Origin: an uncultured Bacteroidales bacterium
GTDB taxonomy: Bacteria > Bacteroidota > Bacteroidia > Bacteroidales > P3
Direction: 5' to 3'
DNA: 64,000 nucleotides
NCBI GenBank assembly: GCA_937906975.1
Contig: CALCUN010000027.1
Coordinates: 1 to 64,000, forward strand
Positions 1 to 64,000 of the stretch are shown in pieces. The stretch's first letter is position 1. Each line of letters starts with the position of its first letter. The notes under the pieces are model-generated. The model did not search any database. It worked only from the letters and a program-made list of their open reading frames with translations, and was not told where the DNA came from. The position numbers and the translations under genes are program-made.

Positions 1-218
1 CTCTTGTGAGTTCTGAACTCAAACTGTTCACGGCTGTCCTTATACTTGTGAACCGCACGAAGGATAGTAACTACTTCCTTATCTGTGGGAAGGGGTATAG
101 GACCGGAAACCTTAGCGCCGTTTCTCTTTGCAGCTTCTACGATCTTTTCTGCAGCCTGATCGATGAGAGTGTGATCGTAAGCCTTGAGTCTGATTCTGAT
201 TTTTTCCTGTGATGCCAT
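1..218 (-). CDS. rpsJ: 30S ribosomal protein S10, 3' end cut by window edge
   Basis: S10 is a protein of the 30S head and also, as NusE, a partner of NusB in antitermination. The visible 72 codons begin [16 protein letters not shown] and contain the conserved segments GPIPLPT and [11 protein letters not shown]; roughly 30 C-terminal residues lie beyond position 1. A perfect AGGAGG (227-232) stands 8 nt before the ATG. It follows rpsF by 25 bp, which is not the usual place for rpsJ (normally first gene of the S10 operon). Residue choice and the strong Shine-Dalgarno look like Clostridia, unlike the Bacteroidota genes that fill the rest of the window. Confidence 0.93.
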
Positions 219-243
219 TTTTTCTGCCTCCTTTTATGCTTAA

Positions 244-600
244 TTATGCCTCAGTTGCTTCTGCAACCTCAGCGGATTCAACAGCTGCTTCTGCAACTGC
301 CTCAGCCTTCGCTGCCTTCTCACACTTGACGGTAGTCATGTAACGGAGAACACCCTCGGTGATTCCGAATACACGGTCAAGCTCAGCAGGGAAATCTACA
401 CCGGCTTCATATGTGTAGAGCACATAGTAACCGTCTGTTTCGTAGTTGATGGGATAAGCAAGCTTACGAGTACCCCATTCATCTACAGCCTCCATTGTGC
501 CGTTAGCTTCAATAAGAGCCTTGAACTTTTCAACGAGCTCCTTTGCCTTTTCTTCACCGTTCTTAAGTGAGAATACTGCTACGGTTTCATACTTTGCCAT
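244..600 (-). CDS. rpsF: 30S ribosomal protein S6
   Basis: S6 binds S18 on the 30S platform. The 118-residue product starts MAKYETVAVFSLKNGEEKA and shows the S6 ferredoxin-like core (RKLAYPIN, GYYVLYTYEA, RVFGITEGVLRYMTT). It ends in an Ala/Glu-rich tail of about 25 residues, common in clostridial S6. The ATG is fixed by AGGAGG at 610-615. Its neighbour is rpsJ rather than the expected ssb-rpsR. Sequence style, ribosome site and upstream sigma-A promoter point to a Firmicutes source, so this gene is probably foreign to the rest of the contig. Confidence 0.95.
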   Translation of the reverse strand: MAKYETVAVFSLKNGEEKAKELVEKFKALIEANGTMEAVDEWGTRKLAYPINYETDGYYVLYTYEAGVDFPAELDRVFGITEGVLRYMTTVKCEKAAKAEAVAEAAVESAEVAEATEA

Positions 601-623
601 TTAGATGCACCTCCTTCTGGACA

Positions 624-646
624 TTGGCCCCTTTGTTTCGGGGCAA
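624..646 (-). promoter_or_regulatory. hairpin in rpsF leader, possible S6:S18 autoregulatory site
   Basis: On the minus strand the leader holds GCCCC, an 8-nt loop and GGGGC (640-644 pairing 627-631), extended by TTG/CAA with a bulged C. Clostridial and other rpsF leaders are known to carry an S6:S18-binding stem-loop; the position fits, but I cannot confirm the motif by eye. Confidence 0.4.
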
Positions 647-675
647 GGATAGTTGTAACTTCATACAACTGCGAT

Positions 676-704
676 ATTATAACAGATAAAAAACTGCTTG
701 TCAA
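676..704 (-). promoter_or_regulatory. consensus sigma-70/sigma-A promoter of rpsF
   Basis: Read on the minus strand: TTGACA (704-699), a 17-nt spacer, and TATAAT (681-676). Both boxes are perfect. This promoter class is typical of Firmicutes and Proteobacteria; Bacteroidota primary sigma factors use TAnnTTTG instead, as seen elsewhere in this window. Confidence 0.85.
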
Positions 705-734
705 CAGCTTTTTTGTAAAAACCTGACAAGCAGT
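693..734 (-). terminator. rho-independent terminator overlapping the rpsF -35 box
   Basis: An 11-bp perfect inverted repeat (ACTGCTTGTCA at 734-724 with TGACAAGCAGT at 703-693, minus strand) with a 20-nt loop is followed by six T. It begins 12 nt after the stop of the upstream U32 gene. The second arm contains part of the TTGACA of the rpsF promoter. Confidence 0.6.
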
Positions 735-745
735 CGTATAAACAA

Positions 746-1936
746 TTATTTAAAGTAAACAGTTGCGTTATGCTCGGGAACGTACTTACCGAGATTGAAA
801 TCTCTTGCAATGAACTCAACTCTGTCTTCATAAACTCCTGTTGTAGGTCCCATAATATAGATGTTATCTCCAACATTTAATTCTCCTGTTTCGATTTTAA
901 TTTCTGCAACAGAGATATTTTTAAAGTAATTAGTAACTGTGCCTATAAAAGTCTTCTTTGTAGTTGCTTGTGAGCCATATTTCTTTGTCCACTCGCCAAC
1001 TCTTTGTCCTAAGTAATAGCCGTCCCAAAATCCTCTATTGTAAACTTTCTTTAAGTCTTCGTTCCATTTTTCTAATTTATCTTCGCTCCATTCTCCATTA
1101 AGCCATGCTTGTGCTGCTTCTTTATATACTCGTGTTACAACTTTGACATATTCTGGGCTTCTGCCTCTTCCCTCAATTTTTAACACTCTTACGCCTGCGT
1201 CAAGCACCTTATCTAAAAAGTTTAAGGTCTTTAAATCTTTTGGAGACATGATATATTGATTGTCAATCATAAGTTCTGTGCCTCCATCTAAGTCTGTAAC
1301 CTTGTAAGGACGGCGACAGAATTGTAAACAAGCGCCTCGGTTTGCCGATTGATTAGCATTGTCTAATGAAATGTAACATTTTCCACTTACTGCCATACAT
1401 AAGGCTCCGTGTACAAAGCATTCTATTTCCAATGTGCGACCACTCGGACCTTTTATGTTGTTTTCTCTTATCCAAGTAGTAATATCCTTTACTTTGTCAA
1501 GCGATAGTTCTCTTGCAGTAACGATTACGTCTGCAAATTGTGAGAAAAATTTCACTGCCTCACGGTTTGTTATGTTGCATTGTGTAGAAAGGTGTACTTC
1601 TAAGTTGATTGAGCGAGCATAACTAATGACTGCCAAGTCTGCTGCTATGACTGCTGAAACTCCACTTTGCTTTGCTGCATTTAAAATCTCCTGCATATAA
1701 CCTAATTCGCTGTCATAGACAATAGTATTTAAGGTTAAATAGGTCTTTACACCATTTTGACTTGCAATGTCTGCAATATTTTTTAAGTCTTCTATCGTAA
1801 AATTATTTGCAGAGCGAGAACGCATATTCAATCCTTCAACTCCAAAATATACACTATCGGCTCCTGCTTCTATTGCTGCATAAAGAGCTTCGTAAGAGCC
1901 CACTGGGGACATTATTTCTACTTTATTCTTTGTCAT
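746..1936 (-). CDS. U32 family peptidase-like protein (RNA hydroxylation type)
   Basis: A 396-residue member of peptidase family U32. Relatives such as TrhP/YegQ and RlhA are needed for hydroxylation of tRNA or rRNA bases rather than for bulk proteolysis. The TIM-barrel start (EIMSPVGSYEALYAAIEAGA) and the family signature ECFVHGALCMAVSGKCY followed by GACLQFCRRPY are present, giving the cysteine set thought to bind an Fe-S cluster. It has no Shine-Dalgarno, and TAAATTTG at 1956-1963 supplies a Bacteroidota -7 box, so this gene belongs to the main organism. The last ~25 residues do not match the ending I remember for Bacteroidales homologues, so the change to the Firmicutes-like segment could fall as early as about position 850. 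Confidence 0.88.
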   Translation of the reverse strand: MTKNKVEIMSPVGSYEALYAAIEAGADSVYFGVEGLNMRSRSANNFTIEDLKNIADIASQNGVKTYLTLNTIVYDSELGYMQEILNAAKQSGVSAVIAADLAVISYARSINLEVHLSTQCNITNREAVKFFSQFADVIVTARELSLDKVKDITTWIRENNIKGPSGRTLEIECFVHGALCMAVSGKCYISLDNANQSANRGACLQFCRRPYKVTDLDGGTELMIDNQYIMSPKDLKTLNFLDKVLDAGVRVLKIEGRGRSPEYVKVVTRVYKEAAQAWLNGEWSEDKLEKWNEDLKKVYNRGFWDGYYLGQRVGEWTKKYGSQATTKKTFIGTVTNYFKNISVAEIKIETGELNVGDNIYIMGPTTGVYEDRVEFIARDFNLGKYVPEHNATVYFK

Positions 1937-1955
1937 AATTTCATATAATATTTTG

Positions 1956-1963
1956 CAAATTTA
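1956..1963 (-). promoter_or_regulatory. -7 box (TAAATTTG) for the U32 gene
   Basis: TAnnTTTG match 20 nt before the ATG. No clear -33 TTTG at the usual distance. Confidence 0.45.
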
Positions 1964-1980
1964 CAAAAAGAAAATTATCT

Positions 1981-2069
1981 CTTTGATTTAGAAAATTTTT
2001 TCTTTGCTTTTTTTATTTTTTTCTTTGCTTTTTTTCAAAAAAGCAAAGACTTTTTTTTCTTTATCTTTG
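1981..2069. repeat. 21-bp periodic CTTTG array, 5 cores
   Basis: Cores CTTTG at 1981, 2002, 2023, 2065 and CAAAG at 2044 are spaced exactly 21 bp, separated by 16-nt spacers that are almost only A and T. It fills the divergent region between the U32 gene and the ECF sigma operon. Cores 3 and 4 form a 13-bp perfect hairpin with a 2-nt loop (2022-2049). The last core lies inside the TATCTTTG -7 box of the sigma gene. The first unit differs at one base from the unit at 23061. Confidence 0.75.
2062..2069 (+). promoter_or_regulatory. -7 box (TATCTTTG) for the ECF sigma operon
   Basis: TAnnTTTG match about 50 nt before the chosen ATG at 2121, overlapping the last core of the 21-bp array. No convincing -33 element. 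Confidence 0.5.
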
Positions 2070-2120
2070 TGTAACATTTTTCTAAGTAAAACGACTACTT
2101 TACAAAGCACAATTTTTAAA

Positions 2121-2606
2121 ATGAAGATTGAAGAATTTAAAAAAATAATTACTACTTATCAACCTAAATTACACGCTTTTGCAAATTCTATTCTAAGAAA
2201 TGATTTTGCAAGTGAGGATATTGTGCAGGAGGTTTTTTGTTTTCTTTGGGAAAAACGAGAAAAAATAAATACTATTGATAATATTGAGGCTTTTCTTGTA
2301 CACATTTGCAAATGTAAGTGTGTGGATTATTTAAGAAAAACAAAAAAAGAAGTCTTGGAAGAGGAAATTATGAATTTGAATTATGAAGAATTTAATGAAG
2401 ATAGTGAAGAAAGATATAATAGACTCCTTAAACTAATAAATCAACTTCCCGAAAACCAACAAGAGTTATTGCGTCAAAAATATTTTAACAATAAAAGAAT
2501 AAGAGAAATTTCAAAAGAAACAGGAATGAGTGAGGGAAATATTCGCACAACACTTTCTCGTGCTTACACAAGATTAAGAGATTTAATAACGAAAACAAAA
2601 ATCTAA
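2121..2606 (+). CDS. ECF-type RNA polymerase sigma factor
   Basis: A 161-residue extracytoplasmic-function sigma factor. Region 2 (FASEDIVQEVFCFLWEKR and ICKCKCVDYLRK) binds core polymerase and the -10 region; region 4 (LPENQQELLRQKYF, then a helix-turn-helix SKETGMSEGNIRTTLSRA) reads the -35 region. The open frame extends upstream to 2004, but that stretch is only translated 21-bp A/T repeat and lies over the promoter, so I start at ATG 2121. Downstream genes follow at 3 and 13 bp and look like an anti-sigma-like membrane protein and an outer-membrane protein, a usual cell-envelope stress arrangement. Confidence 0.9.
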   Translation: MKIEEFKKIITTYQPKLHAFANSILRNDFASEDIVQEVFCFLWEKREKINTIDNIEAFLVHICKCKCVDYLRKTKKEVLEEEIMNLNYEEFNEDSEERYNRLLKLINQLPENQQELLRQKYFNNKRIREISKETGMSEGNIRTTLSRAYTRLRDLITKTKI

Positions 2607-2609
2607 GTT

Positions 2610-3182
2610 ATGAAAAAAGAAGATAAAGAATTGATTGAGTTGTTTGCTTCTATAAAACAACATCAAAAAAATATTGAAAGACAAGAAAAGATTTTTTCTG
2701 CAATAGAAGAAAAAGCAAAACAAAGTAAGAGGAAAAAAACTATTGTGTTTTGGTCGTCTATTTCTTCAATTGCTGCTTGTTTTTGTATAGTTTGGTTTAC
2801 TTATTCTCCTATTGACAATAGCGAAACTATTATCGAAAATAAGCCTATTGCAAAAAATATTGTTGAAAAAAAGCAAGAGACAATTCCTGCAAAGAAAAGC
2901 GAGCCTATTGTAAGAGAAAAAAAGAAAATTACGCCAATTGAAATCCCTCAAACAATAGAAGAAGAAATTATTATTGAACAAGATAGCACGATTATTGAGC
3001 CTGAGCCAAAGCAAGAGGTGATTGAGGAGGAAGAAAAGGTGATTGAGCCAGAGATTGTAAGGATTGAAACCGATAAATTGATTTGCTATAAAGAGGAAAA
3101 AAAGAATAACCTTAAATTTTCTTGGAATTATAAAAGGGAAGAAAAGAAAGAATTATTTTTAATAGATTTTTCAAAAAGATAA
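2610..3182 (+). CDS. single-pass membrane protein, likely anti-sigma factor
   Basis: 190 residues. A charged cytoplasmic N-terminus (residues 1-45, rich in K, E, Q) is followed by one membrane helix (about 46-66, TIVFWSSISSIAACFCIVW). The outer domain is built mostly of I, E, K and P with repeated 'IEPE'-like pieces. No zinc-binding anti-sigma motif is visible. Its position 3 bp after an ECF sigma gene and its topology suggest it holds the sigma factor at the membrane; that is inferred from context only. Confidence 0.6.
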   Translation: MKKEDKELIELFASIKQHQKNIERQEKIFSAIEEKAKQSKRKKTIVFWSSISSIAACFCIVWFTYSPIDNSETIIENKPIAKNIVEKKQETIPAKKSEPIVREKKKITPIEIPQTIEEEIIIEQDSTIIEPEPKQEVIEEEEKVIEPEIVRIETDKLICYKEEKKNNLKFSWNYKREEKKELFLIDFSKR

Positions 3183-3195
3183 AACTTAGATTGAT

Positions 3196-4116
3196 ATGAA
3201 AAAGACAACATTATTTAGTTTTTTTATCCTTATTTCAGGGATAATTTTAGCACAAAATGAAAAGATTTATTTGTTTTCTCAACCTATTGAGAAGGATTAC
3301 AACAAATTGACTTTGACTGCAAAAAGCAATCTTAATTTAGTGAGGAGCGAAACAGACGTTTTGGAAATTTCCACAAAGGATAGCAATATTGTTTTGAGTA
3401 ATATATGTGTTTTTGAAGACAAAACACTGACTATAATGACAGATTCCTTACCACAAGATGTTAAAATAACACTTTATTCGTCCAAAGAAGAAGTGTTTTT
3501 GAGTAGTCAATTTGATTCAATCAAAGACACAAGGCAAGAAATTGAGGAAAAAGAAAGTGATATGATAGAATTACGATGGACTTTGTTAAGTTCAACTAAT
3601 TTGAATTTTAATACAAAACAATACAACAGCCCTTACTCTTCTCTAATTAGTCATAATTCTGATTTTATTACCCTTCAATATGTGCATACTACTAAAAAAA
3701 GCAACGATCTTGTTGTCGGTTTAAAATATACTTGGGATTTTAAATATTTAAACAACGATGTAGAATGCCTAAACAATAAATTGCAACTATTATCAAGTGA
3801 TTTGCATCTTCAAAACAATACACAATTTATTGTAGATCGCAATTTACTACTATTTACAAAGTATAGCTTAAAACTAAACAATTATTTTTATTGTAATTTT
3901 GGACTAAAATTTGGAAGAACCTTAAAAAGTTTTCTTTGGGACTTTAATATAACGCCAGAAAACAAACTAAACTTCAACTCAAACAAACTTACAGACTATA
4001 ATCCTTGGAAATTAGAATTATCTTTCGGCTTTAAAGGATTGGATTTCTTCTTTAATATTTTGCCAGAATATAAAAACGACAACACAAGACGCTTTGGAAT
4101 TAGATTCCGCTTTTAA
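3196..4116 (+). CDS. secreted or outer-membrane beta-barrel-like protein
   Basis: 306 residues with a clear Sec signal peptide (MKKTTLFSFFILISGIILAQ). The C-terminal two thirds alternates polar and hydrophobic residues with many aromatic ends and finishes in FGIRFRF, a pattern typical of outer-membrane beta-barrels. I do not recognise a family. Third gene of the sigma operon; convergent with trmN6 with only 10 bp between the stops and no visible terminator. Confidence 0.55.
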   Translation: MKKTTLFSFFILISGIILAQNEKIYLFSQPIEKDYNKLTLTAKSNLNLVRSETDVLEISTKDSNIVLSNICVFEDKTLTIMTDSLPQDVKITLYSSKEEVFLSSQFDSIKDTRQEIEEKESDMIELRWTLLSSTNLNFNTKQYNSPYSSLISHNSDFITLQYVHTTKKSNDLVVGLKYTWDFKYLNNDVECLNNKLQLLSSDLHLQNNTQFIVDRNLLLFTKYSLKLNNYFYCNFGLKFGRTLKSFLWDFNITPENKLNFNSNKLTDYNPWKLELSFGFKGLDFFFNILPEYKNDNTRRFGIRFRF

Positions 4117-4126
4117 TTTTTGAGTT

Positions 4127-4834
4127 TTAAAGCAGAATATCGCTAACGATGTCTTTGTATTGAGAGGAATATTCTCCGTTTTCTTCTCGTATAAAGACAT
4201 TTTTTATTTGTGTTTGCTTTGTTGGAAAAAGCGAATATGTTCTTATGATTCTCTCTATTGGCTTTGAGGGTTTTGAATATATGTTTATTTGAGTTTCAAT
4301 CTTTACTTGTTTTTGCTCAAACAAAGATGTGAGTTCATCGCTCTGCAAGGCGGGAAGTATAACGCATATTTTAGCATCGGGTGTTAGGAGTTGAAGGCTA
4401 CAATCCACAAAGTCTTTAAAAGGGAGCTTGTCGGTGTGGCGTGCAAAGGTGCGTTTGCGTGTGTTTGCCTGCAAAGAGTTTACAAAATATGGGGGATTGG
4501 AGATGATAAAGTCGTATTGTTTGTGATTTTCTGACTTTTGGGCAAAGTCTTGCAAGGAGATATGTTCGGCAATCAGCCTTTCTGACCATTTACTTTTGAG
4601 AAAGTTGTCTTGGGCTTGTTGTATGGATTCTTCATCTACGTCTATGGCTGTGATTTTCGCCTCTTGATTGAATTGTGCCATTGAAAGGCTTATTATTCCA
4701 CAGCCTGTGCCTACTTCAAGTATGCGTTTTTTTGCGTTTCTCGGTGCAAGCGATGAGAGAAGTATGGCATCTGTCCCCACCTTCATTGAAGATGATGTGT
4801 GATTTAATGAAAATTCCTTACAATTAAACTCCAT
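4127..4834 (-). CDS. trmN6: tRNA1(Val) (adenine(37)-N6)-methyltransferase
   Basis: A 235-residue S-adenosylmethionine-dependent N6-adenine methyltransferase of the YfiC/TrmN6 type, which methylates A37 of tRNA-Val. Motif I appears as LEVGTGCGIISLSMA (about residues 40-54), and the catalytic NPPY motif as FIISNPPYF (about 109-117). A -7 box TAAATTTG ends 7 nt before the ATG, so the transcript is probably nearly leaderless. Confidence 0.85.
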   Translation of the reverse strand: MEFNCKEFSLNHTSSSMKVGTDAILLSSLAPRNAKKRILEVGTGCGIISLSMAQFNQEAKITAIDVDEESIQQAQDNFLKSKWSERLIAEHISLQDFAQKSENHKQYDFIISNPPYFVNSLQANTRKRTFARHTDKLPFKDFVDCSLQLLTPDAKICVILPALQSDELTSLFEQKQVKIETQINIYSKPSKPIERIIRTYSLFPTKQTQIKNVFIREENGEYSSQYKDIVSDILL

Positions 4835-4841
4835 AACAAAG

Positions 4842-4849
4842 CAAATTTA
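4842..4849 (-). promoter_or_regulatory. -7 box (TAAATTTG) for trmN6, predicted leaderless mRNA
   Basis: Only 7 nt separate the box from the start codon, which places the expected transcription start at or next to the ATG. Confidence 0.45.
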
Positions 4850-4876
4850 CGAAGTTTTTTGATTGTTTTATGCTTT

Positions 4877-5403
4877 TTATAAATTATTTTTTAAACAGTA
4901 TCCGGGAGGGGGACACTTGCATCCATTTGCATCTCAGGTCCAATTTTATTTACACACAATGCTCCTAAGGCATCATAGTTAGGAATAATTTCTCTATGAC
5001 TTGCCACAATAATTTCGGGCAAAGATTGAATACTTATTTGTTCCATTGTCTTAATTTGTTTGTGAGAATCTAACCATTTAAGCAGTTGGCTACGGCGTTT
5101 TATCAATAGTTGTAGTTGATGTTCTGTTTCTTCTATTTTTTGTGTTAATTGATCAATGCTTGGCATCTGTTCGCCATCTTCTAACAACTCTTTTATTTTT
5201 TCAAGCGTGAATCCCTGTTGTTGCAACCCACGAATGATATTAAGTCGTTGCATTTGATATATGCTATAATAACGATAACCTGTCCATTCGTCCACTTCAT
5301 AGGGTAAAAGCAATCCTTTCTGCTCGTAATAACGCAAAGTCTTCACCGTTACCTGCATCATTTTTGAAAACTCTCCGATTTTTAATTTCGTTTCTTTACT
5401 CAT
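4877..5403 (-). pseudogene. MerR/BmrR-like regulator, frameshifted and 3' truncated
   Basis: The N-terminal MerR winged helix-turn-helix is intact (IGEFSKMMQVTVKTLRYYEQ, then YRYYSIYQMQRLNIIRGL), followed by a dimerisation coiled coil. The C-terminal ligand-binding (GyrI-like) domain begins, then the first reading frame stops at 4891 after GPEMQ plus 11 unrelated residues. In the other frame the DNA continues as NGCKCPPPGYC, which matches the conserved GC-x-C-x-x-PGYCF segment of this family, before a stop at 4877. So a frameshift near 4920 and loss of about 100 C-terminal residues have removed the effector domain. The first-frame ORF is 4891-5403 (170 aa). Any remaining protein could bind DNA but not sense a ligand. 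Confidence 0.75.
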
Positions 5404-5431
5404 TTTCGTACGATTTATCTGCTAGCGAATG

Positions 5432-5464
5432 CAAAGTTAAGACATACTCTTAGGGACGAATCAA
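5432..5464 (-). promoter_or_regulatory. promoter of the MerR remnant (TTG-N22-TAACTTTG)
   Basis: -7 box TAACTTTG at 5439-5432 with TTG at 5464-5462 on the minus strand, spacing 22. Confidence 0.45.
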
Positions 5465-5513
5465 GAAAAAAATGAAAATTCCTTATAAAAAAATTATTTT
5501 TTCGACATTGATG

Positions 5514-6560
5514 TTATTTTTTAACATATCCTGTACTTCTTCCTTTACCTACTTTTTCAATATAACCACTTTCTAATAGTTCGTTAAGAGTTCGCTCAAT
5601 TGTTGTTTGACTAATATCGGGGCAAAGTATGAGAATATCTGATTTCCTCACTATTCCGAGTTTTTTATCAAAGACTGATTTTACTCTATCTGCTTTTGAA
5701 GATTTTGGTTGTTGCAAATGTTCTATTCTGTCTTGGAATTCTTTATATGCTTTCAAAATAATACTTAAATAATATTTTACAAACGCTGTATAATCACTCT
5801 TATTCTCGTGCCAATTGACTGAACTATCATGCAAAGCCTGATAATAAATTTCCTTTGTCTTTTCTATCAACATCTCAATGCTTATATATTTTCCTACAAA
5901 GTAAGACATACGATAAAGTAACAACAATGTAAGTAAACGACTCATACGTCCGTTGCCATCATTAAAAGGGTGAATACATAAAAAATCAAGAATAAACATC
6001 GGTATCAATAATAAAGGATCATATTCTCCCTTTTCAATAGCATTATTAAACTCATTGCAAAGATTTTCCATTGCTTCTGAGGTTTGAAATGCTGACACAG
6101 GAATAAATCTTACTCTTTCTTGCCCATCTTTTCCTGTTTCGGCTATTATATTGTCTGCATTTTTGTATTTTCCTCCACTATCTGTTCCGCTAAAACTATA
6201 CAAATCTCGATGAAGTTGCAAAATATTATTTGGACGTAAGGCAATGTAATAATAATTGTCGTGGATAGTTGCTAATACTTCTCTATATCCAGCTATTTCT
6301 TCTTCACTTCTATTTCTTGGTTCGGTCTTTTTCATTACCAAATCTTCTAATCGTTCATCAGAAGTGTAAATTCCTTCAATTTTATTTGACGATTTGGTGC
6401 TTTGAATTTTGGCAATATCTAATAAAGCAGTCAATACATCTGATTTTGCATCAACATACCTTTCTTGTTTGCCTTTAAATTCGTGTAAAGCCGACAATAT
6501 ATTGACTATATCAGCAGTCAATAACTGTTTTGGTGCATTTTTGTAATCAAATATGTGCAT
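5514..6560 (-). CDS. Fic family protein (AMP-transferase type)
   Basis: 348 residues. The catalytic Fic loop is complete: HPFNDGNGRMSR fits HxFx(D/E)GNGRxxR, so transfer of AMP (or another nucleotide) to a target hydroxyl is expected. An N-terminal helix holds SSNKIEG, matching the (S/T)xxxE(G/N) inhibitory motif, which makes this an autoinhibited class II Fic protein. The C-terminus is a winged helix (ILCPDISQTTIERTLNELLESGYI), so it may also bind DNA. I prefer ATG at 6560 over an upstream TTG at 6578. It has its own -7 box and lies between a decayed regulator and a type III restriction system. Confidence 0.88.
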   Translation of the reverse strand: MHIFDYKNAPKQLLTADIVNILSALHEFKGKQERYVDAKSDVLTALLDIAKIQSTKSSNKIEGIYTSDERLEDLVMKKTEPRNRSEEEIAGYREVLATIHDNYYYIALRPNNILQLHRDLYSFSGTDSGGKYKNADNIIAETGKDGQERVRFIPVSAFQTSEAMENLCNEFNNAIEKGEYDPLLLIPMFILDFLCIHPFNDGNGRMSRLLTLLLLYRMSYFVGKYISIEMLIEKTKEIYYQALHDSSVNWHENKSDYTAFVKYYLSIILKAYKEFQDRIEHLQQPKSSKADRVKSVFDKKLGIVRKSDILILCPDISQTTIERTLNELLESGYIEKVGKGRSTGYVKK

Positions 6561-6582
6561 TACTATTCCGTTTTTCAAACTA

Positions 6583-6590
6583 CAAAATTA
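6583..6590 (-). promoter_or_regulatory. -7 box (TAATTTTG) for the Fic gene
   Basis: TAnnTTTG match 22 nt before the ATG at 6560; no -33 box at canonical spacing. Confidence 0.4.
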
Positions 6591-6626
6591 CTTTATTTTT
6601 GATTATTTTCTGCATCAAAACAAAAA

Positions 6627-6661
6627 AATCTGCATCATTTAAACTAAAAATGATGCAGATT
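6627..6661 (-). terminator. terminator of the res-mod operon
   Basis: 14-bp perfect inverted repeat (6627-6640 with 6648-6661), 7-nt loop, followed on the minus strand by TTTTTGTTTT. Starts 8 nt after the res stop codon. Confidence 0.8.
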
Positions 6662-6669
6662 AGGGAGTT

Positions 6670-9552
6670 TTATCCAAAATTAAGCCTACCCGAAGAGTAA
6701 TCCCCACTTAATACGCTTCTCTTGCAAATATCATCAATATCTGCCCCTGTTCCTTTATAGGAGTAAAAGACATTTTCGCTCAAAAGCACATATTCCCATT
6801 CTCTTTCCATTCTTTTGTCTTTTGAAACAGCGTTTATACTTTTGCACCAACTTACAGCAGCAGTTTTTTTCGCTCTTACATTAGGCTGACTTATGTTGTT
6901 AGTTGCCTTAGTCTCTATAATGTAGATTTTTTCCTTTGTTTTCACAATGAAATCTGGGCTATACCAAGCAATAATTCCATCATCTCGCAAATACGAAACT
7001 TTGGAAAAACTATGTTTAAACTCATCTATTTTCAACCAACTCTCAACTTTGCCGTCTTTTTCCAAGAACTCACTAAAAGCCTTTTCAAATCCACCTTTAT
7101 TACTTGGCCAAGCGTATCGCTCATATATTGTTTTACAAGACGGATTAGAATAGTTTTCTCTCATTTTCAAAGTTTTTACAGAAGAAAACCAAACCCTCTC
7201 TACCTCAGCATCAGTAAAAATAGGATTTTCCGTTAAGTTGAAAATCAAACTGTTTAATTGCCTTACAATATGTTGAGTAACGCTACCTTGATTAGAAAGA
7301 AGAATTTTCCAATCGTTGTTTTCAAAAGGGTCAAAATCGCAATCAAATAATTTCGTTCTTATATATTGGTCTGCAATTCTAATAATATCTGCACTGAAAA
7401 CTTGTAAATTAACATTGTTTCCTTTGTTTCTTCTTCGTTTATTAATATCTGTTCTTCCAATGCTATTTACAAGTTTTTGCAAATAAATGTTGTAGGATTT
7501 AGAATTAAAAAGATTAGCAGTTATTTCCAATTCTCCGAACACTGTTTTTACAGTTACTTCTGTTGCAACAAAGACCTCGGTTTTAGAAACAAGCACCGAT
7601 CTTAAAGTTTCTAAACTATGCTCGGTATAGGGTTTGAGTTGATTAACATCTATTTGAGAAAAATCAATTTCTTCTTCACTATCCTTTATTATTTTAGGAA
7701 TATACATATCCCATTGCGAGAAATCCTCTTTCAAACCTACCGTTATTAAATCTCCTGTTACTCGTTCTGTTTCTTCTATTTCGCTTTCAATTTCTCCAAT
7801 CTCAAAACCCTCTCCCGAAAGGTTATTCCAAAAATCAATAAATTTTGGATGTTCTATAATAAAAAGAAGATCAAGCAAAGCCTTAGGCTCAGTTTTCTTT
7901 ACCAAAAGAGCATCTCTTATTTCCTTTTTAGTTTCTGCATATTCAGGTTCTCGAAACATTAGCCTCAAACCACGACCTACAATTTGTTCTAAAAGAATGC
8001 TCGATTCCGCAGCACGCAAAGGAACTATTACGCAAACATTATTCACATCAAAACCTTCTCTTAACATAAGCACCGACACAATTACTTTTGGTAAAGCGTG
8101 CTTATCAATGTTGAAAAGCTTTTCTTTGATTTCTTTCCACTCTGTTTCCTTAACCTCTCCCTTAGAATCGGAATCTATTCTCAAAACAGCCTCTTTTGCT
8201 AATCCATATTCAGCACCTGTTAAGAAAGATTCCACTTCTTTTGAAACGGAAGTGTCTTCACAAAGCACCAACATTTTTGGGTGATGAGGTGCTTTAAATC
8301 CTTTTTCTAATTGTTCCAATCGGCTAAGTCCTGCTTTCAACATTATTTTTTGCCCATCGCTCAATCCTATAACCCTACCTCTTTCATCTCTTTCTGCATA
8401 ATAATCCAATCCCTCTAAGTCTGTAAGTTCTTTTCTGCGGTCTAAACTAATTGTTTTTACCAATCCTTCGTTTATTGCAGTCTTTAATTCAAAGTCAGAC
8501 ACTATATGAGGAAAAAATATCTTGCGTTCATTTCGTCCCGATCCTTTTTGCAAGTATGGAGTTGCGGTAAAGTCTATTTGAAAACAAGTTTTATCATCTC
8601 CTTCCATTATTTTGTTCAATCCTTCTTGCCAAACCAAGTCGTTATTGTGAATATGATGAGCCTCATCATTGATAATCATTATATCTTTTAACGATTGCAA
8701 GAATTGCATCTCTTTCCCCCTTGAATATTGTGCATCAAGAGTGTCTAAACTATTGCCATTGCTTACTCCGGGTGTTAAAGGATTTAATTCATACGCCATT
8801 TTGGCGAACTCATCTTTGTAATTCTTCTCTGTTTTGTCCTCAAACAAATGCCAATTCGTTATAGCAATCAAGCCATTTCCCGTAATTTTACTACCAATTC
8901 CCTCTTCCTTACTCACAGTGTTGTTTTGAATGAAAGAAAACACTTCTTCACGATAATTTTCAGGAATAAACAAATCCTTATTTCTTACAAAATCGTTAGT
9001 CGAAAACTCTCTTCCGTCTCCGTTTTCGCTTAATCGTCCCTTGTAAGCATCGAGCAAACGATCGTAAACAATAAGTCCCGGTGCTACGATAAGGAAATTT
9101 TTTGTGAAACGACCACTTTTCTCCTCTTCATTCTTTGCATTAAGAATCTGCCATATCAAAAGAGCGTGCATAACCCAAGTTTTGCCTGTGCCTGTTGCCA
9201 TTTTAACAAGATATTTCGGCAAATCATATCTGCTTTCTTTAAGAGAATTGCGAGTTTCTTTTGCTCCAAACAAATCGCTTTCAAGAAGTAAATCAGGTGC
9301 TACTTGCTCATAAATCCCCAAAACATTGTTTATTTTCAACACCTCGTGAAGATAGATTATGTTTAGTATGCTTTGCTTTTGTCCTTTGTGAAAATTGAAT
9401 TGTCGTTGAGAGACAAAAGGCTCGCAAAACCAAAATCGCAACAATTCTTTTGTGATTGGGCTGACTTTTTCAAATAATTCTCCGCTTTCAAACTCCTTTT
9501 CAACAACCTCCCAAATGCGTTTTGCTAAGCGTAATGATACATTGTTTTGCAT
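6670..9552 (-). CDS. res: type III restriction enzyme, Res subunit
   Basis: A 960-residue restriction subunit. The superfamily 2 helicase core has Walker A as MATGTGKTWVMHALL (about residue 117) and Walker B as IINDEAHHIHNND (about 290), a DFTATPYL motif III, and the second RecA domain with EQIVGRGLRL (motif VI). The C-terminus carries a PD-(D/E)xK nuclease: YSPDFIVK ... IYIIETKATNN. It needs Mod to recognise DNA, uses ATP to move, and cuts when two unmethylated sites are present. The gene starts 6 bp after mod and shares its transcript. All visible motifs are intact. Confidence 0.93.
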   Translation of the reverse strand: MQNNVSLRLAKRIWEVVEKEFESGELFEKVSPITKELLRFWFCEPFVSQRQFNFHKGQKQSILNIIYLHEVLKINNVLGIYEQVAPDLLLESDLFGAKETRNSLKESRYDLPKYLVKMATGTGKTWVMHALLIWQILNAKNEEEKSGRFTKNFLIVAPGLIVYDRLLDAYKGRLSENGDGREFSTNDFVRNKDLFIPENYREEVFSFIQNNTVSKEEGIGSKITGNGLIAITNWHLFEDKTEKNYKDEFAKMAYELNPLTPGVSNGNSLDTLDAQYSRGKEMQFLQSLKDIMIINDEAHHIHNNDLVWQEGLNKIMEGDDKTCFQIDFTATPYLQKGSGRNERKIFFPHIVSDFELKTAINEGLVKTISLDRRKELTDLEGLDYYAERDERGRVIGLSDGQKIMLKAGLSRLEQLEKGFKAPHHPKMLVLCEDTSVSKEVESFLTGAEYGLAKEAVLRIDSDSKGEVKETEWKEIKEKLFNIDKHALPKVIVSVLMLREGFDVNNVCVIVPLRAAESSILLEQIVGRGLRLMFREPEYAETKKEIRDALLVKKTEPKALLDLLFIIEHPKFIDFWNNLSGEGFEIGEIESEIEETERVTGDLITVGLKEDFSQWDMYIPKIIKDSEEEIDFSQIDVNQLKPYTEHSLETLRSVLVSKTEVFVATEVTVKTVFGELEITANLFNSKSYNIYLQKLVNSIGRTDINKRRRNKGNNVNLQVFSADIIRIADQYIRTKLFDCDFDPFENNDWKILLSNQGSVTQHIVRQLNSLIFNLTENPIFTDAEVERVWFSSVKTLKMRENYSNPSCKTIYERYAWPSNKGGFEKAFSEFLEKDGKVESWLKIDEFKHSFSKVSYLRDDGIIAWYSPDFIVKTKEKIYIIETKATNNISQPNVRAKKTAAVSWCKSINAVSKDKRMEREWEYVLLSENVFYSYKGTGADIDDICKRSVLSGDYSSGRLNFG

Positions 9553-9558
9553 AATCGT

Positions 9559-11493
9559 TTATTTTAGTTTTTTAATCACAATACTCTCTAACCCGAAAAC
9601 ATCAACGGCTTTCACACAAACTGTTCTTTCTGCTTTTTTGCTTACTCTCAATGTAGCGGAGTAAACACAGTGCAAAGCATCTCCATCATTTTCTGTGTTT
9701 TGACGATAGTCTTGCCAAATAGAACGAAAAGTCTCTCCGTCATAATCAGGGTCTATGCTCCAATATTCAATTAAAGACAAAGGATCGTTAGTCATTATTT
9801 CTTCTAATGTTTGTTTGTCTTTTTCGTCAAGCGGAATTGCATCAGGGGAGTGAAGAATGTAATTTCCTAATTCTACTTTTAGTTCGTCTTCTTCTTCGTC
9901 CCAAGATTTTAATTCTATGTTTTTCAAAGTCAAATATTGCAAAGAGGTAAATCTTATGCTACCTGAATCAATCAATTTTCCTAATCCGTTTCTTCTTAAT
10001 CTATCAAGTAAATCAGGAGGTATTGAAAGCACTTCAACAGAGTCTCTATATAATTCTAAACCTTCTGAAATGTCGAAATAATAGTTCCAAGAAAGGACAA
10101 CGCATTTTGACCAACCGCCTCCCAAAAGGTTATTCTTTGCCTCAAATGCTTTTTTCAAAGTGTTTTTGCTTGTGAATTTATTAGGGGAATCAACAAAAAC
10201 CAATGTTTTTCCTCCTTTTATGTAGCCCCAACGTCTATCGTCAAGCCTTTCTCTTTCAAAAGGCAAAGCACCATAAAGCTTCAAAACAACTTCACAAAGG
10301 TCGCCTACTCGATTTATTTTATTCAAAGCAAAAGCCTCTTTGTTGTAATCGCCTATTGCTTGATAAAGAAAAGGTTTTACGTTTGTGTCAATATTCATAT
10401 CTATTAAACGCTTTCTTATTACAAGATTTGAAGGCTTACCAATATCGGTTGTAATCCACCGTCTGCCCAACTTTTCTGCAACAGCCGCCGTTGTTCCACT
10501 TCCACCAAAGAAATCACAAACGAGGTCTCCTTCGTTGCTGCTTGCTTTGATGATGCGTTCTAGGAGGGCTTCGGGCTTTTGGGTAGCGTAGCCAGTTCGT
10601 TGTGGATCCTTTTGTTGAATATGACTGATGTCAAACCATACATCAGGTAATAATACAGGTTCATCGTCATAGTATTTGTATATTTTGCCGGCTGATTTAA
10701 TGGTTCTGTATATTCTGCCATTTTCATCAACTTCCTTTTTAAGGTTATTCCATTTATCTACAACGCTACCACAGCTTTGGCATATATTTCGAGGGAATGA
10801 AGCCCCATTAAGATTAAAAATATAGTTGTTACTTTTTGCATAAATATATATGGAGTCGTGTTTCCTAGAAAAACTTGACTGGGGAATTCCGCCACTTTGA
10901 TAATGCCAAATTATTTCATTTATTATGTTGCTCTTTCCGAAAATATCGTCCAATAAAATTTTCATATACGCTCCAACGTGCCAATCGATATGTACATATA
11001 TGCTTCCTTTGTCGGAAAGTAATTCTCGCATTAGCAGTAATCTCGGGTACATATATTCTAAATAAGACACTGTTCCTTTTTGCCAAAGGTCCGAATAGCC
11101 AAATTGCTCAAAGGTTGTAGGCTTTTGCGTTATTTCATTACCGGGTAATGTGATTTTTGTACGATAATCTGCCTTGCTGTCAAAGGGAGGGTCGATGTAA
11201 ATCAAATCTACCTTGCCTCGAAGTGCCTCTAAATTGCTCGATTTGTCGCCTGTGAGCAAGGCTTGCATAGCAAGAAGATTATCTCCGTAGATAAGACGGT
11301 TACACCACTTTGATTCAATTTCCTGAGGGTTAGTTCCCTTCCACAGACCGCTTGAATCCTTACAAGGTAAGACCATTTCGTTGGTTTGCAGGCTTATTCT
11401 ACTGCCCGCATTCATTTTTTCGAGTATATTTTCTGCCTCTTTGCGTCCTTCTTTTGCAATACGAGGCAATTCCTCTATAAGACTTTTACTCAT
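9559..11493 (-). CDS. mod: type III restriction-modification DNA methyltransferase, Mod subunit
   Basis: A 644-residue N6-adenine methyltransferase with beta-class motif order: catalytic DPPF ([13 protein letters not shown], about residue 100) comes before the AdoMet-binding motif ([16 protein letters not shown], about 340). The region between, with [11 protein letters not shown] and a CQSCG pair, should contain the target-recognition part. Mod gives sequence specificity to both methylation and cutting. No simple-sequence repeat suggesting phase variation is visible inside the gene. It is preceded by a 520-bp gap with a structured leader, a -7 box and an eight-unit repeat array. Confidence 0.93.
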
Positions 11494-11536
11494 AGCAAAT
11501 GCTTTTGTGCGATGCTATCGTCTCTTTCAATAAGGC

Positions 11537-11693
11537 TTTCTTAGGAACGCAAAACGTGGGCAATACTTGCTCAAATTGCGGCCCTGAGAAAACCGGAAGA
11601 AACGACAAGTAAGCCCACGTAAATCGTAGGCGTTGCACTTGTTTGTTTCTTCTGCTTTTTAGAATTTCTCAGGTTCCAATTTGAATAGAACAA
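11537..11693 (-). ncRNA. structured leader or small RNA with two exclusive folds
   Basis: Two foldings compete. Fold 1 pairs 11554-11561 plus 11565-11569 with 11613-11620 plus 11606-11610 (8 + 5 bp). Fold 2 is a long rod: 11583-11591 with 11665-11673 (9 bp), 11596-11603 with 11645-11652 (8 bp), 11605-11610 with 11637-11642 (6 bp), and an inner stem 11613-11619 with 11625-11631. Segment 11606-11619 is used by both, so they exclude each other. The inner stem has a U-G wobble on the minus strand but a C-A mismatch on the plus strand, which favours a minus-strand RNA leading into mod. A rod-shaped 6S-like RNA is another reading; I cannot assign a family. Confidence 0.45.
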
Positions 11694-11758
11694 ACAGCAA
11701 ACGCTATTAAACAATAAAATTCATATTTGCACTCTTAACTCTTGGCAAATTATGTTTG

Positions 11759-11766
11759 CAAAGATA
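11759..11766 (-). promoter_or_regulatory. -7 box (TATCTTTG) for leader RNA and mod-res
   Basis: Perfect TAnnTTTG on the minus strand, giving a transcript start near 11752 and a leader of about 260 nt before mod. The periodic array begins 21 bp upstream. The -33 position has no clear TTTG. Confidence 0.5.
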
Positions 11767-11786
11767 CTATTTTTGCTTTTGATTTT

Positions 11787-11953
11787 TTATCTCTTTGAGA
11801 TAATTTTTTATCACAAAGAAAAGAAAAAATACCCCTTTGTGGTAATCCGATTACTTCTTTGAGGTAGAAGTATTACCACAAAGAGGTAATGTCTCTACCT
11901 CAAAGAAGTAAAAAAATAAGACAAAGAAAAATTTTTCTAATTCTTTGTCTTAT
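11787..11953. repeat. eight-unit periodic array of quasi-palindromes, 21-22 bp pitch
   Basis: Cores CTTTG or CAAAG start at 11793, 11814, 11835, 11857, 11879, 11901, 11922 and 11943, so steps are 21, 21, 22, 22, 22, 21, 21. Around six of the cores lies a 17-bp near-palindrome like TTAYCnC-www-GnGRTAA; the clearest are TTATCTCTTTGAGATAA (11787-11803) and TTACCACAAAGAGGTAA (11873-11889). Units pair with each other: 11851-11868 with 11894-11911 (18 bp) and 11835-11846 with 11872-11883 (12 bp), interleaved. It lies just upstream of the res-mod promoter. The remainder of the 11494-12014 gap holds no gene that I can see. Confidence 0.75.
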
Positions 11954-11956
11954 TTT
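11913..11956 (-). terminator. terminator after the HEPN/membrane-protein unit
   Basis: 16-bp perfect inverted repeat (11913-11928 with 11941-11956), 12-nt loop, followed on the minus strand by a run of T. It is made from units 7 and 8 of the periodic array and may work in both directions. Confidence 0.6.
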
Positions 11957-12014
11957 CCCGAAATCATTATCTGTTTATAGTTGCAACTCAAAAAAAATCA
12001 GGGCTAAATTAAAT

Positions 12015-12675
12015 TTATAATGTTTTTAATAATTTTTTTGTTTGTTGTATTACTTTAAATAATTCTTTTGCTAATATTTCTCTTCCTGAAGCATTATCAA
12101 TACCTGGAATACTTAAAGAAAAGGCATTTAATAATGCAAAATAGTTACAATCTTTTATATTTTCTATTGTTTCTAATTGATTAGCAGATAAATATTCTTT
12201 GTACACCAGAATACCATCAATTATTTTAATTATATTATCTCGTTGAGATTTCAAGTAATTTAATACACTCATTTTATGAACACAATACGCATATGTACAA
12301 TTACAATACGTACTTATTGACACAGAAGAGAATTGCTGAACTATATTTCTTTCTATTAAATTTATCTCATTGTAATCGTTAACAGGAAATACACTTTTTG
12401 CACTTCCATTTAATCTTCCAATAATCCTTTTTATTTTTTCTGAAATAATTACTCGCATTTTATTTCGCTTTACTATATAAGGGCAATAAGACGTTAATAC
12501 ATAAAATATAAGTCCAGCTAAATAACTATACGAAAGATTAAGTATTACTTTATTGATTTTATAGTAATTTTCTGATACTCCTATATGCCAAAACCAATCT
12601 AATTCAATATAAACCTATCGAATAAATACATAAAAGAGTAATAATGATGATAATTACACTAATTAGTTTATTCAT
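12015..12675 (-). pseudogene. two-helix membrane protein, frameshifted (3' ORF 12015-12458)
   Basis: The 147-residue ORF at 12015-12458 is only the end of a longer gene. Reading upstream in the same frame there is no stop until 12617. In the next frame an ATG at 12675 starts MNKLISVIIIIITLLCIYSI, a perfect first membrane helix, which ends at a stop at 12604-12606. A one-base shift near 12605-12612 joins the two into about 219 residues with helix 1 (about 4-23), helix 2 (about 47-68, LSYSYLAGLIFYVLTSY) and a soluble C-terminal domain. The ATG overlaps the HEPN stop by 8 bp, so the two were translationally coupled. I do not recognise the family. A sequencing error, programmed shift or true decay are all possible. 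Confidence 0.65.
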
Positions 12676-13360
12676 TTTTTTTGTTATTTGTATGATTATA
12701 AACCATATCTAAAATAAATTCAAAAAAAGACATAATTGAATTTAATCCATCAAGAATCTCAGCTGTTTCTTGATACATTTCATTAGGTAGATTCCATCTC
12801 TTGTTGCCACCAGTATTGTTATTAGTACTTTCTGGATAACGAGTATTCTGTTGGGTCGTACTAAATAATATTGCAAAGCAGTAGATAATATTATTTGTAT
12901 ATTCTATTTTCTTGATTATTTTTTCGTCCGATTCAATAATATTCTCATATTGCCTTGTAAGTGTATTTACAATTGCACTCATTGTCTTCAGTCGAGATAC
13001 AAAATCTCTTCTATCTGACATTGTTTTCTTGATATAGTCAAGAATTTCTTTTGAATAAGATTGTTCCCTCTCTAAAAATTGCAGTATTGCTTCTTCTGGT
13101 TTATGATTAAAATCTTTAACATCGTTAATGATTTTATTTTCTAAAAGTATCGCTTTTATTATACACTCTATACTTTGTTGCAAAAAGAATATAGTATGAG
13201 GAATTCTTTTATTATCTAATAATATTTTAGCTGTTATTAAATTCTCATTAGCAACTTCATACCAAGAACACGATTCAGAAGACCTTTCGCTGTTTGTTAT
13301 AGCATACTTATCATTAATATCAATAATTTCTATATTATCTTTAATTTTATTTTTAGACAT
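12668..13360 (-). CDS. HEPN domain protein
   Basis: 230 residues. Residues about 31-75 (SWYEVANENLITAKILL, then HTIFFLQQSIECIIKAILL) and the later FNHKPEEAI and TRYPEST match the HEPN four-helix pattern, including the closing 'RYP'. HEPN proteins are often RNases or toxin partners in anti-phage and stress systems. The RNase signature RxxxxH is not evident, so this may be a non-catalytic member. It is followed, with an 8-bp overlap, by a membrane protein gene, and sits beside Fic and type III restriction genes, which suggests a defence role by location only. Confidence 0.7.
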   Translation of the reverse strand: MSKNKIKDNIEIIDINDKYAITNSERSSESCSWYEVANENLITAKILLDNKRIPHTIFFLQQSIECIIKAILLENKIINDVKDFNHKPEEAILQFLEREQSYSKEILDYIKKTMSDRRDFVSRLKTMSAIVNTLTRQYENIIESDEKIIKKIEYTNNIIYCFAILFSTTQQNTRYPESTNNNTGGNKRWNLPNEMYQETAEILDGLNSIMSFFEFILDMVYNHTNNKKNE

Positions 13361-13415
13361 ACTCTATAAAATTAACTTTTTACATTTTAATAGATTACTT
13401 TGTTAATTTCTTTTG

Positions 13416-13448
13416 CAAATATAGTATTCTTTGTTTTATTTTTCCAAA
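13416..13448 (-). promoter_or_regulatory. promoter of the HEPN unit (TTTG-N21-TATATTTG)
   Basis: -7 box at 13423-13416 and -33 TTTG at 13448-13445 on the minus strand, spacing 21. Confidence 0.6.
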
Positions 13449-13459
13449 TCAAATAAAAA

Positions 13460-13493
13460 AATAAGAGTTGCTCAGTGTTGAACAACTCTTATT
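13460..13493 (-). terminator. terminator of the exbB-exbD operon
   Basis: 11-bp perfect stem AATAAGAGTTG / CAACTCTTATT with a 12-nt loop, followed on the minus strand by TTTTTTATTT; 22 nt after the last stop. Confidence 0.8.
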
Positions 13494-13514
13494 TCGTTTT
13501 ATTTAATCGAAGGT

Positions 13515-13985
13515 TTAATAAGTGTCTTTAACTCTTCGTGATGCTGCGTACATTATACGTAATGCTCCAACTTTTCTAAGTTCTTGTTTTACGTCTGTTA
13601 CGTCTCCCATCTTAACTTCTTTATCACATTTGATTGTTGTTGTTAAGAATGGTTTATCCGCTTCATCTCTTGCTGCTCTTTCTGATTCTATGAAAGTAGC
13701 TATATCACTTATTTCTCCGAATTGATCGTTTAATTGAAAACGTGTTGCTGAACCGAATTTTCTTTCTTCAATTGGCACTCCTATGTATATGTAACTTACC
13801 AACGATTTCTTTTCCAATTTTTGGATTTCAGATGCTTGTGGAACTGTTACTTTTACCATAAGAGAACTTTCTCTCATTGTTGTAATCACCATAAAGAAGA
13901 ATATCAACATGAAGATGATATCAGACATAGAACCCATGTTCAGTTCTGGAGTTTCTGATGAGCCTTTTTGTTTAAACTTTGCCAT
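13515..13985 (-). CDS. exbD: ExbD/TolR family biopolymer transport protein (second copy)
   Basis: 156 residues with the ExbD plan: short cytoplasmic start, one membrane helix (about 19-37, MSDIIFMLIFFFMVITTM) with the conserved Asp of the proton path at its N-terminal end, and a periplasmic domain. With ExbB it forms the proton-driven motor that energises TonB or Tol systems. It shares 1 bp with the preceding exbD, and is the last gene of a four-gene operon. Two ExbD paralogues in tandem are common in Bacteroidota. Confidence 0.88.
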   Translation of the reverse strand: MAKFKQKGSSETPELNMGSMSDIIFMLIFFFMVITTMRESSLMVKVTVPQASEIQKLEKKSLVSYIYIGVPIEERKFGSATRFQLNDQFGEISDIATFIESERAARDEADKPFLTTTIKCDKEVKMGDVTDVKQELRKVGALRIMYAASRRVKDTY

Positions 13986-14566
13986 TATTTATTTCCTCCT
14001 ATATTTTTAGGTTCTGCTTCTGAAATCGCAATCGGAATTGCTTTGTCAATCGCTTCTCTTTGTGATTGTGTAGCATCTATGTATGCTCTTCCAAATCGTG
14101 CTTTTGACATTTCATCTCTCAATTCGTTTACAGCAGCTGTTAATTCATTTTGCACCATCAAATACATTTCGTATGATGTACCTCTATCGTTTTGCAAAGA
14201 AATAACTCCTTTAGAAACTTCTACATCTCCTAATAATGGAATATTTCTTGTTTGCTTTTCAGGTAAGTTTGGTAAGTTATCAGGGTTCGCTAAAAACTCT
14301 TTTGCTCTGTCTTTAAGTGCTGTAATATCACCTAATTCATTATTAAAAAGTAATTTATCGTCCTTATTTACCAATACTACGAAAGTATTTCTTCTGTGAA
14401 TATCTGGCGGTTTAACGTTAGGGTCTGATGGCGGTGGCAAACGTCTTTGAATACCCATATCTGTATTGATTGAAGAAACCAACAAGAAAAAGGTCAATAG
14501 CAAAAACGATATGTCCGACATAGACGAAGCGTTAAGACCTGGTAACTTTTTCTTATTTCTTGCCAT
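13985..14566 (-). CDS. exbD: ExbD/TolR family biopolymer transport protein (first copy)
   Basis: 193 residues. Helix at about 16-36 (MSDISFLLLTFFLLVSSI) carries the ExbD Asp; the periplasmic part contains a basic-proline segment (RRLPPPSDPN) soon after the membrane, often seen in Bacteroidota ExbD. Longer than its neighbour by 37 residues, so the two are probably distinct subunits rather than recent duplicates. Starts 6 bp after the small membrane protein gene. Confidence 0.88.
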   Translation of the reverse strand: MARNKKKLPGLNASSMSDISFLLLTFFLLVSSINTDMGIQRRLPPPSDPNVKPPDIHRRNTFVVLVNKDDKLLFNNELGDITALKDRAKEFLANPDNLPNLPEKQTRNIPLLGDVEVSKGVISLQNDRGTSYEMYLMVQNELTAAVNELRDEMSKARFGRAYIDATQSQREAIDKAIPIAISEAEPKNIGGNK

Positions 14567-14572
14567 AATTAA

Positions 14573-15043
14573 CTATTTTATTTTTTTAGAAATCTCTGCA
14601 AATAAAACAGATGCTATTACTCCTCCAAATAAGATGTAAACAGTGTACATGCAAGCTCCGATTAATTTAGAGCTTGAATAGTCTGAACCTGTCTTTTCAA
14701 ATACTTCTTGTGGTACGTCTGTTCCAGAAGAAAGTAATAATGAAACGCCAAATACTACTATTAAAGCAACAACTGCTATAATGATACCCATTTGTTTTTT
14801 AGGATCTTCTTTTAATCCTTTTATTATTTGTGCTAAAGCAAAGAATATTGCTACTAATAAACTTGCTCCAAGCAATGCTATAACTGACCAATATGCTACA
14901 TTCCATACTGCCATTGCAGATGTTTGTCCATCTAGTGGTGCATCTTTGTCAAATAACAATGCGTAGGCAACTGCACAAATTGAAGCTATAACACCCCATA
15001 TTAAGGCAATAGTCCAATATATTTTTCTATAATCTTTTTTCAT
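14573..15043 (-). CDS. four-helix membrane protein of the exb operon
   Basis: 156 residues with four predicted membrane helices (about 8-29, 46-71, 86-105, 127-148). I know no function for it, but a hypothetical membrane protein between exbB and exbD is a regular feature of Bacteroidales exb operons, so it may be an accessory subunit of the motor. Lies 80 bp after exbB, with a small hairpin in the gap. Confidence 0.65.
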   Translation of the reverse strand: MKKDYRKIYWTIALIWGVIASICAVAYALLFDKDAPLDGQTSAMAVWNVAYWSVIALLGASLLVAIFFALAQIIKGLKEDPKKQMGIIIAVVALIVVFGVSLLLSSGTDVPQEVFEKTGSDYSSSKLIGACMYTVYILFGGVIASVLFAEISKKIK

Positions 15044-15079
15044 TTTTCCTCCTTGGTTTTTAAAGTAATTACTAAATTC

Positions 15080-15102
15080 TGTCCTTCCTTTTTACAAGGA
15101 CA
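15080..15102 (-). other. small hairpin between exbB and the next gene
   Basis: 7-bp stem TGTCCTT / AAGGACA with a 9-nt loop and no T-run after it on the minus strand. May stabilise or process the exbB message; not a convincing terminator. Confidence 0.35.
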
Positions 15103-15123
15103 TTTTTTTCTTTCGTAAGAAAA

Positions 15124-15936
15124 TTACTTTTGTCTGTTTTTAACCAAGATATCCATGAAAGTTATAGAAGAGTCTTCCATTGTTGCAACTAATCCTTCTA
15201 TTTTTGATAATAGGTAGTTGTAGCAAATTTGAAGAACTAATGCTGTAATCAAACCGAATACTGTTGTCAAAAGGGCAACTTTCATACCGCCGGCAACAAC
15301 TGTTGGAGAAATATCACCTGCTTTTTCGATATCGTCAAATGCTTGAACCATACCAATAACTGTTCCTAAGAATCCGAATGATGGTGCAATAGCGATAAAC
15401 AATGAAATCCAAACCATGTTGTTTTCTAATCTTGCCATTTGAACTCCACCGTAAGAAGTTAATGATTTTTCTACATCTTCTAAACCATTATCTAATCTAG
15501 ATAATCCTTGGAAGAAGATAGAAGCAACTGGTCCTCTTGTGTTACGGCAAACATCTTTTGCTCCTTCTACGTTACCAGCAACTATGTTTTCTTCAACTTT
15601 TTGTAATAATTTGTCTGCGTTTGTTGTTGCAAGGTTAAGGTAAAGGATACGTTCGATAACCAATGCTAAACCTAAAATCAAACAAATAAGAATTGGAGTC
15701 ATCCAACCCACACCACCTTCGATGTATTTTGTTTTTAAAGCTTGGTGGAATGATTTTTCTTCTACTGCTGGAGCTGCTGGTTCTTCTACTGCAGCTGCAG
15801 TTTCTGTTGATGTTACTGATTCTGTTGCAGAAACAGTTTCTGTTTCAGTTTTCGCTGCATCTTGAGCAAAAACGTTGTTTGATAAACCTAATGTCAATAT
15901 CATTACTATTGACAAATAAGCAAATACTTTTTTCAT
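15124..15936 (-). CDS. exbB: ExbB/TolQ/MotA family proton channel with N-terminal extension
   Basis: 270 residues. Unlike enterobacterial ExbB it begins with a signal-peptide-like helix (MKKVFAYLSIVMILTLGLSN) followed by about 45 residues rich in A, E, T and P, before the first channel helix (WMTPILICLILGLALVIERI). The two further helices (SLFIAIAPSFGFLGTVIGMVQAF and VALLTTVFGLITALVLQICYN) match the MotA/TolQ/ExbB core. It should form the pentameric stator channel for TonB-dependent uptake. First gene of the operon, behind a strong Bacteroidota promoter. Confidence 0.92.
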   Translation of the reverse strand: MKKVFAYLSIVMILTLGLSNNVFAQDAAKTETETVSATESVTSTETAAAVEEPAAPAVEEKSFHQALKTKYIEGGVGWMTPILICLILGLALVIERILYLNLATTNADKLLQKVEENIVAGNVEGAKDVCRNTRGPVASIFFQGLSRLDNGLEDVEKSLTSYGGVQMARLENNMVWISLFIAIAPSFGFLGTVIGMVQAFDDIEKAGDISPTVVAGGMKVALLTTVFGLITALVLQICYNYLLSKIEGLVATMEDSSITFMDILVKNRQK

Positions 15937-15983
15937 AGCGTTCTCTTAATTTATGTTATTAATTATTTACTTTTATGAACTTG

Positions 15984-16013
15984 CAAAGTTACAATGTTAT
16001 TTTTGAAATCCAA
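15984..16013 (-). promoter_or_regulatory. promoter of the exbB operon (TTG-N19-TAACTTTG)
   Basis: -7 box at 15991-15984, TTG at 16013-16011 on the minus strand, spacing 19; start of exbB about 48 nt downstream. Confidence 0.65.
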
Positions 16014-16056
16014 TTTTTTAATAAAAAAAATAACATGTTTTTTTGCATTTTTTTTA

Positions 16057-17355
16057 TTATTCAGCCTCTTCAAGCAATTTTTCAGCGTCAATACTAACCA
16101 AAATCTTGTCTATTCTTGTTGCATCTAAGTCCACAATTTCAAATATAAACCTATCCCAAACTATCTTTTCGCCAACTTTTGGTATAGTTCCACCTGTTTG
16201 TTCAAATATTAACCCACTTAAAGTATTGAAATTATTGGTTTGATATAAGTCTTCCAAATCAAAATGGCTCAAAAAATCGTAAAAAGGATATTGACCACCC
16301 ACTAAATAAGTGCCATCTTCCCTTTCTACAAACTCATTTTCGTCTTCATCAGTCTCCATTTCGGAAGCATTTCCCACCAATGACTCTAATATATTATTCA
16401 TTGTTACCATTCCAACAACCATACCAAACTCATCGATAACAAAAGCATAATGTATTTTATTTTCCTTAAAAGTCTCTAACGCATCATAAACACTTGTGCC
16501 TTCATGTAGGTATTGTGGCTCTCTCATTATTTCACCTACATTTTTATACTCGCCCAATTTGCTAAACAAATCTTTCAAATAAACCACCCCTACAATGTTA
16601 TCAAGATTTTTACTTGCAACAGGATATATATAATGTACATGTTGAGCAAGTTTTTCCTTTACGCAATCCAAATCATCTTCAATATCCAACCATTCGAGTT
16701 CTGTTCTATGAGTCATAAGAGAAGCGACATCTCTATCATCTAAAGAAAGCACCCTCTGAGTCATTTCAAATTCTTCCTCAGTTACCTCTCCGTCCTCAAC
16801 ACTATCGGCCATCATTCCCATAAACTCCTCTTCCACAACCTTATCATCAACTTTCTTTATGCGAAACAAACGCATCAAACCATTTATTGAAACAGAAAGA
16901 AGCCAAACAATAGGATAGAACAATCTAGACAAAAAGTTCATAGGAGAAATAACAAGACTTGCAATCTTTTCAGGACTATTAAGAGCAAGTTTCTTAGGGA
17001 ATAACTCCCCTACCACTAAGGTTACATAAGTTACAGCAAGAACTATAACTACTCTTGCTATAATTTCAGAATACTCCACTCCAACACCAAGCTTGCTAAT
17101 AAAGGCACCAAAAGGCTGTATCAAACTTTCGCCAGAATACATACCAGTAATCAAACCAATAGCCGTAATAGCAATTTGAATAGTTGAAATAAAATTATCT
17201 GGATTTTCAGAAACCTTTAAAATTTGTTTTGCAGCTCTATTACCTTTCTTAGAATCTGCATCAAGTTTAGGCTTTCGTGAAGAAACAACAGCAGTTTCCG
17301 ACATAGAGAAAAGCCCATTAACGACAATAAGTGCTAAAATAATAAGAAATTCCAC
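16057..17355 (-). CDS. CNNM/CorC (TlyC, hemolysin-like) transporter with CBS domains
   Basis: 432 residues. An N-terminal DUF21 membrane domain (helices within residues 1-150) is followed by a pair of CBS domains (about 205-330, with MTHRTELEWLDIEDD and YAFVIDEFGMVVGMVTMNNIL) and a C-terminal CorC_HlyC domain (GTYLVGGQYPFYDF). Such proteins are linked to magnesium or cobalt efflux and sense adenine nucleotides through CBS domains; the 'hemolysin' label is historical. Downstream of lspA by 12 bp and probably co-transcribed with it. Confidence 0.88.
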   Translation of the reverse strand: MEFLIILALIVVNGLFSMSETAVVSSRKPKLDADSKKGNRAAKQILKVSENPDNFISTIQIAITAIGLITGMYSGESLIQPFGAFISKLGVGVEYSEIIARVVIVLAVTYVTLVVGELFPKKLALNSPEKIASLVISPMNFLSRLFYPIVWLLSVSINGLMRLFRIKKVDDKVVEEEFMGMMADSVEDGEVTEEEFEMTQRVLSLDDRDVASLMTHRTELEWLDIEDDLDCVKEKLAQHVHYIYPVASKNLDNIVGVVYLKDLFSKLGEYKNVGEIMREPQYLHEGTSVYDALETFKENKIHYAFVIDEFGMVVGMVTMNNILESLVGNASEMETDEDENEFVEREDGTYLVGGQYPFYDFLSHFDLEDLYQTNNFNTLSGLIFEQTGGTIPKVGEKIVWDRFIFEIVDLDATRIDKILVSIDAEKLLEEAE

Positions 17356-17367
17356 TAGTATATCAGT

Positions 17368-18006
17368 TTAATTATTAGAATCTTCCATTTCTTGTGAAGA
17401 AACGATTTCTTTATCCTTCTTTGTCATAAAAGCAGACACGATTAACAATCCTACACCTACTGTGATTGCAATATCTGCCACGTTAAAGATAGCATTAAAG
17501 AACTCAAAATGATTGCCACCAACGAAAGGAATCCACTCAGGCAAAGTAGTATCTATCAAAGGAAAGTAAAACATATCCACAACCTTACCTAAACAAAGCG
17601 GAGCATAACCACCCGCCTCTGGAAACAATTGAGCAGTAGTAAAAAATGTGCTTTCAGAAAAAATAAGACCATAAAACAATGAATCTATTATATTTCCCAC
17701 AGCTCCTGCAAAGATTAGAGCAAAAGCATACACAATCAATTTACTTTCTTTCTTAGCAATAAGCCTTCTAAGATAAAGAAAAATCAAAGAAGCCGCTACA
17801 ATTCTAAACAAAGTGAGAATTAATTTACCTGTTTTCTCACCAAAAGACATACCAAAAGCCATACCCTCGTTTTCTATAAAGTGAAATCTACACCAATCAC
17901 CTATAAGAAAAACTTCTTCGCCGAGAGTAAAACTCAACTTAATCCAAAATTTTAATATTTGGTCTAAGATAAGAACTAAAAATATAAGAATAAGAGGTCT
18001 TTTCAC
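17368..18006 (-). CDS. lspA: lipoprotein signal peptidase (signal peptidase II)
   Basis: 212 residues, somewhat longer than the usual 160-170 because of an insert before the catalytic part. Removes signal peptides from diacylglyceryl-modified prolipoproteins. Conserved pieces are NEGMAFG, GAVGNIIDSLFYG (first catalytic Asp), KVVDMFYFPL and FNVADIAITVGVGLL (second catalytic Asp). Multi-pass inner membrane protein. The many lipoproteins here with an LxSC or LxAC lipobox are its substrates. Starts 6 bp after the TraR-like gene. Confidence 0.93.
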   Translation of the reverse strand: MKRPLILIFLVLILDQILKFWIKLSFTLGEEVFLIGDWCRFHFIENEGMAFGMSFGEKTGKLILTLFRIVAASLIFLYLRRLIAKKESKLIVYAFALIFAGAVGNIIDSLFYGLIFSESTFFTTAQLFPEAGGYAPLCLGKVVDMFYFPLIDTTLPEWIPFVGGNHFEFFNAIFNVADIAITVGVGLLIVSAFMTKKDKEIVSSQEMEDSNN

Positions 18007-18012
18007 AAAACA

Positions 18013-18402
18013 CTATTTTTTGTTTTGCATCAATTTTGCTTCCACACTCAAAGTTGCGTGAGGTACTATACGCAATCTTTCTTTTGGTATAAGTTTTCCT
18101 GTTACTCTACAAACGCCATAAGTTTTGTTTTCAATTCTTATAAGAGCCGCTTCCAAATCCTTTATAAATTTTTGTTGGCGAGCCGCCATATTTGCATTAT
18201 CTTCTTTGCTTCTAACACTTGATCCCTCTTCCAAAATCTTAAAAGTTGGAGCCGTATCACTTGTATCAGACGCATTATTCGCAAAAGCCTCTGTCAAAGT
18301 CTCAAGATTTTCCTTTGCTTTAGCCAATTTTTCTAAAATTATTGCTTTAAATTCTTGCAATTCCTCGTCAGAATAACGCACTTTTATGTTTGTAGTTTCC
18401 AT
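18013..18402 (-). CDS. TraR/DksA family protein lacking the zinc cysteines
   Basis: 129 residues with the DksA-like coiled coil (residues about 10-90) and the C-terminal part YGVCRVTGKLIPKERLRIVPHATLSVEAK. The fold matches the DksA/TraR C4 zinc-finger family, but only one cysteine remains of the four. Bacteroidota relatives often show the same CRVTGKLIPKERL form. DksA proteins bind in the RNA polymerase secondary channel and change promoter choice. First gene of the operon with lspA and the CNNM gene. Confidence 0.8.
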   Translation of the reverse strand: METTNIKVRYSDEELQEFKAIILEKLAKAKENLETLTEAFANNASDTSDTAPTFKILEEGSSVRSKEDNANMAARQQKFIKDLEAALIRIENKTYGVCRVTGKLIPKERLRIVPHATLSVEAKLMQNKK

Positions 18403-18421
18403 AACACTGATATTAATGATG

Positions 18422-18451
18422 CAAATGTATAAATATTCTCACAAAAAACAA
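18422..18451 (-). promoter_or_regulatory. promoter of the TraR-lspA-CNNM operon (TTG-N19-TACATTTG)
   Basis: -7 box at 18429-18422 and TTG at 18451-18449 on the minus strand, spacing 19; directly beside the frr terminator. Confidence 0.6.
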
Positions 18452-18453
18452 TA

Positions 18454-18494
18454 AAGCCAAAGAAGTTTTTTACAAAAAAATCCTTCTTTGGCTT
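18454..18494 (-). terminator. terminator of frr
   Basis: 12-bp perfect stem AAGCCAAAGAAG / CTTCTTTGGCTT with a 17-nt loop, 12 nt after the frr stop. Confidence 0.7.
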
Positions 18495-18506
18495 CAAAAA
18501 AGAAAA

Positions 18507-19070
18507 TTAAATTGACATTATTTCTTTTTCTTTTACTGCTATAACAGCATCAGTATTCTTGATAAATTTATCAGTTACCTCTTGCATTTCTTTTTCTACA
18601 GACTTAATTTCGTCTTCAGGCACACCTGCGTCTTTAAGTTTTTTAACCTTTTCAAGAATATTTCTTCTCACATTTCTAATGCTAACCTTTGCAGTTTCGC
18701 CTTCCGCTTTTGCTTTTTTACAAAGGTCTTTTCTTCTTTCTTCTGTTACAGGAGGAAGAACAATTCTAACAACATCTGCCTCTACCTTTGGAGTAAATCC
18801 TAAGTTTGCAGCCAATATTGCTTTGTCAATTGGGTGTAAAAGAGATTTTTCCCAAGGTTGTATAACTATTTGTTTAGGATCTGGTGTACTTATATTACCT
18901 ACGTTTTCTATTGGTGTAGGAGTGCCATAGTAATCAACCTTTACTCCCGCCAACATAGCAGGATTTGCTTTTCCTGCACGCAATTTTTCCAAAGACTTCT
19001 CTAAGTGAGAAACCGCATCTGTCATTGAAGCATTTGCTTCTTGAAGCAATTTTTTTGTTTCTTCGCTCAT
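18507..19070 (-). CDS. frr: ribosome recycling factor
   Basis: 187 residues, the normal RRF length. With EF-G it splits post-termination ribosomes. Typical segments are LEKLRAGKANPAMLAGVKVDYYG, TPDPKQIVIQPWEK and PPVTEERRKDL. Lies 18 bp after a lipoprotein gene and shares its promoter, since no separate promoter is seen between them; the usual neighbour pyrH is absent. Confidence 0.96.
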   Translation of the reverse strand: MSEETKKLLQEANASMTDAVSHLEKSLEKLRAGKANPAMLAGVKVDYYGTPTPIENVGNISTPDPKQIVIQPWEKSLLHPIDKAILAANLGFTPKVEADVVRIVLPPVTEERRKDLCKKAKAEGETAKVSIRNVRRNILEKVKKLKDAGVPEDEIKSVEKEMQEVTDKFIKNTDAVIAVKEKEIMSI

Positions 19071-19088
19071 AATATATTTATATAATGT

Positions 19089-19502
19089 TTATAACTTCAC
19101 TGCTACTCTTGTATATCCTTTTGTTTTGTCATCTACTTTTATATCAAACTTAAAAGTAATGGAATCTCCTGCCAAAGAAGCTGTGCCAACAAGTTGATAT
19201 ACTCCGCTAACTATTTGGTCAAAGTTTGCCGTTTTTGACGAAACCTTTGCCTCAACCTCGCAAGAAGAATTTAAACCAAACAATTCTCCGCTTATTGCAA
19301 TATTGTCATCATCAACAGCCTTAATCTTTCCAACGTATGAAGCCTTAGTCGATTTCGGGAAAACGATTTCTTCATTTATGCTCCAAACACCCTCCCAATC
19401 AGAGGCGTTATAAGTTTCTCCACTTTCCACACAAGAAACCAAAGAGAAAGCCAAACAAATCAAGCAAACTAAAAATTTTCTTCCCAAAAAAAACTTCTTC
19501 AT
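19089..19502 (-). CDS. small lipoprotein of unknown function
   Basis: 137 residues with a lipoprotein signal ending in LVSC (Cys about residue 24), then a beta-rich domain of about 110 residues. No family recognised. Upstream TACCTTTG at 19528-19535 is a -7 box; frr follows by 18 bp. Confidence 0.6.
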   Translation of the reverse strand: MKKFFLGRKFLVCLICLAFSLVSCVESGETYNASDWEGVWSINEEIVFPKSTKASYVGKIKAVDDDNIAISGELFGLNSSCEVEAKVSSKTANFDQIVSGVYQLVGTASLAGDSITFKFDIKVDDKTKGYTRVAVKL

Positions 19503-19527
19503 CTTTACAAAATTTTATTTTCCTCGG

Positions 19528-19535
19528 CAAAGGTA
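19528..19535 (-). promoter_or_regulatory. -7 box (TACCTTTG) for the lipoprotein-frr unit
   Basis: TAnnTTTG match 26 nt before the ATG; no -33 at usual spacing. Confidence 0.4.
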
Positions 19536-19578
19536 CACATTAAAAACCAAAACTAAAAGAAATTACACCTATTTTTTA

Positions 19579-21132
19579 TTAATTCTCCCCTAAACTTCCA
19601 AACAAACCATTAGTAATTTGCTCAATAGTAAAAGAAGAATAAACTATACAATAGTCATTAGGACCTTCTTCATACAAAAACCCAATCTTTCCATCTTTTT
19701 GCAAAATCATAGTCGAATAAGCCGAAAGCCTATCGCTTACCTCCAAACCTTTTTGCCAATCTTGCGCCAAGGTTGTTGGAGTATATTTCTCATTTTCTTT
19801 TAACTTCTTGAAAAATATCGTAACATGAGAACGATTATCCTTAGTAGGCAAAGACTGTAACAACACCTCACATTGCTTTCCGTTAGATTTATCAATACAT
19901 CTTACCAACAACAATTCCCCATTACAAGAATTTGCTCCAACCTTTATGCCATTTTTCACCTCACTGCTAACAACCTGCTCAGCCCAACGGCCTTTCGCCT
20001 TTGCAATATTTGAGAAAGTAAAAATATTAAAGAAACGTCCGTTAGGTTTTCTACTACTTATGAGAATAGAGCCATCACTCAATTCTTCCACCTTCGCTTC
20101 GTCTCCACCCTTTACGCAAACCCCTCCAAGAAGATGCCAACTCGCTCCAAAATCATCGGAATAAACCACATAATTATCGTGTCCGCTTGCACTATTTGTT
20201 AGCAACGACGCATACAAACGGTAATATTTACTATTTTTTGCCTTAAATATTTTGGATTGAATGATTTTTCCAGAAGCAAAAAACATACTATAAATTTCAG
20301 GAAGGATAGGTTTATATTCCCCTTGCACATTCATAAACATAGATGTAACATCTTCGGGTTTATTCCATGTTTTGCCACCATCAAGGCTTCGTATCCTTGC
20401 CATAAAATTATGATTTTTTGCATCAGCCGAAGGAAAAGCTTGACGGCCTGCCACACACATTATCAAAACCTCATCACTCTCTCTATCCGCCACAATAGCC
20501 GCATCGCCAAAACCACACTCAAAAATATTTTTCTCGCCACCTATTCCATCAGCAATAAACATTGCTTCGCTCCAATTTAGATAATCTTTGCTACTTCTTA
20601 GTTTTATATCCACTTCTCCAAAGCCAATATCAGCCCAACAAGGTCTGTGATCGCTCACTGCAAGCAATGTACCATCAAGTGTTTGAGCCAAAGCAGGAAT
20701 ACGGTAAGGTTTATTTGTGTTTTCGTCCAAAGAATAATACAAATACTGATATTGATTTTCTTTATCTACAACAAAACTTATCCTTATCGTATCTGGCAAA
20801 TTCTCAACTACCATATTTTCAAAGGTTTTCAAAGAATTAGAGTTTTTTTCTTGCTCAAAATCAAAGCCCCTGTAAACCATTGCAGACAAGGTTATTAGAG
20901 AAGATTTTGGAAATGAATGACTTATTGGCTCTATTCTTTCACCTACTTTTAGGGTTTTTGAAAATATTTTCTCATTATTTAACTTCAAACTCACATCTGC
21001 CACTCTCGTATTAGTAGCAAGGCAAGTTGTATTTGGCAAATCGAAACAAAAAGTTAAAACTCTTTCATTTTGCGAAATAAGGCTAAGAGTTAAAAATGTA
21101 AAGCTAAGGAAAAAAATAATTTTTCTATACAT
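19579..21132 (-). CDS. nanH: exo-alpha-sialidase (GH33)
   Basis: 517 residues from ATG 21132; a further upstream in-frame start is rejected because MYRKIIFFLSFTFLTLSLIS is a normal signal peptide. The N-terminal ~130 residues form the BNR-associated domain found in Bacteroides sialidases. The catalytic propeller begins with YRIPALAQT (Arg of the RIP motif) and contains Asp boxes SLDGGKTW and SDDFGASW. It should release terminal sialic acid from host glycans in the periplasm or at the surface. No nan uptake or catabolic genes are nearby. Confidence 0.9.
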   Translation of the reverse strand: MYRKIIFFLSFTFLTLSLISQNERVLTFCFDLPNTTCLATNTRVADVSLKLNNEKIFSKTLKVGERIEPISHSFPKSSLITLSAMVYRGFDFEQEKNSNSLKTFENMVVENLPDTIRISFVVDKENQYQYLYYSLDENTNKPYRIPALAQTLDGTLLAVSDHRPCWADIGFGEVDIKLRSSKDYLNWSEAMFIADGIGGEKNIFECGFGDAAIVADRESDEVLIMCVAGRQAFPSADAKNHNFMARIRSLDGGKTWNKPEDVTSMFMNVQGEYKPILPEIYSMFFASGKIIQSKIFKAKNSKYYRLYASLLTNSASGHDNYVVYSDDFGASWHLLGGVCVKGGDEAKVEELSDGSILISSRKPNGRFFNIFTFSNIAKAKGRWAEQVVSSEVKNGIKVGANSCNGELLLVRCIDKSNGKQCEVLLQSLPTKDNRSHVTIFFKKLKENEKYTPTTLAQDWQKGLEVSDRLSAYSTMILQKDGKIGFLYEEGPNDYCIVYSSFTIEQITNGLFGSLGEN

Positions 21133-21156
21133 AATTATTGATATTTGTTTGGTTTG

Positions 21157-21164
21157 CAAAAATA
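21157..21164 (-). promoter_or_regulatory. -7 box (TATTTTTG) for the sialidase gene
   Basis: TAnnTTTG match 24 nt before the ATG, overlapping the T-run of the previous terminator. Confidence 0.4.
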
Positions 21165-21170
21165 AAAAAA

Positions 21171-21196
21171 AGAGATGAGTTTTCAAACCCATCTCT
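21171..21196 (-). terminator. terminator of the BspA-like gene
   Basis: Stem AGAGATG-GTTT / AAAC-CATCTCT with one internal mismatch and a 2-nt loop, followed on the minus strand by TTTTTTTATTTTT. Confidence 0.75.
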
Positions 21197-21225
21197 TCCA
21201 TTAAGTTATGCTTATTCTTCTTTTC

Positions 21226-22962
21226 TTAGTGCAGTACTATTTTTGCATCTTTTCTTGCAAATCTGTTGTAAACCTTCACCATGTAAGCACCTGCAGGCAC
21301 TTGGTTTAGTTCAAACTTGTAGTCCTTAGTTTCAAACACCTTTCTACCTAAAGCATCATATACTTCTATCTTTAAATCTTTTTGTGTAGAAGATATTCTT
21401 ACTTCTCTGTTGAAATTGTTTACGTAAATATCTTTGTTTACTGTTTCTGTAAGTCTGTGAGCTTTTTTAATCACGAATTTGAATCTATCAGCATTTTCTC
21501 CTGCTACAATTCTGGTGTTGTATTCTACGCCATCGTTCATTTTTATGTCAAATCCGTTATCTATAAGATATACATTATAATCCTCTGGTATGTCGCCAAC
21601 GCTAAATGTTACTTCTTTGCTTTCGTAACTCTTAACATTAAGGGTTGCTGTGTAAGGTAAGGTTTTTACTTCTTCTTTTACCAAAGCAACACCTTCGGTA
21701 AGGAAATATGGTTCTGCTATTTCAAATGGAGAGAACAACTTGTTTGCATCAAAAATATCGTCTCCTTGTGAGGCTTCTTCGTTTTGTGCTATAGAAAGTT
21801 TCGATGTTCTTTCTCCATCATTCATATATAGTTTGATATATTCCTTTTTCTTTTCTGCTTTACTTGATGTGCCTGTGTATCTATGGCTTTTTACAAAAGT
21901 AGCTGTTTGACTGCCAGGATTGGCATAATTAACAAAGAATCCTTCTGTTAGTCCTATTACACCTTCTTTTACCCCTTCCCAAATAACTCCATTTAATCGA
22001 TAAACAATACCGCCTTTCACATCACTTTGGTCTTCAAGAAATGTAGCAATGTCAAGTTTAAAGGTATAAGGATTCGCAAGTGCCATCCAATTTCCGCCTC
22101 CTTCGTGAGTTGTTAGCGTTTCTGTAACTGATACTCCTCCGTTATTCAATGTGTATTCTTCACTTGGGTTTTCTGGATTTGTAGTAAAGACTGTTGCTTC
22201 TTCGGCAAACGACCATAATAAAAAGCCTTCTCCTTTCCCTATTGGAGTTTCTATTGTTGCAAATTCTTCGCTCCAATCTGCTGAGCCGTAATCAAACACT
22301 GAAACCGCAACATCTCTTGTCCCTTCTTTGATTGCTTCCAATTTATATCCATTAAATGGAGCTCCAACAAAAGACCATTTATCATTTGGCAAAGTTGGTG
22401 TTTCTATTTCAAACACTCCACTAACGTTTGTTGATGTTTCGTTAATTAATTGTCCCGTTGGTTTTATTCTTAATACACCATTGTTTATTAAGCTTGTGCT
22501 TGCATTTATTGTAAAATCTGTTTCAAGAATTTTTGTTTCACCTTCTTGGATTAAATAGTTGGTTTTTGCCCATGTAGTAGCAGATTGCCAAGCAGAATAG
22601 TTGCTTCCAAAAGGAACTATCAAGGTTTTTGTAGCAGTAATAGGGCTAAAAACACCATTATTTACAAGCTCAGGAGCATTTTCTGCAAGACAAGTAATAG
22701 AACTTAAATTAGGGCAACCATTAAATGCTCCATCTCCTATTTTAGTAACATTATATTCTACCGATTCATGAGTTACTTTTGCAGGTATAACAATCTCTGT
22801 TACTAAGGGATTGCAATGATAAACTTTTACCTCATTTGTTCTTATTGTCTCATAGACTAAATCTCCTGAGTAAAATCTGAGACCTGATTTTTCTGAACCT
22901 TCTTGTGCTAAAAGCACATTTGCACACAAAATTGTGCATAGAAAAAGTAATATTTTCTTTAT
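21226..22962 (-). CDS. type IX secretion cargo protein with BspA-like LRR, non-ATG start
   Basis: About 578 residues. A BspA-type leucine-rich repeat segment near residues 50-95 (VTKIGDGAFNGCPNLSSITC) is followed by large beta-rich regions and a C-terminal type IX secretion sorting domain (RISSTQKDLKIEVYDALGRK ... VPAGAYMVKVYNR). The signal peptide KKILLFLCTILCANVLLAQ is complete only if translation starts at ATA 22962; a TAG stop lies immediately before it, and the first usable standard start inside is TTG at 22929, which would delete most of the signal. So either AUA is used or the ATG was lost by one substitution. A TTG-N19-TAATTTTG promoter precedes it. Probably surface exposed. Confidence 0.75.
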   Translation of the reverse strand: MKKILLFLCTILCANVLLAQEGSEKSGLRFYSGDLVYETIRTNEVKVYHCNPLVTEIVIPAKVTHESVEYNVTKIGDGAFNGCPNLSSITCLAENAPELVNNGVFSPITATKTLIVPFGSNYSAWQSATTWAKTNYLIQEGETKILETDFTINASTSLINNGVLRIKPTGQLINETSTNVSGVFEIETPTLPNDKWSFVGAPFNGYKLEAIKEGTRDVAVSVFDYGSADWSEEFATIETPIGKGEGFLLWSFAEEATVFTTNPENPSEEYTLNNGGVSVTETLTTHEGGGNWMALANPYTFKLDIATFLEDQSDVKGGIVYRLNGVIWEGVKEGVIGLTEGFFVNYANPGSQTATFVKSHRYTGTSSKAEKKKEYIKLYMNDGERTSKLSIAQNEEASQGDDIFDANKLFSPFEIAEPYFLTEGVALVKEEVKTLPYTATLNVKSYESKEVTFSVGDIPEDYNVYLIDNGFDIKMNDGVEYNTRIVAGENADRFKFVIKKAHRLTETVNKDIYVNNFNREVRISSTQKDLKIEVYDALGRKVFETKDYKFELNQVPAGAYMVKVYNRFARKDAKIVLH

Positions 22963-22996
22963 CTAAATTTATTTTTATCAACAAAATTTGAAACTG

Positions 22997-23026
22997 CAAA
23001 ATTAGTAAATTATTCATCAATAACAA
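22997..23026 (-). promoter_or_regulatory. promoter of the BspA-like cargo gene (TTG-N19-TAATTTTG)
   Basis: -7 box at 23004-22997, TTG at 23026-23024 on the minus strand, spacing 19. The 21-bp array lies directly upstream. Confidence 0.6.
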
Positions 23027-23039
23027 TGAAAAAATATTC

Positions 23040-23107
23040 CTAAGAAAAAAATTTTTTTCTCTTTGCTTTAGAAAATTTTTTCTTAGGAATATTTTTCTAA
23101 AGCTAAG
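23040..23107. repeat. 21-bp periodic array, 4 cores
   Basis: Cores CTAAG 23040, CTTTG 23061, CTTAG 23082 and CTAAG 23103 are exactly 21 bp apart with A/T-rich spacers. Units 1 and 3 lie in a 19-bp perfect inverted repeat (23032-23050 with 23076-23094). It sits between the gpsA terminator and the promoter of the next gene. Confidence 0.75.
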
Positions 23108-23127
23108 AAAAATTTTCAAGCAGATAT

Positions 23128-23165
23128 AAATAAGGCTGGATTGTTAAAAAAATCCAGCCTTATTT
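23128..23165 (-). terminator. terminator of gpsA
   Basis: 15-bp perfect inverted repeat (23128-23142 with 23151-23165), 8-nt loop, 16 nt after the gpsA stop. Confidence 0.85.
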
Positions 23166-23181
23166 GTTTGTATTGTGTTTT

Positions 23182-24171
23182 TTATTTAAAGGTTTCGCTT
23201 AAAATTTTTAATTCTTGTGAAAGCGAAGCTCCTTCATATAATACTTTGTAGGCAAATTGTGCTATTGGCATATTGACTCCTAATTCGGAATTGGTTTTAT
23301 TGATGCAGTTTGTTGCATAATACCCTTCTGCCACCATAGACATTTCTAACTGTGCTGACTTTACGCTGTAGCCTTGCCCAATCATTTGTCCGAAAGTACG
23401 GTTTCTGCTGTGTTGTGAATAGGCTGTTACTAATAAGTCGCCTAAATAGACAAAATTGTTAGTGTCGCGGTTTTCACTTTTAGCAATTACGTTGAGAAAT
23501 CTTTGCATTTCTTGTGCTGCATTGGAGATTAAAACCGCTATGAAGTTGTCTCCATAGCCTGCTCCTCTGCATATTCCTGCCGAAAGGGCGTATATGTTTT
23601 TTAATACTGCGGAATATTCTATTCCTCTTACGTCATTGGAAGTCCTTGTTTTGACAAAGCGACACGCAAAACGCTCTGCAAGGTCTTGAGCAAGACTTTC
23701 TTGGTGTGCTCCTAAGGTTAGGTATGTCATTCCGTCTTGTGCGATTTCTTCTGCGTGAGAAGGTCCGCTAAGTACGGCTTGTCTTTCTAATTCTACCTTG
23801 AATTGAGTTTGCAAATAATCGGCAACTATTTGATTGGTGCTCGGAATTATTCCTTTTGTAGCACTGATTATGGTTTTGTTTTCAAAGTCTGATGGTGTTA
23901 AGTCTTGCAATGATTTTTCTACAAAGGCTGATGGAATTACTAAGACTATGGTATCGGTTGAGGATATTACTTTTTTTATGTCTGTTGTAATCTCTATCTT
24001 GTTTGTGTCTAATTGACAAGAACGCAAAAAGAGAGGGTTACGTCCATATTGACGTACTCCCTCTACTATTTCGTTTTCTCTAACCCACCAATGTACTTTG
24101 TCGTGGTTTTGGGTTGCGATTTTAACTATTGCAGTCGCCCAACTACCACTTCCTAATACTGCTATATTCAT
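23182..24171 (-). CDS. gpsA: glycerol-3-phosphate dehydrogenase [NAD(P)+]
   Basis: 329 residues. Reduces dihydroxyacetone phosphate to sn-glycerol 3-phosphate for phospholipid synthesis. The Rossmann NAD-binding site is IAVLGSGSWATAI; ISATKGI, LSGPSHAEEI and the catalytic-lysine region YSAVLKNIYALSAGI are typical of GpsA. Starts 2 bp after the M49-like peptidase gene, so the pair is probably one transcript ending at the 23128-23165 terminator. Confidence 0.94.
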   Translation of the reverse strand: MNIAVLGSGSWATAIVKIATQNHDKVHWWVRENEIVEGVRQYGRNPLFLRSCQLDTNKIEITTDIKKVISSTDTIVLVIPSAFVEKSLQDLTPSDFENKTIISATKGIIPSTNQIVADYLQTQFKVELERQAVLSGPSHAEEIAQDGMTYLTLGAHQESLAQDLAERFACRFVKTRTSNDVRGIEYSAVLKNIYALSAGICRGAGYGDNFIAVLISNAAQEMQRFLNVIAKSENRDTNNFVYLGDLLVTAYSQHSRNRTFGQMIGQGYSVKSAQLEMSMVAEGYYATNCINKTNSELGVNMPIAQFAYKVLYEGASLSQELKILSETFK

Positions 24172-24173
24172 TT

Positions 24174-25808
24174 TTATAGCCCTAATACTTTTTTACCTTG
24201 TTCGTATCTTATGTCTTTTGGTATGCTTTTTCCGTTTATCACGTCAAGTGTTTCTTGAAGACTTGGACGGATTTGTCCGTTCTTTTCAGCATATTGTTTT
24301 GCTCTTATGATATCGCCTGTTCCTTCTATTTCTAAAATCATTGCAGCCCAAGAATCTATTGCTTTTATAGCGTTTTCGTAATTTATTTGGTAGATTCCTT
24401 CTTGGTTTTTAACGAAAGCTGCATTGTCTTCAAAGAAATTAAAGCACATCATATTAGCTGTTCCGTGTGAAGATGCTGCTCCAAATCGTACTGAACGTAA
24501 TATTCCTGCTATAAAGGTTGTTAATGCGTCTTCTTTTGTGATTGAAGTGATTTCTCCTTTGTCTATCAATGAACAAACCATGTATAATCCTAAGATGTCT
24601 GCTTTTGCTTCTTCCCATGCTGAGTATTGATTTCCTAAGGCTTGTCTTACTCCTCCTTTTCCGTTGATTGTGTTTTTGATTCCTAAACCGTGGGCTACTT
24701 CGTGGAAGGTTACGTTATAGAAAAATGCGTCAAATTTTACTTTTGCTAATTGTTCTTGTGGTAAAATGTTTTCTGCAATTGGGTAAAGTATCTTATCAAA
24801 TTTTGCTTTCATAGCATTCTTCAATTGAAGACGTCTTGCTCCTTTTGCTAATTGTACTCTTTCGTCGTTAGGTAAGTTGATAGCTATTGTTTTGCTACCA
24901 GAGTTGCAATCTCCTGCGTAATAAATTGCATCATATACGTTAAGGTCTGATTCTGTTCCTGGAACTTCTTGTTTGAACTTAGGATCGCATGGAAGTTCTT
25001 TTTGAAGTTGTGGAAGCATTGATGTGAATTTTGCAAGTTTTGCACTTTCTTCTTCATCTTTTACTAAGATAAATGCTTCGTATGCTGCTTTTGCTCCAAA
25101 TAAACGGTCTTCATAGTTTTCGATTGGCCCTACAACAAAATCTAAATGGCTATTTTTCATATCCATCCAAGCCATATCTGATGCGAAATAGTCGTCTGTT
25201 TGGAAGGCTTTCTTTCTTTCTTCTAAGTATTTCTTTAATCCTGCATCTTCTGCCAAAGGAATTGCTTTGTCAAGTAATGCACATACTTTGTCTATTTGTT
25301 TTTTGTATTCTTCTCTGTACCATTTTACTTGCAATTTGCCTTCTGCATCTCTACGAATTACAGTGTAAAGGCTTCCTTTGTTTTCATCTTGTAAAGCATC
25401 GTACTCTTCTTTAGTCATATCACTTGGATAGAAGTTTGCTCCCAATGGTTTTTCTGCATATCCACTTACAAATGTACGCATTCCATCAAGTCTGTCCCAA
25501 GGACCATAGTTGATTAATGCGAAATCTCTTGTTGCTGGGTCTTCTATTTTTTGCATGTCGGCTTTATCTCCGTATGATTGCAACCAGAACAATTCGTCCA
25601 TAATTTCTGCTATGTCAAAGAAAATTCCAATCAATTGTTTTTCTTTGTCATTTAATTTGTTTAAATCTGTGGTTAATTGAACCATTGCAAATTCATCTAC
25701 TTTTTTTTGCATTTCTGAGCGTGATTCTTCTTGTTTTGCTACTTTTTCTCCGCATGAAGCAAATAAAATTGCTGCCAATGCAAGAATTGATAATAATTTT
25801 TTCTTCAT
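24174..25808 (-). CDS. M49-like zinc metallopeptidase lipoprotein
   Basis: 544 residues with a lipoprotein signal ending in LFASC (Cys about residue 19). The zinc site is HEVAHGLG (HExxH, about residue 370), and the third ligand lies in WEEAKADILGLYM about 30 residues later. This arrangement occurs in the M49-related (dipeptidyl peptidase III-like) proteins of Bacteroidales, which are often mislabelled as dihydrofolate reductase. It probably trims peptides in the periplasm or at the outer membrane. Classical DPP III has HExxGH, so the exact family is uncertain. Confidence 0.75.
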   Translation of the reverse strand: MKKKLLSILALAAILFASCGEKVAKQEESRSEMQKKVDEFAMVQLTTDLNKLNDKEKQLIGIFFDIAEIMDELFWLQSYGDKADMQKIEDPATRDFALINYGPWDRLDGMRTFVSGYAEKPLGANFYPSDMTKEEYDALQDENKGSLYTVIRRDAEGKLQVKWYREEYKKQIDKVCALLDKAIPLAEDAGLKKYLEERKKAFQTDDYFASDMAWMDMKNSHLDFVVGPIENYEDRLFGAKAAYEAFILVKDEEESAKLAKFTSMLPQLQKELPCDPKFKQEVPGTESDLNVYDAIYYAGDCNSGSKTIAINLPNDERVQLAKGARRLQLKNAMKAKFDKILYPIAENILPQEQLAKVKFDAFFYNVTFHEVAHGLGIKNTINGKGGVRQALGNQYSAWEEAKADILGLYMVCSLIDKGEITSITKEDALTTFIAGILRSVRFGAASSHGTANMMCFNFFEDNAAFVKNQEGIYQINYENAIKAIDSWAAMILEIEGTGDIIRAKQYAEKNGQIRPSLQETLDVINGKSIPKDIRYEQGKKVLGL

Positions 25809-25901
25809 CTTCTATTCTTATTTAATTGTTATTCTATTTTTTTCTTTGAATTTGCGAAAATAATATTTTTATCGTGTTCTGCAAAATTTATCTTTGTTTT
25901 A

Positions 25902-28676
25902 TTAATGTGCTACTAACCAATTTTCTCCTTCGTTTATGCTTACTTCTATCGGCACTTCTAATTGTAAAGCGTTAAGCATCTGTTGTTTTACTATTGTTTT
26001 AACTGTTTCAAGTTCTGGTTTATAGACATCAAACACTAATTCGTCATGAACTTGTAGTATCATCTTGGATTGAAGTGAGTTTTTCTCAAATTCTTTGTGG
26101 ATATTTATCATCGCAATCTTTATCATATCGGCACTGCTTGCTTGGATTGGCATATTGACTGCGTTGCGTTGTGCAAAGTTTCTTATGTTTGCATTAGCAG
26201 AGTGAAGGTCGGGCAAATAGCGTCTTCGTCCGCATATACTTTCTGCATAGCCTTTTTCGGTGGCTGTTTCAATGCAAGTGGCAATGTATTGTTTTATTTG
26301 TGGATATGAGTAGAAATATTGATCAATTAACCCTTGTGCTTCTTTCCTTGTTATGTGTAATTGTTCGGAAAGGCCAAAGGCTGATATTCCGTATATGATT
26401 CCAAAATTAACGCTCTTTGCATTGCGTCTCATTTCTTGTGTTATTTCTTGTGGTGGTAGCATGTAAATTTTTGAAGCTGTGGAAAGGTGAATGTCTTCTC
26501 CTGTGTGGAAGGCTTGACACAAGGCTTGGTCTTTGCTAAGTGAGGCAATTATTCTAAGCTCTATTTGAGAATAATCGGCTGCTAAAAGTGTGTGTTTGTC
26601 ATCTTGCGGAATGAAGCATGAGCGTATTTGCTTTCCGAGTTCTGTTCTTATGGGAATGTTTTGTAAGTTAGGACTTTCTGAGGCTAAACGGCCTGTTGAA
26701 GTTGTGGCTTGTTTGTAATGAGTATGTATTTTGTTTGTTGCAGAGTTCACTATCTCTGGAAGAGCGTCTACGTATGTGCTTTTTAGTTTTGTTAGTGAAC
26801 GATATTCTAATATTAATGGTATGATTGGGTGAATGTTTATTAGTTTTTGCAATACGTCTTCGGAGGTGGAGTATTGTTTTGTTTGGGTTTTTTTGATTTT
26901 TTTGTCTGAGGATATTTGCAATTCGTCAAAGAGTATTATTCCTAATTGTTTTGGTGATGAAATATTAAATTCTTTGCCTGCTAATTGATAGATTCTTTCT
27001 TCTAATTGTTGTTTTTGTTCTTGGAGTAATTGAGAAAATTTGTGGAGTTGTGTTGTGTCTATTCTCACGCCTTGTCTTTCCATGCCTAAAAGCACATCTA
27101 CAAGTGGCATTTCTATGTTATAGAAAAGTTCTAATAAACCGTTTTGTTTTAATTCTTCTTCTAAGATTGGTTTTAAGCCAAAGGTTACGTCTGCATCTTC
27201 AACTGCGTATTCGGTTAAGAGGTCTGCATTTAGTTTTTCTATTTTTATTGGTTCTTTTATCGTTTTTCCAAATACGGTTTCAAAGTCTATCATTGTGTAT
27301 TCTAAGTATTTTTCACTTAGAATGTCTAATTTGTGTCGCGATTCTGGATCTATGAGATAGTGGGCTAAGAGAGTGTCAAAGGTTTTGCCTTTTACTTCTA
27401 TGCCATAGTTGAGCAGTACGTTTTTATCAAATTTTAAATTGTGTGCTACTTTTTCAATGGTTTCGTTTTCAAAGAGTGGTTTTATTATTTCTAAGAAATC
27501 TTTTTGTAGGTCTTTGCTTTGTGGAAAGAAAACAAAGAATCCTTTATGTCTTTGACTGACTAAGGATATTCCTAATAGTTCACAGTCTATTTCTAAGCCT
27601 GTTGTTTCGGTGTCAAAGGCGATAAGTGTTTCTTGAAGCATTGAGTTTATGACTTCTTTTAATTCTTCTGCACTGTGAATTGCGGTATAGGTGTGAGGAA
27701 CTTCTTTGTAGGTTGGGTAAGTTGCAAGATTGAAAAGCGTTGGCTCGGAAACTGTGGTGTTGAATAGGTCTATGGTTGGTTGTGGTTGCGGGATTTGGTA
27801 GTGAGTGTTGAATCTTTTTGCAAATGTCGTAAATTCCAATTCGTTAAATATTTGATTGCAAGCTTGAATGTCGGGTTGTGTGATTGCAAGTTCGTCTTCG
27901 TTTAGTTCTATTGGTGCATCGATAATGATTGTTGCTAATTGTTTGCTTTGGATTGCTAGGTCTTTGTTTTCTTCTATTGCTTTACGGATTGATTTGCTTT
28001 CTATTTTGTCGCTATTTTCTAAAATATTTTCTATTGATGAGAATTGTTGTATTAGTGCTTTTGCTTTCTTTTCTCCTATTGAGGGTACGCCAGGAATGTT
28101 GTCGGAGCTATCTCCCCAAAGTCCTAAGATGTCTATTACTTGTAAAGGATTTGTGATTTCAAAGCGTTCCAACACCTCAGCAACTCCCCATATTTCATTT
28201 GGATTTGCTCCTCTACTTAGTTTAAGCATCTTTATGTTTTCTTCAACTAATTGGGCATAGTCTTTATCTGGCGTTACCATGAATACTTCGTATCCTTTTG
28301 CGGAGGCTTTCTTTGCAATAGTGCCTATTACATCGTCTGCTTCATATCCTTCCTTACAAAGAAGGGGAATGTTCATTGCTTGAATAATGTTTTTTATGAT
28401 TGGAATTGCTTCTCTTATCTCTTCGGGCATTGCTTGTCGGTTTGCCTTGTATTGTTCGTATTGAATGTGTCGAAATGTTGGCCCTTGAAGGTCAAAGGCT
28501 ATGCCAAGATGTGAGGGCTTGTATTGTTTTATTATGTCTAAAAGTGTGTTGCAAAATCCTAAAACGGCAGATACGTTTTGTCCTTTTGAGTTTATTCTTG
28601 GGTTTTTATTGAGTGCATAAAAGGCTCTGTATATTACCGCCATTGCATCTATCAAGTATAGTGTTTTCTTTTCCAT
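25902..28676 (-). CDS. polA: DNA polymerase I
   Basis: 924 residues with all three domains. The 5' nuclease covers about 1-290 (LGIAFDLQGPTFRH, EADDVIGTIA, GDSSDNIPG). The 3'-5' exonuclease appears intact: FDTETTGLEID, HNLKFDKNVL and YAVEDADV. The polymerase A domain holds LLAADYSQIELRI (motif A), RRNAKSVNFGIIYG (motif B) and QVHDELVFD (motif C). Fills gaps in Okazaki-fragment processing and repair. Own promoter directly after the tnaA terminator. Confidence 0.96.
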   Translation of the reverse strand: MEKKTLYLIDAMAVIYRAFYALNKNPRINSKGQNVSAVLGFCNTLLDIIKQYKPSHLGIAFDLQGPTFRHIQYEQYKANRQAMPEEIREAIPIIKNIIQAMNIPLLCKEGYEADDVIGTIAKKASAKGYEVFMVTPDKDYAQLVEENIKMLKLSRGANPNEIWGVAEVLERFEITNPLQVIDILGLWGDSSDNIPGVPSIGEKKAKALIQQFSSIENILENSDKIESKSIRKAIEENKDLAIQSKQLATIIIDAPIELNEDELAITQPDIQACNQIFNELEFTTFAKRFNTHYQIPQPQPTIDLFNTTVSEPTLFNLATYPTYKEVPHTYTAIHSAEELKEVINSMLQETLIAFDTETTGLEIDCELLGISLVSQRHKGFFVFFPQSKDLQKDFLEIIKPLFENETIEKVAHNLKFDKNVLLNYGIEVKGKTFDTLLAHYLIDPESRHKLDILSEKYLEYTMIDFETVFGKTIKEPIKIEKLNADLLTEYAVEDADVTFGLKPILEEELKQNGLLELFYNIEMPLVDVLLGMERQGVRIDTTQLHKFSQLLQEQKQQLEERIYQLAGKEFNISSPKQLGIILFDELQISSDKKIKKTQTKQYSTSEDVLQKLINIHPIIPLILEYRSLTKLKSTYVDALPEIVNSATNKIHTHYKQATTSTGRLASESPNLQNIPIRTELGKQIRSCFIPQDDKHTLLAADYSQIELRIIASLSKDQALCQAFHTGEDIHLSTASKIYMLPPQEITQEMRRNAKSVNFGIIYGISAFGLSEQLHITRKEAQGLIDQYFYSYPQIKQYIATCIETATEKGYAESICGRRRYLPDLHSANANIRNFAQRNAVNMPIQASSADMIKIAMINIHKEFEKNSLQSKMILQVHDELVFDVYKPELETVKTIVKQQMLNALQLEVPIEVSINEGENWLVAH

Positions 28677-28692
28677 TTCTTTATTTTTTCTA

Positions 28693-28723
28693 CAAAATTA
28701 GAAATTTTATGCTAAGAAACAAA
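28693..28723 (-). promoter_or_regulatory. promoter of polA (TTTG-N19-TAATTTTG)
   Basis: -7 box at 28700-28693 and -33 TTTG at 28723-28720 on the minus strand, spacing 19. Confidence 0.65.
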
Positions 28724-28757
28724 AAAACGCCCTTTCTTATTTCAGAAAGGGCGTTTT
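28724..28757 (-). terminator. terminator of tnaA
   Basis: 14-bp perfect stem AAAACGCCCTTTCT / AGAAAGGGCGTTTT with a 6-nt loop, T-run on the minus strand; directly abuts the polA -33 box. Confidence 0.9.
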
Positions 28758-28777
28758 GATTTACTGTATTTTAGTTA

Positions 28778-30151
28778 TTATAATCTTTCTAATTGTACAG
28801 TGAAGTGACGCATTAATTCTGCTTCCCAAGTGATTTTTACTCCTCTTGTGATTTCGTTTCTTCTGTCGTAAACATTTTTCAACGCTGCTGCTATAACGTC
28901 CATGTGGTTGTTTGTGTAAACTCTTCTTGGAATACATAAACGAACGAAGTCTAATCCTCCAAAACGATTTTCTCTTGTAACAGGATCTCTATCTGCTAAG
29001 ATGTATCCTATTTCGCATCCACGGATACCTGCTTCTAAGTAAAGTTCGCAAGTAAGTGTTTGTGCTGGGAACTCTTCTTTTGGAACGTTTGTAAGGATTT
29101 TGTCAGCATCTACGAATATTGCGTGTCCTCCAACAGGGCGTTGGTAAGGAATTCCGTATTCATCTAATCTTGCTGCTAAGTATTGTACTTGACGGATACG
29201 TGTGTCAAGATTGTCAAATTCTGTGTTTTCGTCTAATCCTACTGCTAAAGCATCCATATCTCTTCCGTTCATACCTCCGTATGTAAGGAATCCTTCAAAA
29301 GGAATACAGAATAATTTAGCTCCTTCGTACCATTCTTTTTTACGTGTAGCAATGAATCCTCCCATATTAACGATACCGTCTTTCTTTGCTGACATTGTCA
29401 TACCGTCTGCGTATGAGAACATTTCTTTTGCTATTTCTTTTATTGTTTTGTCTGCGTATCCTTCTTCACGTGTTTTGATGAAGTAAGCGTTTTCTGCAAA
29501 ACGTGCTGAGTCAAGTATAACTGGTTTGTTGTATTTGTCTGCAACAGCTCTTACTTCTTTAAGGTTTTGCATTGAAACAGGTTGTCCTCCTGCTGTGTTG
29601 TTAGTTACTGTAACTATGATGAAAGGAATTTTGTCTGCGTTTTCAGCTAATGCTTTTTCCAATTTCTTTGGATCAACATTTCCTTTGAATGGTATTTCTA
29701 ATTGTGTGTCTTTTGCTTCGTCTATTGTGCAATCTAATGCTGTTGCTTTACGACTTTCAATGTGTCCTTTGGTTGTGTCAAAGTGAGAGTTACCTGGTAT
29801 TATGTCTCCTTGTTTTACTAAGTGTGAGAATAATACGTTTTCTGCTGCACGGCCTTGGTGTGTTGGTATAACATATTCAAATCCTGTGATAGCAGTGATA
29901 GTATCTTTCAAACGGAAGAAACTGCTTGCTCCTGCGTATGATTCGTCGCCCATCATCATTGCTGCCCATTGACGATCTGACATTGAGCCTGTTCCTGAGT
30001 CTGTAATACAATCTATGTAAACATGTTCTGATTTAAGCATAAAAACATTGTTTTTTGCTTCTTTAAGCCATTGTTCACGTTCTGCACGTGTACTTTTTCT
30101 TATAGGCTCTACCATCTTTATCTTCCACGATTCTGCAAAAGGTAATTCCAT
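28778..30151 (-). CDS. tnaA: tryptophanase (tryptophan indole-lyase)
   Basis: 457 residues. PLP enzyme that splits tryptophan to indole, pyruvate and ammonia. The PLP lysine is in TMSAKKDGIVNMGG; THQGRAAEN and DSARFAENAYFIK are shared with tryptophanases. Tyrosine phenol-lyase is the close alternative, but it has DATRCVENAYF and MERG where this protein has DSARFAENAYF and CEIG (a hydrophobic site replacing the Arg used for tyrosine), so tryptophanase is preferred. Single-gene transcript with its own strong promoter and terminator; no TnaC-type leader peptide is seen in the ~48-nt leader. Confidence 0.88.
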   Translation of the reverse strand: MELPFAESWKIKMVEPIRKSTRAEREQWLKEAKNNVFMLKSEHVYIDCITDSGTGSMSDRQWAAMMMGDESYAGASSFFRLKDTITAITGFEYVIPTHQGRAAENVLFSHLVKQGDIIPGNSHFDTTKGHIESRKATALDCTIDEAKDTQLEIPFKGNVDPKKLEKALAENADKIPFIIVTVTNNTAGGQPVSMQNLKEVRAVADKYNKPVILDSARFAENAYFIKTREEGYADKTIKEIAKEMFSYADGMTMSAKKDGIVNMGGFIATRKKEWYEGAKLFCIPFEGFLTYGGMNGRDMDALAVGLDENTEFDNLDTRIRQVQYLAARLDEYGIPYQRPVGGHAIFVDADKILTNVPKEEFPAQTLTCELYLEAGIRGCEIGYILADRDPVTRENRFGGLDFVRLCIPRRVYTNNHMDVIAAALKNVYDRRNEITRGVKITWEAELMRHFTVQLERL

Positions 30152-30205
30152 AATCTATTATTTTTTATTTGTTTATATGTTTTTTCTTTGATTTTCTATT
30201 GTTTG

Positions 30206-30236
30206 CAAAGTTAGATATTTTATTTCAAACAACAAA
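30206..30236 (-). promoter_or_regulatory. promoter of tnaA (TTTG-N19-TAACTTTG)
   Basis: -7 box at 30213-30206 and -33 TTTG at 30236-30233 on the minus strand, spacing 19: one of the best Bacteroidota promoters in the window. Confidence 0.7.
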
Positions 30237-30242
30237 ATATTC

Positions 30243-31229
30243 TTAATTTTGTGCTACAAATGTCCCTATTTCAACGTTTAAATCTGAAATAAATTTTAAA
30301 TTTGGTATTTTTTCTTGTAAGTTTTTTTTGTTTTTACTGTTGTAGCCTATTGCGTAATTGATTTCTCTTGGGTTTACTAAAATTGTTTTTGTATCAAGCG
30401 GGAGCTTCTCAAATTTTTCTTGCCAAAGTCGTGTCAATACAAGTTCTTTGAATGATACGTGAAAAGGTCCTGCTAATAATTGTTCTCCATTGATTAAGGC
30501 TTCTGAAGGGTGTAGTCCTACGCGTAGGATTGTTATGTCTGTTTGCGAGAATATTTTATAGATTTCAGCTGTCCATTCTACTGCTTCTTCAAGAGAAAGG
30601 GCTTTGTATTGACCTGCTCGGTATAGGTCTGCTAATTCGGTATTGTTTATTACAAGTGTAGGATATATTCTCGTGCTTTCTGCTCCTAAGTCTAAGATTT
30701 TTTTTGCTGTTTCTTTGGATTTTTCAACTGTGTCTAAGGGTAATCCTATCATCATTTGAAGTCCAAGAGAAAATCCATAACTTTTGATAAGGCGAGAGGC
30801 AGTTTCTACATCTTTAACTGTGTGTCCACGTTTTGAAAAAGCTAACACTTCTTCGTTTAAGGATTGTGCTCCTAATTCAATGTCGCTTACATTATAGCGT
30901 TTTAAAATATTTAAGATTTTTTCGTTGATATAATCGGGACGTGTAGAGATTCTTATACTTTTAATATCACCTTGCTCAATATATGGCTGTACTATCTTAA
31001 GATATGTTATCATATCCTCTTCATCAATCCCCGTGAAACTGCCTCCGAAAAAGGCAAGTTCCACGTGCGAGGGCTTAATGAATGTTGTAAGATGTTGTTC
31101 TATAATTTGTCTTACTTCTTCTGGTTTTACTGCTTGTAATTGCCCAGAAATATGTCGCTGATTGCAATATATACACCTATTAGGACATGCCAATTCTGGA
31201 ATAAAAATAGGTATATTATAATGCTTCAT
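30243..31229 (-). CDS. radical SAM protein, Elp3-like
   Basis: 328 residues. The radical SAM cluster motif is CPNRCIYC (CxxxCxxC, about residues 14-21), followed by AFFGGSFTGID and the glycine-rich and strand motifs of an Elp3/MiaB/NifB-type core (STRPDYIN, ELGAQSLNEEVL, MMIGLPLDT). No acetyltransferase domain is present, so it is not a full Elp3; substrate unknown. Last gene of the long run that begins at gltX, 6 bp after wzc. Confidence 0.82.
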   Translation of the reverse strand: MKHYNIPIFIPELACPNRCIYCNQRHISGQLQAVKPEEVRQIIEQHLTTFIKPSHVELAFFGGSFTGIDEEDMITYLKIVQPYIEQGDIKSIRISTRPDYINEKILNILKRYNVSDIELGAQSLNEEVLAFSKRGHTVKDVETASRLIKSYGFSLGLQMMIGLPLDTVEKSKETAKKILDLGAESTRIYPTLVINNTELADLYRAGQYKALSLEEAVEWTAEIYKIFSQTDITILRVGLHPSEALINGEQLLAGPFHVSFKELVLTRLWQEKFEKLPLDTKTILVNPREINYAIGYNSKNKKNLQEKIPNLKFISDLNVEIGTFVAQN

Positions 31230-31235
31230 TTTTTA

Positions 31236-33662
31236 TTACTTTTCTAATTGTTCATTATCAAAGTAGCCATAGCCATATCCGTAGCCATAATATCCTTTAT
31301 CATATCTTGCTCCGTAGCCATACTTTTGCGCAACAGTTTTTATGTCGTTAAGTATAAAGTTTACTTTAACATCGTTTCTTTCTGATAGTTCTGCAAGTGA
31401 TATTCTAAACGCAGCTTTGTTTGTGTGTTCAGATCTTACTATGAATAAGTTTATATCACTTTCTTTTGCCAAGCATTGTGCATCTGCAATCAAACTTACT
31501 GGTGGTGTATCAAGGATTATATAATCGTAACGTTTTCTAAGTTCTTTTAATAATGCACGATTCTTGTCTGAATCTATCAACTCAGAAGGATTTGGTGGTA
31601 CTGGACCTGCAACTAACACATCAAAATTATCAAATTCTGTTGCTTGCAATACATCATCTAATTCATAACGTCCAACCATATATGAGGTTAATCCATGAGT
31701 AGCATTTAATCCGAATACTTTGTGTAGCGCTGGTTTTCTTAAATCGTATCCTATCAAAAGAGTCTTTTTACCTGAGATTGCAAATATAGAGGCCACATTA
31801 ACACTTATCAAACTCTTTCCTTCATTTGGCAAGGAAGAAGTAACAAGTATTACTTTTCCTTCATCGGATTCGTCATTTCCTAAAATGTATTTTATATTTG
31901 TTCTCAATGATCTAAATGTTTCTGCAATTTGACTTCTTGGTTTATCATAAACAATAAGTCTATTAGCTTCTGTACCAAAACTTGGAATAAATCCTACTAT
32001 TGGAGAATGAGAAAGTTTTTCTAAATCGTCTTTGCTATCAATAGTATTCTTTGTAAAGTATCTTAACAAAATATATCCTGCTGGTATTGCGAATCCTATT
32101 ACAAATGCAAAAAGCAAATTAACCATTGTTCTAGGATAAACTTTTATTGCAAAAATAGCTTTATCAATTACTTTATGGTCTGGAAGTGCTGCATTTTTCG
32201 CGATTTCAGCCTCTGCCCTCTTTGTGTATAGGAAGTTATAGATTTCGTCATTGAATTTGAACTGACGTTCTATATTAATCATATCTCTATGAGTGGCTGG
32301 CAACTGATCTATTTCCTTTTGAAGAACTTTTTCTTGTCTGTTAAGTTCGTTCTCATTTATTTGAGAAACTTGTTGTATGTTCTTCAAACTTTCTTTTATT
32401 TGATTTCTTATAGTTTCCATTCTTGCCAATAACTCTTTCATCTTTGGAGATTGTGGAGCCATTGTAGATGATAATCTTTGCTTCTCAATGATAAGGTCTG
32501 TTAAAGAAACGACTAATTTACTTAACAAAGGATCATCTACTCCCATTGTTGAAGGAGCTACAAGTCCATCATTTAAATCTGTTTGATTGATATAGTTAGT
32601 TAAATAATCGTAATAAGCTTTCTTGGTTGTTTCTTCTGCTCGTTTAGCTTCAAATTCATTTGCTTTTTCAAATAAATATTCCGCATCACTAGAAAGATTG
32701 AATGTGTTATTGTTTTTTTGGAAAGCTTCTTTACGTGCTTCCGCTATTGATAAAGAGTCAGAAATCGCGTTAATTTGTGAATTTACGAAATCTATTGTTG
32801 CTACATTTAAGTGGTTTTTGTCCTCAAATGTCATGTCAATATAAACTTCACATAATTTATTCACGAAATCTTTTGCCTTGTTACTATTTTGATGTTTAAA
32901 TTTAATGGAAATAATTGAAGATTCCTTGTTTAATAAATCTATCTGCGTTGAATTAAAAGCATTTGCTAAAGCATCCATATCATTAATTACGAATGCGTAT
33001 TTAATATTAGCCAAATTATCTTCCCAATTCGCAGGGTCTTTTAATAAAATTTTAAATTTCATTCCATCTTTTATGTACCACTGACCATATCTTATTACAG
33101 TACTTGTTGCAGATACATCTTTGTATTCAGGTAATATCTTATCTTGTATATAATCATAAACTGGTACATTTTTTTGCTCCTCATAAGAGATCAAACACTT
33201 GTTTTTATCTATTAATTCTACGTTAATAGGTATTCCTGTCGGCTGAGCATTATAAAAATCCAATACTATTTCAAACGGAGAGCCTTTGTATATGTCATAA
33301 AACTTAAAATTTCTCTTTTCAAAGTAATCAACATATAAATCAAGAGTCTTTATTGTTCTTTTTACCATTGAAACAGATTGAATTGTTCCTATTTCATTTT
33401 GGAAATTTATTTGATCTTGATTATAGAAATTTAATCCAAAATTGCCAGACAAATTAGACATCATATTACTATTGTTCTTTATCAGCAAAGTTGTTTTTGC
33501 TTCATAAAGAGGCGTAGAATATTTTGTAATAAATATACAAACAATTACTGCAATAGTTATTGCAATAGCAAACAAATGCCATTTGTCTAACATTTTATAC
33601 AATAATTCCATGAAATTAATGGAATTATTTTCTTCTTCTCTTATTTGTTTTTCCTCGTTCAT
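31236..33662 (-). CDS. polysaccharide co-polymerase/tyrosine autokinase (Wzc-like)
   Basis: 808 residues. An N-terminal Wzz domain with two membrane helices (about 32-50 and 515-535) flanks a periplasmic coiled-coil region. The C-terminal bacterial tyrosine kinase domain has Walker A SSLPNEGKSLISVNVA, Walker A' LLIGYDLRKPALH and Walker B YDYIILDTPP. The protein ends in a striking Tyr/Gly tail (RYDKGYYGYGYGYGYF) with eight tyrosines in about 16 residues, the likely autophosphorylation cluster. With the upstream Wza-like lipoprotein it should control chain length and export of capsule or exopolysaccharide. Confidence 0.92.
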   Translation of the reverse strand: MNEEKQIREEENNSINFMELLYKMLDKWHLFAIAITIAVIVCIFITKYSTPLYEAKTTLLIKNNSNMMSNLSGNFGLNFYNQDQINFQNEIGTIQSVSMVKRTIKTLDLYVDYFEKRNFKFYDIYKGSPFEIVLDFYNAQPTGIPINVELIDKNKCLISYEEQKNVPVYDYIQDKILPEYKDVSATSTVIRYGQWYIKDGMKFKILLKDPANWEDNLANIKYAFVINDMDALANAFNSTQIDLLNKESSIISIKFKHQNSNKAKDFVNKLCEVYIDMTFEDKNHLNVATIDFVNSQINAISDSLSIAEARKEAFQKNNNTFNLSSDAEYLFEKANEFEAKRAEETTKKAYYDYLTNYINQTDLNDGLVAPSTMGVDDPLLSKLVVSLTDLIIEKQRLSSTMAPQSPKMKELLARMETIRNQIKESLKNIQQVSQINENELNRQEKVLQKEIDQLPATHRDMINIERQFKFNDEIYNFLYTKRAEAEIAKNAALPDHKVIDKAIFAIKVYPRTMVNLLFAFVIGFAIPAGYILLRYFTKNTIDSKDDLEKLSHSPIVGFIPSFGTEANRLIVYDKPRSQIAETFRSLRTNIKYILGNDESDEGKVILVTSSLPNEGKSLISVNVASIFAISGKKTLLIGYDLRKPALHKVFGLNATHGLTSYMVGRYELDDVLQATEFDNFDVLVAGPVPPNPSELIDSDKNRALLKELRKRYDYIILDTPPVSLIADAQCLAKESDINLFIVRSEHTNKAAFRISLAELSERNDVKVNFILNDIKTVAQKYGYGARYDKGYYGYGYGYGYFDNEQLEK

Positions 33663-33679
33663 AATTATTTCTACTTTAT

Positions 33680-34480
33680 TTATTTGCTATTTAATGAAAG
33701 TATCCAAGAGAATATGGATATTACAGATGTCAATACTACTAACGAATTAGAAATTGTTGTCAGTGGAATATTCAATGTTGATAATGTTTTTGTATTTTTG
33801 TTTGGTTCAACATATACAACATCTCCCGGTTGAAGATACATATTCTTATCTTGCAACACTTTTACATCTCTTAAATCTACTGTATAAACTATGTCCTCTG
33901 ATTTTGTTTTTCTAATGATTTTAACTTTTGCTCTGTTACCATAATAAGTTAAATCGCCAGCAGCCGCTAAAACTTGAAACAAATCTACACAAGGTTGGTA
34001 AAAAGTGTATGTGCCTGGACGATTTACTTCTCCGAGAATAGAGATTTTGTAATTTAACATTTTACAACTTACAACTGCTCCATGTATATACTGATTTACT
34101 TTTTCTTGAATCGTGCTTTGTGCTTGTTCAACAGTTAAACCTTCTAATTTAACTTTTCCAACAACTGGCAAATTAATTTCTCCATTTTTGTCAATAACAT
34201 AAGCATTTAAGTATATACTATTTTCAGTAGTAGAATATCTCGTGTCTTTTGAAGCAAACATTCTCGCTGTTTCATCGTCCATAGCTGTAATATCTATGTA
34301 CAACATATCTTCTTTTGCCAAATAGTAATTAGGAGAAAAATTAGCATTTCCCTCTTCATAAGTATATTTGTAATCTTCTTGATTTTCCGTTTGGAAATAA
34401 ATTAAATTCTTTTGTGAAGTACATGATGCTAATGTAATAACAACTATACTCAATAACAAAATACATCTACTCATTTTCAT
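33680..34480 (-). CDS. polysaccharide export lipoprotein (Wza-like)
   Basis: 266 residues from ATG 34480; an earlier in-frame start at 34534 would overlap miaB and is not needed because MKMSRCILLLSIVVITLASC is a complete lipoprotein signal. A Poly_export domain (AKEDMLYIDITAMDDE, INLPVVGKVKLEGLTVEQAQ) and an SLBB-like domain (ISILGEVNRPGTYTF) follow, then a C-terminal membrane helix. Forms the outer-membrane export channel. Placed between miaB (17 bp) and wzc (17 bp), away from any sugar-nucleotide or glycosyltransferase cluster. Confidence 0.9.
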   Translation of the reverse strand: MKMSRCILLLSIVVITLASCTSQKNLIYFQTENQEDYKYTYEEGNANFSPNYYLAKEDMLYIDITAMDDETARMFASKDTRYSTTENSIYLNAYVIDKNGEINLPVVGKVKLEGLTVEQAQSTIQEKVNQYIHGAVVSCKMLNYKISILGEVNRPGTYTFYQPCVDLFQVLAAAGDLTYYGNRAKVKIIRKTKSEDIVYTVDLRDVKVLQDKNMYLQPGDVVYVEPNKNTKTLSTLNIPLTTISNSLVVLTSVISIFSWILSLNSK

Positions 34481-34497
34481 AATACAATATTTATTTA

Positions 34498-35823
34498 TTA
34501 AACAATTTCTCCAAACAAAGTAGCCGAAGTACAAGAATTAACTTTTACTTGTACATATTCGCCAATTTTAAAATCTTTTCTATCAAATATTATAACTTTA
34601 TTTTGAGAGTTTCTCCCAAACAATTGTTCTTTACTTCTTTTACTTTCTCCCTCTATTAATACTTCAAATACTTTACCAACATCTCGTTGATTACTTTCAA
34701 GAGATAATTGTCTTTGAAGATCTATTATTTCTTCTAATCTTCTTGTTTTTTCTTCGTAAGCAATATCATCTGCATATTTCTTTGCAGCCAATGTATTTGA
34801 ACGTTGAGAGTAATTAAACATAAAAGCCGAATCATAACCTACCCAACGCATCATATCTAATGTGTCTTTATGATCGTCAATAGTTTCTGTACAAAAGCCT
34901 GCTATAATATCCGTTGAAATACCACAATCCTTTATTGTCTCTTTTATTGCTGTAATCTTATTCTTATAATCCTCTCTTGTATATTTTCTATTCATCAATT
35001 TTAGCATTCTTGTGCTACCTGATTGCAATGGAAGATGAATGAACTTACATATGTTATCATATTTCGCTATCGTATCTAATAATTCTTGAGAGATATCTTT
35101 AGGATGCGAAGTGGAAAACCTTATTCTCAACAAAGGACTTATTTGAGCAACTAATGCCATTAATTTTGCAAAGTTTATTTCATCTTCCTCTCCTTTTTTC
35201 CAAATATAAGAATTTACATTTTGACCTAAAAGAGTTACTTCTCTATACCCTTTATTAAATAAATCCTGTGCTTCCGCAATAATCGTTTGAGGATCTCTGC
35301 TTCGTTCTCTTCCTCTTGTGTAAGGCACTACGCAATAAGAACAAAAATTCTCACATCCTCTCATTATAGAGATAAAAGCGCTTACTCCATTAGTCTCTAT
35401 CTTTACTGGCGAAATGTCTGCATAAGTTTCCTCTTCAGAAAGTATAGCAGAAACATACGCTTTATTATTCTTTTCAACCTCTTCCAATAAGTGAGGAATA
35501 TCTCTGTAAGAATCTGGACCAACAACTATATCTACCTTACATTCTTCTATCAAACTATTTTGCAAACGTTCAGCCATACAACCTAGAACGCCTATTCTAA
35601 GCCAACTTTTCTTTTTTCTGAGAGAGTCAAATTCCACCAATCGTTTCTTTACTCTTTGCTCAGCATTTTCTCTAATAGAACACGTATTTACTAATATTAA
35701 ATCTGCCTCTGCAATATCATAAGTAATTTCATAATTACTATTATTCTTTAAAATAGAAGCGACGACCTCACTATCAGCTTGGTTCATTTGACAACCATAT
35801 GTTTCTACATATACTCTCTTCAT
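34498..35823 (-). CDS. miaB: tRNA-2-methylthio-N6-dimethylallyladenosine synthase
   Basis: 441 residues. Adds the methylthio group to i6A37 of tRNAs reading UNN codons. The N-terminal UPF0004 domain supplies three cysteines for the auxiliary cluster (ETYGCQMNQADS, LVNTCSIRE, GVLGCMAER). The radical SAM motif is CENFCSYCVVPYTRGRERSR, and a TRAM domain ends the protein. The ATG overlaps the sirtuin stop as ATGA. Confidence 0.95.
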   Translation of the reverse strand: MKRVYVETYGCQMNQADSEVVASILKNNSNYEITYDIAEADLILVNTCSIRENAEQRVKKRLVEFDSLRKKKSWLRIGVLGCMAERLQNSLIEECKVDIVVGPDSYRDIPHLLEEVEKNNKAYVSAILSEEETYADISPVKIETNGVSAFISIMRGCENFCSYCVVPYTRGRERSRDPQTIIAEAQDLFNKGYREVTLLGQNVNSYIWKKGEEDEINFAKLMALVAQISPLLRIRFSTSHPKDISQELLDTIAKYDNICKFIHLPLQSGSTRMLKLMNRKYTREDYKNKITAIKETIKDCGISTDIIAGFCTETIDDHKDTLDMMRWVGYDSAFMFNYSQRSNTLAAKKYADDIAYEEKTRRLEEIIDLQRQLSLESNQRDVGKVFEVLIEGESKRSKEQLFGRNSQNKVIIFDRKDFKIGEYVQVKVNSCTSATLFGEIV

Positions 35824-36509
35824 AAATATTTGTCTAATATATCTTCTACAACTTGTTTTACTCCAATACCTGCCTTTTGTTTCACAAAAACAAAATTCTT
35901 ATCTGCTATGTTTACACTTTGTGGATCAACAAGATATTTTTTACAATCCTTTTTTGTATAATGTAAAAGCCCTGCCGCAGGATACACATTAAGGCTTGTA
36001 CCTATTATTATCATTATATCCGCCTTCTCACATAGTTTTATCGCGGGCTCTATGTTTGGAACAGCCTCTCCAAACCAAACTATATATGGCCTTAATGGTT
36101 TTCCATAATTATCTTTCATCTCTTCCGTCAATTTCCAACCATCAAGCCATCTTATATCATTAGCATCTATTTCACTACACACCTTTTTCAATTCGCCATG
36201 CAAGTGTAAGACGTTTTTACTTCCCGCTCTTTCGTGCAAATCATCTACATTTTGAGTGATAATATGCAAGTTAAAATTTTCTTCTAAACGCAACAACTGC
36301 TTATGTCCTTCATTTGGCTCTACATTATACAACTCTTTTCTTCTTGCATTGTAGAACGCTCTAACTAAATCAGGATTTCTCTTCCACGCATCAAAGGTTG
36401 CTACATCTTCAACCCTGTGATTTTCCCACAAACCATCACTATCTCTGAAAGTTTTTATACCACTCTCTTGACTTATTCCTGCCCCAGTTAATACAACTAT
36501 TGTTTTCAT
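35820..36509 (-). CDS. cobB: sirtuin NAD-dependent protein deacylase, no zinc cysteines
   Basis: 229 residues. NAD-binding and catalytic motifs are intact: TGAGISQESGIKTFRD, TQNVDDLHERAG, HLHGEL. The four zinc-ligand cysteines normally found in the small domain after HLHGEL are absent (only isolated Cys remain). FYNARR gives the Y-x-x-R pair that binds succinyl or malonyl groups in SIRT5/CobB-type enzymes, so desuccinylation is likely. Overlaps miaB by 4 bp and follows the DUF2520 gene by 3 bp. Confidence 0.88.
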   Translation of the reverse strand: MKTIVVLTGAGISQESGIKTFRDSDGLWENHRVEDVATFDAWKRNPDLVRAFYNARRKELYNVEPNEGHKQLLRLEENFNLHIITQNVDDLHERAGSKNVLHLHGELKKVCSEIDANDIRWLDGWKLTEEMKDNYGKPLRPYIVWFGEAVPNIEPAIKLCEKADIMIIIGTSLNVYPAAGLLHYTKKDCKKYLVDPQSVNIADKNFVFVKQKAGIGVKQVVEDILDKYL

Positions 36510-36512
36510 AAT

Positions 36513-37235
36513 TTATTCCTTGTGATAATCCATAATACTATTAGTTACCGCCAAATAAACCTCCATTTCCTTTGACGATAATCGTTCAAGATGTTGATTA
36601 ATTATGTTTATATCCATTCTGACAGCAGGACCTGTCTGCAAAGAAAAAATATTATCAGTAGTTTTTATGTTTTCAACAGTCCTATCTATAATGGGAAATA
36701 ACATTGAGAACGGAATATTATTCTTATCTAAAATATCCTTAGATACACCTAAAAGATGATTTGTAAAATTGTTTGCAAATACAGCCGCTATATGAAGACT
36801 CTGTCTTTGCTCATCTGAAACAAAACATGTTAAAGGAGAAAGAGAAATAGCAAAACTTTCTAAACAATTATAATAAGTCTCATTATTAACATAAAAGCAT
36901 AAAGGAACCTTTGAAAAATCTATATCTTTATTTTTGTTCAAAGACTGCAAAGGATACAAACACCCATAATTATCAGATTTTTGAGATAAAATATCAGTTT
37001 TTGTAAATCCAGAAGTGTGTAATAATAACCCATCAATTTTTGGTAACTTATCCACAACCTCTTTTATAGCATCATCCTTTACAGCAATTATGACAACATC
37101 ACTTTCCACCTCTTCCGCAACAAATTCCTTACGAGATGTAATTTTTTTTACGAAATACCCCTTCTCTTTCATTACTTTATGGTAATGAAAAGCGACATTG
37201 CCATTTCCTATTATGCTAACAGTTTTTATTTCCAC
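36513..37235 (-). CDS. Rossmann-fold DUF2520 protein
   Basis: 240 residues with an N-terminal NADP-binding site (SIIGNGNVAFHYHKVM) and the C-terminal helical domain of the DUF2520 family (HIAAVFANNFTNHLLGVS), related to pyrroline-5-carboxylate reductase-like dehydrogenases. Substrate unknown. Starts with GTG, sharing 1 bp with the gltX stop codon, which suggests translational coupling. Confidence 0.82.
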   Translation of the reverse strand: MEIKTVSIIGNGNVAFHYHKVMKEKGYFVKKITSRKEFVAEEVESDVVIIAVKDDAIKEVVDKLPKIDGLLLHTSGFTKTDILSQKSDNYGCLYPLQSLNKNKDIDFSKVPLCFYVNNETYYNCLESFAISLSPLTCFVSDEQRQSLHIAAVFANNFTNHLLGVSKDILDKNNIPFSMLFPIIDRTVENIKTTDNIFSLQTGPAVRMDINIINQHLERLSSKEMEVYLAVTNSIMDYHKE

Positions 37236-38770
37236 TATAAGCTTATTTTTTCTGCTGCTATTCTTATTCTTGAAATAATCTCTTCTTTACCTAATATCTT
37301 CATTATATCTACCATATTCACACCCTTCGTATCACCAACAACTGCCAAACGAATTGAGTTCATAATTTGTCCCATGTTCAATTCGTTTTCTGAAATATAT
37401 TTCATCAAAAACTCTTCTGCATTATCAGCCCAAGATGAATTATCATCTATTTCGCTCATTTTATCTGCTATAACACACATTCTTTCGCTTGTTCCCTCTT
37501 TCCAACGCTTTTTTAAAGCCTTTTCAGCATAAGATTCAGGAGCAACAAAGAAGTAATCGCTATTATCCCAAAAGTCTTTCACAAAATTACATCTTTCCTT
37601 TACCAATCTAACTATGGAAATAACTTTTTCTTTTGAAGCACTTACACCTCTGTTTTCTAAATCTTTTAGGAAGCCTTCTGCTAATTTTTCATCATCAACC
37701 TTTTGAAGATATTGATGATTGAACCATTTAGCCTTTTCTAAATCAAACTTAGCTCCATGTTTTGATATTCTATCAATAGAGAATGTATCAATTAATTCTT
37801 GCAAAGTAAACAATTCTTGTTCAGTTCCAGAATTCCAACCTAACAATGCCAACATATTTATAACAGCCTCTGGCAAATATCCACTTTCTCTATATCCTGA
37901 TGAAATTTCTTTTGACTTCGGATCACACCATTGCAATGGAAATACAGGGAATCCTAATCTATCACCATCTCTTTTTGACAATTTACCATTTCCATCTGGT
38001 TTTAAAAGCAATGGAAGGTGTGCAAATTGAGGCATAGTACCTTCCCAACCAAATGCTTTATACAACATAACATGCAAAGGACAAGATGGCAACCATTCTT
38101 CACCCCTTATAACATGAGAAATACACATCAAGTGGTCATCAACTATATTTGCCAAGTGATATGTAGGCATTCCATCTGATTTATACAACACTTTATCATC
38201 TAATAAAGACGAGTTCATCTTTACATGCCCTCTAATCAAATCATCAAGATGTATATCCTCATTCTCTGGGAACTTAAATCTTATAACATAAGCAACGCCT
38301 GATTCCAGCAAACGCTCAACCTCTTGCTTCTCAAGAGACAAAGAATTTCTTAAACCTTGTCTTGTATTACAATCATATTGGAAATTCTTTTTCTCGCTTT
38401 CATATTGTTTTCTTAAAGCATCTAATTCTTCTGCTGTATCAAAAGCATAATATGCCCAACCTTTATCCACAAGTTCCAAAGCATATTTTTTGTACAAATC
38501 TTTTCTATCAGATTGCTTATAAGGACCATATTCTCCTCCTATTCCTACACCTTCGTCAAATTCTAAGCCTAACCACTTAAATGACTCTACGATATAATCC
38601 TCTGCTCCTTCAACAAATCTTGTTTGATCAGTGTCTTCTATTCTTAAAATAAAATCACCATCGTTTTGTTTTGCGAATAAATAATTATACAAAGCCGTTC
38701 TCACTCCACCTATATGTAGTGGACCTGTTGGAGACGGTGCAAATCTAACTCTTACTTTCCTACCCATCAT
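37235..38770 (-). CDS. gltX: glutamyl-tRNA synthetase
   Basis: 511 residues, class I synthetase. HIGH-type motif [18 protein letters not shown] at the start, KMSKS-type motif as GKLSKRDGD, and the C-terminal anticodon-binding helices. Two in-frame Met codons open the gene; either can start it (38770 or 38767). First gene of the run gltX-DUF2520-sirtuin-miaB-wza-wzc-radical SAM. TATTTTTG at 38793-38800 is the likely -7 box. Confidence 0.96.
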
Positions 38771-38792
38771 TTACTTATATTTCATAAAACTG

Positions 38793-38800
38793 CAAAAATA
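38793..38800 (-). promoter_or_regulatory. -7 box (TATTTTTG) for the gltX operon
   Basis: TAnnTTTG match 22 nt before the ATG; no clear -33. Confidence 0.4.
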
Positions 38801-38814
38801 CAAAAAAAAACGTT

Positions 38815-39048
38815 TTAATCTAATTTTTTTCTTTTAATTTTAAGCATTACACACAGTGAAGAGATTGCAATAAGAAATAAAGTAGCAGTACCAATTGGAG
38901 GCTGATTAGCATTAGGCTCAAATTGTTTAGTTTTATTATTAAAAGCAGACGTATTATTTCCATGTTGCGTAGGAGGAGTAGGAGGAGCAAAAGCAACAAT
39001 AAAACTACTCAAAAAGAAGATTAATATTATCAATAAAAACTTTCTCAT
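38815..39048 (-). CDS. small protein with signal peptide and C-terminal membrane anchor
   Basis: 77 residues: signal peptide (about 1-20), a Pro/Asn/Gln-rich middle (APPTPPTQHG), then PPIGTATLFLIAISSLCVML and a basic end KIKRKKLD. This is the layout of tiny C-terminally anchored proteins (P-P-x-G, hydrophobic helix, K/R tail) seen beside type IX cargo genes in Bacteroidota. It follows the 993-residue surface protein gene by 2 bp, so the two are very likely made together. Confidence 0.6.
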   Translation of the reverse strand: MRKFLLIILIFFLSSFIVAFAPPTPPTQHGNNTSAFNNKTKQFEPNANQPPIGTATLFLIAISSLCVMLKIKRKKLD

Positions 39049-39050
39049 AC

Positions 39051-42032
39051 TTACAAATAAATAATTTTACAAAAAGAGAACTGCCCCTTAATTTTAACAC
39101 CTAAAATATAACACCCTTGCTTTGGAAGTAAAATTTCATCACTTATAGATTGCATTATTTCAATTCCCTGAGTATTGTACAACACAACACCTTCTACCCT
39201 ATCAGAAGATATGATTTTTACCAGATTCTTATTTTGAATAACCTTAAAATCACAAACCTCACTTGTTTGCACTATTCCCAAATCAAAAGAATATAATTTT
39301 AACGTTAAAGACCTTTCTTCATCACTATTATATGAGATAAAATTATACGAACTATCTTGAACAAAATCTATCAATAATTCATTACTATCATTATACAACT
39401 CTGCCCTCACAACATTTTCAGGAATATGTCCTATTTTCAGTCCATAATTTCCCGCATTTTTAGTTTTATAACTCAAAGGGATAATAACAGAATCTTGCCA
39501 CAAAGGAAGCGAAACAATAGACAAATCTTTTTGAGCATAAGTAGAATACAAATCTGGCGCAGAACCAAAACTAAACAACTTATAAACATCATACTCATCT
39601 ATGTTTTCCGTAACATTTTCACGAAAATAAATCCTTACTTCATCTTCTCCTCCTTCGTAAGAAAAGGTTAATTGCAATTTATCCATAAAAGAAGAAAACT
39701 TTGAAGTATTAGAAATTTCTTGTTTATGAATTTTCAATAAATTTTCCGCAGACTCTACCTTTGTCATAAAGCCTCCAAAAGGCGGAATAATAAATTCTGT
39801 AATACAATTAGGGTCGTAAGGAATATATTGGCCTGTTGAAGGAGAGAGTAGCCACATTCCGGAAATATTATTTTTAGAAAAATTAGAGTGCTTTACAGAA
39901 AACGGATAAGGATTCGCACAAAGATGATAACCTTCTCCACCTTGCAAATTATAAGAAGCGTTATTTAAAAGCTCCAATTCGTCTTCCAAAAACAAATCTC
40001 CTTGCCATAACAATTCTTTATTTTGAGAATAAGCTATCAAATAACCTAAATTTTGTTTAAAGAAGTTAGTATCTTCAATAGTTTCATTATAAGGAATCCA
40101 AGCAGAGGCCGCTGAAGAATAATTTTCTTGAAGATAATACAAATCATCATTTCCTCCTATAGCAAAACAAGCTGCAACTTCTTGGCGAGTTTTGTTTTCT
40201 ATCTTTATTGGCAAACTAAACAAAGTCCAACCATTACCTTCAGAAGTATATGCCGAGAAACATGGCTTCACAACACACTTTCCAACAGACAAAGTACCAT
40301 TATTTCGTATTTCTGTTTTATATAGCGTATCACAAGTGGAATAATTTGAACTTATAACCAACTCCGCACATTCTGCAACCACACCTTGAGGAATATTTAC
40401 TTTGACTCCTTGAGGCAACACTACTTTGTCTAAAGCTGTAGGTTTCAATCCATTCTCCCAAATAGCAGAATTATCCCAATCTCCGTTAGCTATTGCACTG
40501 ATTTCCTTGCCCATTCTAAAGGTAGTCGTTGCAAGCACATTGTTATTCTCCTTAATATGACAACGATACACGCCATCAAAATTAACATCTGTTAATTGAA
40601 AAGAGTTTTGTCCTGCAATCATTGTGGTATTGCTAAGATTGTGCACCTCTATTGCAGGAGTTATCGTATGATTCCCAAGCATTTGATTAAGAACATCCGC
40701 ATTATAAGCAGAAACTTCCCAATCGCTATAAACATTTGCTACGTTATCTGGATTATGCTTAACACCTTGTCTAACGTATGGCTTTCTTACTAAAATATAA
40801 TCATAATAAGGACTTGGTACTGCCATCAACATTCCAAATAAATCAATAGTATCATACACAACTATATCATTAACATCGCTTTCTAACCTTTTTAAAATCA
40901 AATATGAATCATTCCCTCCTGAAAAACCATAATTGGTTTGACAAGGATAAACAACCAAATTTGTATCACAAGGAGAAGTTTTTGAATTTAACGCAATTAC
41001 AATACAAGAATTACTCTTTATGCTATCTTTTTCATAAAAAACATATCGCAAAGGAACGGAAGATAACATTGCATCATTTTGATACCCAACAAATTCATAG
41101 TCTTTTAAACATATATCTTGTTCTGTTGGATTATATATTTCAACTACATTTACACTACTCTTCGTTGCAACTTTTGAAATCAACAAATCATCTGCCACAT
41201 TAACAACAGCATCTACTGAAAGCAAGAGATTTGACACTGTTTCATTATTCCCCCAAGACAAAGATACTGTATCGGAATTTAATATTTGAGCATTAAAATT
41301 TTCAATTTGCTTTGGAGTAGTAAAATAATATGTATTTGCAACACTCAAATCTTGATTTAAAATTTCAATATAATACTTCGTTTCAGGAATAAGCCCTTGC
41401 AAACTAAGCACATTACCATTTAAAGAATGCGAAACAATCTCTCGTGGAGTTGTTATTTTAATATCATCAATAAAAAGCGATTTTCCATATCCATCAATCT
41501 TACCAAATTCTATGAAAGAGCAATTTGACAAATATATATACTTAAGACTATCTGCATTTTTGCTTAAATGAAAAGTTGTATCTCTAACTGTAAGTTTAGA
41601 CTTATAGTCTCCGTTTTTCACGTGAAAAGATAATAAAGAATTATTCGGAATTAGCATTATAGGAGTACGAAATTTAGCTTCTGAATCTTGCAAATTACAA
41701 TCATTATTAGAATTACTTTTTACACTTTTCGCTTTACAGCCTGGCATTTGCGTCATAGAACTTGGCAAAAGCGTTAAAACATTCTCTCCTCCTATAATTG
41801 TACCAGCAGTTGCACTCGTAGGTCTAACAAAATTACTAAAATCTTCTTCAAATAACAAGGTATCCTTAAAGACTGTTACAGACTGGTTTTCAGAAATATT
41901 TAAGGCGATAGTAGCAGTTTTTGCTTCTATTTGATAAGAGCCTGATTCCAAGTTTGTTTGCACTTGATTAGCAGAATAAACCATTGCATTACAAATCAAT
42001 AACAAAATAAAAAATGCTACAATCTTTTTCAT
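39051..42032 (-). CDS. large type IX secretion surface protein with lamin-tail-like domain
   Basis: 993 residues with a signal peptide (MKKIVAFFILLLICNAMVYS). A middle segment (LLISKVATKSSVNVVEIYNP ... DYEFVGYQND, about residues 280-330) matches the lamin-tail domain found in many secreted Bacteroidota proteins. Around it are beta-sandwich regions and a C-terminal sorting domain (FKVIQNKNLVKIISSDRVEG, VVLYNTQGI). Expected to cross the outer membrane by type IX secretion. No catalytic motif is visible, so an adhesin-like or structural role is possible. Confidence 0.7.
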   Translation of the reverse strand: MKKIVAFFILLLICNAMVYSANQVQTNLESGSYQIEAKTATIALNISENQSVTVFKDTLLFEEDFSNFVRPTSATAGTIIGGENVLTLLPSSMTQMPGCKAKSVKSNSNNDCNLQDSEAKFRTPIMLIPNNSLLSFHVKNGDYKSKLTVRDTTFHLSKNADSLKYIYLSNCSFIEFGKIDGYGKSLFIDDIKITTPREIVSHSLNGNVLSLQGLIPETKYYIEILNQDLSVANTYYFTTPKQIENFNAQILNSDTVSLSWGNNETVSNLLLSVDAVVNVADDLLISKVATKSSVNVVEIYNPTEQDICLKDYEFVGYQNDAMLSSVPLRYVFYEKDSIKSNSCIVIALNSKTSPCDTNLVVYPCQTNYGFSGGNDSYLILKRLESDVNDIVVYDTIDLFGMLMAVPSPYYDYILVRKPYVRQGVKHNPDNVANVYSDWEVSAYNADVLNQMLGNHTITPAIEVHNLSNTTMIAGQNSFQLTDVNFDGVYRCHIKENNNVLATTTFRMGKEISAIANGDWDNSAIWENGLKPTALDKVVLPQGVKVNIPQGVVAECAELVISSNYSTCDTLYKTEIRNNGTLSVGKCVVKPCFSAYTSEGNGWTLFSLPIKIENKTRQEVAACFAIGGNDDLYYLQENYSSAASAWIPYNETIEDTNFFKQNLGYLIAYSQNKELLWQGDLFLEDELELLNNASYNLQGGEGYHLCANPYPFSVKHSNFSKNNISGMWLLSPSTGQYIPYDPNCITEFIIPPFGGFMTKVESAENLLKIHKQEISNTSKFSSFMDKLQLTFSYEGGEDEVRIYFRENVTENIDEYDVYKLFSFGSAPDLYSTYAQKDLSIVSLPLWQDSVIIPLSYKTKNAGNYGLKIGHIPENVVRAELYNDSNELLIDFVQDSSYNFISYNSDEERSLTLKLYSFDLGIVQTSEVCDFKVIQNKNLVKIISSDRVEGVVLYNTQGIEIMQSISDEILLPKQGCYILGVKIKGQFSFCKIIYL

Positions 42033-42047
42033 AATATTATATATTTA

Positions 42048-43586
42048 TTATCTACCCCAACTTTCTCTATCTAAGTTCCTGTAAGTTATAGCTTCCGCTA
42101 AATGAGAATCCTGAATATCCTCACATTTCTCCAAGTCTGCAATTGTACGTGCAACCTTCAAAATTCTATCGTATGCTCTTGCGGAAAGACCTAAACGTTC
42201 CATAACATTACGCAAAAGTTCCATTCCAGAGGGCTGAATCTTACAGAACTTTTTCATTAAAGCCGTATTCATTTGTGCATTACAATGAATATCGGGATAG
42301 TCTTTAAATCTTTCTTGTTGTATTTTTCTTGCTTCAACCACGCGTTTTCTAATCACCTCACTCGACTCTCCTTCTTTCAAAGTAGAGAGTTCTTTGAAGG
42401 GAACAGGCACTACCTCTAACTGAATATCGATTCTGTCTAACAAAGGACCTGAAACTTTATTAAGATACTTGTTTACAGCACCTAATGCACAGGTACAGGC
42501 TTGCGTTGGGTGGTTATAATATCCACAAGGACAAGGATTCATCGCCGCAACTAACATAAAACTTGCTGGATATTCGCTTGTCTGTTTTGTTCTCGCAATC
42601 GTAATTTTTCTTTCCTCCATTGGCTGACGCAAAACCTCCAATACATTTCGCTTAAACTCAGGAAGTTCGTCAAGAAATAGCACACCATTGTGAGCAAGTG
42701 AAATTTCCCCAGGTTGAGGATAAGAGCCTCCTCCTACAAGTGCAGTATCGCTAATAGTATGGTGAGGATTTCTAAAGGGACGTACAGAAACAATAGACTG
42801 ATAACTATTCATTCTACCTGCAACTGAGTGAATCTTAGTTGTTTCCAATGCTTCCTCTATTGTCAAAGGAGGAAGAATTGAAGGTAATCGTTTTGCAAGC
42901 ATTGTTTTCCCACTTCCAGGAGAGCCTACCATAAGAATATTATGCGAACCCGCAGCAGCAACCTCCATTGCACGTTTTACGCTTTCTTGTCCCTTAACAT
43001 CAATGAAATCAAACTCATAATTATCCAAACTTTTTGCAAATTCCTCTTGAATATCTATGAAAGTACGCTCCAAAGAATCCTTCCCGTCAAAAAAATTAAT
43101 TACATCTAAAATGGTATCTGCCCCAAACACCTCCAAACCCGTTACAATAGCAGCCTCTTTTGCATTCGCTTTTGGTAAGATTATTCCCTTGAAACCTTGC
43201 TTCTTAGCTTCCAAAGCAATAGGCAAAGCTCCTTTAATTTTATTCAAAGACCCGTCAAGCGACAACTCGCCCATAATTATATAATCTGCAAGTTTTTCCC
43301 CACGAATCTGCTCCGAAGCACCAAGAATGCCGATAGCCAAAGGCAAATCATAAGCCGAGCCTTCTTTTTTCAAGTCGGCAGGAGCCATATTTATAACTAT
43401 CTTTTTTCCAGGTATTTTATAACCATAATAATTCAAAGCAGAAGCAATTCTTTGCTGACTTTCCTTCACTGCATTGTCGGGAAGGCCAACTAAAAGAAAG
43501 TTAATTCCCTTATCTACATTTACTTCTATTGTAATAGTTGTAGCAACAATTCCTGAAATTGCAGAGCCATAAACCTTAATCAGCAT
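42048..43586 (-). CDS. comM: YifB/ComM family AAA ATPase (Mg chelatase-like)
   Basis: 512 residues. N-terminal Lon-like fold (LLVGLPDNAVKESQQRI), AAA core with Walker A GSPGSGKTMLAKRLPS and Walker B GVLFLDELPEF, a cysteine cluster (PCPCGYY ... CTCA) and the Mg_chelatase_C domain (LSARAYDRILKVARTIADL). In naturally competent bacteria ComM is a branch-migration helicase for transformation. dprA and cinA lie in the same window, consistent with DNA uptake ability. Confidence 0.92.
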   Translation of the reverse strand: MLIKVYGSAISGIVATTITIEVNVDKGINFLLVGLPDNAVKESQQRIASALNYYGYKIPGKKIVINMAPADLKKEGSAYDLPLAIGILGASEQIRGEKLADYIIMGELSLDGSLNKIKGALPIALEAKKQGFKGIILPKANAKEAAIVTGLEVFGADTILDVINFFDGKDSLERTFIDIQEEFAKSLDNYEFDFIDVKGQESVKRAMEVAAAGSHNILMVGSPGSGKTMLAKRLPSILPPLTIEEALETTKIHSVAGRMNSYQSIVSVRPFRNPHHTISDTALVGGGSYPQPGEISLAHNGVLFLDELPEFKRNVLEVLRQPMEERKITIARTKQTSEYPASFMLVAAMNPCPCGYYNHPTQACTCALGAVNKYLNKVSGPLLDRIDIQLEVVPVPFKELSTLKEGESSEVIRKRVVEARKIQQERFKDYPDIHCNAQMNTALMKKFCKIQPSGMELLRNVMERLGLSARAYDRILKVARTIADLEKCEDIQDSHLAEAITYRNLDRESWGR

Positions 43587-43899
43587 TTGTATTTATGTTT
43601 TTATGTTTTAAACAATCTATTAGCTTATCCATTTGTTTTGGATTATTCATATAGTATTCTAAACTTTGATTGTATTCTTGATTGGTTACATTGTATTTTT
43701 TTAAAATGTCGCTATTGAATTGTTTAAGTATGTTTTCTTTGTTTTCTGACTCAGAATAAGAGATTTGCACTAAGGCTTCTGCTTTTTTTGAGTCGATAAT
43801 AATTGAAACCATTGTTTCAATATCAATGTAATTCTCAGCTTTTTTGCAAGAGGTTAAAAAAAATAAACTTGCAAGTAAAAATACGCTTAAATATTTCAT
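43576..43899 (-). CDS. DUF4296-like lipoprotein
   Basis: 107 residues. Lipoprotein signal MKYLSVFLLASLFFLTSC, then a helical domain with repeated short helices ending near KQMDKLIDCLKHK. The size and layout fit the DUF4296 lipoproteins of Bacteroidales; function unknown. Overlaps comM by 11 bp and the nucleoside phosphorylase stop by 4 bp, so it is embedded in one transcript. Confidence 0.6.
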   Translation of the reverse strand: MKYLSVFLLASLFFLTSCKKAENYIDIETMVSIIIDSKKAEALVQISYSESENKENILKQFNSDILKKYNVTNQEYNQSLEYYMNNPKQMDKLIDCLKHKNINTNAD

Positions 43900-44771
43900 A
43901 TTCTTTCTAATACTAATTCTATTAATTTTTTCATAGAAGGGTGGTAATCTTCTGCAAATTCGCCTGTTTCTCTATTTGCTATCACATTACAAATTGTTAA
44001 AACATTGTGTCCAAGATTTTTACCTAAGGCATAGAGTGAAGAAGTCTCCATTTCATAGTTAGCTGCCTTTATTCCATTAAAAGAATAACCACCTATTTTT
44101 GAGTTAATTGTGCTATCGGCTAAATCAATTCTTATTTTTCTACCTTGTGGTCCGTAAAAGCCAGGGGCTGTTATAGTAATCGCTTTGTGCATATCGAAGG
44201 CAATGTTTTCCAGCAAGTTATCGCTACACTCAACTCCGTAAGGCTTTGGCAAATCCTTTGACCAATTCATATATTGCACAAAACCATCGGCTAATTCTTT
44301 GATTAAAACTCCAGGATTGTTTTTATAAAAATACATAATGCCGTCAATCCCAATCACATACTTAGAGGCTATGTATTGATTTACGCCAATTTCTTTATGA
44401 AAGCAACCACAAGTACCTAATCTGACTAAATTGAGTTTACGTTTTATGGATTTTTCTTGACGAGTGTTTAAATCTATATTCACACATGCGTCTAACTCGG
44501 TGAGAACTATGTCAATATTATCTACTCCCATTCCCGTAGAAATAGCAGTTATTGGTTTGCCTTTGTATTCTCCTGTACAAGAGTGTATTTCTCGGTTTTG
44601 AATTTCATATTTCTTGGTATCAAAAAAAGAAGATACTAAATCAACTCTTGCAGGATCGCCAACAAGAATGATATTATCAGCTAACATTTCTGGTTTTAAG
44701 CGAATATGATACATAGAATTATCGGAGGCTAAAACAAGTTCCGAACTCGCTAAATTATCTCTTTGATTCAT
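43896..44771 (-). CDS. nucleoside phosphorylase (uridine phosphorylase-like)
   Basis: 291 residues of the PNP/UDP phosphorylase family: phosphate-binding VGDPARVDLVSSFF, AISTGMGVDNIDIVLTEL, LVRLGTCGCF, and NYEMETSSLYAL near the ribose site. It should cleave a nucleoside with phosphate to base and ribose 1-phosphate, most likely uridine. The N-terminus (MNQRDN) is encoded by the first unit of the 21-bp array that fills the gap to dprA. Confidence 0.85.
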   Translation of the reverse strand: MNQRDNLASSELVLASDNSMYHIRLKPEMLADNIILVGDPARVDLVSSFFDTKKYEIQNREIHSCTGEYKGKPITAISTGMGVDNIDIVLTELDACVNIDLNTRQEKSIKRKLNLVRLGTCGCFHKEIGVNQYIASKYVIGIDGIMYFYKNNPGVLIKELADGFVQYMNWSKDLPKPYGVECSDNLLENIAFDMHKAITITAPGFYGPQGRKIRIDLADSTINSKIGGYSFNGIKAANYEMETSSLYALGKNLGHNVLTICNVIANRETGEFAEDYHPSMKKLIELVLERI

Positions 44772-44849
44772 TTTTTTATCTCTTTGATTTATTTTTTTAT
44801 TCCTTAGCTTTAATTTTTTTTCTCTTAGCTTTAATTTTTTTTCTCTTAG
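44761..44849. repeat. 21-bp periodic array, 5 cores, running into both flanking genes
   Basis: Cores CTTTG 44761 and 44782, CTTAG 44803, 44824 and 44845, exactly 21 bp apart. Units 3 and 4 are identical over all 21 bp. The array occupies the whole gap between dprA and the nucleoside phosphorylase. The first core overlaps codons 3-4 of the phosphorylase, and the last overlaps the dprA stop codon. Confidence 0.8.
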
Positions 44850-45955
44850 GATAATATTTCGTAAACTTTACCTGGTAAAATTCTAATAAAGCCTTTCAAT
44901 TCTAAGGTCATAAGTGTGGAATTTAAAACAGAGAATCCTAATGAGCAATAATCGTTTATGGAATCTATGCTCGCTTTTTGATTTTCTTTTATGTATTTAT
45001 ATACCTTTAACTCGTTGGGACTGAGTTGGTTTTCTCTGTCATCGCGTTCTGCTTTTTTAATATTAGACTGTGTTTCAGTGGTTTTACTCCAATTCATAGT
45101 ATCTGCAATTTTTTCTAAGTCGCATAAATCTATTGCTTGATTGTGTGCTATTAATTTATTGCAACCTGCTGAATTTACATCGCCTAATCTGCCAGGCACC
45201 GCAAAGACTTCCCTATTGTAATCCTGTGCTAAACGTGCTGTAATCAAAGAGCCACCTTTTGTTTTGCTTTCAACCACAATGCAAACATCGCAAAGTCCTG
45301 CTATGATTCTGTTTCTTTTTGGAAAATTGTGTGGAGATATGTCTGTGCCTGAAAAAAATTCTGATACCAATGCGCCTTTTTCACACATAGATTTTGCTAA
45401 ATCCCAATTTTGTGTGGGATATATTTTATCTAATCCGTGTCCTAAAATGCCAAATGTGGGAATGTCTTCTGCAAGTGAACGTAAATGTGTTATGGAATCA
45501 ACTCCATAAGCAAGACCACTTAGGGTTGAGACATTATATTGTTGTAAGTAATGAACAATATTGGAGGTTATCCATTTACCGTAATCACTTGGATTTCTTG
45601 TTCCGACAATGGCAACCATTCTTTGCGAATCTAAATTGCCATTGCCTCTAACGAACAAGCAAATTGGTGGATCTTCTATTTGTTTTAGCCTATATGGATA
45701 ATCTTCGTCTGTGAAAAAATAGGCTTTTATGTTGTTTTTTGTTATGAAGTTTAGCTCTTTTTCACAATCTGCGAACATTGTTTTGTTCAAGATTGCATTT
45801 ATGGTTTTTTCTCTTGTTCCGAAAATGGTTTTTAATGCACTTGGTGTTTCATTAAATAGGTCTTCTGCCGTAGGGTAAAGTTCCATTATTTTTTTTGCCA
45901 CGGCGGGACCTATACCATAGGTTTTTGACAGAGCAAGAGAATAGATGCTTATCAT
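44846..45955 (-). CDS. dprA: DNA-processing protein DprA
   Basis: 369 residues. N-terminal helix-hairpin-helix part (YGIGPAVAKKIMELYP), Rossmann-like DprA core (VAIVGTRNPSDYGKW, STLSGLAYGVDSITH, FPKRNRIIAGLCD) and a C-terminal winged helix. Loads RecA onto incoming single-stranded DNA in natural transformation. Starts 3 bp after the fucosidase gene and ends inside a 21-bp array. Confidence 0.93.
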   Translation of the reverse strand: MISIYSLALSKTYGIGPAVAKKIMELYPTAEDLFNETPSALKTIFGTREKTINAILNKTMFADCEKELNFITKNNIKAYFFTDEDYPYRLKQIEDPPICLFVRGNGNLDSQRMVAIVGTRNPSDYGKWITSNIVHYLQQYNVSTLSGLAYGVDSITHLRSLAEDIPTFGILGHGLDKIYPTQNWDLAKSMCEKGALVSEFFSGTDISPHNFPKRNRIIAGLCDVCIVVESKTKGGSLITARLAQDYNREVFAVPGRLGDVNSAGCNKLIAHNQAIDLCDLEKIADTMNWSKTTETQSNIKKAERDDRENQLSPNELKVYKYIKENQKASIDSINDYCSLGFSVLNSTLMTLELKGFIRILPGKVYEILS

Positions 45956-45958
45956 TTT

Positions 45959-47704
45959 TTATTCAATGTAATTGATATAATCGTCTAATTTAAACACCCA
46001 AGCTCCTTTTGTTGTGATATTTGCTGGAGTTATTGAACGTGTATCAAGTGTTATTCTCTTGTTTTCAAAGTCATAGCTCCAAGGTATTTCAATTGTTGTT
46101 TCTCCTAAAAGGTATATTTTCATATCTTCTTTAGGGGCTTTTGCTAAATCAAAGCTTATGAAATTATCTATTGGTTTTAGACTGATAGCATAAAGGTTTC
46201 CATTGTTTTTTGTAAAGCAAACATAGGTTTCTTCCCATGATACTTCTCCTTTCCATTGTGATTTTATGCTTTGTCTTTCAATGCTTGAAGATTCCCAAGA
46301 TAATTGAGCAACGGCTTCGTGTGTTTTTTCTTTATATGTAAGTTCAAATTTGTAGTTTTCGCCTTTCTTTAATTTAACTTGGCCTTTTGCTTCAGCTTTT
46401 TGCGATTCTAAACTGAATATTGTTTCTGATTTAGAATTTTTTATTTCTAATTTCGCTTCTTCATCGGCTTCTAAGTAAATGGTGTATGTGTCTGTTTTTT
46501 CAGGTGTAAGATTTGTATGCCAGAAAATAGAGAAATTGTCTTCTGTAACGCCTTTCATAGGAGCGTTTCTTACCCAATTGTAATTGATTTCTGAGTCTTC
46601 TCTACCGATTGTTAGAGTTTGATTTTGATATACTGTTTCAAAAGCACGGCTTCCATAGATTGCTTCTTCATTTATTTCAATCCATTTTCCTAAATCTAAT
46701 AATCGTTCTTGTTGTAACAAAGGAATTTTTCCATCTGCACTTGGTCCTACATTTATTGTTAAGCCCCCTCCTGCTGCTACTAAGCGTGCGAAGTGTTTTA
46801 TCAAATCTTCACTTGTTAAATAGGTTTCTAAATCGGCATTTCTATTAAGTGCAAATGAGCGACTCATTCCTCTACATTCTGCCCAAGGACGATCTTTATC
46901 CATTATGCCTGAACTGTATTCTGGCGTTGCATATCCGTGATTGAATCCTATTCCCCATCTGTCGTTTACTACGCCTTCTTCTCCTACTACGTCATAATAG
47001 TATTGTACCATTTCGTTGCTACGGAATGATTTGTGATTAAAATCCCAATCTCCGTCAGAAAAAATTACAGAAGGTTTAAAGTTATCTACTAATTCTTTAA
47101 ATTGAGGAATCAAATGCTTGTCAACATAATTGTCAATGCTTATGTTTGTATCCACAGTCCAACGATAAAGTGGATTTGTCCATTCTGTAAGAGAGTAATA
47201 CAAGCCAAATTTTATATCTCTCTTTCTAACCTCTTCTGCTAATTCAGCACAGAAATCTCTTTTTGGTGTTGTGGTTGCACTAGACCAACCTTTTGCATAT
47301 TTACTATCCCACATACAATAGCCATCATGGTGTTTTGATGTAAATAGTATGTATTTGGCTCCTGATTTCTTAAACAGCTCTGCCCATTCTGCTGCATCGA
47401 AAAGCTCTGCCTTGAATAGGTCTTTGTAATCTCTGTATTCAAAATTTTCTCCAAATACTTCCTTTTGAAATTTTATACGCAAACTATCCTGAGATATTAA
47501 TCCCTTATAAAACCATTCGGCATATTGTTCTTTATCGCTATAAGATGGTATACTATATAGCCCATAATGTATGAAAATCCCTAATTTAGCATCGCTAAAC
47601 CATTGAGGATATTCTCTGTCTTTAAATACTTCGTTTTTTTGTTCTTGTGCTCGTAAGGATACTACGCTTATAAGCAATAATAAAGTTAATAATACTTTCT
47701 TCAT
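45959..47704 (-). CDS. alpha-L-fucosidase (GH29) with PA14-like domain
   Basis: 581 residues with signal peptide (MKKVLLTLLLLISVVSLRAQ). The GH29 barrel covers about 30-350: WFSDAKLGIFIHYGLYS, SKHHDGYCMWDSKY, and the nucleophile Asp in SVIFSDGDWDF. Residues about 375-470 form a PA14-like beta domain (NLTPEKTDTYTIYLEADEEA), likely for carbohydrate binding. Releases fucose from mucin or milk-type glycans. It lies 12 bp after a GH16-like lipoprotein gene and 3 bp before dprA. Confidence 0.92.
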   Translation of the reverse strand: MKKVLLTLLLLISVVSLRAQEQKNEVFKDREYPQWFSDAKLGIFIHYGLYSIPSYSDKEQYAEWFYKGLISQDSLRIKFQKEVFGENFEYRDYKDLFKAELFDAAEWAELFKKSGAKYILFTSKHHDGYCMWDSKYAKGWSSATTTPKRDFCAELAEEVRKRDIKFGLYYSLTEWTNPLYRWTVDTNISIDNYVDKHLIPQFKELVDNFKPSVIFSDGDWDFNHKSFRSNEMVQYYYDVVGEEGVVNDRWGIGFNHGYATPEYSSGIMDKDRPWAECRGMSRSFALNRNADLETYLTSEDLIKHFARLVAAGGGLTINVGPSADGKIPLLQQERLLDLGKWIEINEEAIYGSRAFETVYQNQTLTIGREDSEINYNWVRNAPMKGVTEDNFSIFWHTNLTPEKTDTYTIYLEADEEAKLEIKNSKSETIFSLESQKAEAKGQVKLKKGENYKFELTYKEKTHEAVAQLSWESSSIERQSIKSQWKGEVSWEETYVCFTKNNGNLYAISLKPIDNFISFDLAKAPKEDMKIYLLGETTIEIPWSYDFENKRITLDTRSITPANITTKGAWVFKLDDYINYIE

Positions 47705-47716
47705 ATCTTTATTTGG

Positions 47717-49663
47717 TTATTCTATTACTATTTCAAAAATTTTTCCTTCAAAGGCTTGTGTGTTAAAAGGTATTAATCCTTGTTCAAATACTTCGGGTAG
47801 CCACCAGTCTGAGTAGTGAAATTCTTGAGTAACTATACTTAGCATTTGATTGTTTGGTATTGAGGTTACTGATTCATTCATATATCCTACAACTTTCATA
47901 TTATTTTCATCTTTTCCTACTCTCCAAATTATTTCTGTCGGCTTCCACTCTATCTCAAAGTAGTAAAAATCATTGTCAAATACGCTGTTGTCTAATTCAA
48001 CTCTCGATGTTAATGCTCTATATGTTTGAGTCCATCTATGTAAATTAAAGGTGTTGTCTTTATAGTTAATGGTTTGTATTCCGCCTTTATTAAAACGTAA
48101 GGGTTGTGGGCATGCCATATCCCAATTTGTGCAGGCTAAAACAAATTTTCCATTTCCTATTGGATTATCTTTTTGCAATTCTTCTTCTGTCCAATACTTT
48201 GATGTTTTAATCATTTCAATATCTATTTCAGAATAGTGAGTTGCACTCTCTCTTTCCGATTCATTATCATTTTTACTATGCTTTACATAGCCTTTTCCTT
48301 CACATGCTCTTCGTTTATTCCAATCGCTTTCGCTTTGATATGCTAACCAAAATGCGTTTGTTAATCCTGTCCAAACCTCATCGGGATTTACAAGCGGTGG
48401 GAACTTAATTTTTCCTCTATATTTACCGTAAGAGAATCCTATTCTTGATTTTATTCCTACGTTTTCTTTTTTTGCACTTGCGATCTCTTTGTTTGCAGGA
48501 TTGGATATTCCTATATAACTCCTATCTTGCGGAATATAGATATTCATTCCTGGTTTAGCTGTATTGTTTGGATAGATTTTGATTCTGCTTTGTTTGTCTG
48601 CAAATTTTTCTTTTGCCTTTGCATAATCCTTTATCGTATATTCGCCTTCGGATAGCATATTTGCAAGAACAGGTATTTGCTCTACTACTCTGTTTTTGTT
48701 AATATCATGAAAATATTGTTCAAAAAGAGCATTGTGATATAAAGACTCCGTGTTGCCAATCAAAGATGTATCGTGAGAATATACTTGAAAATCACTTGCA
48801 GGACAATTATAAGGATTTACATATACGCCTTGTTTCGCATTTAAAACGGCTCTTGTTTTTAGCACTTTTTGACTTTTTAAAATATATACGCCTTTTGGAT
48901 TATTGTTTTTAAAATAAGAAAAAGGATTTTCAAAGTTCTGCGTTTCTGGATTGTGTTTTGAAATATCTTTTATATGTTCTGGTATTAGTTTTAAACCTTC
49001 TTCATCTGCAACAACTAAAAGAAATTCATAAATTCCTGTTCTTGGATTACGCCTTTCTCGTTTATTTATTTCTCCTTGTTTGCTATTTTCGTGATTTATC
49101 ACCCAAATAATGTCTAAAATCATTTGTTCTTTTAAAGGAACTTTGTTCGCTTTTGCTTTTTGCTTAATTGATTCGTACCATTCTTTATTTTCTTTTACGA
49201 TCTTTATTCCTTCTTCTATGTCTTCTTTGGTTAATTGTCGTGGAGTCTTCTTTCCGAAATATTTTACTTCGTTTCGAGGATTTCCTACTATCTGAAAACT
49301 ATCTATTATTTGTTCTCCACTAAATGGTTTAAAACCTATTTGTGTTTCTTGCCAAGAACCATAAAAATTTTCACTTGCCTCTATTCTGTCTTCGTGGAAT
49401 TTGTAAGATTCGTTTTGGTAATAAATTTTGTAATACAGTTGTTTGTTTTTAGGATTGTGTATCTTAGCGTCAAAAACAAAGTATTGCTCTTTGGCAGGCA
49501 AGACTATACCTTGAAAGACTGCGTTTTCAAGCAACATATCCACCTTCACAGTATCTGTTTGTGGATAATTGCTCAACGCATCAAAGCTTTCAATTATATT
49601 ATCCTCCTTTTTACAAGAAGATAACAATATGGCAATTGTCAAAAACGCTAATAAAAATCTCAT
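47717..49663 (-). CDS. GH16-like glycoside hydrolase lipoprotein
   Basis: 648 residues with a lipoprotein signal (lipobox LLSSC). The C-terminal half resembles GH16: the catalytic signature E-x-D-x-E is present as SEIDIEMI, and later FYYFEIEWKPTEIIWRVG matches the usual GH16 strand with W residues. The N-terminal ~350 residues, including a long charged helical segment, are unlike standard GH16 enzymes. Substrate may be a beta-glucan, laminarin or galactan type; not determinable here. Upstream -7 box TACATTTG at 49694-49701. Confidence 0.65.
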   Translation of the reverse strand: MRFLLAFLTIAILLSSCKKEDNIIESFDALSNYPQTDTVKVDMLLENAVFQGIVLPAKEQYFVFDAKIHNPKNKQLYYKIYYQNESYKFHEDRIEASENFYGSWQETQIGFKPFSGEQIIDSFQIVGNPRNEVKYFGKKTPRQLTKEDIEEGIKIVKENKEWYESIKQKAKANKVPLKEQMILDIIWVINHENSKQGEINKRERRNPRTGIYEFLLVVADEEGLKLIPEHIKDISKHNPETQNFENPFSYFKNNNPKGVYILKSQKVLKTRAVLNAKQGVYVNPYNCPASDFQVYSHDTSLIGNTESLYHNALFEQYFHDINKNRVVEQIPVLANMLSEGEYTIKDYAKAKEKFADKQSRIKIYPNNTAKPGMNIYIPQDRSYIGISNPANKEIASAKKENVGIKSRIGFSYGKYRGKIKFPPLVNPDEVWTGLTNAFWLAYQSESDWNKRRACEGKGYVKHSKNDNESERESATHYSEIDIEMIKTSKYWTEEELQKDNPIGNGKFVLACTNWDMACPQPLRFNKGGIQTINYKDNTFNLHRWTQTYRALTSRVELDNSVFDNDFYYFEIEWKPTEIIWRVGKDENNMKVVGYMNESVTSIPNNQMLSIVTQEFHYSDWWLPEVFEQGLIPFNTQAFEGKIFEIVIE

Positions 49664-49693
49664 ATTTTTTCAATTCTTATAGAGATTGAAAGG

Positions 49694-49701
49694 CAAATGT
49701 A
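49694..49701 (-). promoter_or_regulatory. -7 box (TACATTTG) for the GH16-like gene
   Basis: TAnnTTTG match 31 nt before the ATG. Confidence 0.4.
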
Positions 49702-49785
49702 TAACTTTTTTTTCAATTTCTTGATAATTTACACAACATAAAGACAATTTCTTTGTTTTAATTATATAACTAATACAAGTAAAAT

Positions 49786-50649
49786 ATGAAACCGTACAAT
49801 AAAATTTTAATAGTAACTGATTTTAATGAAAGCTCTTTAAATAAATGTTTAATCTGTTACAACCATCTATTTAAAAACATAGCTTCTATTCATTTACTAC
49901 ACGTCATAGAAGACAATGGCTTTATTACTCGTCTGTTTGCTTCACATAATAAGTCTCTTGAAGAGTGTGTGAAATCTAGATTCCCTTTAATAAAAGAGAA
50001 AATAAAACAATCTTTCAACATTGACATAGAGCCTCACATTAGAAAGGGCAATATTTCAAAAGAAATAGTGAATTTTTGTAAAGAAGAAGAGATTGACTTG
50101 GTTATTATGCTTGTTTCTAATGAAGAAAGCAGAGAAGTAATTGGAGCAAATACACATAAATTATTGCGATTAACCTCAACACCGATTCTTACCTTAAAAC
50201 AAAATTACGAACCCAAAGACATAAAAAACATTTTAATACCTTTAGAATTATATTTGAGCAGTCGCCAAAAGGTAGCTGACGCGATTATGTGGGCAAAGAC
50301 TTACAACGCAAACATAACCGTATGCTCTGGAATGTGGGATAAAGAAAAAGAAATCATTTTCAAAGTTAAAAAAATTGGAGAAAACGTTTTAGAATTTATA
50401 AAATCAAAAGGCGTAAGTTGCAATTGGATTGTTTTTGAAGATTTGGAAAGCGAAAAAGAATACACCTCTAAGATTGTAGATTACATCAACGATTCTAAAA
50501 ACGCAATTGACCTTGCTATGGTAATGAACAAAGATGAAAGTGTAGAATTTAGAATAGATGACAGAGGAAGAGACATAATCCGTTTGGCAAACACCCCTGT
50601 TTTGTGTGTGCCTCTTAGAAAAACAGGAATGTCTGCCAACTTCTTATAA
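49786..50649 (+). CDS. tandem universal stress protein
   Basis: 287 residues with two Usp-like domains (about 1-140 and 145-280). The first begins YNKILIVTDFNESSLNKCL and the second DIKNILIPLELYLSSRQKV. The ATP-binding G-x2-G-x9-G(S/T) signature is not clear in either, so nucleotide binding is uncertain. The only plus-strand gene between 4.1 and 60.7 kb, convergent with cinA with 14 bp between stops. Confidence 0.75.
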   Translation: MKPYNKILIVTDFNESSLNKCLICYNHLFKNIASIHLLHVIEDNGFITRLFASHNKSLEECVKSRFPLIKEKIKQSFNIDIEPHIRKGNISKEIVNFCKEEEIDLVIMLVSNEESREVIGANTHKLLRLTSTPILTLKQNYEPKDIKNILIPLELYLSSRQKVADAIMWAKTYNANITVCSGMWDKEKEIIFKVKKIGENVLEFIKSKGVSCNWIVFEDLESEKEYTSKIVDYINDSKNAIDLAMVMNKDESVEFRIDDRGRDIIRLANTPVLCVPLRKTGMSANFL

Positions 50650-50663
50650 ACAATCTTACTTAT

Positions 50664-51917
50664 CTACTTATTATTTTCGTCTTTTATCAACTTGATTAAC
50701 ATAAGTAGAGCTTGATTGCTTGCTCTTTCAATGAAATTATCACGAGTAGTCGGAAAGAAATACTTTTCGGCTACTGTTTTTTTATCACTACTTACGCTTA
50801 TCCAAACAGTTCCAACAGGTTTTTCTTCACTTCCTCCCTCTGGACCTGCAATTCCCGTTGTTGCAATAGCATAATCTGAATTTAATTCCCTCATTACCCC
50901 TTGCGACATTTGCTCTGCAACTTCTTTACTAACAGCTCCAAATTTCAAAAGCGTATCTTTTCCCACTCCTAATAGATTTTCTTTCGTTTGATTGGCATAG
51001 GCCGTTACGCTTCCTTTGTAATATTGCGAGCTACCTGCATTTGAAGTAATTAAATGCGAAATATATCCTCCTGTACAGCTTTCTGTAACACTTAAAGTTT
51101 TGTTTAAAGATTTCAACTCATTGCCTAAAATTGTAGCAACATTATCTATTTCAAATCCCATGAAGAAATTTTTAGTCAAACCAATGAGTTGATTTACCTT
51201 TTCATCAAGATTTTTTTCTAAATCTATATCTTCATCAGTTTTTGCAGTAAGTCTTAGACGTATAGTATTGCTTTTAGGAAGATAAGCCAAAGAAATATAT
51301 GATGGTAGCGAGTCTTCAAAATCAGAAATCATATCTGAAAGAAAACTCTCGCCAATATTAGCATACAAAAGCGTTCTATGTAGAATTTTTGTATGCTGAT
51401 TGAAAAAGTTTTGCATAATTTCAATCACCTTTTCCATCATTACACGCATTTCAAAAGGGACTCCCGGCATGGAAACGATGAGTTTTCCATTTTTCTCAAA
51501 ACACATACCCGGTGCAGTGCCAACAGGATTAAAAATTACTTTACATTTTTCTGGCACTAAGGCTTGGGCGCGATTTGTTTCTGTGAATGGCAATTGCTTT
51601 CTTGTAAAATAAGACCTTACATGCTCTTCTACCTCTTTGTTTATTACCAATTCACTATCAAAATACTCTGCTAAGATTTTTTTTGTTATATCATCTTTTG
51701 TTGGGCCAAGGCCTCCTGTTATCAACACACAATCACTTCTTTTCAAAGCAATGTCTAAACTTTCTATTATTTGATTTGCATTATCGCCAATCACGCTTGT
51801 CGCCAACACATTAAAGCCGTATGAATTTAGCTTTTGAGCCATTTGGCTTGCATTCGTATTTACAACTTGCCCTATCAAGAGTTCGTCTCCGATATTGATA
51901 ATTTCAACTTGTATCAT
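50664..51917 (-). CDS. cinA: CinA family protein (NMN amidohydrolase / competence-damage inducible)
   Basis: 417 residues. N-terminal MoCF-like COG1058 domain (EIINIGDELLIGQVVNTNAS, ITGGLGPTKDDITKKIL) and C-terminal PncC/CinA domain (LSVTESCTGGYISHLI, GAVSKEVAEQMSQG, ATTGIAGPEGGSEEKPVGTVWI). Family members deamidate NMN in pyridine-nucleotide salvage or hydrolyse ADP-ribose. Starts 6 bp after the SUI1 gene. Confidence 0.94.
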   Translation of the reverse strand: MIQVEIINIGDELLIGQVVNTNASQMAQKLNSYGFNVLATSVIGDNANQIIESLDIALKRSDCVLITGGLGPTKDDITKKILAEYFDSELVINKEVEEHVRSYFTRKQLPFTETNRAQALVPEKCKVIFNPVGTAPGMCFEKNGKLIVSMPGVPFEMRVMMEKVIEIMQNFFNQHTKILHRTLLYANIGESFLSDMISDFEDSLPSYISLAYLPKSNTIRLRLTAKTDEDIDLEKNLDEKVNQLIGLTKNFFMGFEIDNVATILGNELKSLNKTLSVTESCTGGYISHLITSNAGSSQYYKGSVTAYANQTKENLLGVGKDTLLKFGAVSKEVAEQMSQGVMRELNSDYAIATTGIAGPEGGSEEKPVGTVWISVSSDKKTVAEKYFFPTTRDNFIERASNQALLMLIKLIKDENNK

Positions 51918-51923
51918 AATGCC

Positions 51924-52265
51924 TTAACCTCTTTGTTTTACTTTATAATCTTTTTGAACCAAGTAATCAATTACTTTTTGACGAAAATCCCCTTGAAGAA
52001 GTATCTCATTGTTTTTCACACTTCCGCCAACGCCACATTTATTCTTTAACTCCTTACCCAATTTCTCTAAATCCTCTGCTTTTCCTACAAATCCTGTAAT
52101 CAAAGTTACTTGTTTGCCAGCCCTTTGCTTTTTATCCAATTGCACATATAGCTTTTGCTGATTATTAGGTAAAGTTTCCTCTTCAAATTCCTCTATTTCT
52201 TCATACTCAAAATCAGGATTAGTTGAATAAACAACCCCAATTCTATTACTATTTTTTTTACTCAT
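51924..52265 (-). CDS. SUI1/eIF1-like translation factor (YciH)
   Basis: 113 residues. The C-terminal SUI1 fold (QRAGKQVTLITGFVG, LGKELKNKCGVGGSVKNN, ILLQGDFRQKVIDYL) matches bacterial YciH and eukaryotic eIF1; the N-terminal 30 residues are acidic. YciH acts on initiation fidelity and translation under stress in E. coli. Between the lipid kinase (5 bp) and cinA (6 bp). Confidence 0.9.
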   Translation of the reverse strand: MSKKNSNRIGVVYSTNPDFEYEEIEEFEEETLPNNQQKLYVQLDKKQRAGKQVTLITGFVGKAEDLEKLGKELKNKCGVGGSVKNNEILLQGDFRQKVIDYLVQKDYKVKQRG

Positions 52266-52270
52266 ATTTT

Positions 52271-53158
52271 TTATTTAACGATTACTTTTAACGATGTGGG
52301 AACTACTTCAAATTCTAAGTCATCTTGAATTTCAATATATTCACCATCTATATTTATTCCTATACTTTCCGAATTAAACACTTTGACCTTTCTTGCTTTA
52401 TAGGTTTCTACATAAATTGACATATCGAAATTTTTGAAAAAAAGCAGTTGTGCAGTCCATGGAAGCAAGGGTAAAGGTGGTTTTTTTACAGCTACTATAT
52501 CCAATAAGCCATCATTCAACTCTGCATGTGGAGCAACCTCTGTGTTAAAGCCAAATTGAGTTGAGTTTGCAAAGCTTATGAAAAGAGCTTGCGTTTCTAC
52601 TATTCTTCCGTCTATTTCTAATTTATATTTTTTAGGAGTATATGTTGGATAATGTTGCAAAACCAATTTCAAATAGGGTTGAAATCCTCGTGAACTTACT
52701 TTTGAAAATTCTTTTGCAATGAGTGCATCAAATCCTATGCCAGCAATAGAGGCGTAAATAGTAGAATTGAGACTTATGGTGTCAATATCTATTATTTTTT
52801 TATTGTTTATGGTAAATATTGCTTCTTTTATTGAAAGCGGAATATTCAAACATCGAGCCAATCCATTACCACTGCCCGTTGGTATAATGCCTAAGGCTGC
52901 TCCTGTTGAGAATAATCCTTTTACGCAGTCATTTATAGACCCGTCTCCACCTACTGCGACAACTATGTCATAGTCTTTGATTACCGAAGCTATGGCTATG
53001 GCTGTTGCATGATGAGGATAGGAAGTGTAAGCTATTTTATAGTCAAATTTCTCTTTGTCAAGATATTTCTCAACTGCGTTTTCTATCTTTTTTTGTTTGC
53101 CTACTCCCGATATTGGATTAACAATAAACAATATTTTGTCTTTTACGAAAGAGGACAT
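52271..53158 (-). CDS. diacylglycerol/lipid kinase (YegS/DagK family)
   Basis: 295 residues. DAGK catalytic motifs: FIVNPISGVGKQKKIENAV, VAVGGDGSINDCV (GGDGT-like) and GIIPTGSGNGLARCL. Phosphorylates a lipid hydroxyl, perhaps recycling diacylglycerol left by the LtaS-like phosphotransferase encoded 8 bp upstream; the pairing is a reasonable functional inference. Confidence 0.88.
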   Translation of the reverse strand: MSSFVKDKILFIVNPISGVGKQKKIENAVEKYLDKEKFDYKIAYTSYPHHATAIAIASVIKDYDIVVAVGGDGSINDCVKGLFSTGAALGIIPTGSGNGLARCLNIPLSIKEAIFTINNKKIIDIDTISLNSTIYASIAGIGFDALIAKEFSKVSSRGFQPYLKLVLQHYPTYTPKKYKLEIDGRIVETQALFISFANSTQFGFNTEVAPHAELNDGLLDIVAVKKPPLPLLPWTAQLLFFKNFDMSIYVETYKARKVKVFNSESIGINIDGEYIEIQDDLEFEVVPTSLKVIVK

Positions 53159-53166
53159 ACCTATTT

Positions 53167-55104
53167 TTATTTTGAAACCGTTGTTTTATTTTCTATAATC
53201 GTGTTGTTGTATTGTTGAATAAAAGCTTGCGTAAATTTAATGTGCTTTTGAGTTATTTCTTGTTTTTGATTTGCTATATTGTTTTTTAGACCTTTATCTT
53301 TTTCTGGTTCAAAAAGTTCTATCGTTCCATCTTGTTTATATTTGCTTAGATAGTCTCCCATCATTAAGATATACTCTCCGTTTGTGTAATAGATGTAATA
53401 TTTTTCTTTTTCAGAGAATGGACTTCTGCCAAAGGTAAATATTTTTTCGTTTTCTATATTTAACATATCTATTACTGTTGGATAAACATCTATTTGTTGA
53501 ACATATTGTTTGCTCACAAGGTTTGATTTCATTTTTGGGTGATAAACAATCATTGGAATCTTGAATAAGCCTAATTGAGTTTTGAAATCCTTACTTTCTG
53601 TTAAGCCACTATGGTCTGAGGTAATGACAAATAATGTGTTTTCAAACCAATCGCATTTTGAGGCTTCGTTAAAAAATCTTTTTAGAGCGTAATCTGTATA
53701 GGAAACAGTCTCATGAACTATCAAAGTGCCTTTTGAGAATTTGTTTTTGTGTTGAGCAGGAATTGTGTAAGGGTGATGAGAAGACAAAGTAAAGAATGCT
53801 GCATGGAAAGGTTTAGTTAGTGTGTCTATTTGTTTAACACAGTATTGCAAGAAAGGTTCATCGAAAATTCCCCAATTACCATCGTAATCTTTATCGTCAT
53901 TATACTCATCTTTTCCATAATAATATTGATAGCCTACTTTGCGTGTGTAATTGTCAAAGCCCATTGTGCCGTTGTATCCACCATGGAAAAAGGCGGTTGT
54001 GTAGTTTTGCTCTTTCAAGCTAGAGGCTATTGAACCTAATTGATTGTTTCCATAAACGCTTGTAAGATAACTCTCCTCCATCATAACAGGTAAGGAAGAA
54101 ATTACAGCAGGAATGCCATCTATTGACTTCTTTCCGTTGGACAATCCTTGGAAAACAAGCGAGTGTTGTGCCAAAGAATCTAAGAAAGGTGCATAACTCA
54201 CTCCGTTTTCATTGTATGTTTTTAAGTATTCGGCAGAAAAACTTTCTAATATTATGACACATACATTTGTTTTACCTATTTCAAGAGGTGTTGTAAAGAG
54301 AGTGTCTGCCCAATTTGAGGTTTCAAAATCTGTTATCGGAGAATAAATTTTTTCTAACTCTTCTTGCGAATAAAATTCCTTCTTTTCAAGACTTGGTTTA
54401 CCCCAAGTACGATAAAGAGTGAAAGGAGTATTTAAAACCAATACTGTATTTTGTGTTGTGGTGTATTGACCTGCGTGCATAAGTCCAAGAGGGCGTGTTT
54501 GCAAACCGCCTCTTTGCAAAAGCACTAACAAAGGCAAGGCAAGAATCAACACAATACTTCTTTTGAAAACCAAAACTTTTGAAAATTTTTCTTTGCGTGG
54601 TTGTAGTTTCTTATTAAGTAAAGAGTTTACTACAATCAATGCTATTAGCAAACAAACGAAAACTGTTGCTATATGCCAATAATCTCTAAGGAATTGTGGG
54701 ATTAGTTCGTTGAAATCTCCACCTACGCCCAAGTATCTTGTAATATCGGCAGTTAATCTTTTGAAAGAAAATCTATAATAGCCTGCATCTATGAGATTAA
54801 CAGCCATCATAAATATGTTAGCAATTAAATAAAGAGTGTTAGATGTGATTTTAAACCATTTTTTGTGCCATTGATTAACAAGAGGCAAAAGATTTAAAAG
54901 CAGGTATGGCAATAAAAATATGCTAATTGAAGAAAGGGCATAACGAGTGCAACCAATAAAAATATTAAACCCTTCTTTTATTCCCTCTATTTGAAAGAAA
55001 CTATTGTTGAATAGGTAAAAAAACAACTGTGTTATATAGATACAAACTAAGGATAGTAAGTATTTGTAGGCTACTTGTTTGTAATGAGTTGATTTCTTTG
55101 TCAT
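53167..55104 (-). CDS. LTA synthase-like membrane sulfatase/phosphotransferase
   Basis: 645 residues. About five membrane helices in residues 1-200 precede an extracellular sulfatase-fold domain: VCVIILESFSAEYL (metal Glu), NGKKSIDGIPAV (catalytic hydroxyl region), AFFHGGYNGTMGFDNY, LSSHHPYTIP and VITSDHSGL. Family members transfer phosphoglycerol or phosphoethanolamine groups, or cleave them; Bacteroidota homologues are poorly defined. Between gldB (8 bp) and the lipid kinase. Confidence 0.87.
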   Translation of the reverse strand: MTKKSTHYKQVAYKYLLSLVCIYITQLFFYLFNNSFFQIEGIKEGFNIFIGCTRYALSSISIFLLPYLLLNLLPLVNQWHKKWFKITSNTLYLIANIFMMAVNLIDAGYYRFSFKRLTADITRYLGVGGDFNELIPQFLRDYWHIATVFVCLLIALIVVNSLLNKKLQPRKEKFSKVLVFKRSIVLILALPLLVLLQRGGLQTRPLGLMHAGQYTTTQNTVLVLNTPFTLYRTWGKPSLEKKEFYSQEELEKIYSPITDFETSNWADTLFTTPLEIGKTNVCVIILESFSAEYLKTYNENGVSYAPFLDSLAQHSLVFQGLSNGKKSIDGIPAVISSLPVMMEESYLTSVYGNNQLGSIASSLKEQNYTTAFFHGGYNGTMGFDNYTRKVGYQYYYGKDEYNDDKDYDGNWGIFDEPFLQYCVKQIDTLTKPFHAAFFTLSSHHPYTIPAQHKNKFSKGTLIVHETVSYTDYALKRFFNEASKCDWFENTLFVITSDHSGLTESKDFKTQLGLFKIPMIVYHPKMKSNLVSKQYVQQIDVYPTVIDMLNIENEKIFTFGRSPFSEKEKYYIYYTNGEYILMMGDYLSKYKQDGTIELFEPEKDKGLKNNIANQKQEITQKHIKFTQAFIQQYNNTIIENKTTVSK

Positions 55105-55112
55105 CTGTATTA

Positions 55113-56144
55113 TTATTTTCTTGGTTTATATTTTGATTGTTGTAAGATAAGTTTTGAATCCAAGGTATTAAATAAACTATCTATGCTGATTGAGTTTTCT
55201 TTCATGTAGGATTGTACAATTTTATAGCCTATGTAATTTCCTATTCTTGCAGGAGAGTTTGCTATGTTTTTGGTTGAAGGCCCTGGGGCTATAAGATGGA
55301 AATATTTTGTGCGGTCTTTGTTGTATAGAAGTTGGTTTTCTATCATATATGCCCAGATATTTGCTTCGTTTTGTTCAACCCATTCCAATTGTTCTTTGGT
55401 GTATTCTAATATATAGTTGAGTGGTTTTTCTTCAAGCACAGCCTCTGTTGCGTATATGTATTTTCCTTCTTCTAAAATGCAGTCTAAGAGTGTTGCCTCT
55501 GGATTTTGACTTTGTAAAGGTATGTTTCTGAAAGTGATTTCTTTCAAATATGTATTTACATAGTGAGGTGCAATATTTTCTTTGCCAAGTGAGGTGTGTA
55601 GATATTGAGGAATGGTTTTGTAGTATGGGTGATTTGACAATTTTTCTATTGAGTATAGGTCTATGCTTATTGCACTAAATTCGGGATAGACCAATATTCT
55701 GTTTTGAAACGCCTGAGAATATTCGGCAGGTCCTACAATCAAGGTGTAAATCTCAGAGTTGATTGTATCTTGCTTTATTTGCTTGATTTCATGTAAGGCA
55801 TTTGAGAGTTCTTCTTCTAAGTTTTTTAAATCGGGATATTGGATTTTTACAAGATTATAGGCGTTGTTCATTTCTTTGTCTTTGATAAATTCTTTGACAA
55901 CATTGAGATAGTTTGTGTCCTCAAGACTTGTGGCAAACATTGGCTCATATTGTTTTTCTATACTTAAAAGATATTTATCTACATCTTTGCTCTTATTGGC
56001 TGAAAATAAGGCTTGTTCAAAGCGATGAATACTCACGTATTTTTTTTCTTTGCTTTCTTGGCACGAAGCTAAGAAAAAAATTATTAAAGCTAAGAAAAAA
56101 AATTTTTTTTCAAAGAAAAATTTTCTTGTTCTTTTATGTTGCAT
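55113..56144 (-). CDS. GldB-type lipoprotein
   Basis: 343 residues, lipoprotein signal ending in FFLASC. The rest matches GldB-like proteins (IHRFEQALF near the start, SIDLYSIEKLSNHPYYKTIPQYL in the middle, NSPARIGNYIGYKIVQSYM near the end). GldB is required for type IX secretion and gliding in Flavobacteria; here it fits the several type IX cargo proteins. Codons about 10-32, covering the signal peptide, are encoded by a 21-bp repeat array, giving a Phe/Lys/Leu heptad-like N-terminus. Confidence 0.72.
   Translation of the reverse strand: MQHKRTRKFFFEKKFFFLALIIFFLASCQESKEKKYVSIHRFEQALFSANKSKDVDKYLLSIEKQYEPMFATSLEDTNYLNVVKEFIKDKEMNNAYNLVKIQYPDLKNLEEELSNALHEIKQIKQDTINSEIYTLIVGPAEYSQAFQNRILVYPEFSAISIDLYSIEKLSNHPYYKTIPQYLHTSLGKENIAPHYVNTYLKEITFRNIPLQSQNPEATLLDCILEEGKYIYATEAVLEEKPLNYILEYTKEQLEWVEQNEANIWAYMIENQLLYNKDRTKYFHLIAPGPSTKNIANSPARIGNYIGYKIVQSYMKENSISIDSLFNTLDSKLILQQSKYKPRK
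56048..56115. repeat. 21-bp periodic array inside the gldB signal-peptide region, 4 cores
   Basis: Cores CTTTG 56048, CTAAG 56069 and 56090, CAAAG 56111, exactly 21 bp apart. Since 21 bp is seven codons the frame stays open. The unit at 56090 is nearly the same as the one at 23040. Confidence 0.75.
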
Positions 56145-56147
56145 AAC

Positions 56148-57170
56148 TTACTGTTTATTAGCGGTTGTGTAGGCTTCCCATTTTTCTATCACCTCTCTCA
56201 TATCTTGTGGCAAGGTGCTAGTAAAATTCATTCTTTCAAGTTTTGTAGGATGTAAAAAGCCTATTGTGGTTGCGTGAAGCGCTTGACGAGGAATTATTTG
56301 AAAGCAATTGTTGATAAATTGCTTGTATTTGCTAAATGTTGTTCCTTTTAAAATTTGGTCTCCTCCGTAGGTGGCATCTGCAAACAAAGGGTGGCCTGCG
56401 TAACGCATGTGTGCACGAATTTGATGTGTACGTCCTGTTTCTAATTGACATTCAACTAAGGTTACATATCCGAATCTTTTTAAGACTTTCCAATGTGTTA
56501 TTGCTGTTTTTCCGTAATCGCCCTCTGGAAATACTGCCATTACTTTTCTGTCTTTTAAGCTTCGTCCAATGTTTCCTTCTATTGTGCCTTCGTCTTCTTT
56601 TAAATCTCCCCACACAAGTGCGGTATATTTTCTCTCGGTTGTGTGTTCAAAGAATTGTTTTGCTAAGAAGGTTTGTGCGTATTCGTTTTTGGCAACTAAA
56701 AGTAAGCCTGTGGTGTCTTTATCTATACGATGTACAAGTAAAGGCTTTACTTCGCTTGTGTGTTTTTGCTGAAAATGATATGTTAATGCGTTAAGAAGTG
56801 TAGAGGTGTAGTTGCCATATCCTGGATGTACAACCATAGAGGCAGGTTTATTAACAACGATTAGATCATCGTCCTCATATACTATGTCAATTGGTATGTT
56901 TTGTGGAATTATTTCTATTTCTCGTGGCTCTGTTGTAAGGAAAACTTGAATTAAATCGCCTGGTTTAACTCTATAATTCACCTTTACAGGTTTGTCGTTC
57001 ACCTTTACGCAATCAGCTTTTATTGCTAATTGTATTTTATTGCGTGAAGCGCCCTCTATTCTATCTACAAGATATTTGTCAATTCGTAAAAGGCTTTGTC
57101 CTTTATCTACTACAACTCTATAATTTTCGTATAATTCTTGTTCTTCTTGTAAATTTTGTTCTTCTTGCAT
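56148..57170 (-). CDS. rluD: 23S rRNA pseudouridine synthase (RluD-type)
   Basis: 340 residues. An N-terminal S4 RNA-binding domain (RIDKYLVDRIEGASRNKIQL) is followed by the RluA-family catalytic core with the nucleophile Asp in LLVHRIDKDTTGLLL. ETGRTHQIRAHM and GHPLFADATYGG are also typical. Makes pseudouridines in helix 69 of 23S rRNA if truly RluD. Shares 1 bp with the stop of the upstream type IX cargo gene. Confidence 0.92.
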   Translation of the reverse strand: MQEEQNLQEEQELYENYRVVVDKGQSLLRIDKYLVDRIEGASRNKIQLAIKADCVKVNDKPVKVNYRVKPGDLIQVFLTTEPREIEIIPQNIPIDIVYEDDDLIVVNKPASMVVHPGYGNYTSTLLNALTYHFQQKHTSEVKPLLVHRIDKDTTGLLLVAKNEYAQTFLAKQFFEHTTERKYTALVWGDLKEDEGTIEGNIGRSLKDRKVMAVFPEGDYGKTAITHWKVLKRFGYVTLVECQLETGRTHQIRAHMRYAGHPLFADATYGGDQILKGTTFSKYKQFINNCFQIIPRQALHATTIGFLHPTKLERMNFTSTLPQDMREVIEKWEAYTTANKQ

Positions 57171-59059
57171 TATTTTGTTTTTACTATTTTTCGTGTTTCT
57201 ATTATTCCGTCTTTGCTTTCTACTCGTAAGATGTAGATTCCTTGTTTTAAACTTGAAAGGTCTATTTGATTTTCATAAGTGGAAAGCAACTGTCTTCCGC
57301 TTATGTCTAATATTTGTTTTTCTATGCCTGATATTCCTTGAAAAAATATTTTTGATGAGGTTGGATTAGGATAGAAGTTAAAGTTTAATGCTTCGTTTTC
57401 GCTTTCTAATCCAACTAAGGCTTTGTATCCAAAGTATGGTCTTATCATAACAGAGCCTTTAATGAATGATTGTTGCCAATCTACTCCTGCTTTTGAATAG
57501 GTGTATTGTGAAGAATTTGTGTTTCTGTCAAAGCCTATGTTTAGATAGTCGTTACCTTTTGTTTCTATGCTAACAAAAAAATCTCCTTCTCCTAAGATTA
57601 TGCCTTCTTCTAATTCATATCTTACAAATTTGTTTAGACTATCGCTTACAGGTGTTAGCTTTTCTGTTTTGTGTATTAGGTTTAGTGGTTGATTTTCAAA
57701 AGAGGTCCATACGCAAAGGTAGAATGGTTTTAGATTTGCTTCATTCAATGCGGAATTAAAGTAAATATCTACTGCCGAAAGTGTGTCTTCTTGATTTAAG
57801 TGATAGGAAACGGCTAAGTGTGAGCCTGATATAGGTTCTACTCCTATGCCATTTTCTGCGCTTCCATCATCGTATGCAAAATAGTCTTCAAATTTTTGTG
57901 TGAATGTTATGGTGTCGTTTGCAGAAAGCACGTCTTGACCTACTCCTTCTTTGATTGTGTGTGTGATTTTAAAGGTTTTCCAATCATCTGTCGTTAAATT
58001 GAAATCATAATTCACACTAGGGTTTGCGTGAGATACTGCATCTTGATATGTATGATTTACAATGTATGGTGAAATGTTTTCAAATCCTCCGTCATAAGCG
58101 TGAACAACATTTCCCGATGCGTCTTTTATGTCGTATTTGTATAGAGAACTTAATGCTTCTGAATGTAAATTCACTATTTTTATTTGTAATTTATCTGCTA
58201 CTTCGTTTAAGGTGTATTGTTTTGCGGGAATGGATTGGTAACGTTTTAGCATTGATGGGGCGGTTTCAACAAAGGCTAATTCTCTTAGCGTTGAATCTGA
58301 TTGATTTCTGTCTTTGTTTATGTAGATGTAGTCAATATTCCACTGATCACAATTAGCTACGTATGCAACTTGCGGGTTGTTGTTTAAAGATGCAAGGTTG
58401 CGAAAACGAAATTTAAAATCCTTTATGAAATATTTGTCTTCTACTATTGGTATTAACACATATTTGTAGTAGGCTCCTTCTTGTGCAAAAAGCGTATCAA
58501 GAGGTATTCCTCCCATTGCCCATATTCTTTGCCAGCCGTCTTGTTCGCTATAAAATTCTAAGAGAATGGAATCTGCAGATGAGGGTGAAGAGCCTATTGT
58601 TTCCCATGGTTGTCCTCCGCCTCCTGCTGGCTGAATGTAAAAACTAAAATATATGGAATCTCCTTTTGATAATTTTTGTTTAGATGAGAGAGATGTAATT
58701 ACGGAATCTAATCTTACAGGTTGGGATAAAAGGGTGTCTGCATTGAAGCTTGAAGTATTTGCTCCAGGATAAAGTTTTCCATAATTATCTATTGCATCTA
58801 AGGTTACTACTCCTATGGTTGGTGGATTGTATTGATAGTTAAAATTAACTATTGCATTACTTGATTGCCACTTTAAAGGATTTGGTAATCCTTGATAGTT
58901 GGAAAAATCCTCCACAAAGGGTAATTGATTGTAGTTTATCGTATTATTTTTTGTGGTTTGTTGGTTTGTTGCATACGAAGAGGGAACTAAAATCAATTGT
59001 GCTTTGATTTGTGAGGTGATTTGTAATATTAAAAATAATGTTATTATAATTCGTTTCAT
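57170..59059 (-). CDS. type IX secretion cargo protein, unknown function
   Basis: 629 residues with signal peptide (MKRIIITLFLILQITSQIKA) and a clear C-terminal sorting domain (FNFYPNPTSSKIFFQGI, then LKQGIYILRVESKDG). The region LPFVEDFSNYQGLPN near residue 48 is an opening often seen in large secreted Bacteroidota proteins. The body is beta-rich without enzyme motifs that I can name. Overlaps the PASTA gene by 4 bp and rluD by 1 bp, an unusual place for a surface protein. Confidence 0.75.
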   Translation of the reverse strand: MKRIIITLFLILQITSQIKAQLILVPSSYATNQQTTKNNTINYNQLPFVEDFSNYQGLPNPLKWQSSNAIVNFNYQYNPPTIGVVTLDAIDNYGKLYPGANTSSFNADTLLSQPVRLDSVITSLSSKQKLSKGDSIYFSFYIQPAGGGGQPWETIGSSPSSADSILLEFYSEQDGWQRIWAMGGIPLDTLFAQEGAYYKYVLIPIVEDKYFIKDFKFRFRNLASLNNNPQVAYVANCDQWNIDYIYINKDRNQSDSTLRELAFVETAPSMLKRYQSIPAKQYTLNEVADKLQIKIVNLHSEALSSLYKYDIKDASGNVVHAYDGGFENISPYIVNHTYQDAVSHANPSVNYDFNLTTDDWKTFKITHTIKEGVGQDVLSANDTITFTQKFEDYFAYDDGSAENGIGVEPISGSHLAVSYHLNQEDTLSAVDIYFNSALNEANLKPFYLCVWTSFENQPLNLIHKTEKLTPVSDSLNKFVRYELEEGIILGEGDFFVSIETKGNDYLNIGFDRNTNSSQYTYSKAGVDWQQSFIKGSVMIRPYFGYKALVGLESENEALNFNFYPNPTSSKIFFQGISGIEKQILDISGRQLLSTYENQIDLSSLKQGIYILRVESKDGIIETRKIVKTK

Positions 59060-59922
59060 ATTTCAACGACATTGTTTCCACCATCTTCAACATCTGTCCA
59101 TTCTTCGTATTGGTTTTGGTCTAAAATCAATTGCTCTTCAAAATCTCTCTTTAATTTCTTGTAATTATTCTTTGTGTCGTTTACAAAATATAAAGAAATT
59201 GTTGTTCCTAATGTTAGACCTTGGAATGTAGGTTGGTAACTTACTACTCTGGAATGGTTCTTGTCTTTTTTGCCTTCAAAATCTTTTTTACCAACATTAA
59301 GTCCTGCTGCCCACAACATGCGTTCTGCTTCTTCTTCTGTTTTGCCTAATATATCAGGCATGTTGGTTGTTGTTTGTGATTCTGTCATTTCTACCACCAA
59401 GTCTATAACTTCTCCTCGTGTTACTTTGGTGTGTTGTCTTATTGGCTTACCATTTTTTTGTTGTGCTACGACAATGTTTGGAATATCGCCTTGTACAAAA
59501 TTGATATTACCTATTCTAAGTCCTATGTCTGTGATTGTTTGTACTGCTAACTTCAAACTCATGTCTATGCACGAAGGCATCTCTACCTCATCGCCAGAGA
59601 AAGATGCTATTGTAAGGTATATTTTTCTGCCTCTTTTGGCTTTGGAATTTGCTACCGGCTCTTGGCTTAATATTGTACCTGATGGTGTTTCTTCTTGATA
59701 GATAGAATCTATGATTACTACGTTGAACGGAGCCATTTCTTTCATTTGCTCTACTTCTTGCATTAATTTACCACTTATATCTGGCACAATATATTCTTTA
59801 CCGTGTCGTGTGTAAATTTTTAATGATACAAACACCAATAATAGTATAAGGAAAAAACTTGCTACTATTAACCCTAAATTAATAAAAAAGGATTTGCTTT
59901 TCAAAAAACTCTTAAATGACAT
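59056..59922 (-). CDS. PASTA domain membrane protein
   Basis: 288 residues: one N-terminal membrane helix (about 13-33) and three PASTA domains (about 40-110, 112-180, 185-255; e.g. YIVPDISGKLMQEVEQM, VEMPSCIDMSLKLAVQTI, NMPDILGKTEEEAERML), then an acidic tail. No kinase or transpeptidase domain is attached. In Bacteroidota such stand-alone PASTA proteins often sit beside rluD; a cell-wall sensing or binding role is inferred. Confidence 0.85.
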   Translation of the reverse strand: MSFKSFLKSKSFFINLGLIVASFFLILLLVFVSLKIYTRHGKEYIVPDISGKLMQEVEQMKEMAPFNVVIIDSIYQEETPSGTILSQEPVANSKAKRGRKIYLTIASFSGDEVEMPSCIDMSLKLAVQTITDIGLRIGNINFVQGDIPNIVVAQQKNGKPIRQHTKVTRGEVIDLVVEMTESQTTTNMPDILGKTEEEAERMLWAAGLNVGKKDFEGKKDKNHSRVVSYQPTFQGLTLGTTISLYFVNDTKNNYKKLKRDFEEQLILDQNQYEEWTDVEDGGNNVVEI

Positions 59923-59932
59923 ACTTTATCTT

Positions 59933-60607
59933 TTAATCATCATCTCTATTTCCTAAAAATATCATTACATAGTGCAGTAATGTTGCCAAAGATGACAAGG
60001 CTGCAATTACGTAAGTATAGGCTGCTAATTTTAATGCGTGTTTTGCTTTTGGTAATTGCTCAGAGGCAACAACACTATCTAGCCAATTTATTGCACGATT
60101 TGAGGCATTTATTTCAACAGGTAATGTGATAACACTAAATAATGTCGTTGTTGCGAAAAGTATTATGCCTATTAATAGTAGGTTTGGAAAGGTATTTACC
60201 AATACAACGCCTACTAAAAGTAGCCACATAACCCATCGAGAAGAAAAACTAACAACTGGAACTAATTTTGTGCGAAGTTGCAACCACGAATACGACTCCG
60301 CGTGTTGTATTGCATGTCCTGTTTCGTGTGCTGCTACGGCTGCTGCTGCAATATGATTACCATAATAAACATCTCTCGACAAATTTATTACCTTTCTTGT
60401 AGGATCATAATGGTCTGTTAAGTGTCCTTCTGTGCAATGTACGCTTACATCTAAAACATCATGATGTCTTAACATAATCTCTGCAATATCTTTTCCTGTC
60501 ATATTGCCTTGAAGTTTTATTTTAGAATACTCCTTAAATTTTGAGGACAATCTGCTTGAAACAATCGCACTTAACAGAGTTAATCCTATAAATACCATCA
60601 AATACAT
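59933..60607 (-). CDS. neutral zinc metallopeptidase (YugP family)
   Basis: 224 residues. The zinc site is AAAVAAHETGHAIQHAESYS (HExxH), flanked by membrane helices (about 125-165 and 195-220), matching the Zn_peptidase_2 / YugP membrane proteins. Substrate unknown. The ATG lies about 100 bp from the divergent yicC promoter. Confidence 0.87.
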   Translation of the reverse strand: MYLMVFIGLTLLSAIVSSRLSSKFKEYSKIKLQGNMTGKDIAEIMLRHHDVLDVSVHCTEGHLTDHYDPTRKVINLSRDVYYGNHIAAAAVAAHETGHAIQHAESYSWLQLRTKLVPVVSFSSRWVMWLLLVGVVLVNTFPNLLLIGIILFATTTLFSVITLPVEINASNRAINWLDSVVASEQLPKAKHALKLAAYTYVIAALSSLATLLHYVMIFLGNRDDD

Positions 60608-60693
60608 AGCGTTTTCTTTTAGTTTTAAAAAGCAAAAATAATAATTTTTGTTTGATTTATCGTTTTATTAAACGAATAAAGAAAAGGTTTTTG

Positions 60694-60701
60694 TATTTTT
60701 G
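60694..60701 (+). promoter_or_regulatory. -7 box (TATTTTTG) for the yicC operon
   Basis: TAnnTTTG match 33 nt before the yicC ATG; no clear -33. Confidence 0.4.
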
Positions 60702-60734
60702 CGGTAATATTTTAATCTAATTTAACACTTTTTT

Positions 60735-61607
60735 ATGATAAAATCGATGACAGGCTTTGGAAAAGCCTCAAAAGAAATAGGAAACCAAATTTTAAAAGTA
60801 GAAATAAAATCTCTAAACAGCAAACAATTTGACGCAAGTCTAAAAATACCTTCAAAATGGAGAGAATTAGAATTGGAAATAAGAAACATACTACTTGATT
60901 CTCTTATAAAAGGAAAAATAGACTGCTCTATATCTGTAGAAACTAACAAAGAACTTTCTGTAAACAAAATAAACGAAGAATTAGTTAAACAAACATATCA
61001 ACATTTACATCAGTTGGCAAGTGAAGTTGGTGCAAATACCGATAGATTGTTTGAATATGTTTTATCCTTACCTGAAATTAGAAATAGCGAAACAGAGAAT
61101 CAACTATCAGAAGGGGAAAAAGCAACATTTCTTTCAATGATAAAAGAAGCTATTGCTTGCTTTAATAACTATAGAGAAACAGAGGGTGCAATTTTAGAAA
61201 AAGATTTTGTTGAAAGAATCAATATAATAGAAAACCTACTTAAAGAAATTCCTCAATATGAAGAAGAAAGATGCAACAAAATTAAAGCAAAACTAATTTC
61301 AAAACTAAAAGAACTTTCAATAGAAGAAGTAAACGAAAATCGTTTAGAGCAAGAAATGATTTACTATCTTGAAAAACTTGATGTAACAGAAGAAAAAGTT
61401 AGATTATCTCAACATCTTGAATATTTCAAACAATGTATGGCAAACGAAACTAACCAAGGAAAGAAATTAGGATTCATAGCTCAAGAAATCGGAAGAGAGA
61501 TAAATACACTTGGCTCTAAGGCAAACAACGCCGATATGCAGACTATTGTTGTTAAAATGAAAGATGAATTAGAAAAAATAAAAGAACAGTTAGCAAATAT
61601 CTTATAA
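60735..61607 (+). CDS. YicC family endoribonuclease
   Basis: 290 residues. Begins with the family hallmark MIKSMTGFGKASKEIG and ends with KLGFIAQEIGREINTLGSKAN, the conserved DUF1732 segment. YicC proteins are RNA-cleaving enzymes linked to small-RNA decay. Commonly precedes gmk, but here it is followed, with 1 bp shared, by a TPR protein gene. Confidence 0.92.
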   Translation: MIKSMTGFGKASKEIGNQILKVEIKSLNSKQFDASLKIPSKWRELELEIRNILLDSLIKGKIDCSISVETNKELSVNKINEELVKQTYQHLHQLASEVGANTDRLFEYVLSLPEIRNSETENQLSEGEKATFLSMIKEAIACFNNYRETEGAILEKDFVERINIIENLLKEIPQYEEERCNKIKAKLISKLKELSIEEVNENRLEQEMIYYLEKLDVTEEKVRLSQHLEYFKQCMANETNQGKKLGFIAQEIGREINTLGSKANNADMQTIVVKMKDELEKIKEQLANIL

Positions 61608-63403
61608 TGAAAAAGCTACTCTTTATTCTATTTTGCTTATTGTCGTTTAATCCCCTTTTTTCGCAAACTCTAACAGAATTAGAGCAAGCAAGACTTTTAA
61701 AAGAAAAAGGGGAAATAAATGCAGCTATAGATATGTATAAAGAGTTCATTAAACAAAACTCTCAAAACAGCGAGTTGTATCTTTATCTAAGCGATTGCTA
61801 TTTTCTAATTGGAGAAGACAAAGAAGCAGAAAAGTATTTAAAAAAGGCAGAAAAGATTTCGCCAAATGATTACAAAATAAAAACAACACTTTATCTGCTT
61901 TATGAACAAACAGGTCAAAACAACAAAAAAGAAAAACTACTAAAAAAATTACTTTCTGAGCTAAAAGCTAATAATTCTGAGATTCTCTCTTTAGGAAATG
62001 AGTTTATTGTAAAAAGACATTGGGCAGAAGCAAAAATGGTTTTCCTAAAAGGGCGAGAATTAATTTACGATAACACCGCTTATACTTGGCAATTGAGTAA
62101 CATCTTCGCACAAGAGGGTGATTATGCAAACATCGCAAAGGAGTATTTCCTACAATTGGAAAACAATCCTGCAACTTTAAAACAAATTCAAGCTAATCTT
62201 TCTGGGCTTTTTGCGAACAACCAAAACATAGCACCAATTGTAGAAAAGCAATGGGAGGCTTATTGGAAGAAAAACAAGAATAATCCGTATTTTGCTCAGT
62301 TTGGAATATGGCTTTTTAATCAAACAAAACAATACAACAAGTCATTTGAATTAGCAAAACTAATAGATGAGAAATTTGAAAACGGCATCGGCTCAACAAT
62401 GCTAACATTTGGAGAAGACATGCTAAATTCTAACAACATAGACTACGCTTTAAACGCTTCTAATTATATGTTGAAAAAAGGAAAAGAATCACCTTTTTAT
62501 CAAAAATCAAAAATTCTTTCTTTATCTCTAACCTACAAACAATTTTTATCAAAATCCCTTAAAACAGAAACCGACTTAACTTCAATAGAAAACGATTTCA
62601 ACGAATTTTTCAAGGAATTTTCTTACTCAAAAGAAACATTTGAAATAATACTGCAAATGGGAAATTTCTTTGCCTTTTACATCAATAAACCTCAAGAGGC
62701 AGTTGATATGCTAGAGGAAGCAATAAATAAAGGATTATCCACAAATCAAAAAGGAGAAATAAAGCTTTTACTTGCCAAGATATACAATCGCTACGGAGAT
62801 ATGTGGCAAGCGAGTCTTTATTGCTCACAAGTAGAGCAGGATTGCAAAAATAATTATTTGGCAGACGAAGCAAAACTTCTTAAAGCTATGTTTTCTTATT
62901 ACAACAACGAAATTCCTTGGGCTCTATCGCAGTTTAAAGCCCTTCGTTCTTCAACAACAAAACTTATTGCAAACGATGCAATGAGCTACAGCATACTTAT
63001 AGAAGAGAATATCGACCAAGACAGTACATATAACGGTTTAAAACTATTTGCTTATGCAGAAAGAGAAATAGAATACAACAACTTAGAACTTGCCGAAGCG
63101 TACTTAGATTCAATAAATACCACATATCTTTATCACCCTCTTTTTGATGAGGTTTTACTTTTACGAGCAAAAATAAATATTTCAAAGAAAGATTTTAATA
63201 AAGCTAAGGAATATTTAAACGAAATCGTAAAAAAATATCCTTACGACTTAACAGCAGATGACGCCTTATACATTCTAAGTGATATTTACCTAAATCATTT
63301 AAATGAAAAGGCATTAGCAAAAGAAATATTAGAGAAAATAATTCTTGATTACCCAAATAGCATTTATGTAATCGAGGCTAGAAAAACCCTTAACGGATTA
63401 TGA
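61607..63403 (+). CDS. secreted tetratricopeptide repeat protein
   Basis: 598 residues with signal peptide (MKKLLFILFCLLSFNPLFSQ). TPR units are clear at the start (ARLLKEKGEINAAIDMYKEF, SDCYFLIGEDKEAEKYLKK) and at the end (FNKAKEYLNEIVKKYP, DYPNSIYVIEARKTLNG). Likely a periplasmic scaffold. Overlaps the next gene as ATGA, so translation is coupled to the glycosyltransferase. Confidence 0.85.
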   Translation: MKKLLFILFCLLSFNPLFSQTLTELEQARLLKEKGEINAAIDMYKEFIKQNSQNSELYLYLSDCYFLIGEDKEAEKYLKKAEKISPNDYKIKTTLYLLYEQTGQNNKKEKLLKKLLSELKANNSEILSLGNEFIVKRHWAEAKMVFLKGRELIYDNTAYTWQLSNIFAQEGDYANIAKEYFLQLENNPATLKQIQANLSGLFANNQNIAPIVEKQWEAYWKKNKNNPYFAQFGIWLFNQTKQYNKSFELAKLIDEKFENGIGSTMLTFGEDMLNSNNIDYALNASNYMLKKGKESPFYQKSKILSLSLTYKQFLSKSLKTETDLTSIENDFNEFFKEFSYSKETFEIILQMGNFFAFYINKPQEAVDMLEEAINKGLSTNQKGEIKLLLAKIYNRYGDMWQASLYCSQVEQDCKNNYLADEAKLLKAMFSYYNNEIPWALSQFKALRSSTTKLIANDAMSYSILIEENIDQDSTYNGLKLFAYAEREIEYNNLELAEAYLDSINTTYLYHPLFDEVLLLRAKINISKKDFNKAKEYLNEIVKKYPYDLTADDALYILSDIYLNHLNEKALAKEILEKIILDYPNSIYVIEARKTLNGL

Positions 63404-64000
63404 AATTATTAATACTTACACAATATTTTCCACCTGAAATAGGAGCGCCGCAAAATCGTTTATTCGAACTAGCAATACGTTTACAAAAAAAAGGAATCGA
63501 TGTAAGCGTTTTGACAGCTATGCCAAACTATCCTCAAATGAAGATACATGAAAATTATAAAGGCAAATGCTACTGCAAAGAAACCCTTAGCAATCTTGAA
63601 GTACATAGAGCATGGATTTATGTTTCGCAATCCAAAGCTGTAATCTCACGATTGTTAAATTATTTCTCCTTTGTAATAAGTGCTTTCTTTGTTGGATTAT
63701 TTAAAATCAAAAAACAAGATGTTTTAATGGTTGAAAGTCCACCTCTTTTCCTTGGGATAACAGCATATTTACTTGCCAAGCTAAAAGGAGCTAAAATGAT
63801 ATTTAACGTTTCTGACCTTTGGCCAGAGAGTGCTGAGAAATTAGAAATTATAAGCAATAAAACACTTCTATCAATGGCGACAAAATTAGAAGAATTTTGT
63901 TATCGCAAAGCCGCATTAGTAAGTGGACAAACACAAGGCATAGTAAAAAATATCTCAAGTAGATTTCCAGAAAAGAAAGTCTATTGGTTGAAAAACGGAG
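63400..64000 (+). CDS. GT4-type glycosyltransferase (WcaI-like), cut by window edge
   Basis: Visible 200 residues begin MKLLILTQYFPPEIGAPQNR, the N-terminal signature of WcaI-like family 4 glycosyltransferases, followed by FELAIRLQKKGIDVSVLTAM and IFNVSDLWPESAEKL. The donor-binding second half lies outside the window. Overlaps the TPR gene stop (ATGA). Probably adds sugars in capsule or lipopolysaccharide synthesis. Confidence 0.88.
   Translation, partial: MKLLILTQYFPPEIGAPQNRLFELAIRLQKKGIDVSVLTAMPNYPQMKIHENYKGKCYCKETLSNLEVHRAWIYVSQSKAVISRLLNYFSFVISAFFVGLFKIKKQDVLMVESPPLFLGITAYLLAKLKGAKMIFNVSDLWPESAEKLEIISNKTLLSMATKLEEFCYRKAALVSGQTQGIVKNISSRFPEKKVYWLKNG

Follow-up and report, generated by a model that had tools for sequence, protein, structure and literature searches.

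Why should a five-base word recur at a pitch of two helical turns at several separate places of one bacterial contig? The window, that is the whole 64,000-nucleotide stretch of an uncultured Bacteroidales bacterium analysed here, carries five arrays with 26 units in total, and every core and step that a sequence-only reading had listed for them is present (21 bp throughout, 21 or 22 bp in the eight-unit array). Beyond that list there are three intragenic chains, one of four cores and two of three cores each. The features are as follows, no strand being assigned to the arrays and chains themselves:

1981..2069: array 1, five cores (CTTTG, CTTTG, CTTTG, CAAAG, CTTTG) at step 21, in the spacer that separates two divergent genes, one for a U32 peptidase (- strand, ORF start 1936), the other for a sigma-70 family protein (+ strand, start 2121).
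11793..11947: array 2, eight cores (the last starts at 11943), steps 21/21/22/22/22/21/21, between an N6/N4 methylase gene (9559-11493) and the gene at 12015-12458, holding long inverted repeats.
23040..23107: array 3, with four cores at step 21, lying between ORF 21226-22929 and a glycerol-3-phosphate dehydrogenase gene whose terminator-like hairpin is at 23128-23165.
44761..44849: array 4, five cores in a single orientation, step 21, reaching over both the stop codon of dprA and the codon at which a nucleoside phosphorylase gene starts (44771, - strand).
56048..56115: array 5, four cores, step 21, in codons 10-33 of the gldB ORF 55113-56144 (- strand), in the lipoprotein signal peptide.
27470..27537: polA chain, four cores, step 21, within the polA ORF 25902-28676 (- strand).
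30692..30738: three cores, step 21, within a radical SAM gene, 30243-31229 (- strand).
43203..43249: three cores, step 21, within a YifB-like ATPase gene, 42048-43586 (- strand).

Arrays 1-3 are thus intergenic and array 4 mostly so; coding sequence takes in one edge of array 4 and the whole of array 5 and of the polA chain. From the ATG at 2121 the sigma-70 family gene beside array 1 encodes 161 residues, the same length as its 15 closest homologues, and a search with this protein returned no protein whose reading frame crosses the array. Two extra cores lie beside array 1, at 2082 and 2103, 21 bp apart and off its register. At array 3, an inverted repeat pairs 23030-23054 with 23072-23096, and the neighbouring ORF 21226-22929 matches a type IX sorting domain below the Pfam cut-off. 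The start of the nucleoside phosphorylase at array 4 is common to homologues P0062-P0065 and P0067. In polA, cores at 27281, 27302 and 27365 also fall on the 21-bp grid of the four-core chain. The arrays end abruptly, only two of ten flanking unit positions being one mismatch from a core and the other eight at least two.

All 26 units carry the core CTT[T/A]G, on one strand in 16 cases and on the other in 10, even though 286 of the 761 matches to the looser CWWWG pattern in the window belong to the other class; flanks vary across units, part of this contrast between invariant cores and drifting spacers coming from selection by the search itself. Inverted units hold their core on the common 21-bp grid, as expected if the face of the helix is what mainly matters.

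This periodicity far exceeds chance. Against composition-matched sequence, the kind of comparison that the sequence-only reading had proposed for the whole genome, the three-core CWWWG pattern gives 16 matches in the window where 0.06 are expected (maximum 1 in 100 dinucleotide shuffles). Among non-coding spacers, the 22 that measure at least 47 bases hold four chains of at least three cores and three of at least four, for which 2000 rounds of per-spacer dinucleotide shuffling predict 0.003 and 0, and 2000 rounds of an order-3 Markov model 0.013 and 0.0005. The 53 hand-picked CDS hold four chains of at least three cores, two of them of four; protein-preserving synonymous shuffles yield 0.303 and 0, reaching the observed counts in 1/300 and 0/300 cases. 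Without gldB, three chains stand against 0.270 (1/300 shuffles reach three), and without both gldB and polA, two against 0.267. Since 7/300 shuffles equal these last two, the three-core chains at 30692 and 43203 are weak on their own and may be chance. Across 19,794 residues (52 CDS), the protein permits four cores in register at two places only, in gldB and polA, and both are filled. The two-turn pitch is also specific: the 475 CTTWG cores form 35 pairs at distance 21 (mean 4.3 over distances 10-109), with 42, 63 and 84 the next most frequent distances, and in a pentamer-distance scan of 21,006 tests the top eight all fall at 20-22 bp, with words present in these units. Outside all chains there remain 10 CTTWG pairs at distance 21, where any other distance up to 109 gives at most 8.

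The units are related to each other. As noticed from the letters alone, a single base separates the 21-mer at 1981 from that at 23061, a match not expected by chance, and the 21-mers at 23040 and 56090 resemble each other, differing at two. Over all units, 13 of 435 pairs agree at 13 or more of the 16 flank bases, compared with 2.0 in column shuffles (maximum 8 in 500). TRF detects array 4 and parts of arrays 1 and 2, which are to that extent plain tandem duplications, but not arrays 3 or 5, and inverted partner units occur in arrays 2 and 3. A dispersed family of single units was considered and rejected, as the extended motif shows no more than mild enrichment outside the arrays (TTTCTTWG 37 vs 18.1; TTCTTWGMTTT 5 vs 0.9).

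The sequence-only reading knew of no named family with this design, and here it needs correction: the description by Subirana and Messeguer defines a class of bacterial tandem repeats of 20-23 nt, constant in size and variable in sequence, with a brief kept signal such as TCGCGG in B. weihaiensis, and its authors already remark on the two helical turns and propose a protein polymerising on DNA (PMC8161180). These repeats are generally non-coding, form species-specific families spread over the genome, resemble one another enough for detection as tandem repeats, are recognised by at least four repeats of which at least 60% have equal length (+/-1) within 20-23 nt, and have a role that their describers leave open (PMC8161180). 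The five arrays, with 4-8 units and steps of 21/22 (measured core to core) and with CTT[T/A]G in 26/26 units amid variable flanks, share with that class the two-turn size, the drifting sequence, the several loci and the brief kept signal (PMC8161180). They differ in that a single array holds the signal in either orientation on a common grid, apparently unlike the published repeats, that spacers have drifted until TRF catches only parts, that one array and one further chain are intragenic with signs of upkeep, and that the host is a Bacteroidales. The arrays are a variant, mixed in orientation and partly intragenic, of this constant-size class, their closest known kind.

Other repeat systems are more distant. 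The BrickBuilt minisatellite MITEs of Porphyromonas gingivalis also occur in a Bacteroidales as short, intergenic tandem units at several loci; their units are 23 nt and all intergenic, however, and most copies carry terminal inverted repeats together with a leader, a tail or both (3/19 have neither of the latter two) (PMC4596501). The window arrays have another period, and no common flank was found. Membership of such a leader, tail and terminal-repeat family was rejected: in the 150-base flanks of the five arrays, words common to different arrays reach 11 bases at most, and words that recur inverted across a single array reach 8. The iterons of plasmid and phage origins likewise place sites about two turns apart for one binding protein, beside rep; unlike iterons, the present arrays occupy several loci in mixed orientation, and no replication initiator gene was named among 40 scanned proteins of the 53 CDS (Pfam, NCBIfam). 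Rickettsia palindromic elements and cyanobacterial small dispersed repeats are short repeats that sit in frame within genes and are tolerated in coding sequence, yet as single insertions and not as phase-locked rows of pentamers.

Do relatives keep the cores? In these comparisons for gldB, DNA was inferred from protein. Four cores in register are permitted by 14 of 17 clade proteins (the exceptions are P0004, P0050 and P0051) and by none of 202 other fetched proteins, which do not permit even three in their first 45 residues. The four cores are permitted in all six relatives P0010-P0015 (82-90% identity), together with a fifth at register 8. This holds despite altered core residues: FLA has become FFV at two places and SKE has become NKE in P0010-P0014, and FFE has become SLG in P0015. 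When the new residues are permuted over the changed places, cores survive in 0.4-1.0% of cases for P0010-P0014 and 4.3% for P0015; a weaker control, with new residues at random places, gives 2.3-3.8% and 11.6%. Because P0010-P0014 share one history, the number of lineages behind this test is about two. The closest kin of P0015 is P0050, meaning that one lineage retained the cores while the other lost one. At array 4, three of six close relatives could have a core at the start codon, and P0068 (79% identity) has at this place a seven-residue (21-nt) repeat unable to hold a core chain: here, the pitch outlives the word.

Wider searches covered genome contigs, viral contigs, plasmids and phages. 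A scan of genome contigs with CinA gave a single match at a remote Neomarinimicrobiota locus, and a GldB family search of that genome and its 100 relatives found none (0/101). In viral contigs, searches with the restriction helicase and with a GldB alignment found no relative. The four-core CTTWG pattern occurs there at 120 loci or more; among the 120 listed, the match lies in an open frame of at least 300 nt in 99, unit identity is at least 75% in 86, and 14 have more than one chain, while in the window arrays, units compared across the first four cores have identities of 0.34-0.81. Fifteen stretches read by eye (nine of the listed loci and six others) were judged near-uniform, short-unit or coding repeats, and a relative may stand among the other loci. 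DNA matches were found neither for array 4 or positions 1-25000 in plasmids nor for array 2 in phages, and tblastn in plasmids gave no close kin among the matches listed (DprA best 39%, methylase best 48.9%), nine further records of the methylase standing at 60-80%.

What, then, maintains the arrays? Of the two ideas in the sequence-only reading, a protein row or phased bent DNA, the latter did not hold as a common design. In a wedge model, arrays 2 and 4 are predicted to be curved (1/200 and 11/200 shuffles as short end to end), but no such curvature is predicted for arrays 1, 3 and 5 or for the polA chain (156, 155, 152 and 89 of 200). Curvature thus exceeds shuffles in two of six stretches, and among ten array-free spacers (ratio 0.81-0.97) some are as curved as array 4 (0.84). 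Curved DNA was accordingly rejected as the shared design, and bending without a specific protein appears highly improbable. We also consider it very unlikely that the arrays work as RNA hairpins that terminate or attenuate transcription. Array 2 does fold far beyond shuffles (z -8.9 to -11.7), its final pair of units being a perfect 16-bp inverted repeat, and arrays 3 (-4.1 and -5.2) and 1 (-2.5 and -3.3) are also negative, but array 4 folds no better than shuffles (+0.3 on both strands), array 5 gives -2.2 and, on the coding strand, -1.2, an Rfam scan of the window found no family, and RNA structure does not require a 21-bp grid. Cooperative operators of one transcription regulator, each before a regulated gene, seem unlikely too: arrays 1, 3 and 4 do precede gene starts or coincide with them, array 3 having a terminator-like hairpin on one side and the next gene on the other, and dyad arms flank the cores of array 2 (mean 4.4/7 pairs vs 2.1 over all array 2 positions), yet clear arms are limited to that array, one chain sits within polA, and no shared function is evident among the genes at the arrays.

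A neutral satellite deserves more weight, although we find it doubtful. A 21-bp unit would spread by slippage and by template switching between inverted copies, then decay, the core being merely ancestral sequence, and would be tolerated between genes or where 21 nt equal seven codons. The kinship of units within and between arrays, the TRF signal, the inverted partner units and the period kept with different sequence in P0068 all fit; so does a gldB signal peptide longer with its array than in the five nearest array-less relatives P0016-P0020, even if equal or greater lengths occur among more distant ones. Against it stand the cores, invariant amid differing spacers (partly by search selection), the abrupt array ends, the excess of four-core chains in gldB and polA over synonymous shuffles and the core-compatible residue changes in gldB. 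A row-binding protein, the surviving half of the original suggestion, remains the likeliest reading of the sequence.

We regard it as an even call that the arrays form a clade-specific Bacteroidales family of two-turn, 21-bp repeats whose core is the contact of a putative row-forming DNA-binding protein. Such a protein would contact CTT[T/A]G while lined up along a single face of the helix; a protomer or dimer at every second turn would explain why spacing is strict while spacers drift. Units may be copied within and between arrays, renewing them, as suggested by the related units and by an identical double change in two units of gldB, and the row probably packs, bridges or represses local DNA. 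More tentatively, an undescribed Bacteroidales chromosome protein could read CTT[T/A]G once per two turns, in either orientation, on one face, with selection for its sites shaping synonymous and amino-acid choice in gldB and polA. The case offers a defined pentamer, an orientation-blind grid and intragenic sites with the genetic code as a built-in control, which makes the protein idea directly testable.

The sequence-only reading had described 21-bp pentamer arrays at five loci, and its coordinates are correct for each of them. Together with a further chain in polA they are:

1981..2069, array 1, cores every 21 bp
11793..11947, array 2, cores every 21 or 22 bp
23040..23107, array 3, cores every 21 bp
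44761..44849, array 4, cores every 21 bp, at the dprA/phosphorylase junction
56048..56115, array 5, cores every 21 bp, in gldB (ORF 55113-56144, minus strand)
27470..27537, core chain in polA

Against shuffled sequence, a comparison that reading had proposed, the three-core pattern occurs 16 times in the window where 0.06 are expected, and non-coding spacers, shuffled one by one, hold 4 chains of at least three cores against 0.003. Among pentamers with at least 40 copies (distances 10-63; 21,006 tests), the eight top entries all fall at 20-22 bp: AAAAA (21, 22, 20) and GCTAA, CAAAG, CTAAG, AGAAA and GAAAA (21), all words present in array units. The window's 475 CTTWG cores form 35 pairs at distance 21, and harmonics follow at the multiples 42, 63 and 84.

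Read in the orientation of the core, the 26 units without exception carry CTT[T/A]G, 24 of them with a T directly 5'; 16 lie in one orientation and 10 in the opposite one, and within an array the cores keep to a single grid. The claim that units are related between loci is borne out by their flanks, which show kinship within arrays as well: among 30 units (including the four of polA), 13/435 pairs agree at 13 or more of the 16 flank bases, against 2.0 in column shuffles (maximum 8). Inverted partner units two steps apart occur in arrays 2 and 3, which fold strongly; array 4 does not. Phased bent DNA, the other option raised, would suit only arrays 2 and 4, where predicted curvature exceeds shuffles. 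At the end of array 2 (11913-11956), its final two units pair as a perfect 16-bp inverted repeat, with a T run after it on the minus strand; this may be the terminator of gene 12015-12458, although the hairpin is absent from the terminator scan's list. A Fic-domain gene, a type III-like restriction helicase and a DNA methylase are consecutive at 5514-11493, and array 2 itself lies within the long spacer ahead of this methylase. Upstream of ORF 21226-22929 (22930-22980, minus strand), the translation resembles a signal peptide, KKILLFLCTILCANVLLAQ, and none of ATG, GTG or TTG separates it from the preceding stop: either the start codon is a rare one or there is an error.

Cores also occur inside genes. 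Array 5 codes for the GldB signal peptide and extends beyond the conserved lipobox cysteine, and the four polA cores share their grid with three nearby ones. Protein-preserving synonymous shuffles yield 0.303 coding chains of at least three cores against 4 observed (1/300 as high), and no four-core chains against 2 (0/300); the two three-core chains outside gldB and polA, taken alone, are weak (7/300). In 19,794 residues (52 CDS), only two registers permit four cores, those of gldB and polA, and both are occupied.

Relatives of gldB were compared as proteins, a core being counted where codons permit it. Four cores are permitted at identical register in 14/17 clade proteins, the exceptions being P0004, P0051 and P0050, where an A -> T substitution removes one core. 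All six of P0010-P0015 (82-90% identity) permit the four plus a fifth at register 8. Core triplets have changed (FLA -> FFV in two units, SKE -> NKE, FFE -> SLG), and despite this CTTTG, CTTAG or CAAAG remains possible. Permuting the new residues over changed sites retains the cores in 0.4-1.0% of trials for P0010-P0014, a single lineage, and 4.3% for P0015; random placement does so in 2.3-3.8% and 11.6%. P0010-P0014 share an identical double change, FLA -> FFV, in the second and third units (codons 17-26), as if one unit had been copied from another. Signal peptides are shorter in the nearest array-free GldB proteins (P0016-P0020), though not in some that are more distant. Three permitted cores within the first 45 residues were found in 0/202 other fetched proteins, many mutually homologous.

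At the place of array 4, P0068, a homologue (79% identity) of the phosphorylase encoded at 43896-44771, has seven-residue KKINSGN repeats in its N-terminal extension (17/36 residues match at offset 7; other offsets from 3 to 14 give 9 or fewer), but it permits no core chain. In P0066, two cores are permitted at a distance of 22 nt, and a start-codon core is possible in 3/6 close relatives (P0063, P0064, P0066). Judged from these proteins, the 21-nt pitch can outlast the word here, the very behaviour that "constant size, variable sequence" denotes.

That phrase describes the 20-23 nt repeats of Subirana and Messeguer (PMC8161180), which occur across many groups of bacteria and retain a short signal; the authors remark that the size equals two helical turns and propose a protein that forms polymers on DNA. 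The design thus has a precedent, where the sequence-only reading knew of no named family, and our arrays fit this kind. They differ in strong spacer drift, shortness and presence within genes, and apparently in mixed orientation, and we therefore take them as a variant. The leader, tail and terminal repeats of BrickBuilt elements (PMC4596501) were looked for in the 150 bases on either side of each of the five arrays and not found. Literature searches, not keyed to CTTWG and with most subscription journals outside coverage, returned no description of CTTWG arrays in Bacteroidales.

The window (33% G+C) is a dense, chromosome-like stretch. Given homologues labelled Bacteroidales (phosphorylase at ~60% identity, sigma factor at 76%; sigma gene start at 2121) and the encoded GldB and type IX sorting domain, its host is most likely a Bacteroidales.

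Neutral spread and subsequent decay of a 21-bp unit would account for the relatedness of units, their inverted partners and the P0068 repeats, yet it leaves the four-core chains within genes unexplained, and we consider it rather unlikely. A protein lining up as a row on DNA would account for the fixed pitch, the indifference to orientation, the spacer drift and the upkeep of cores within genes; we give about an even chance that the arrays are sites of such a candidate row-binding protein, whose binding may result in packing or silencing.
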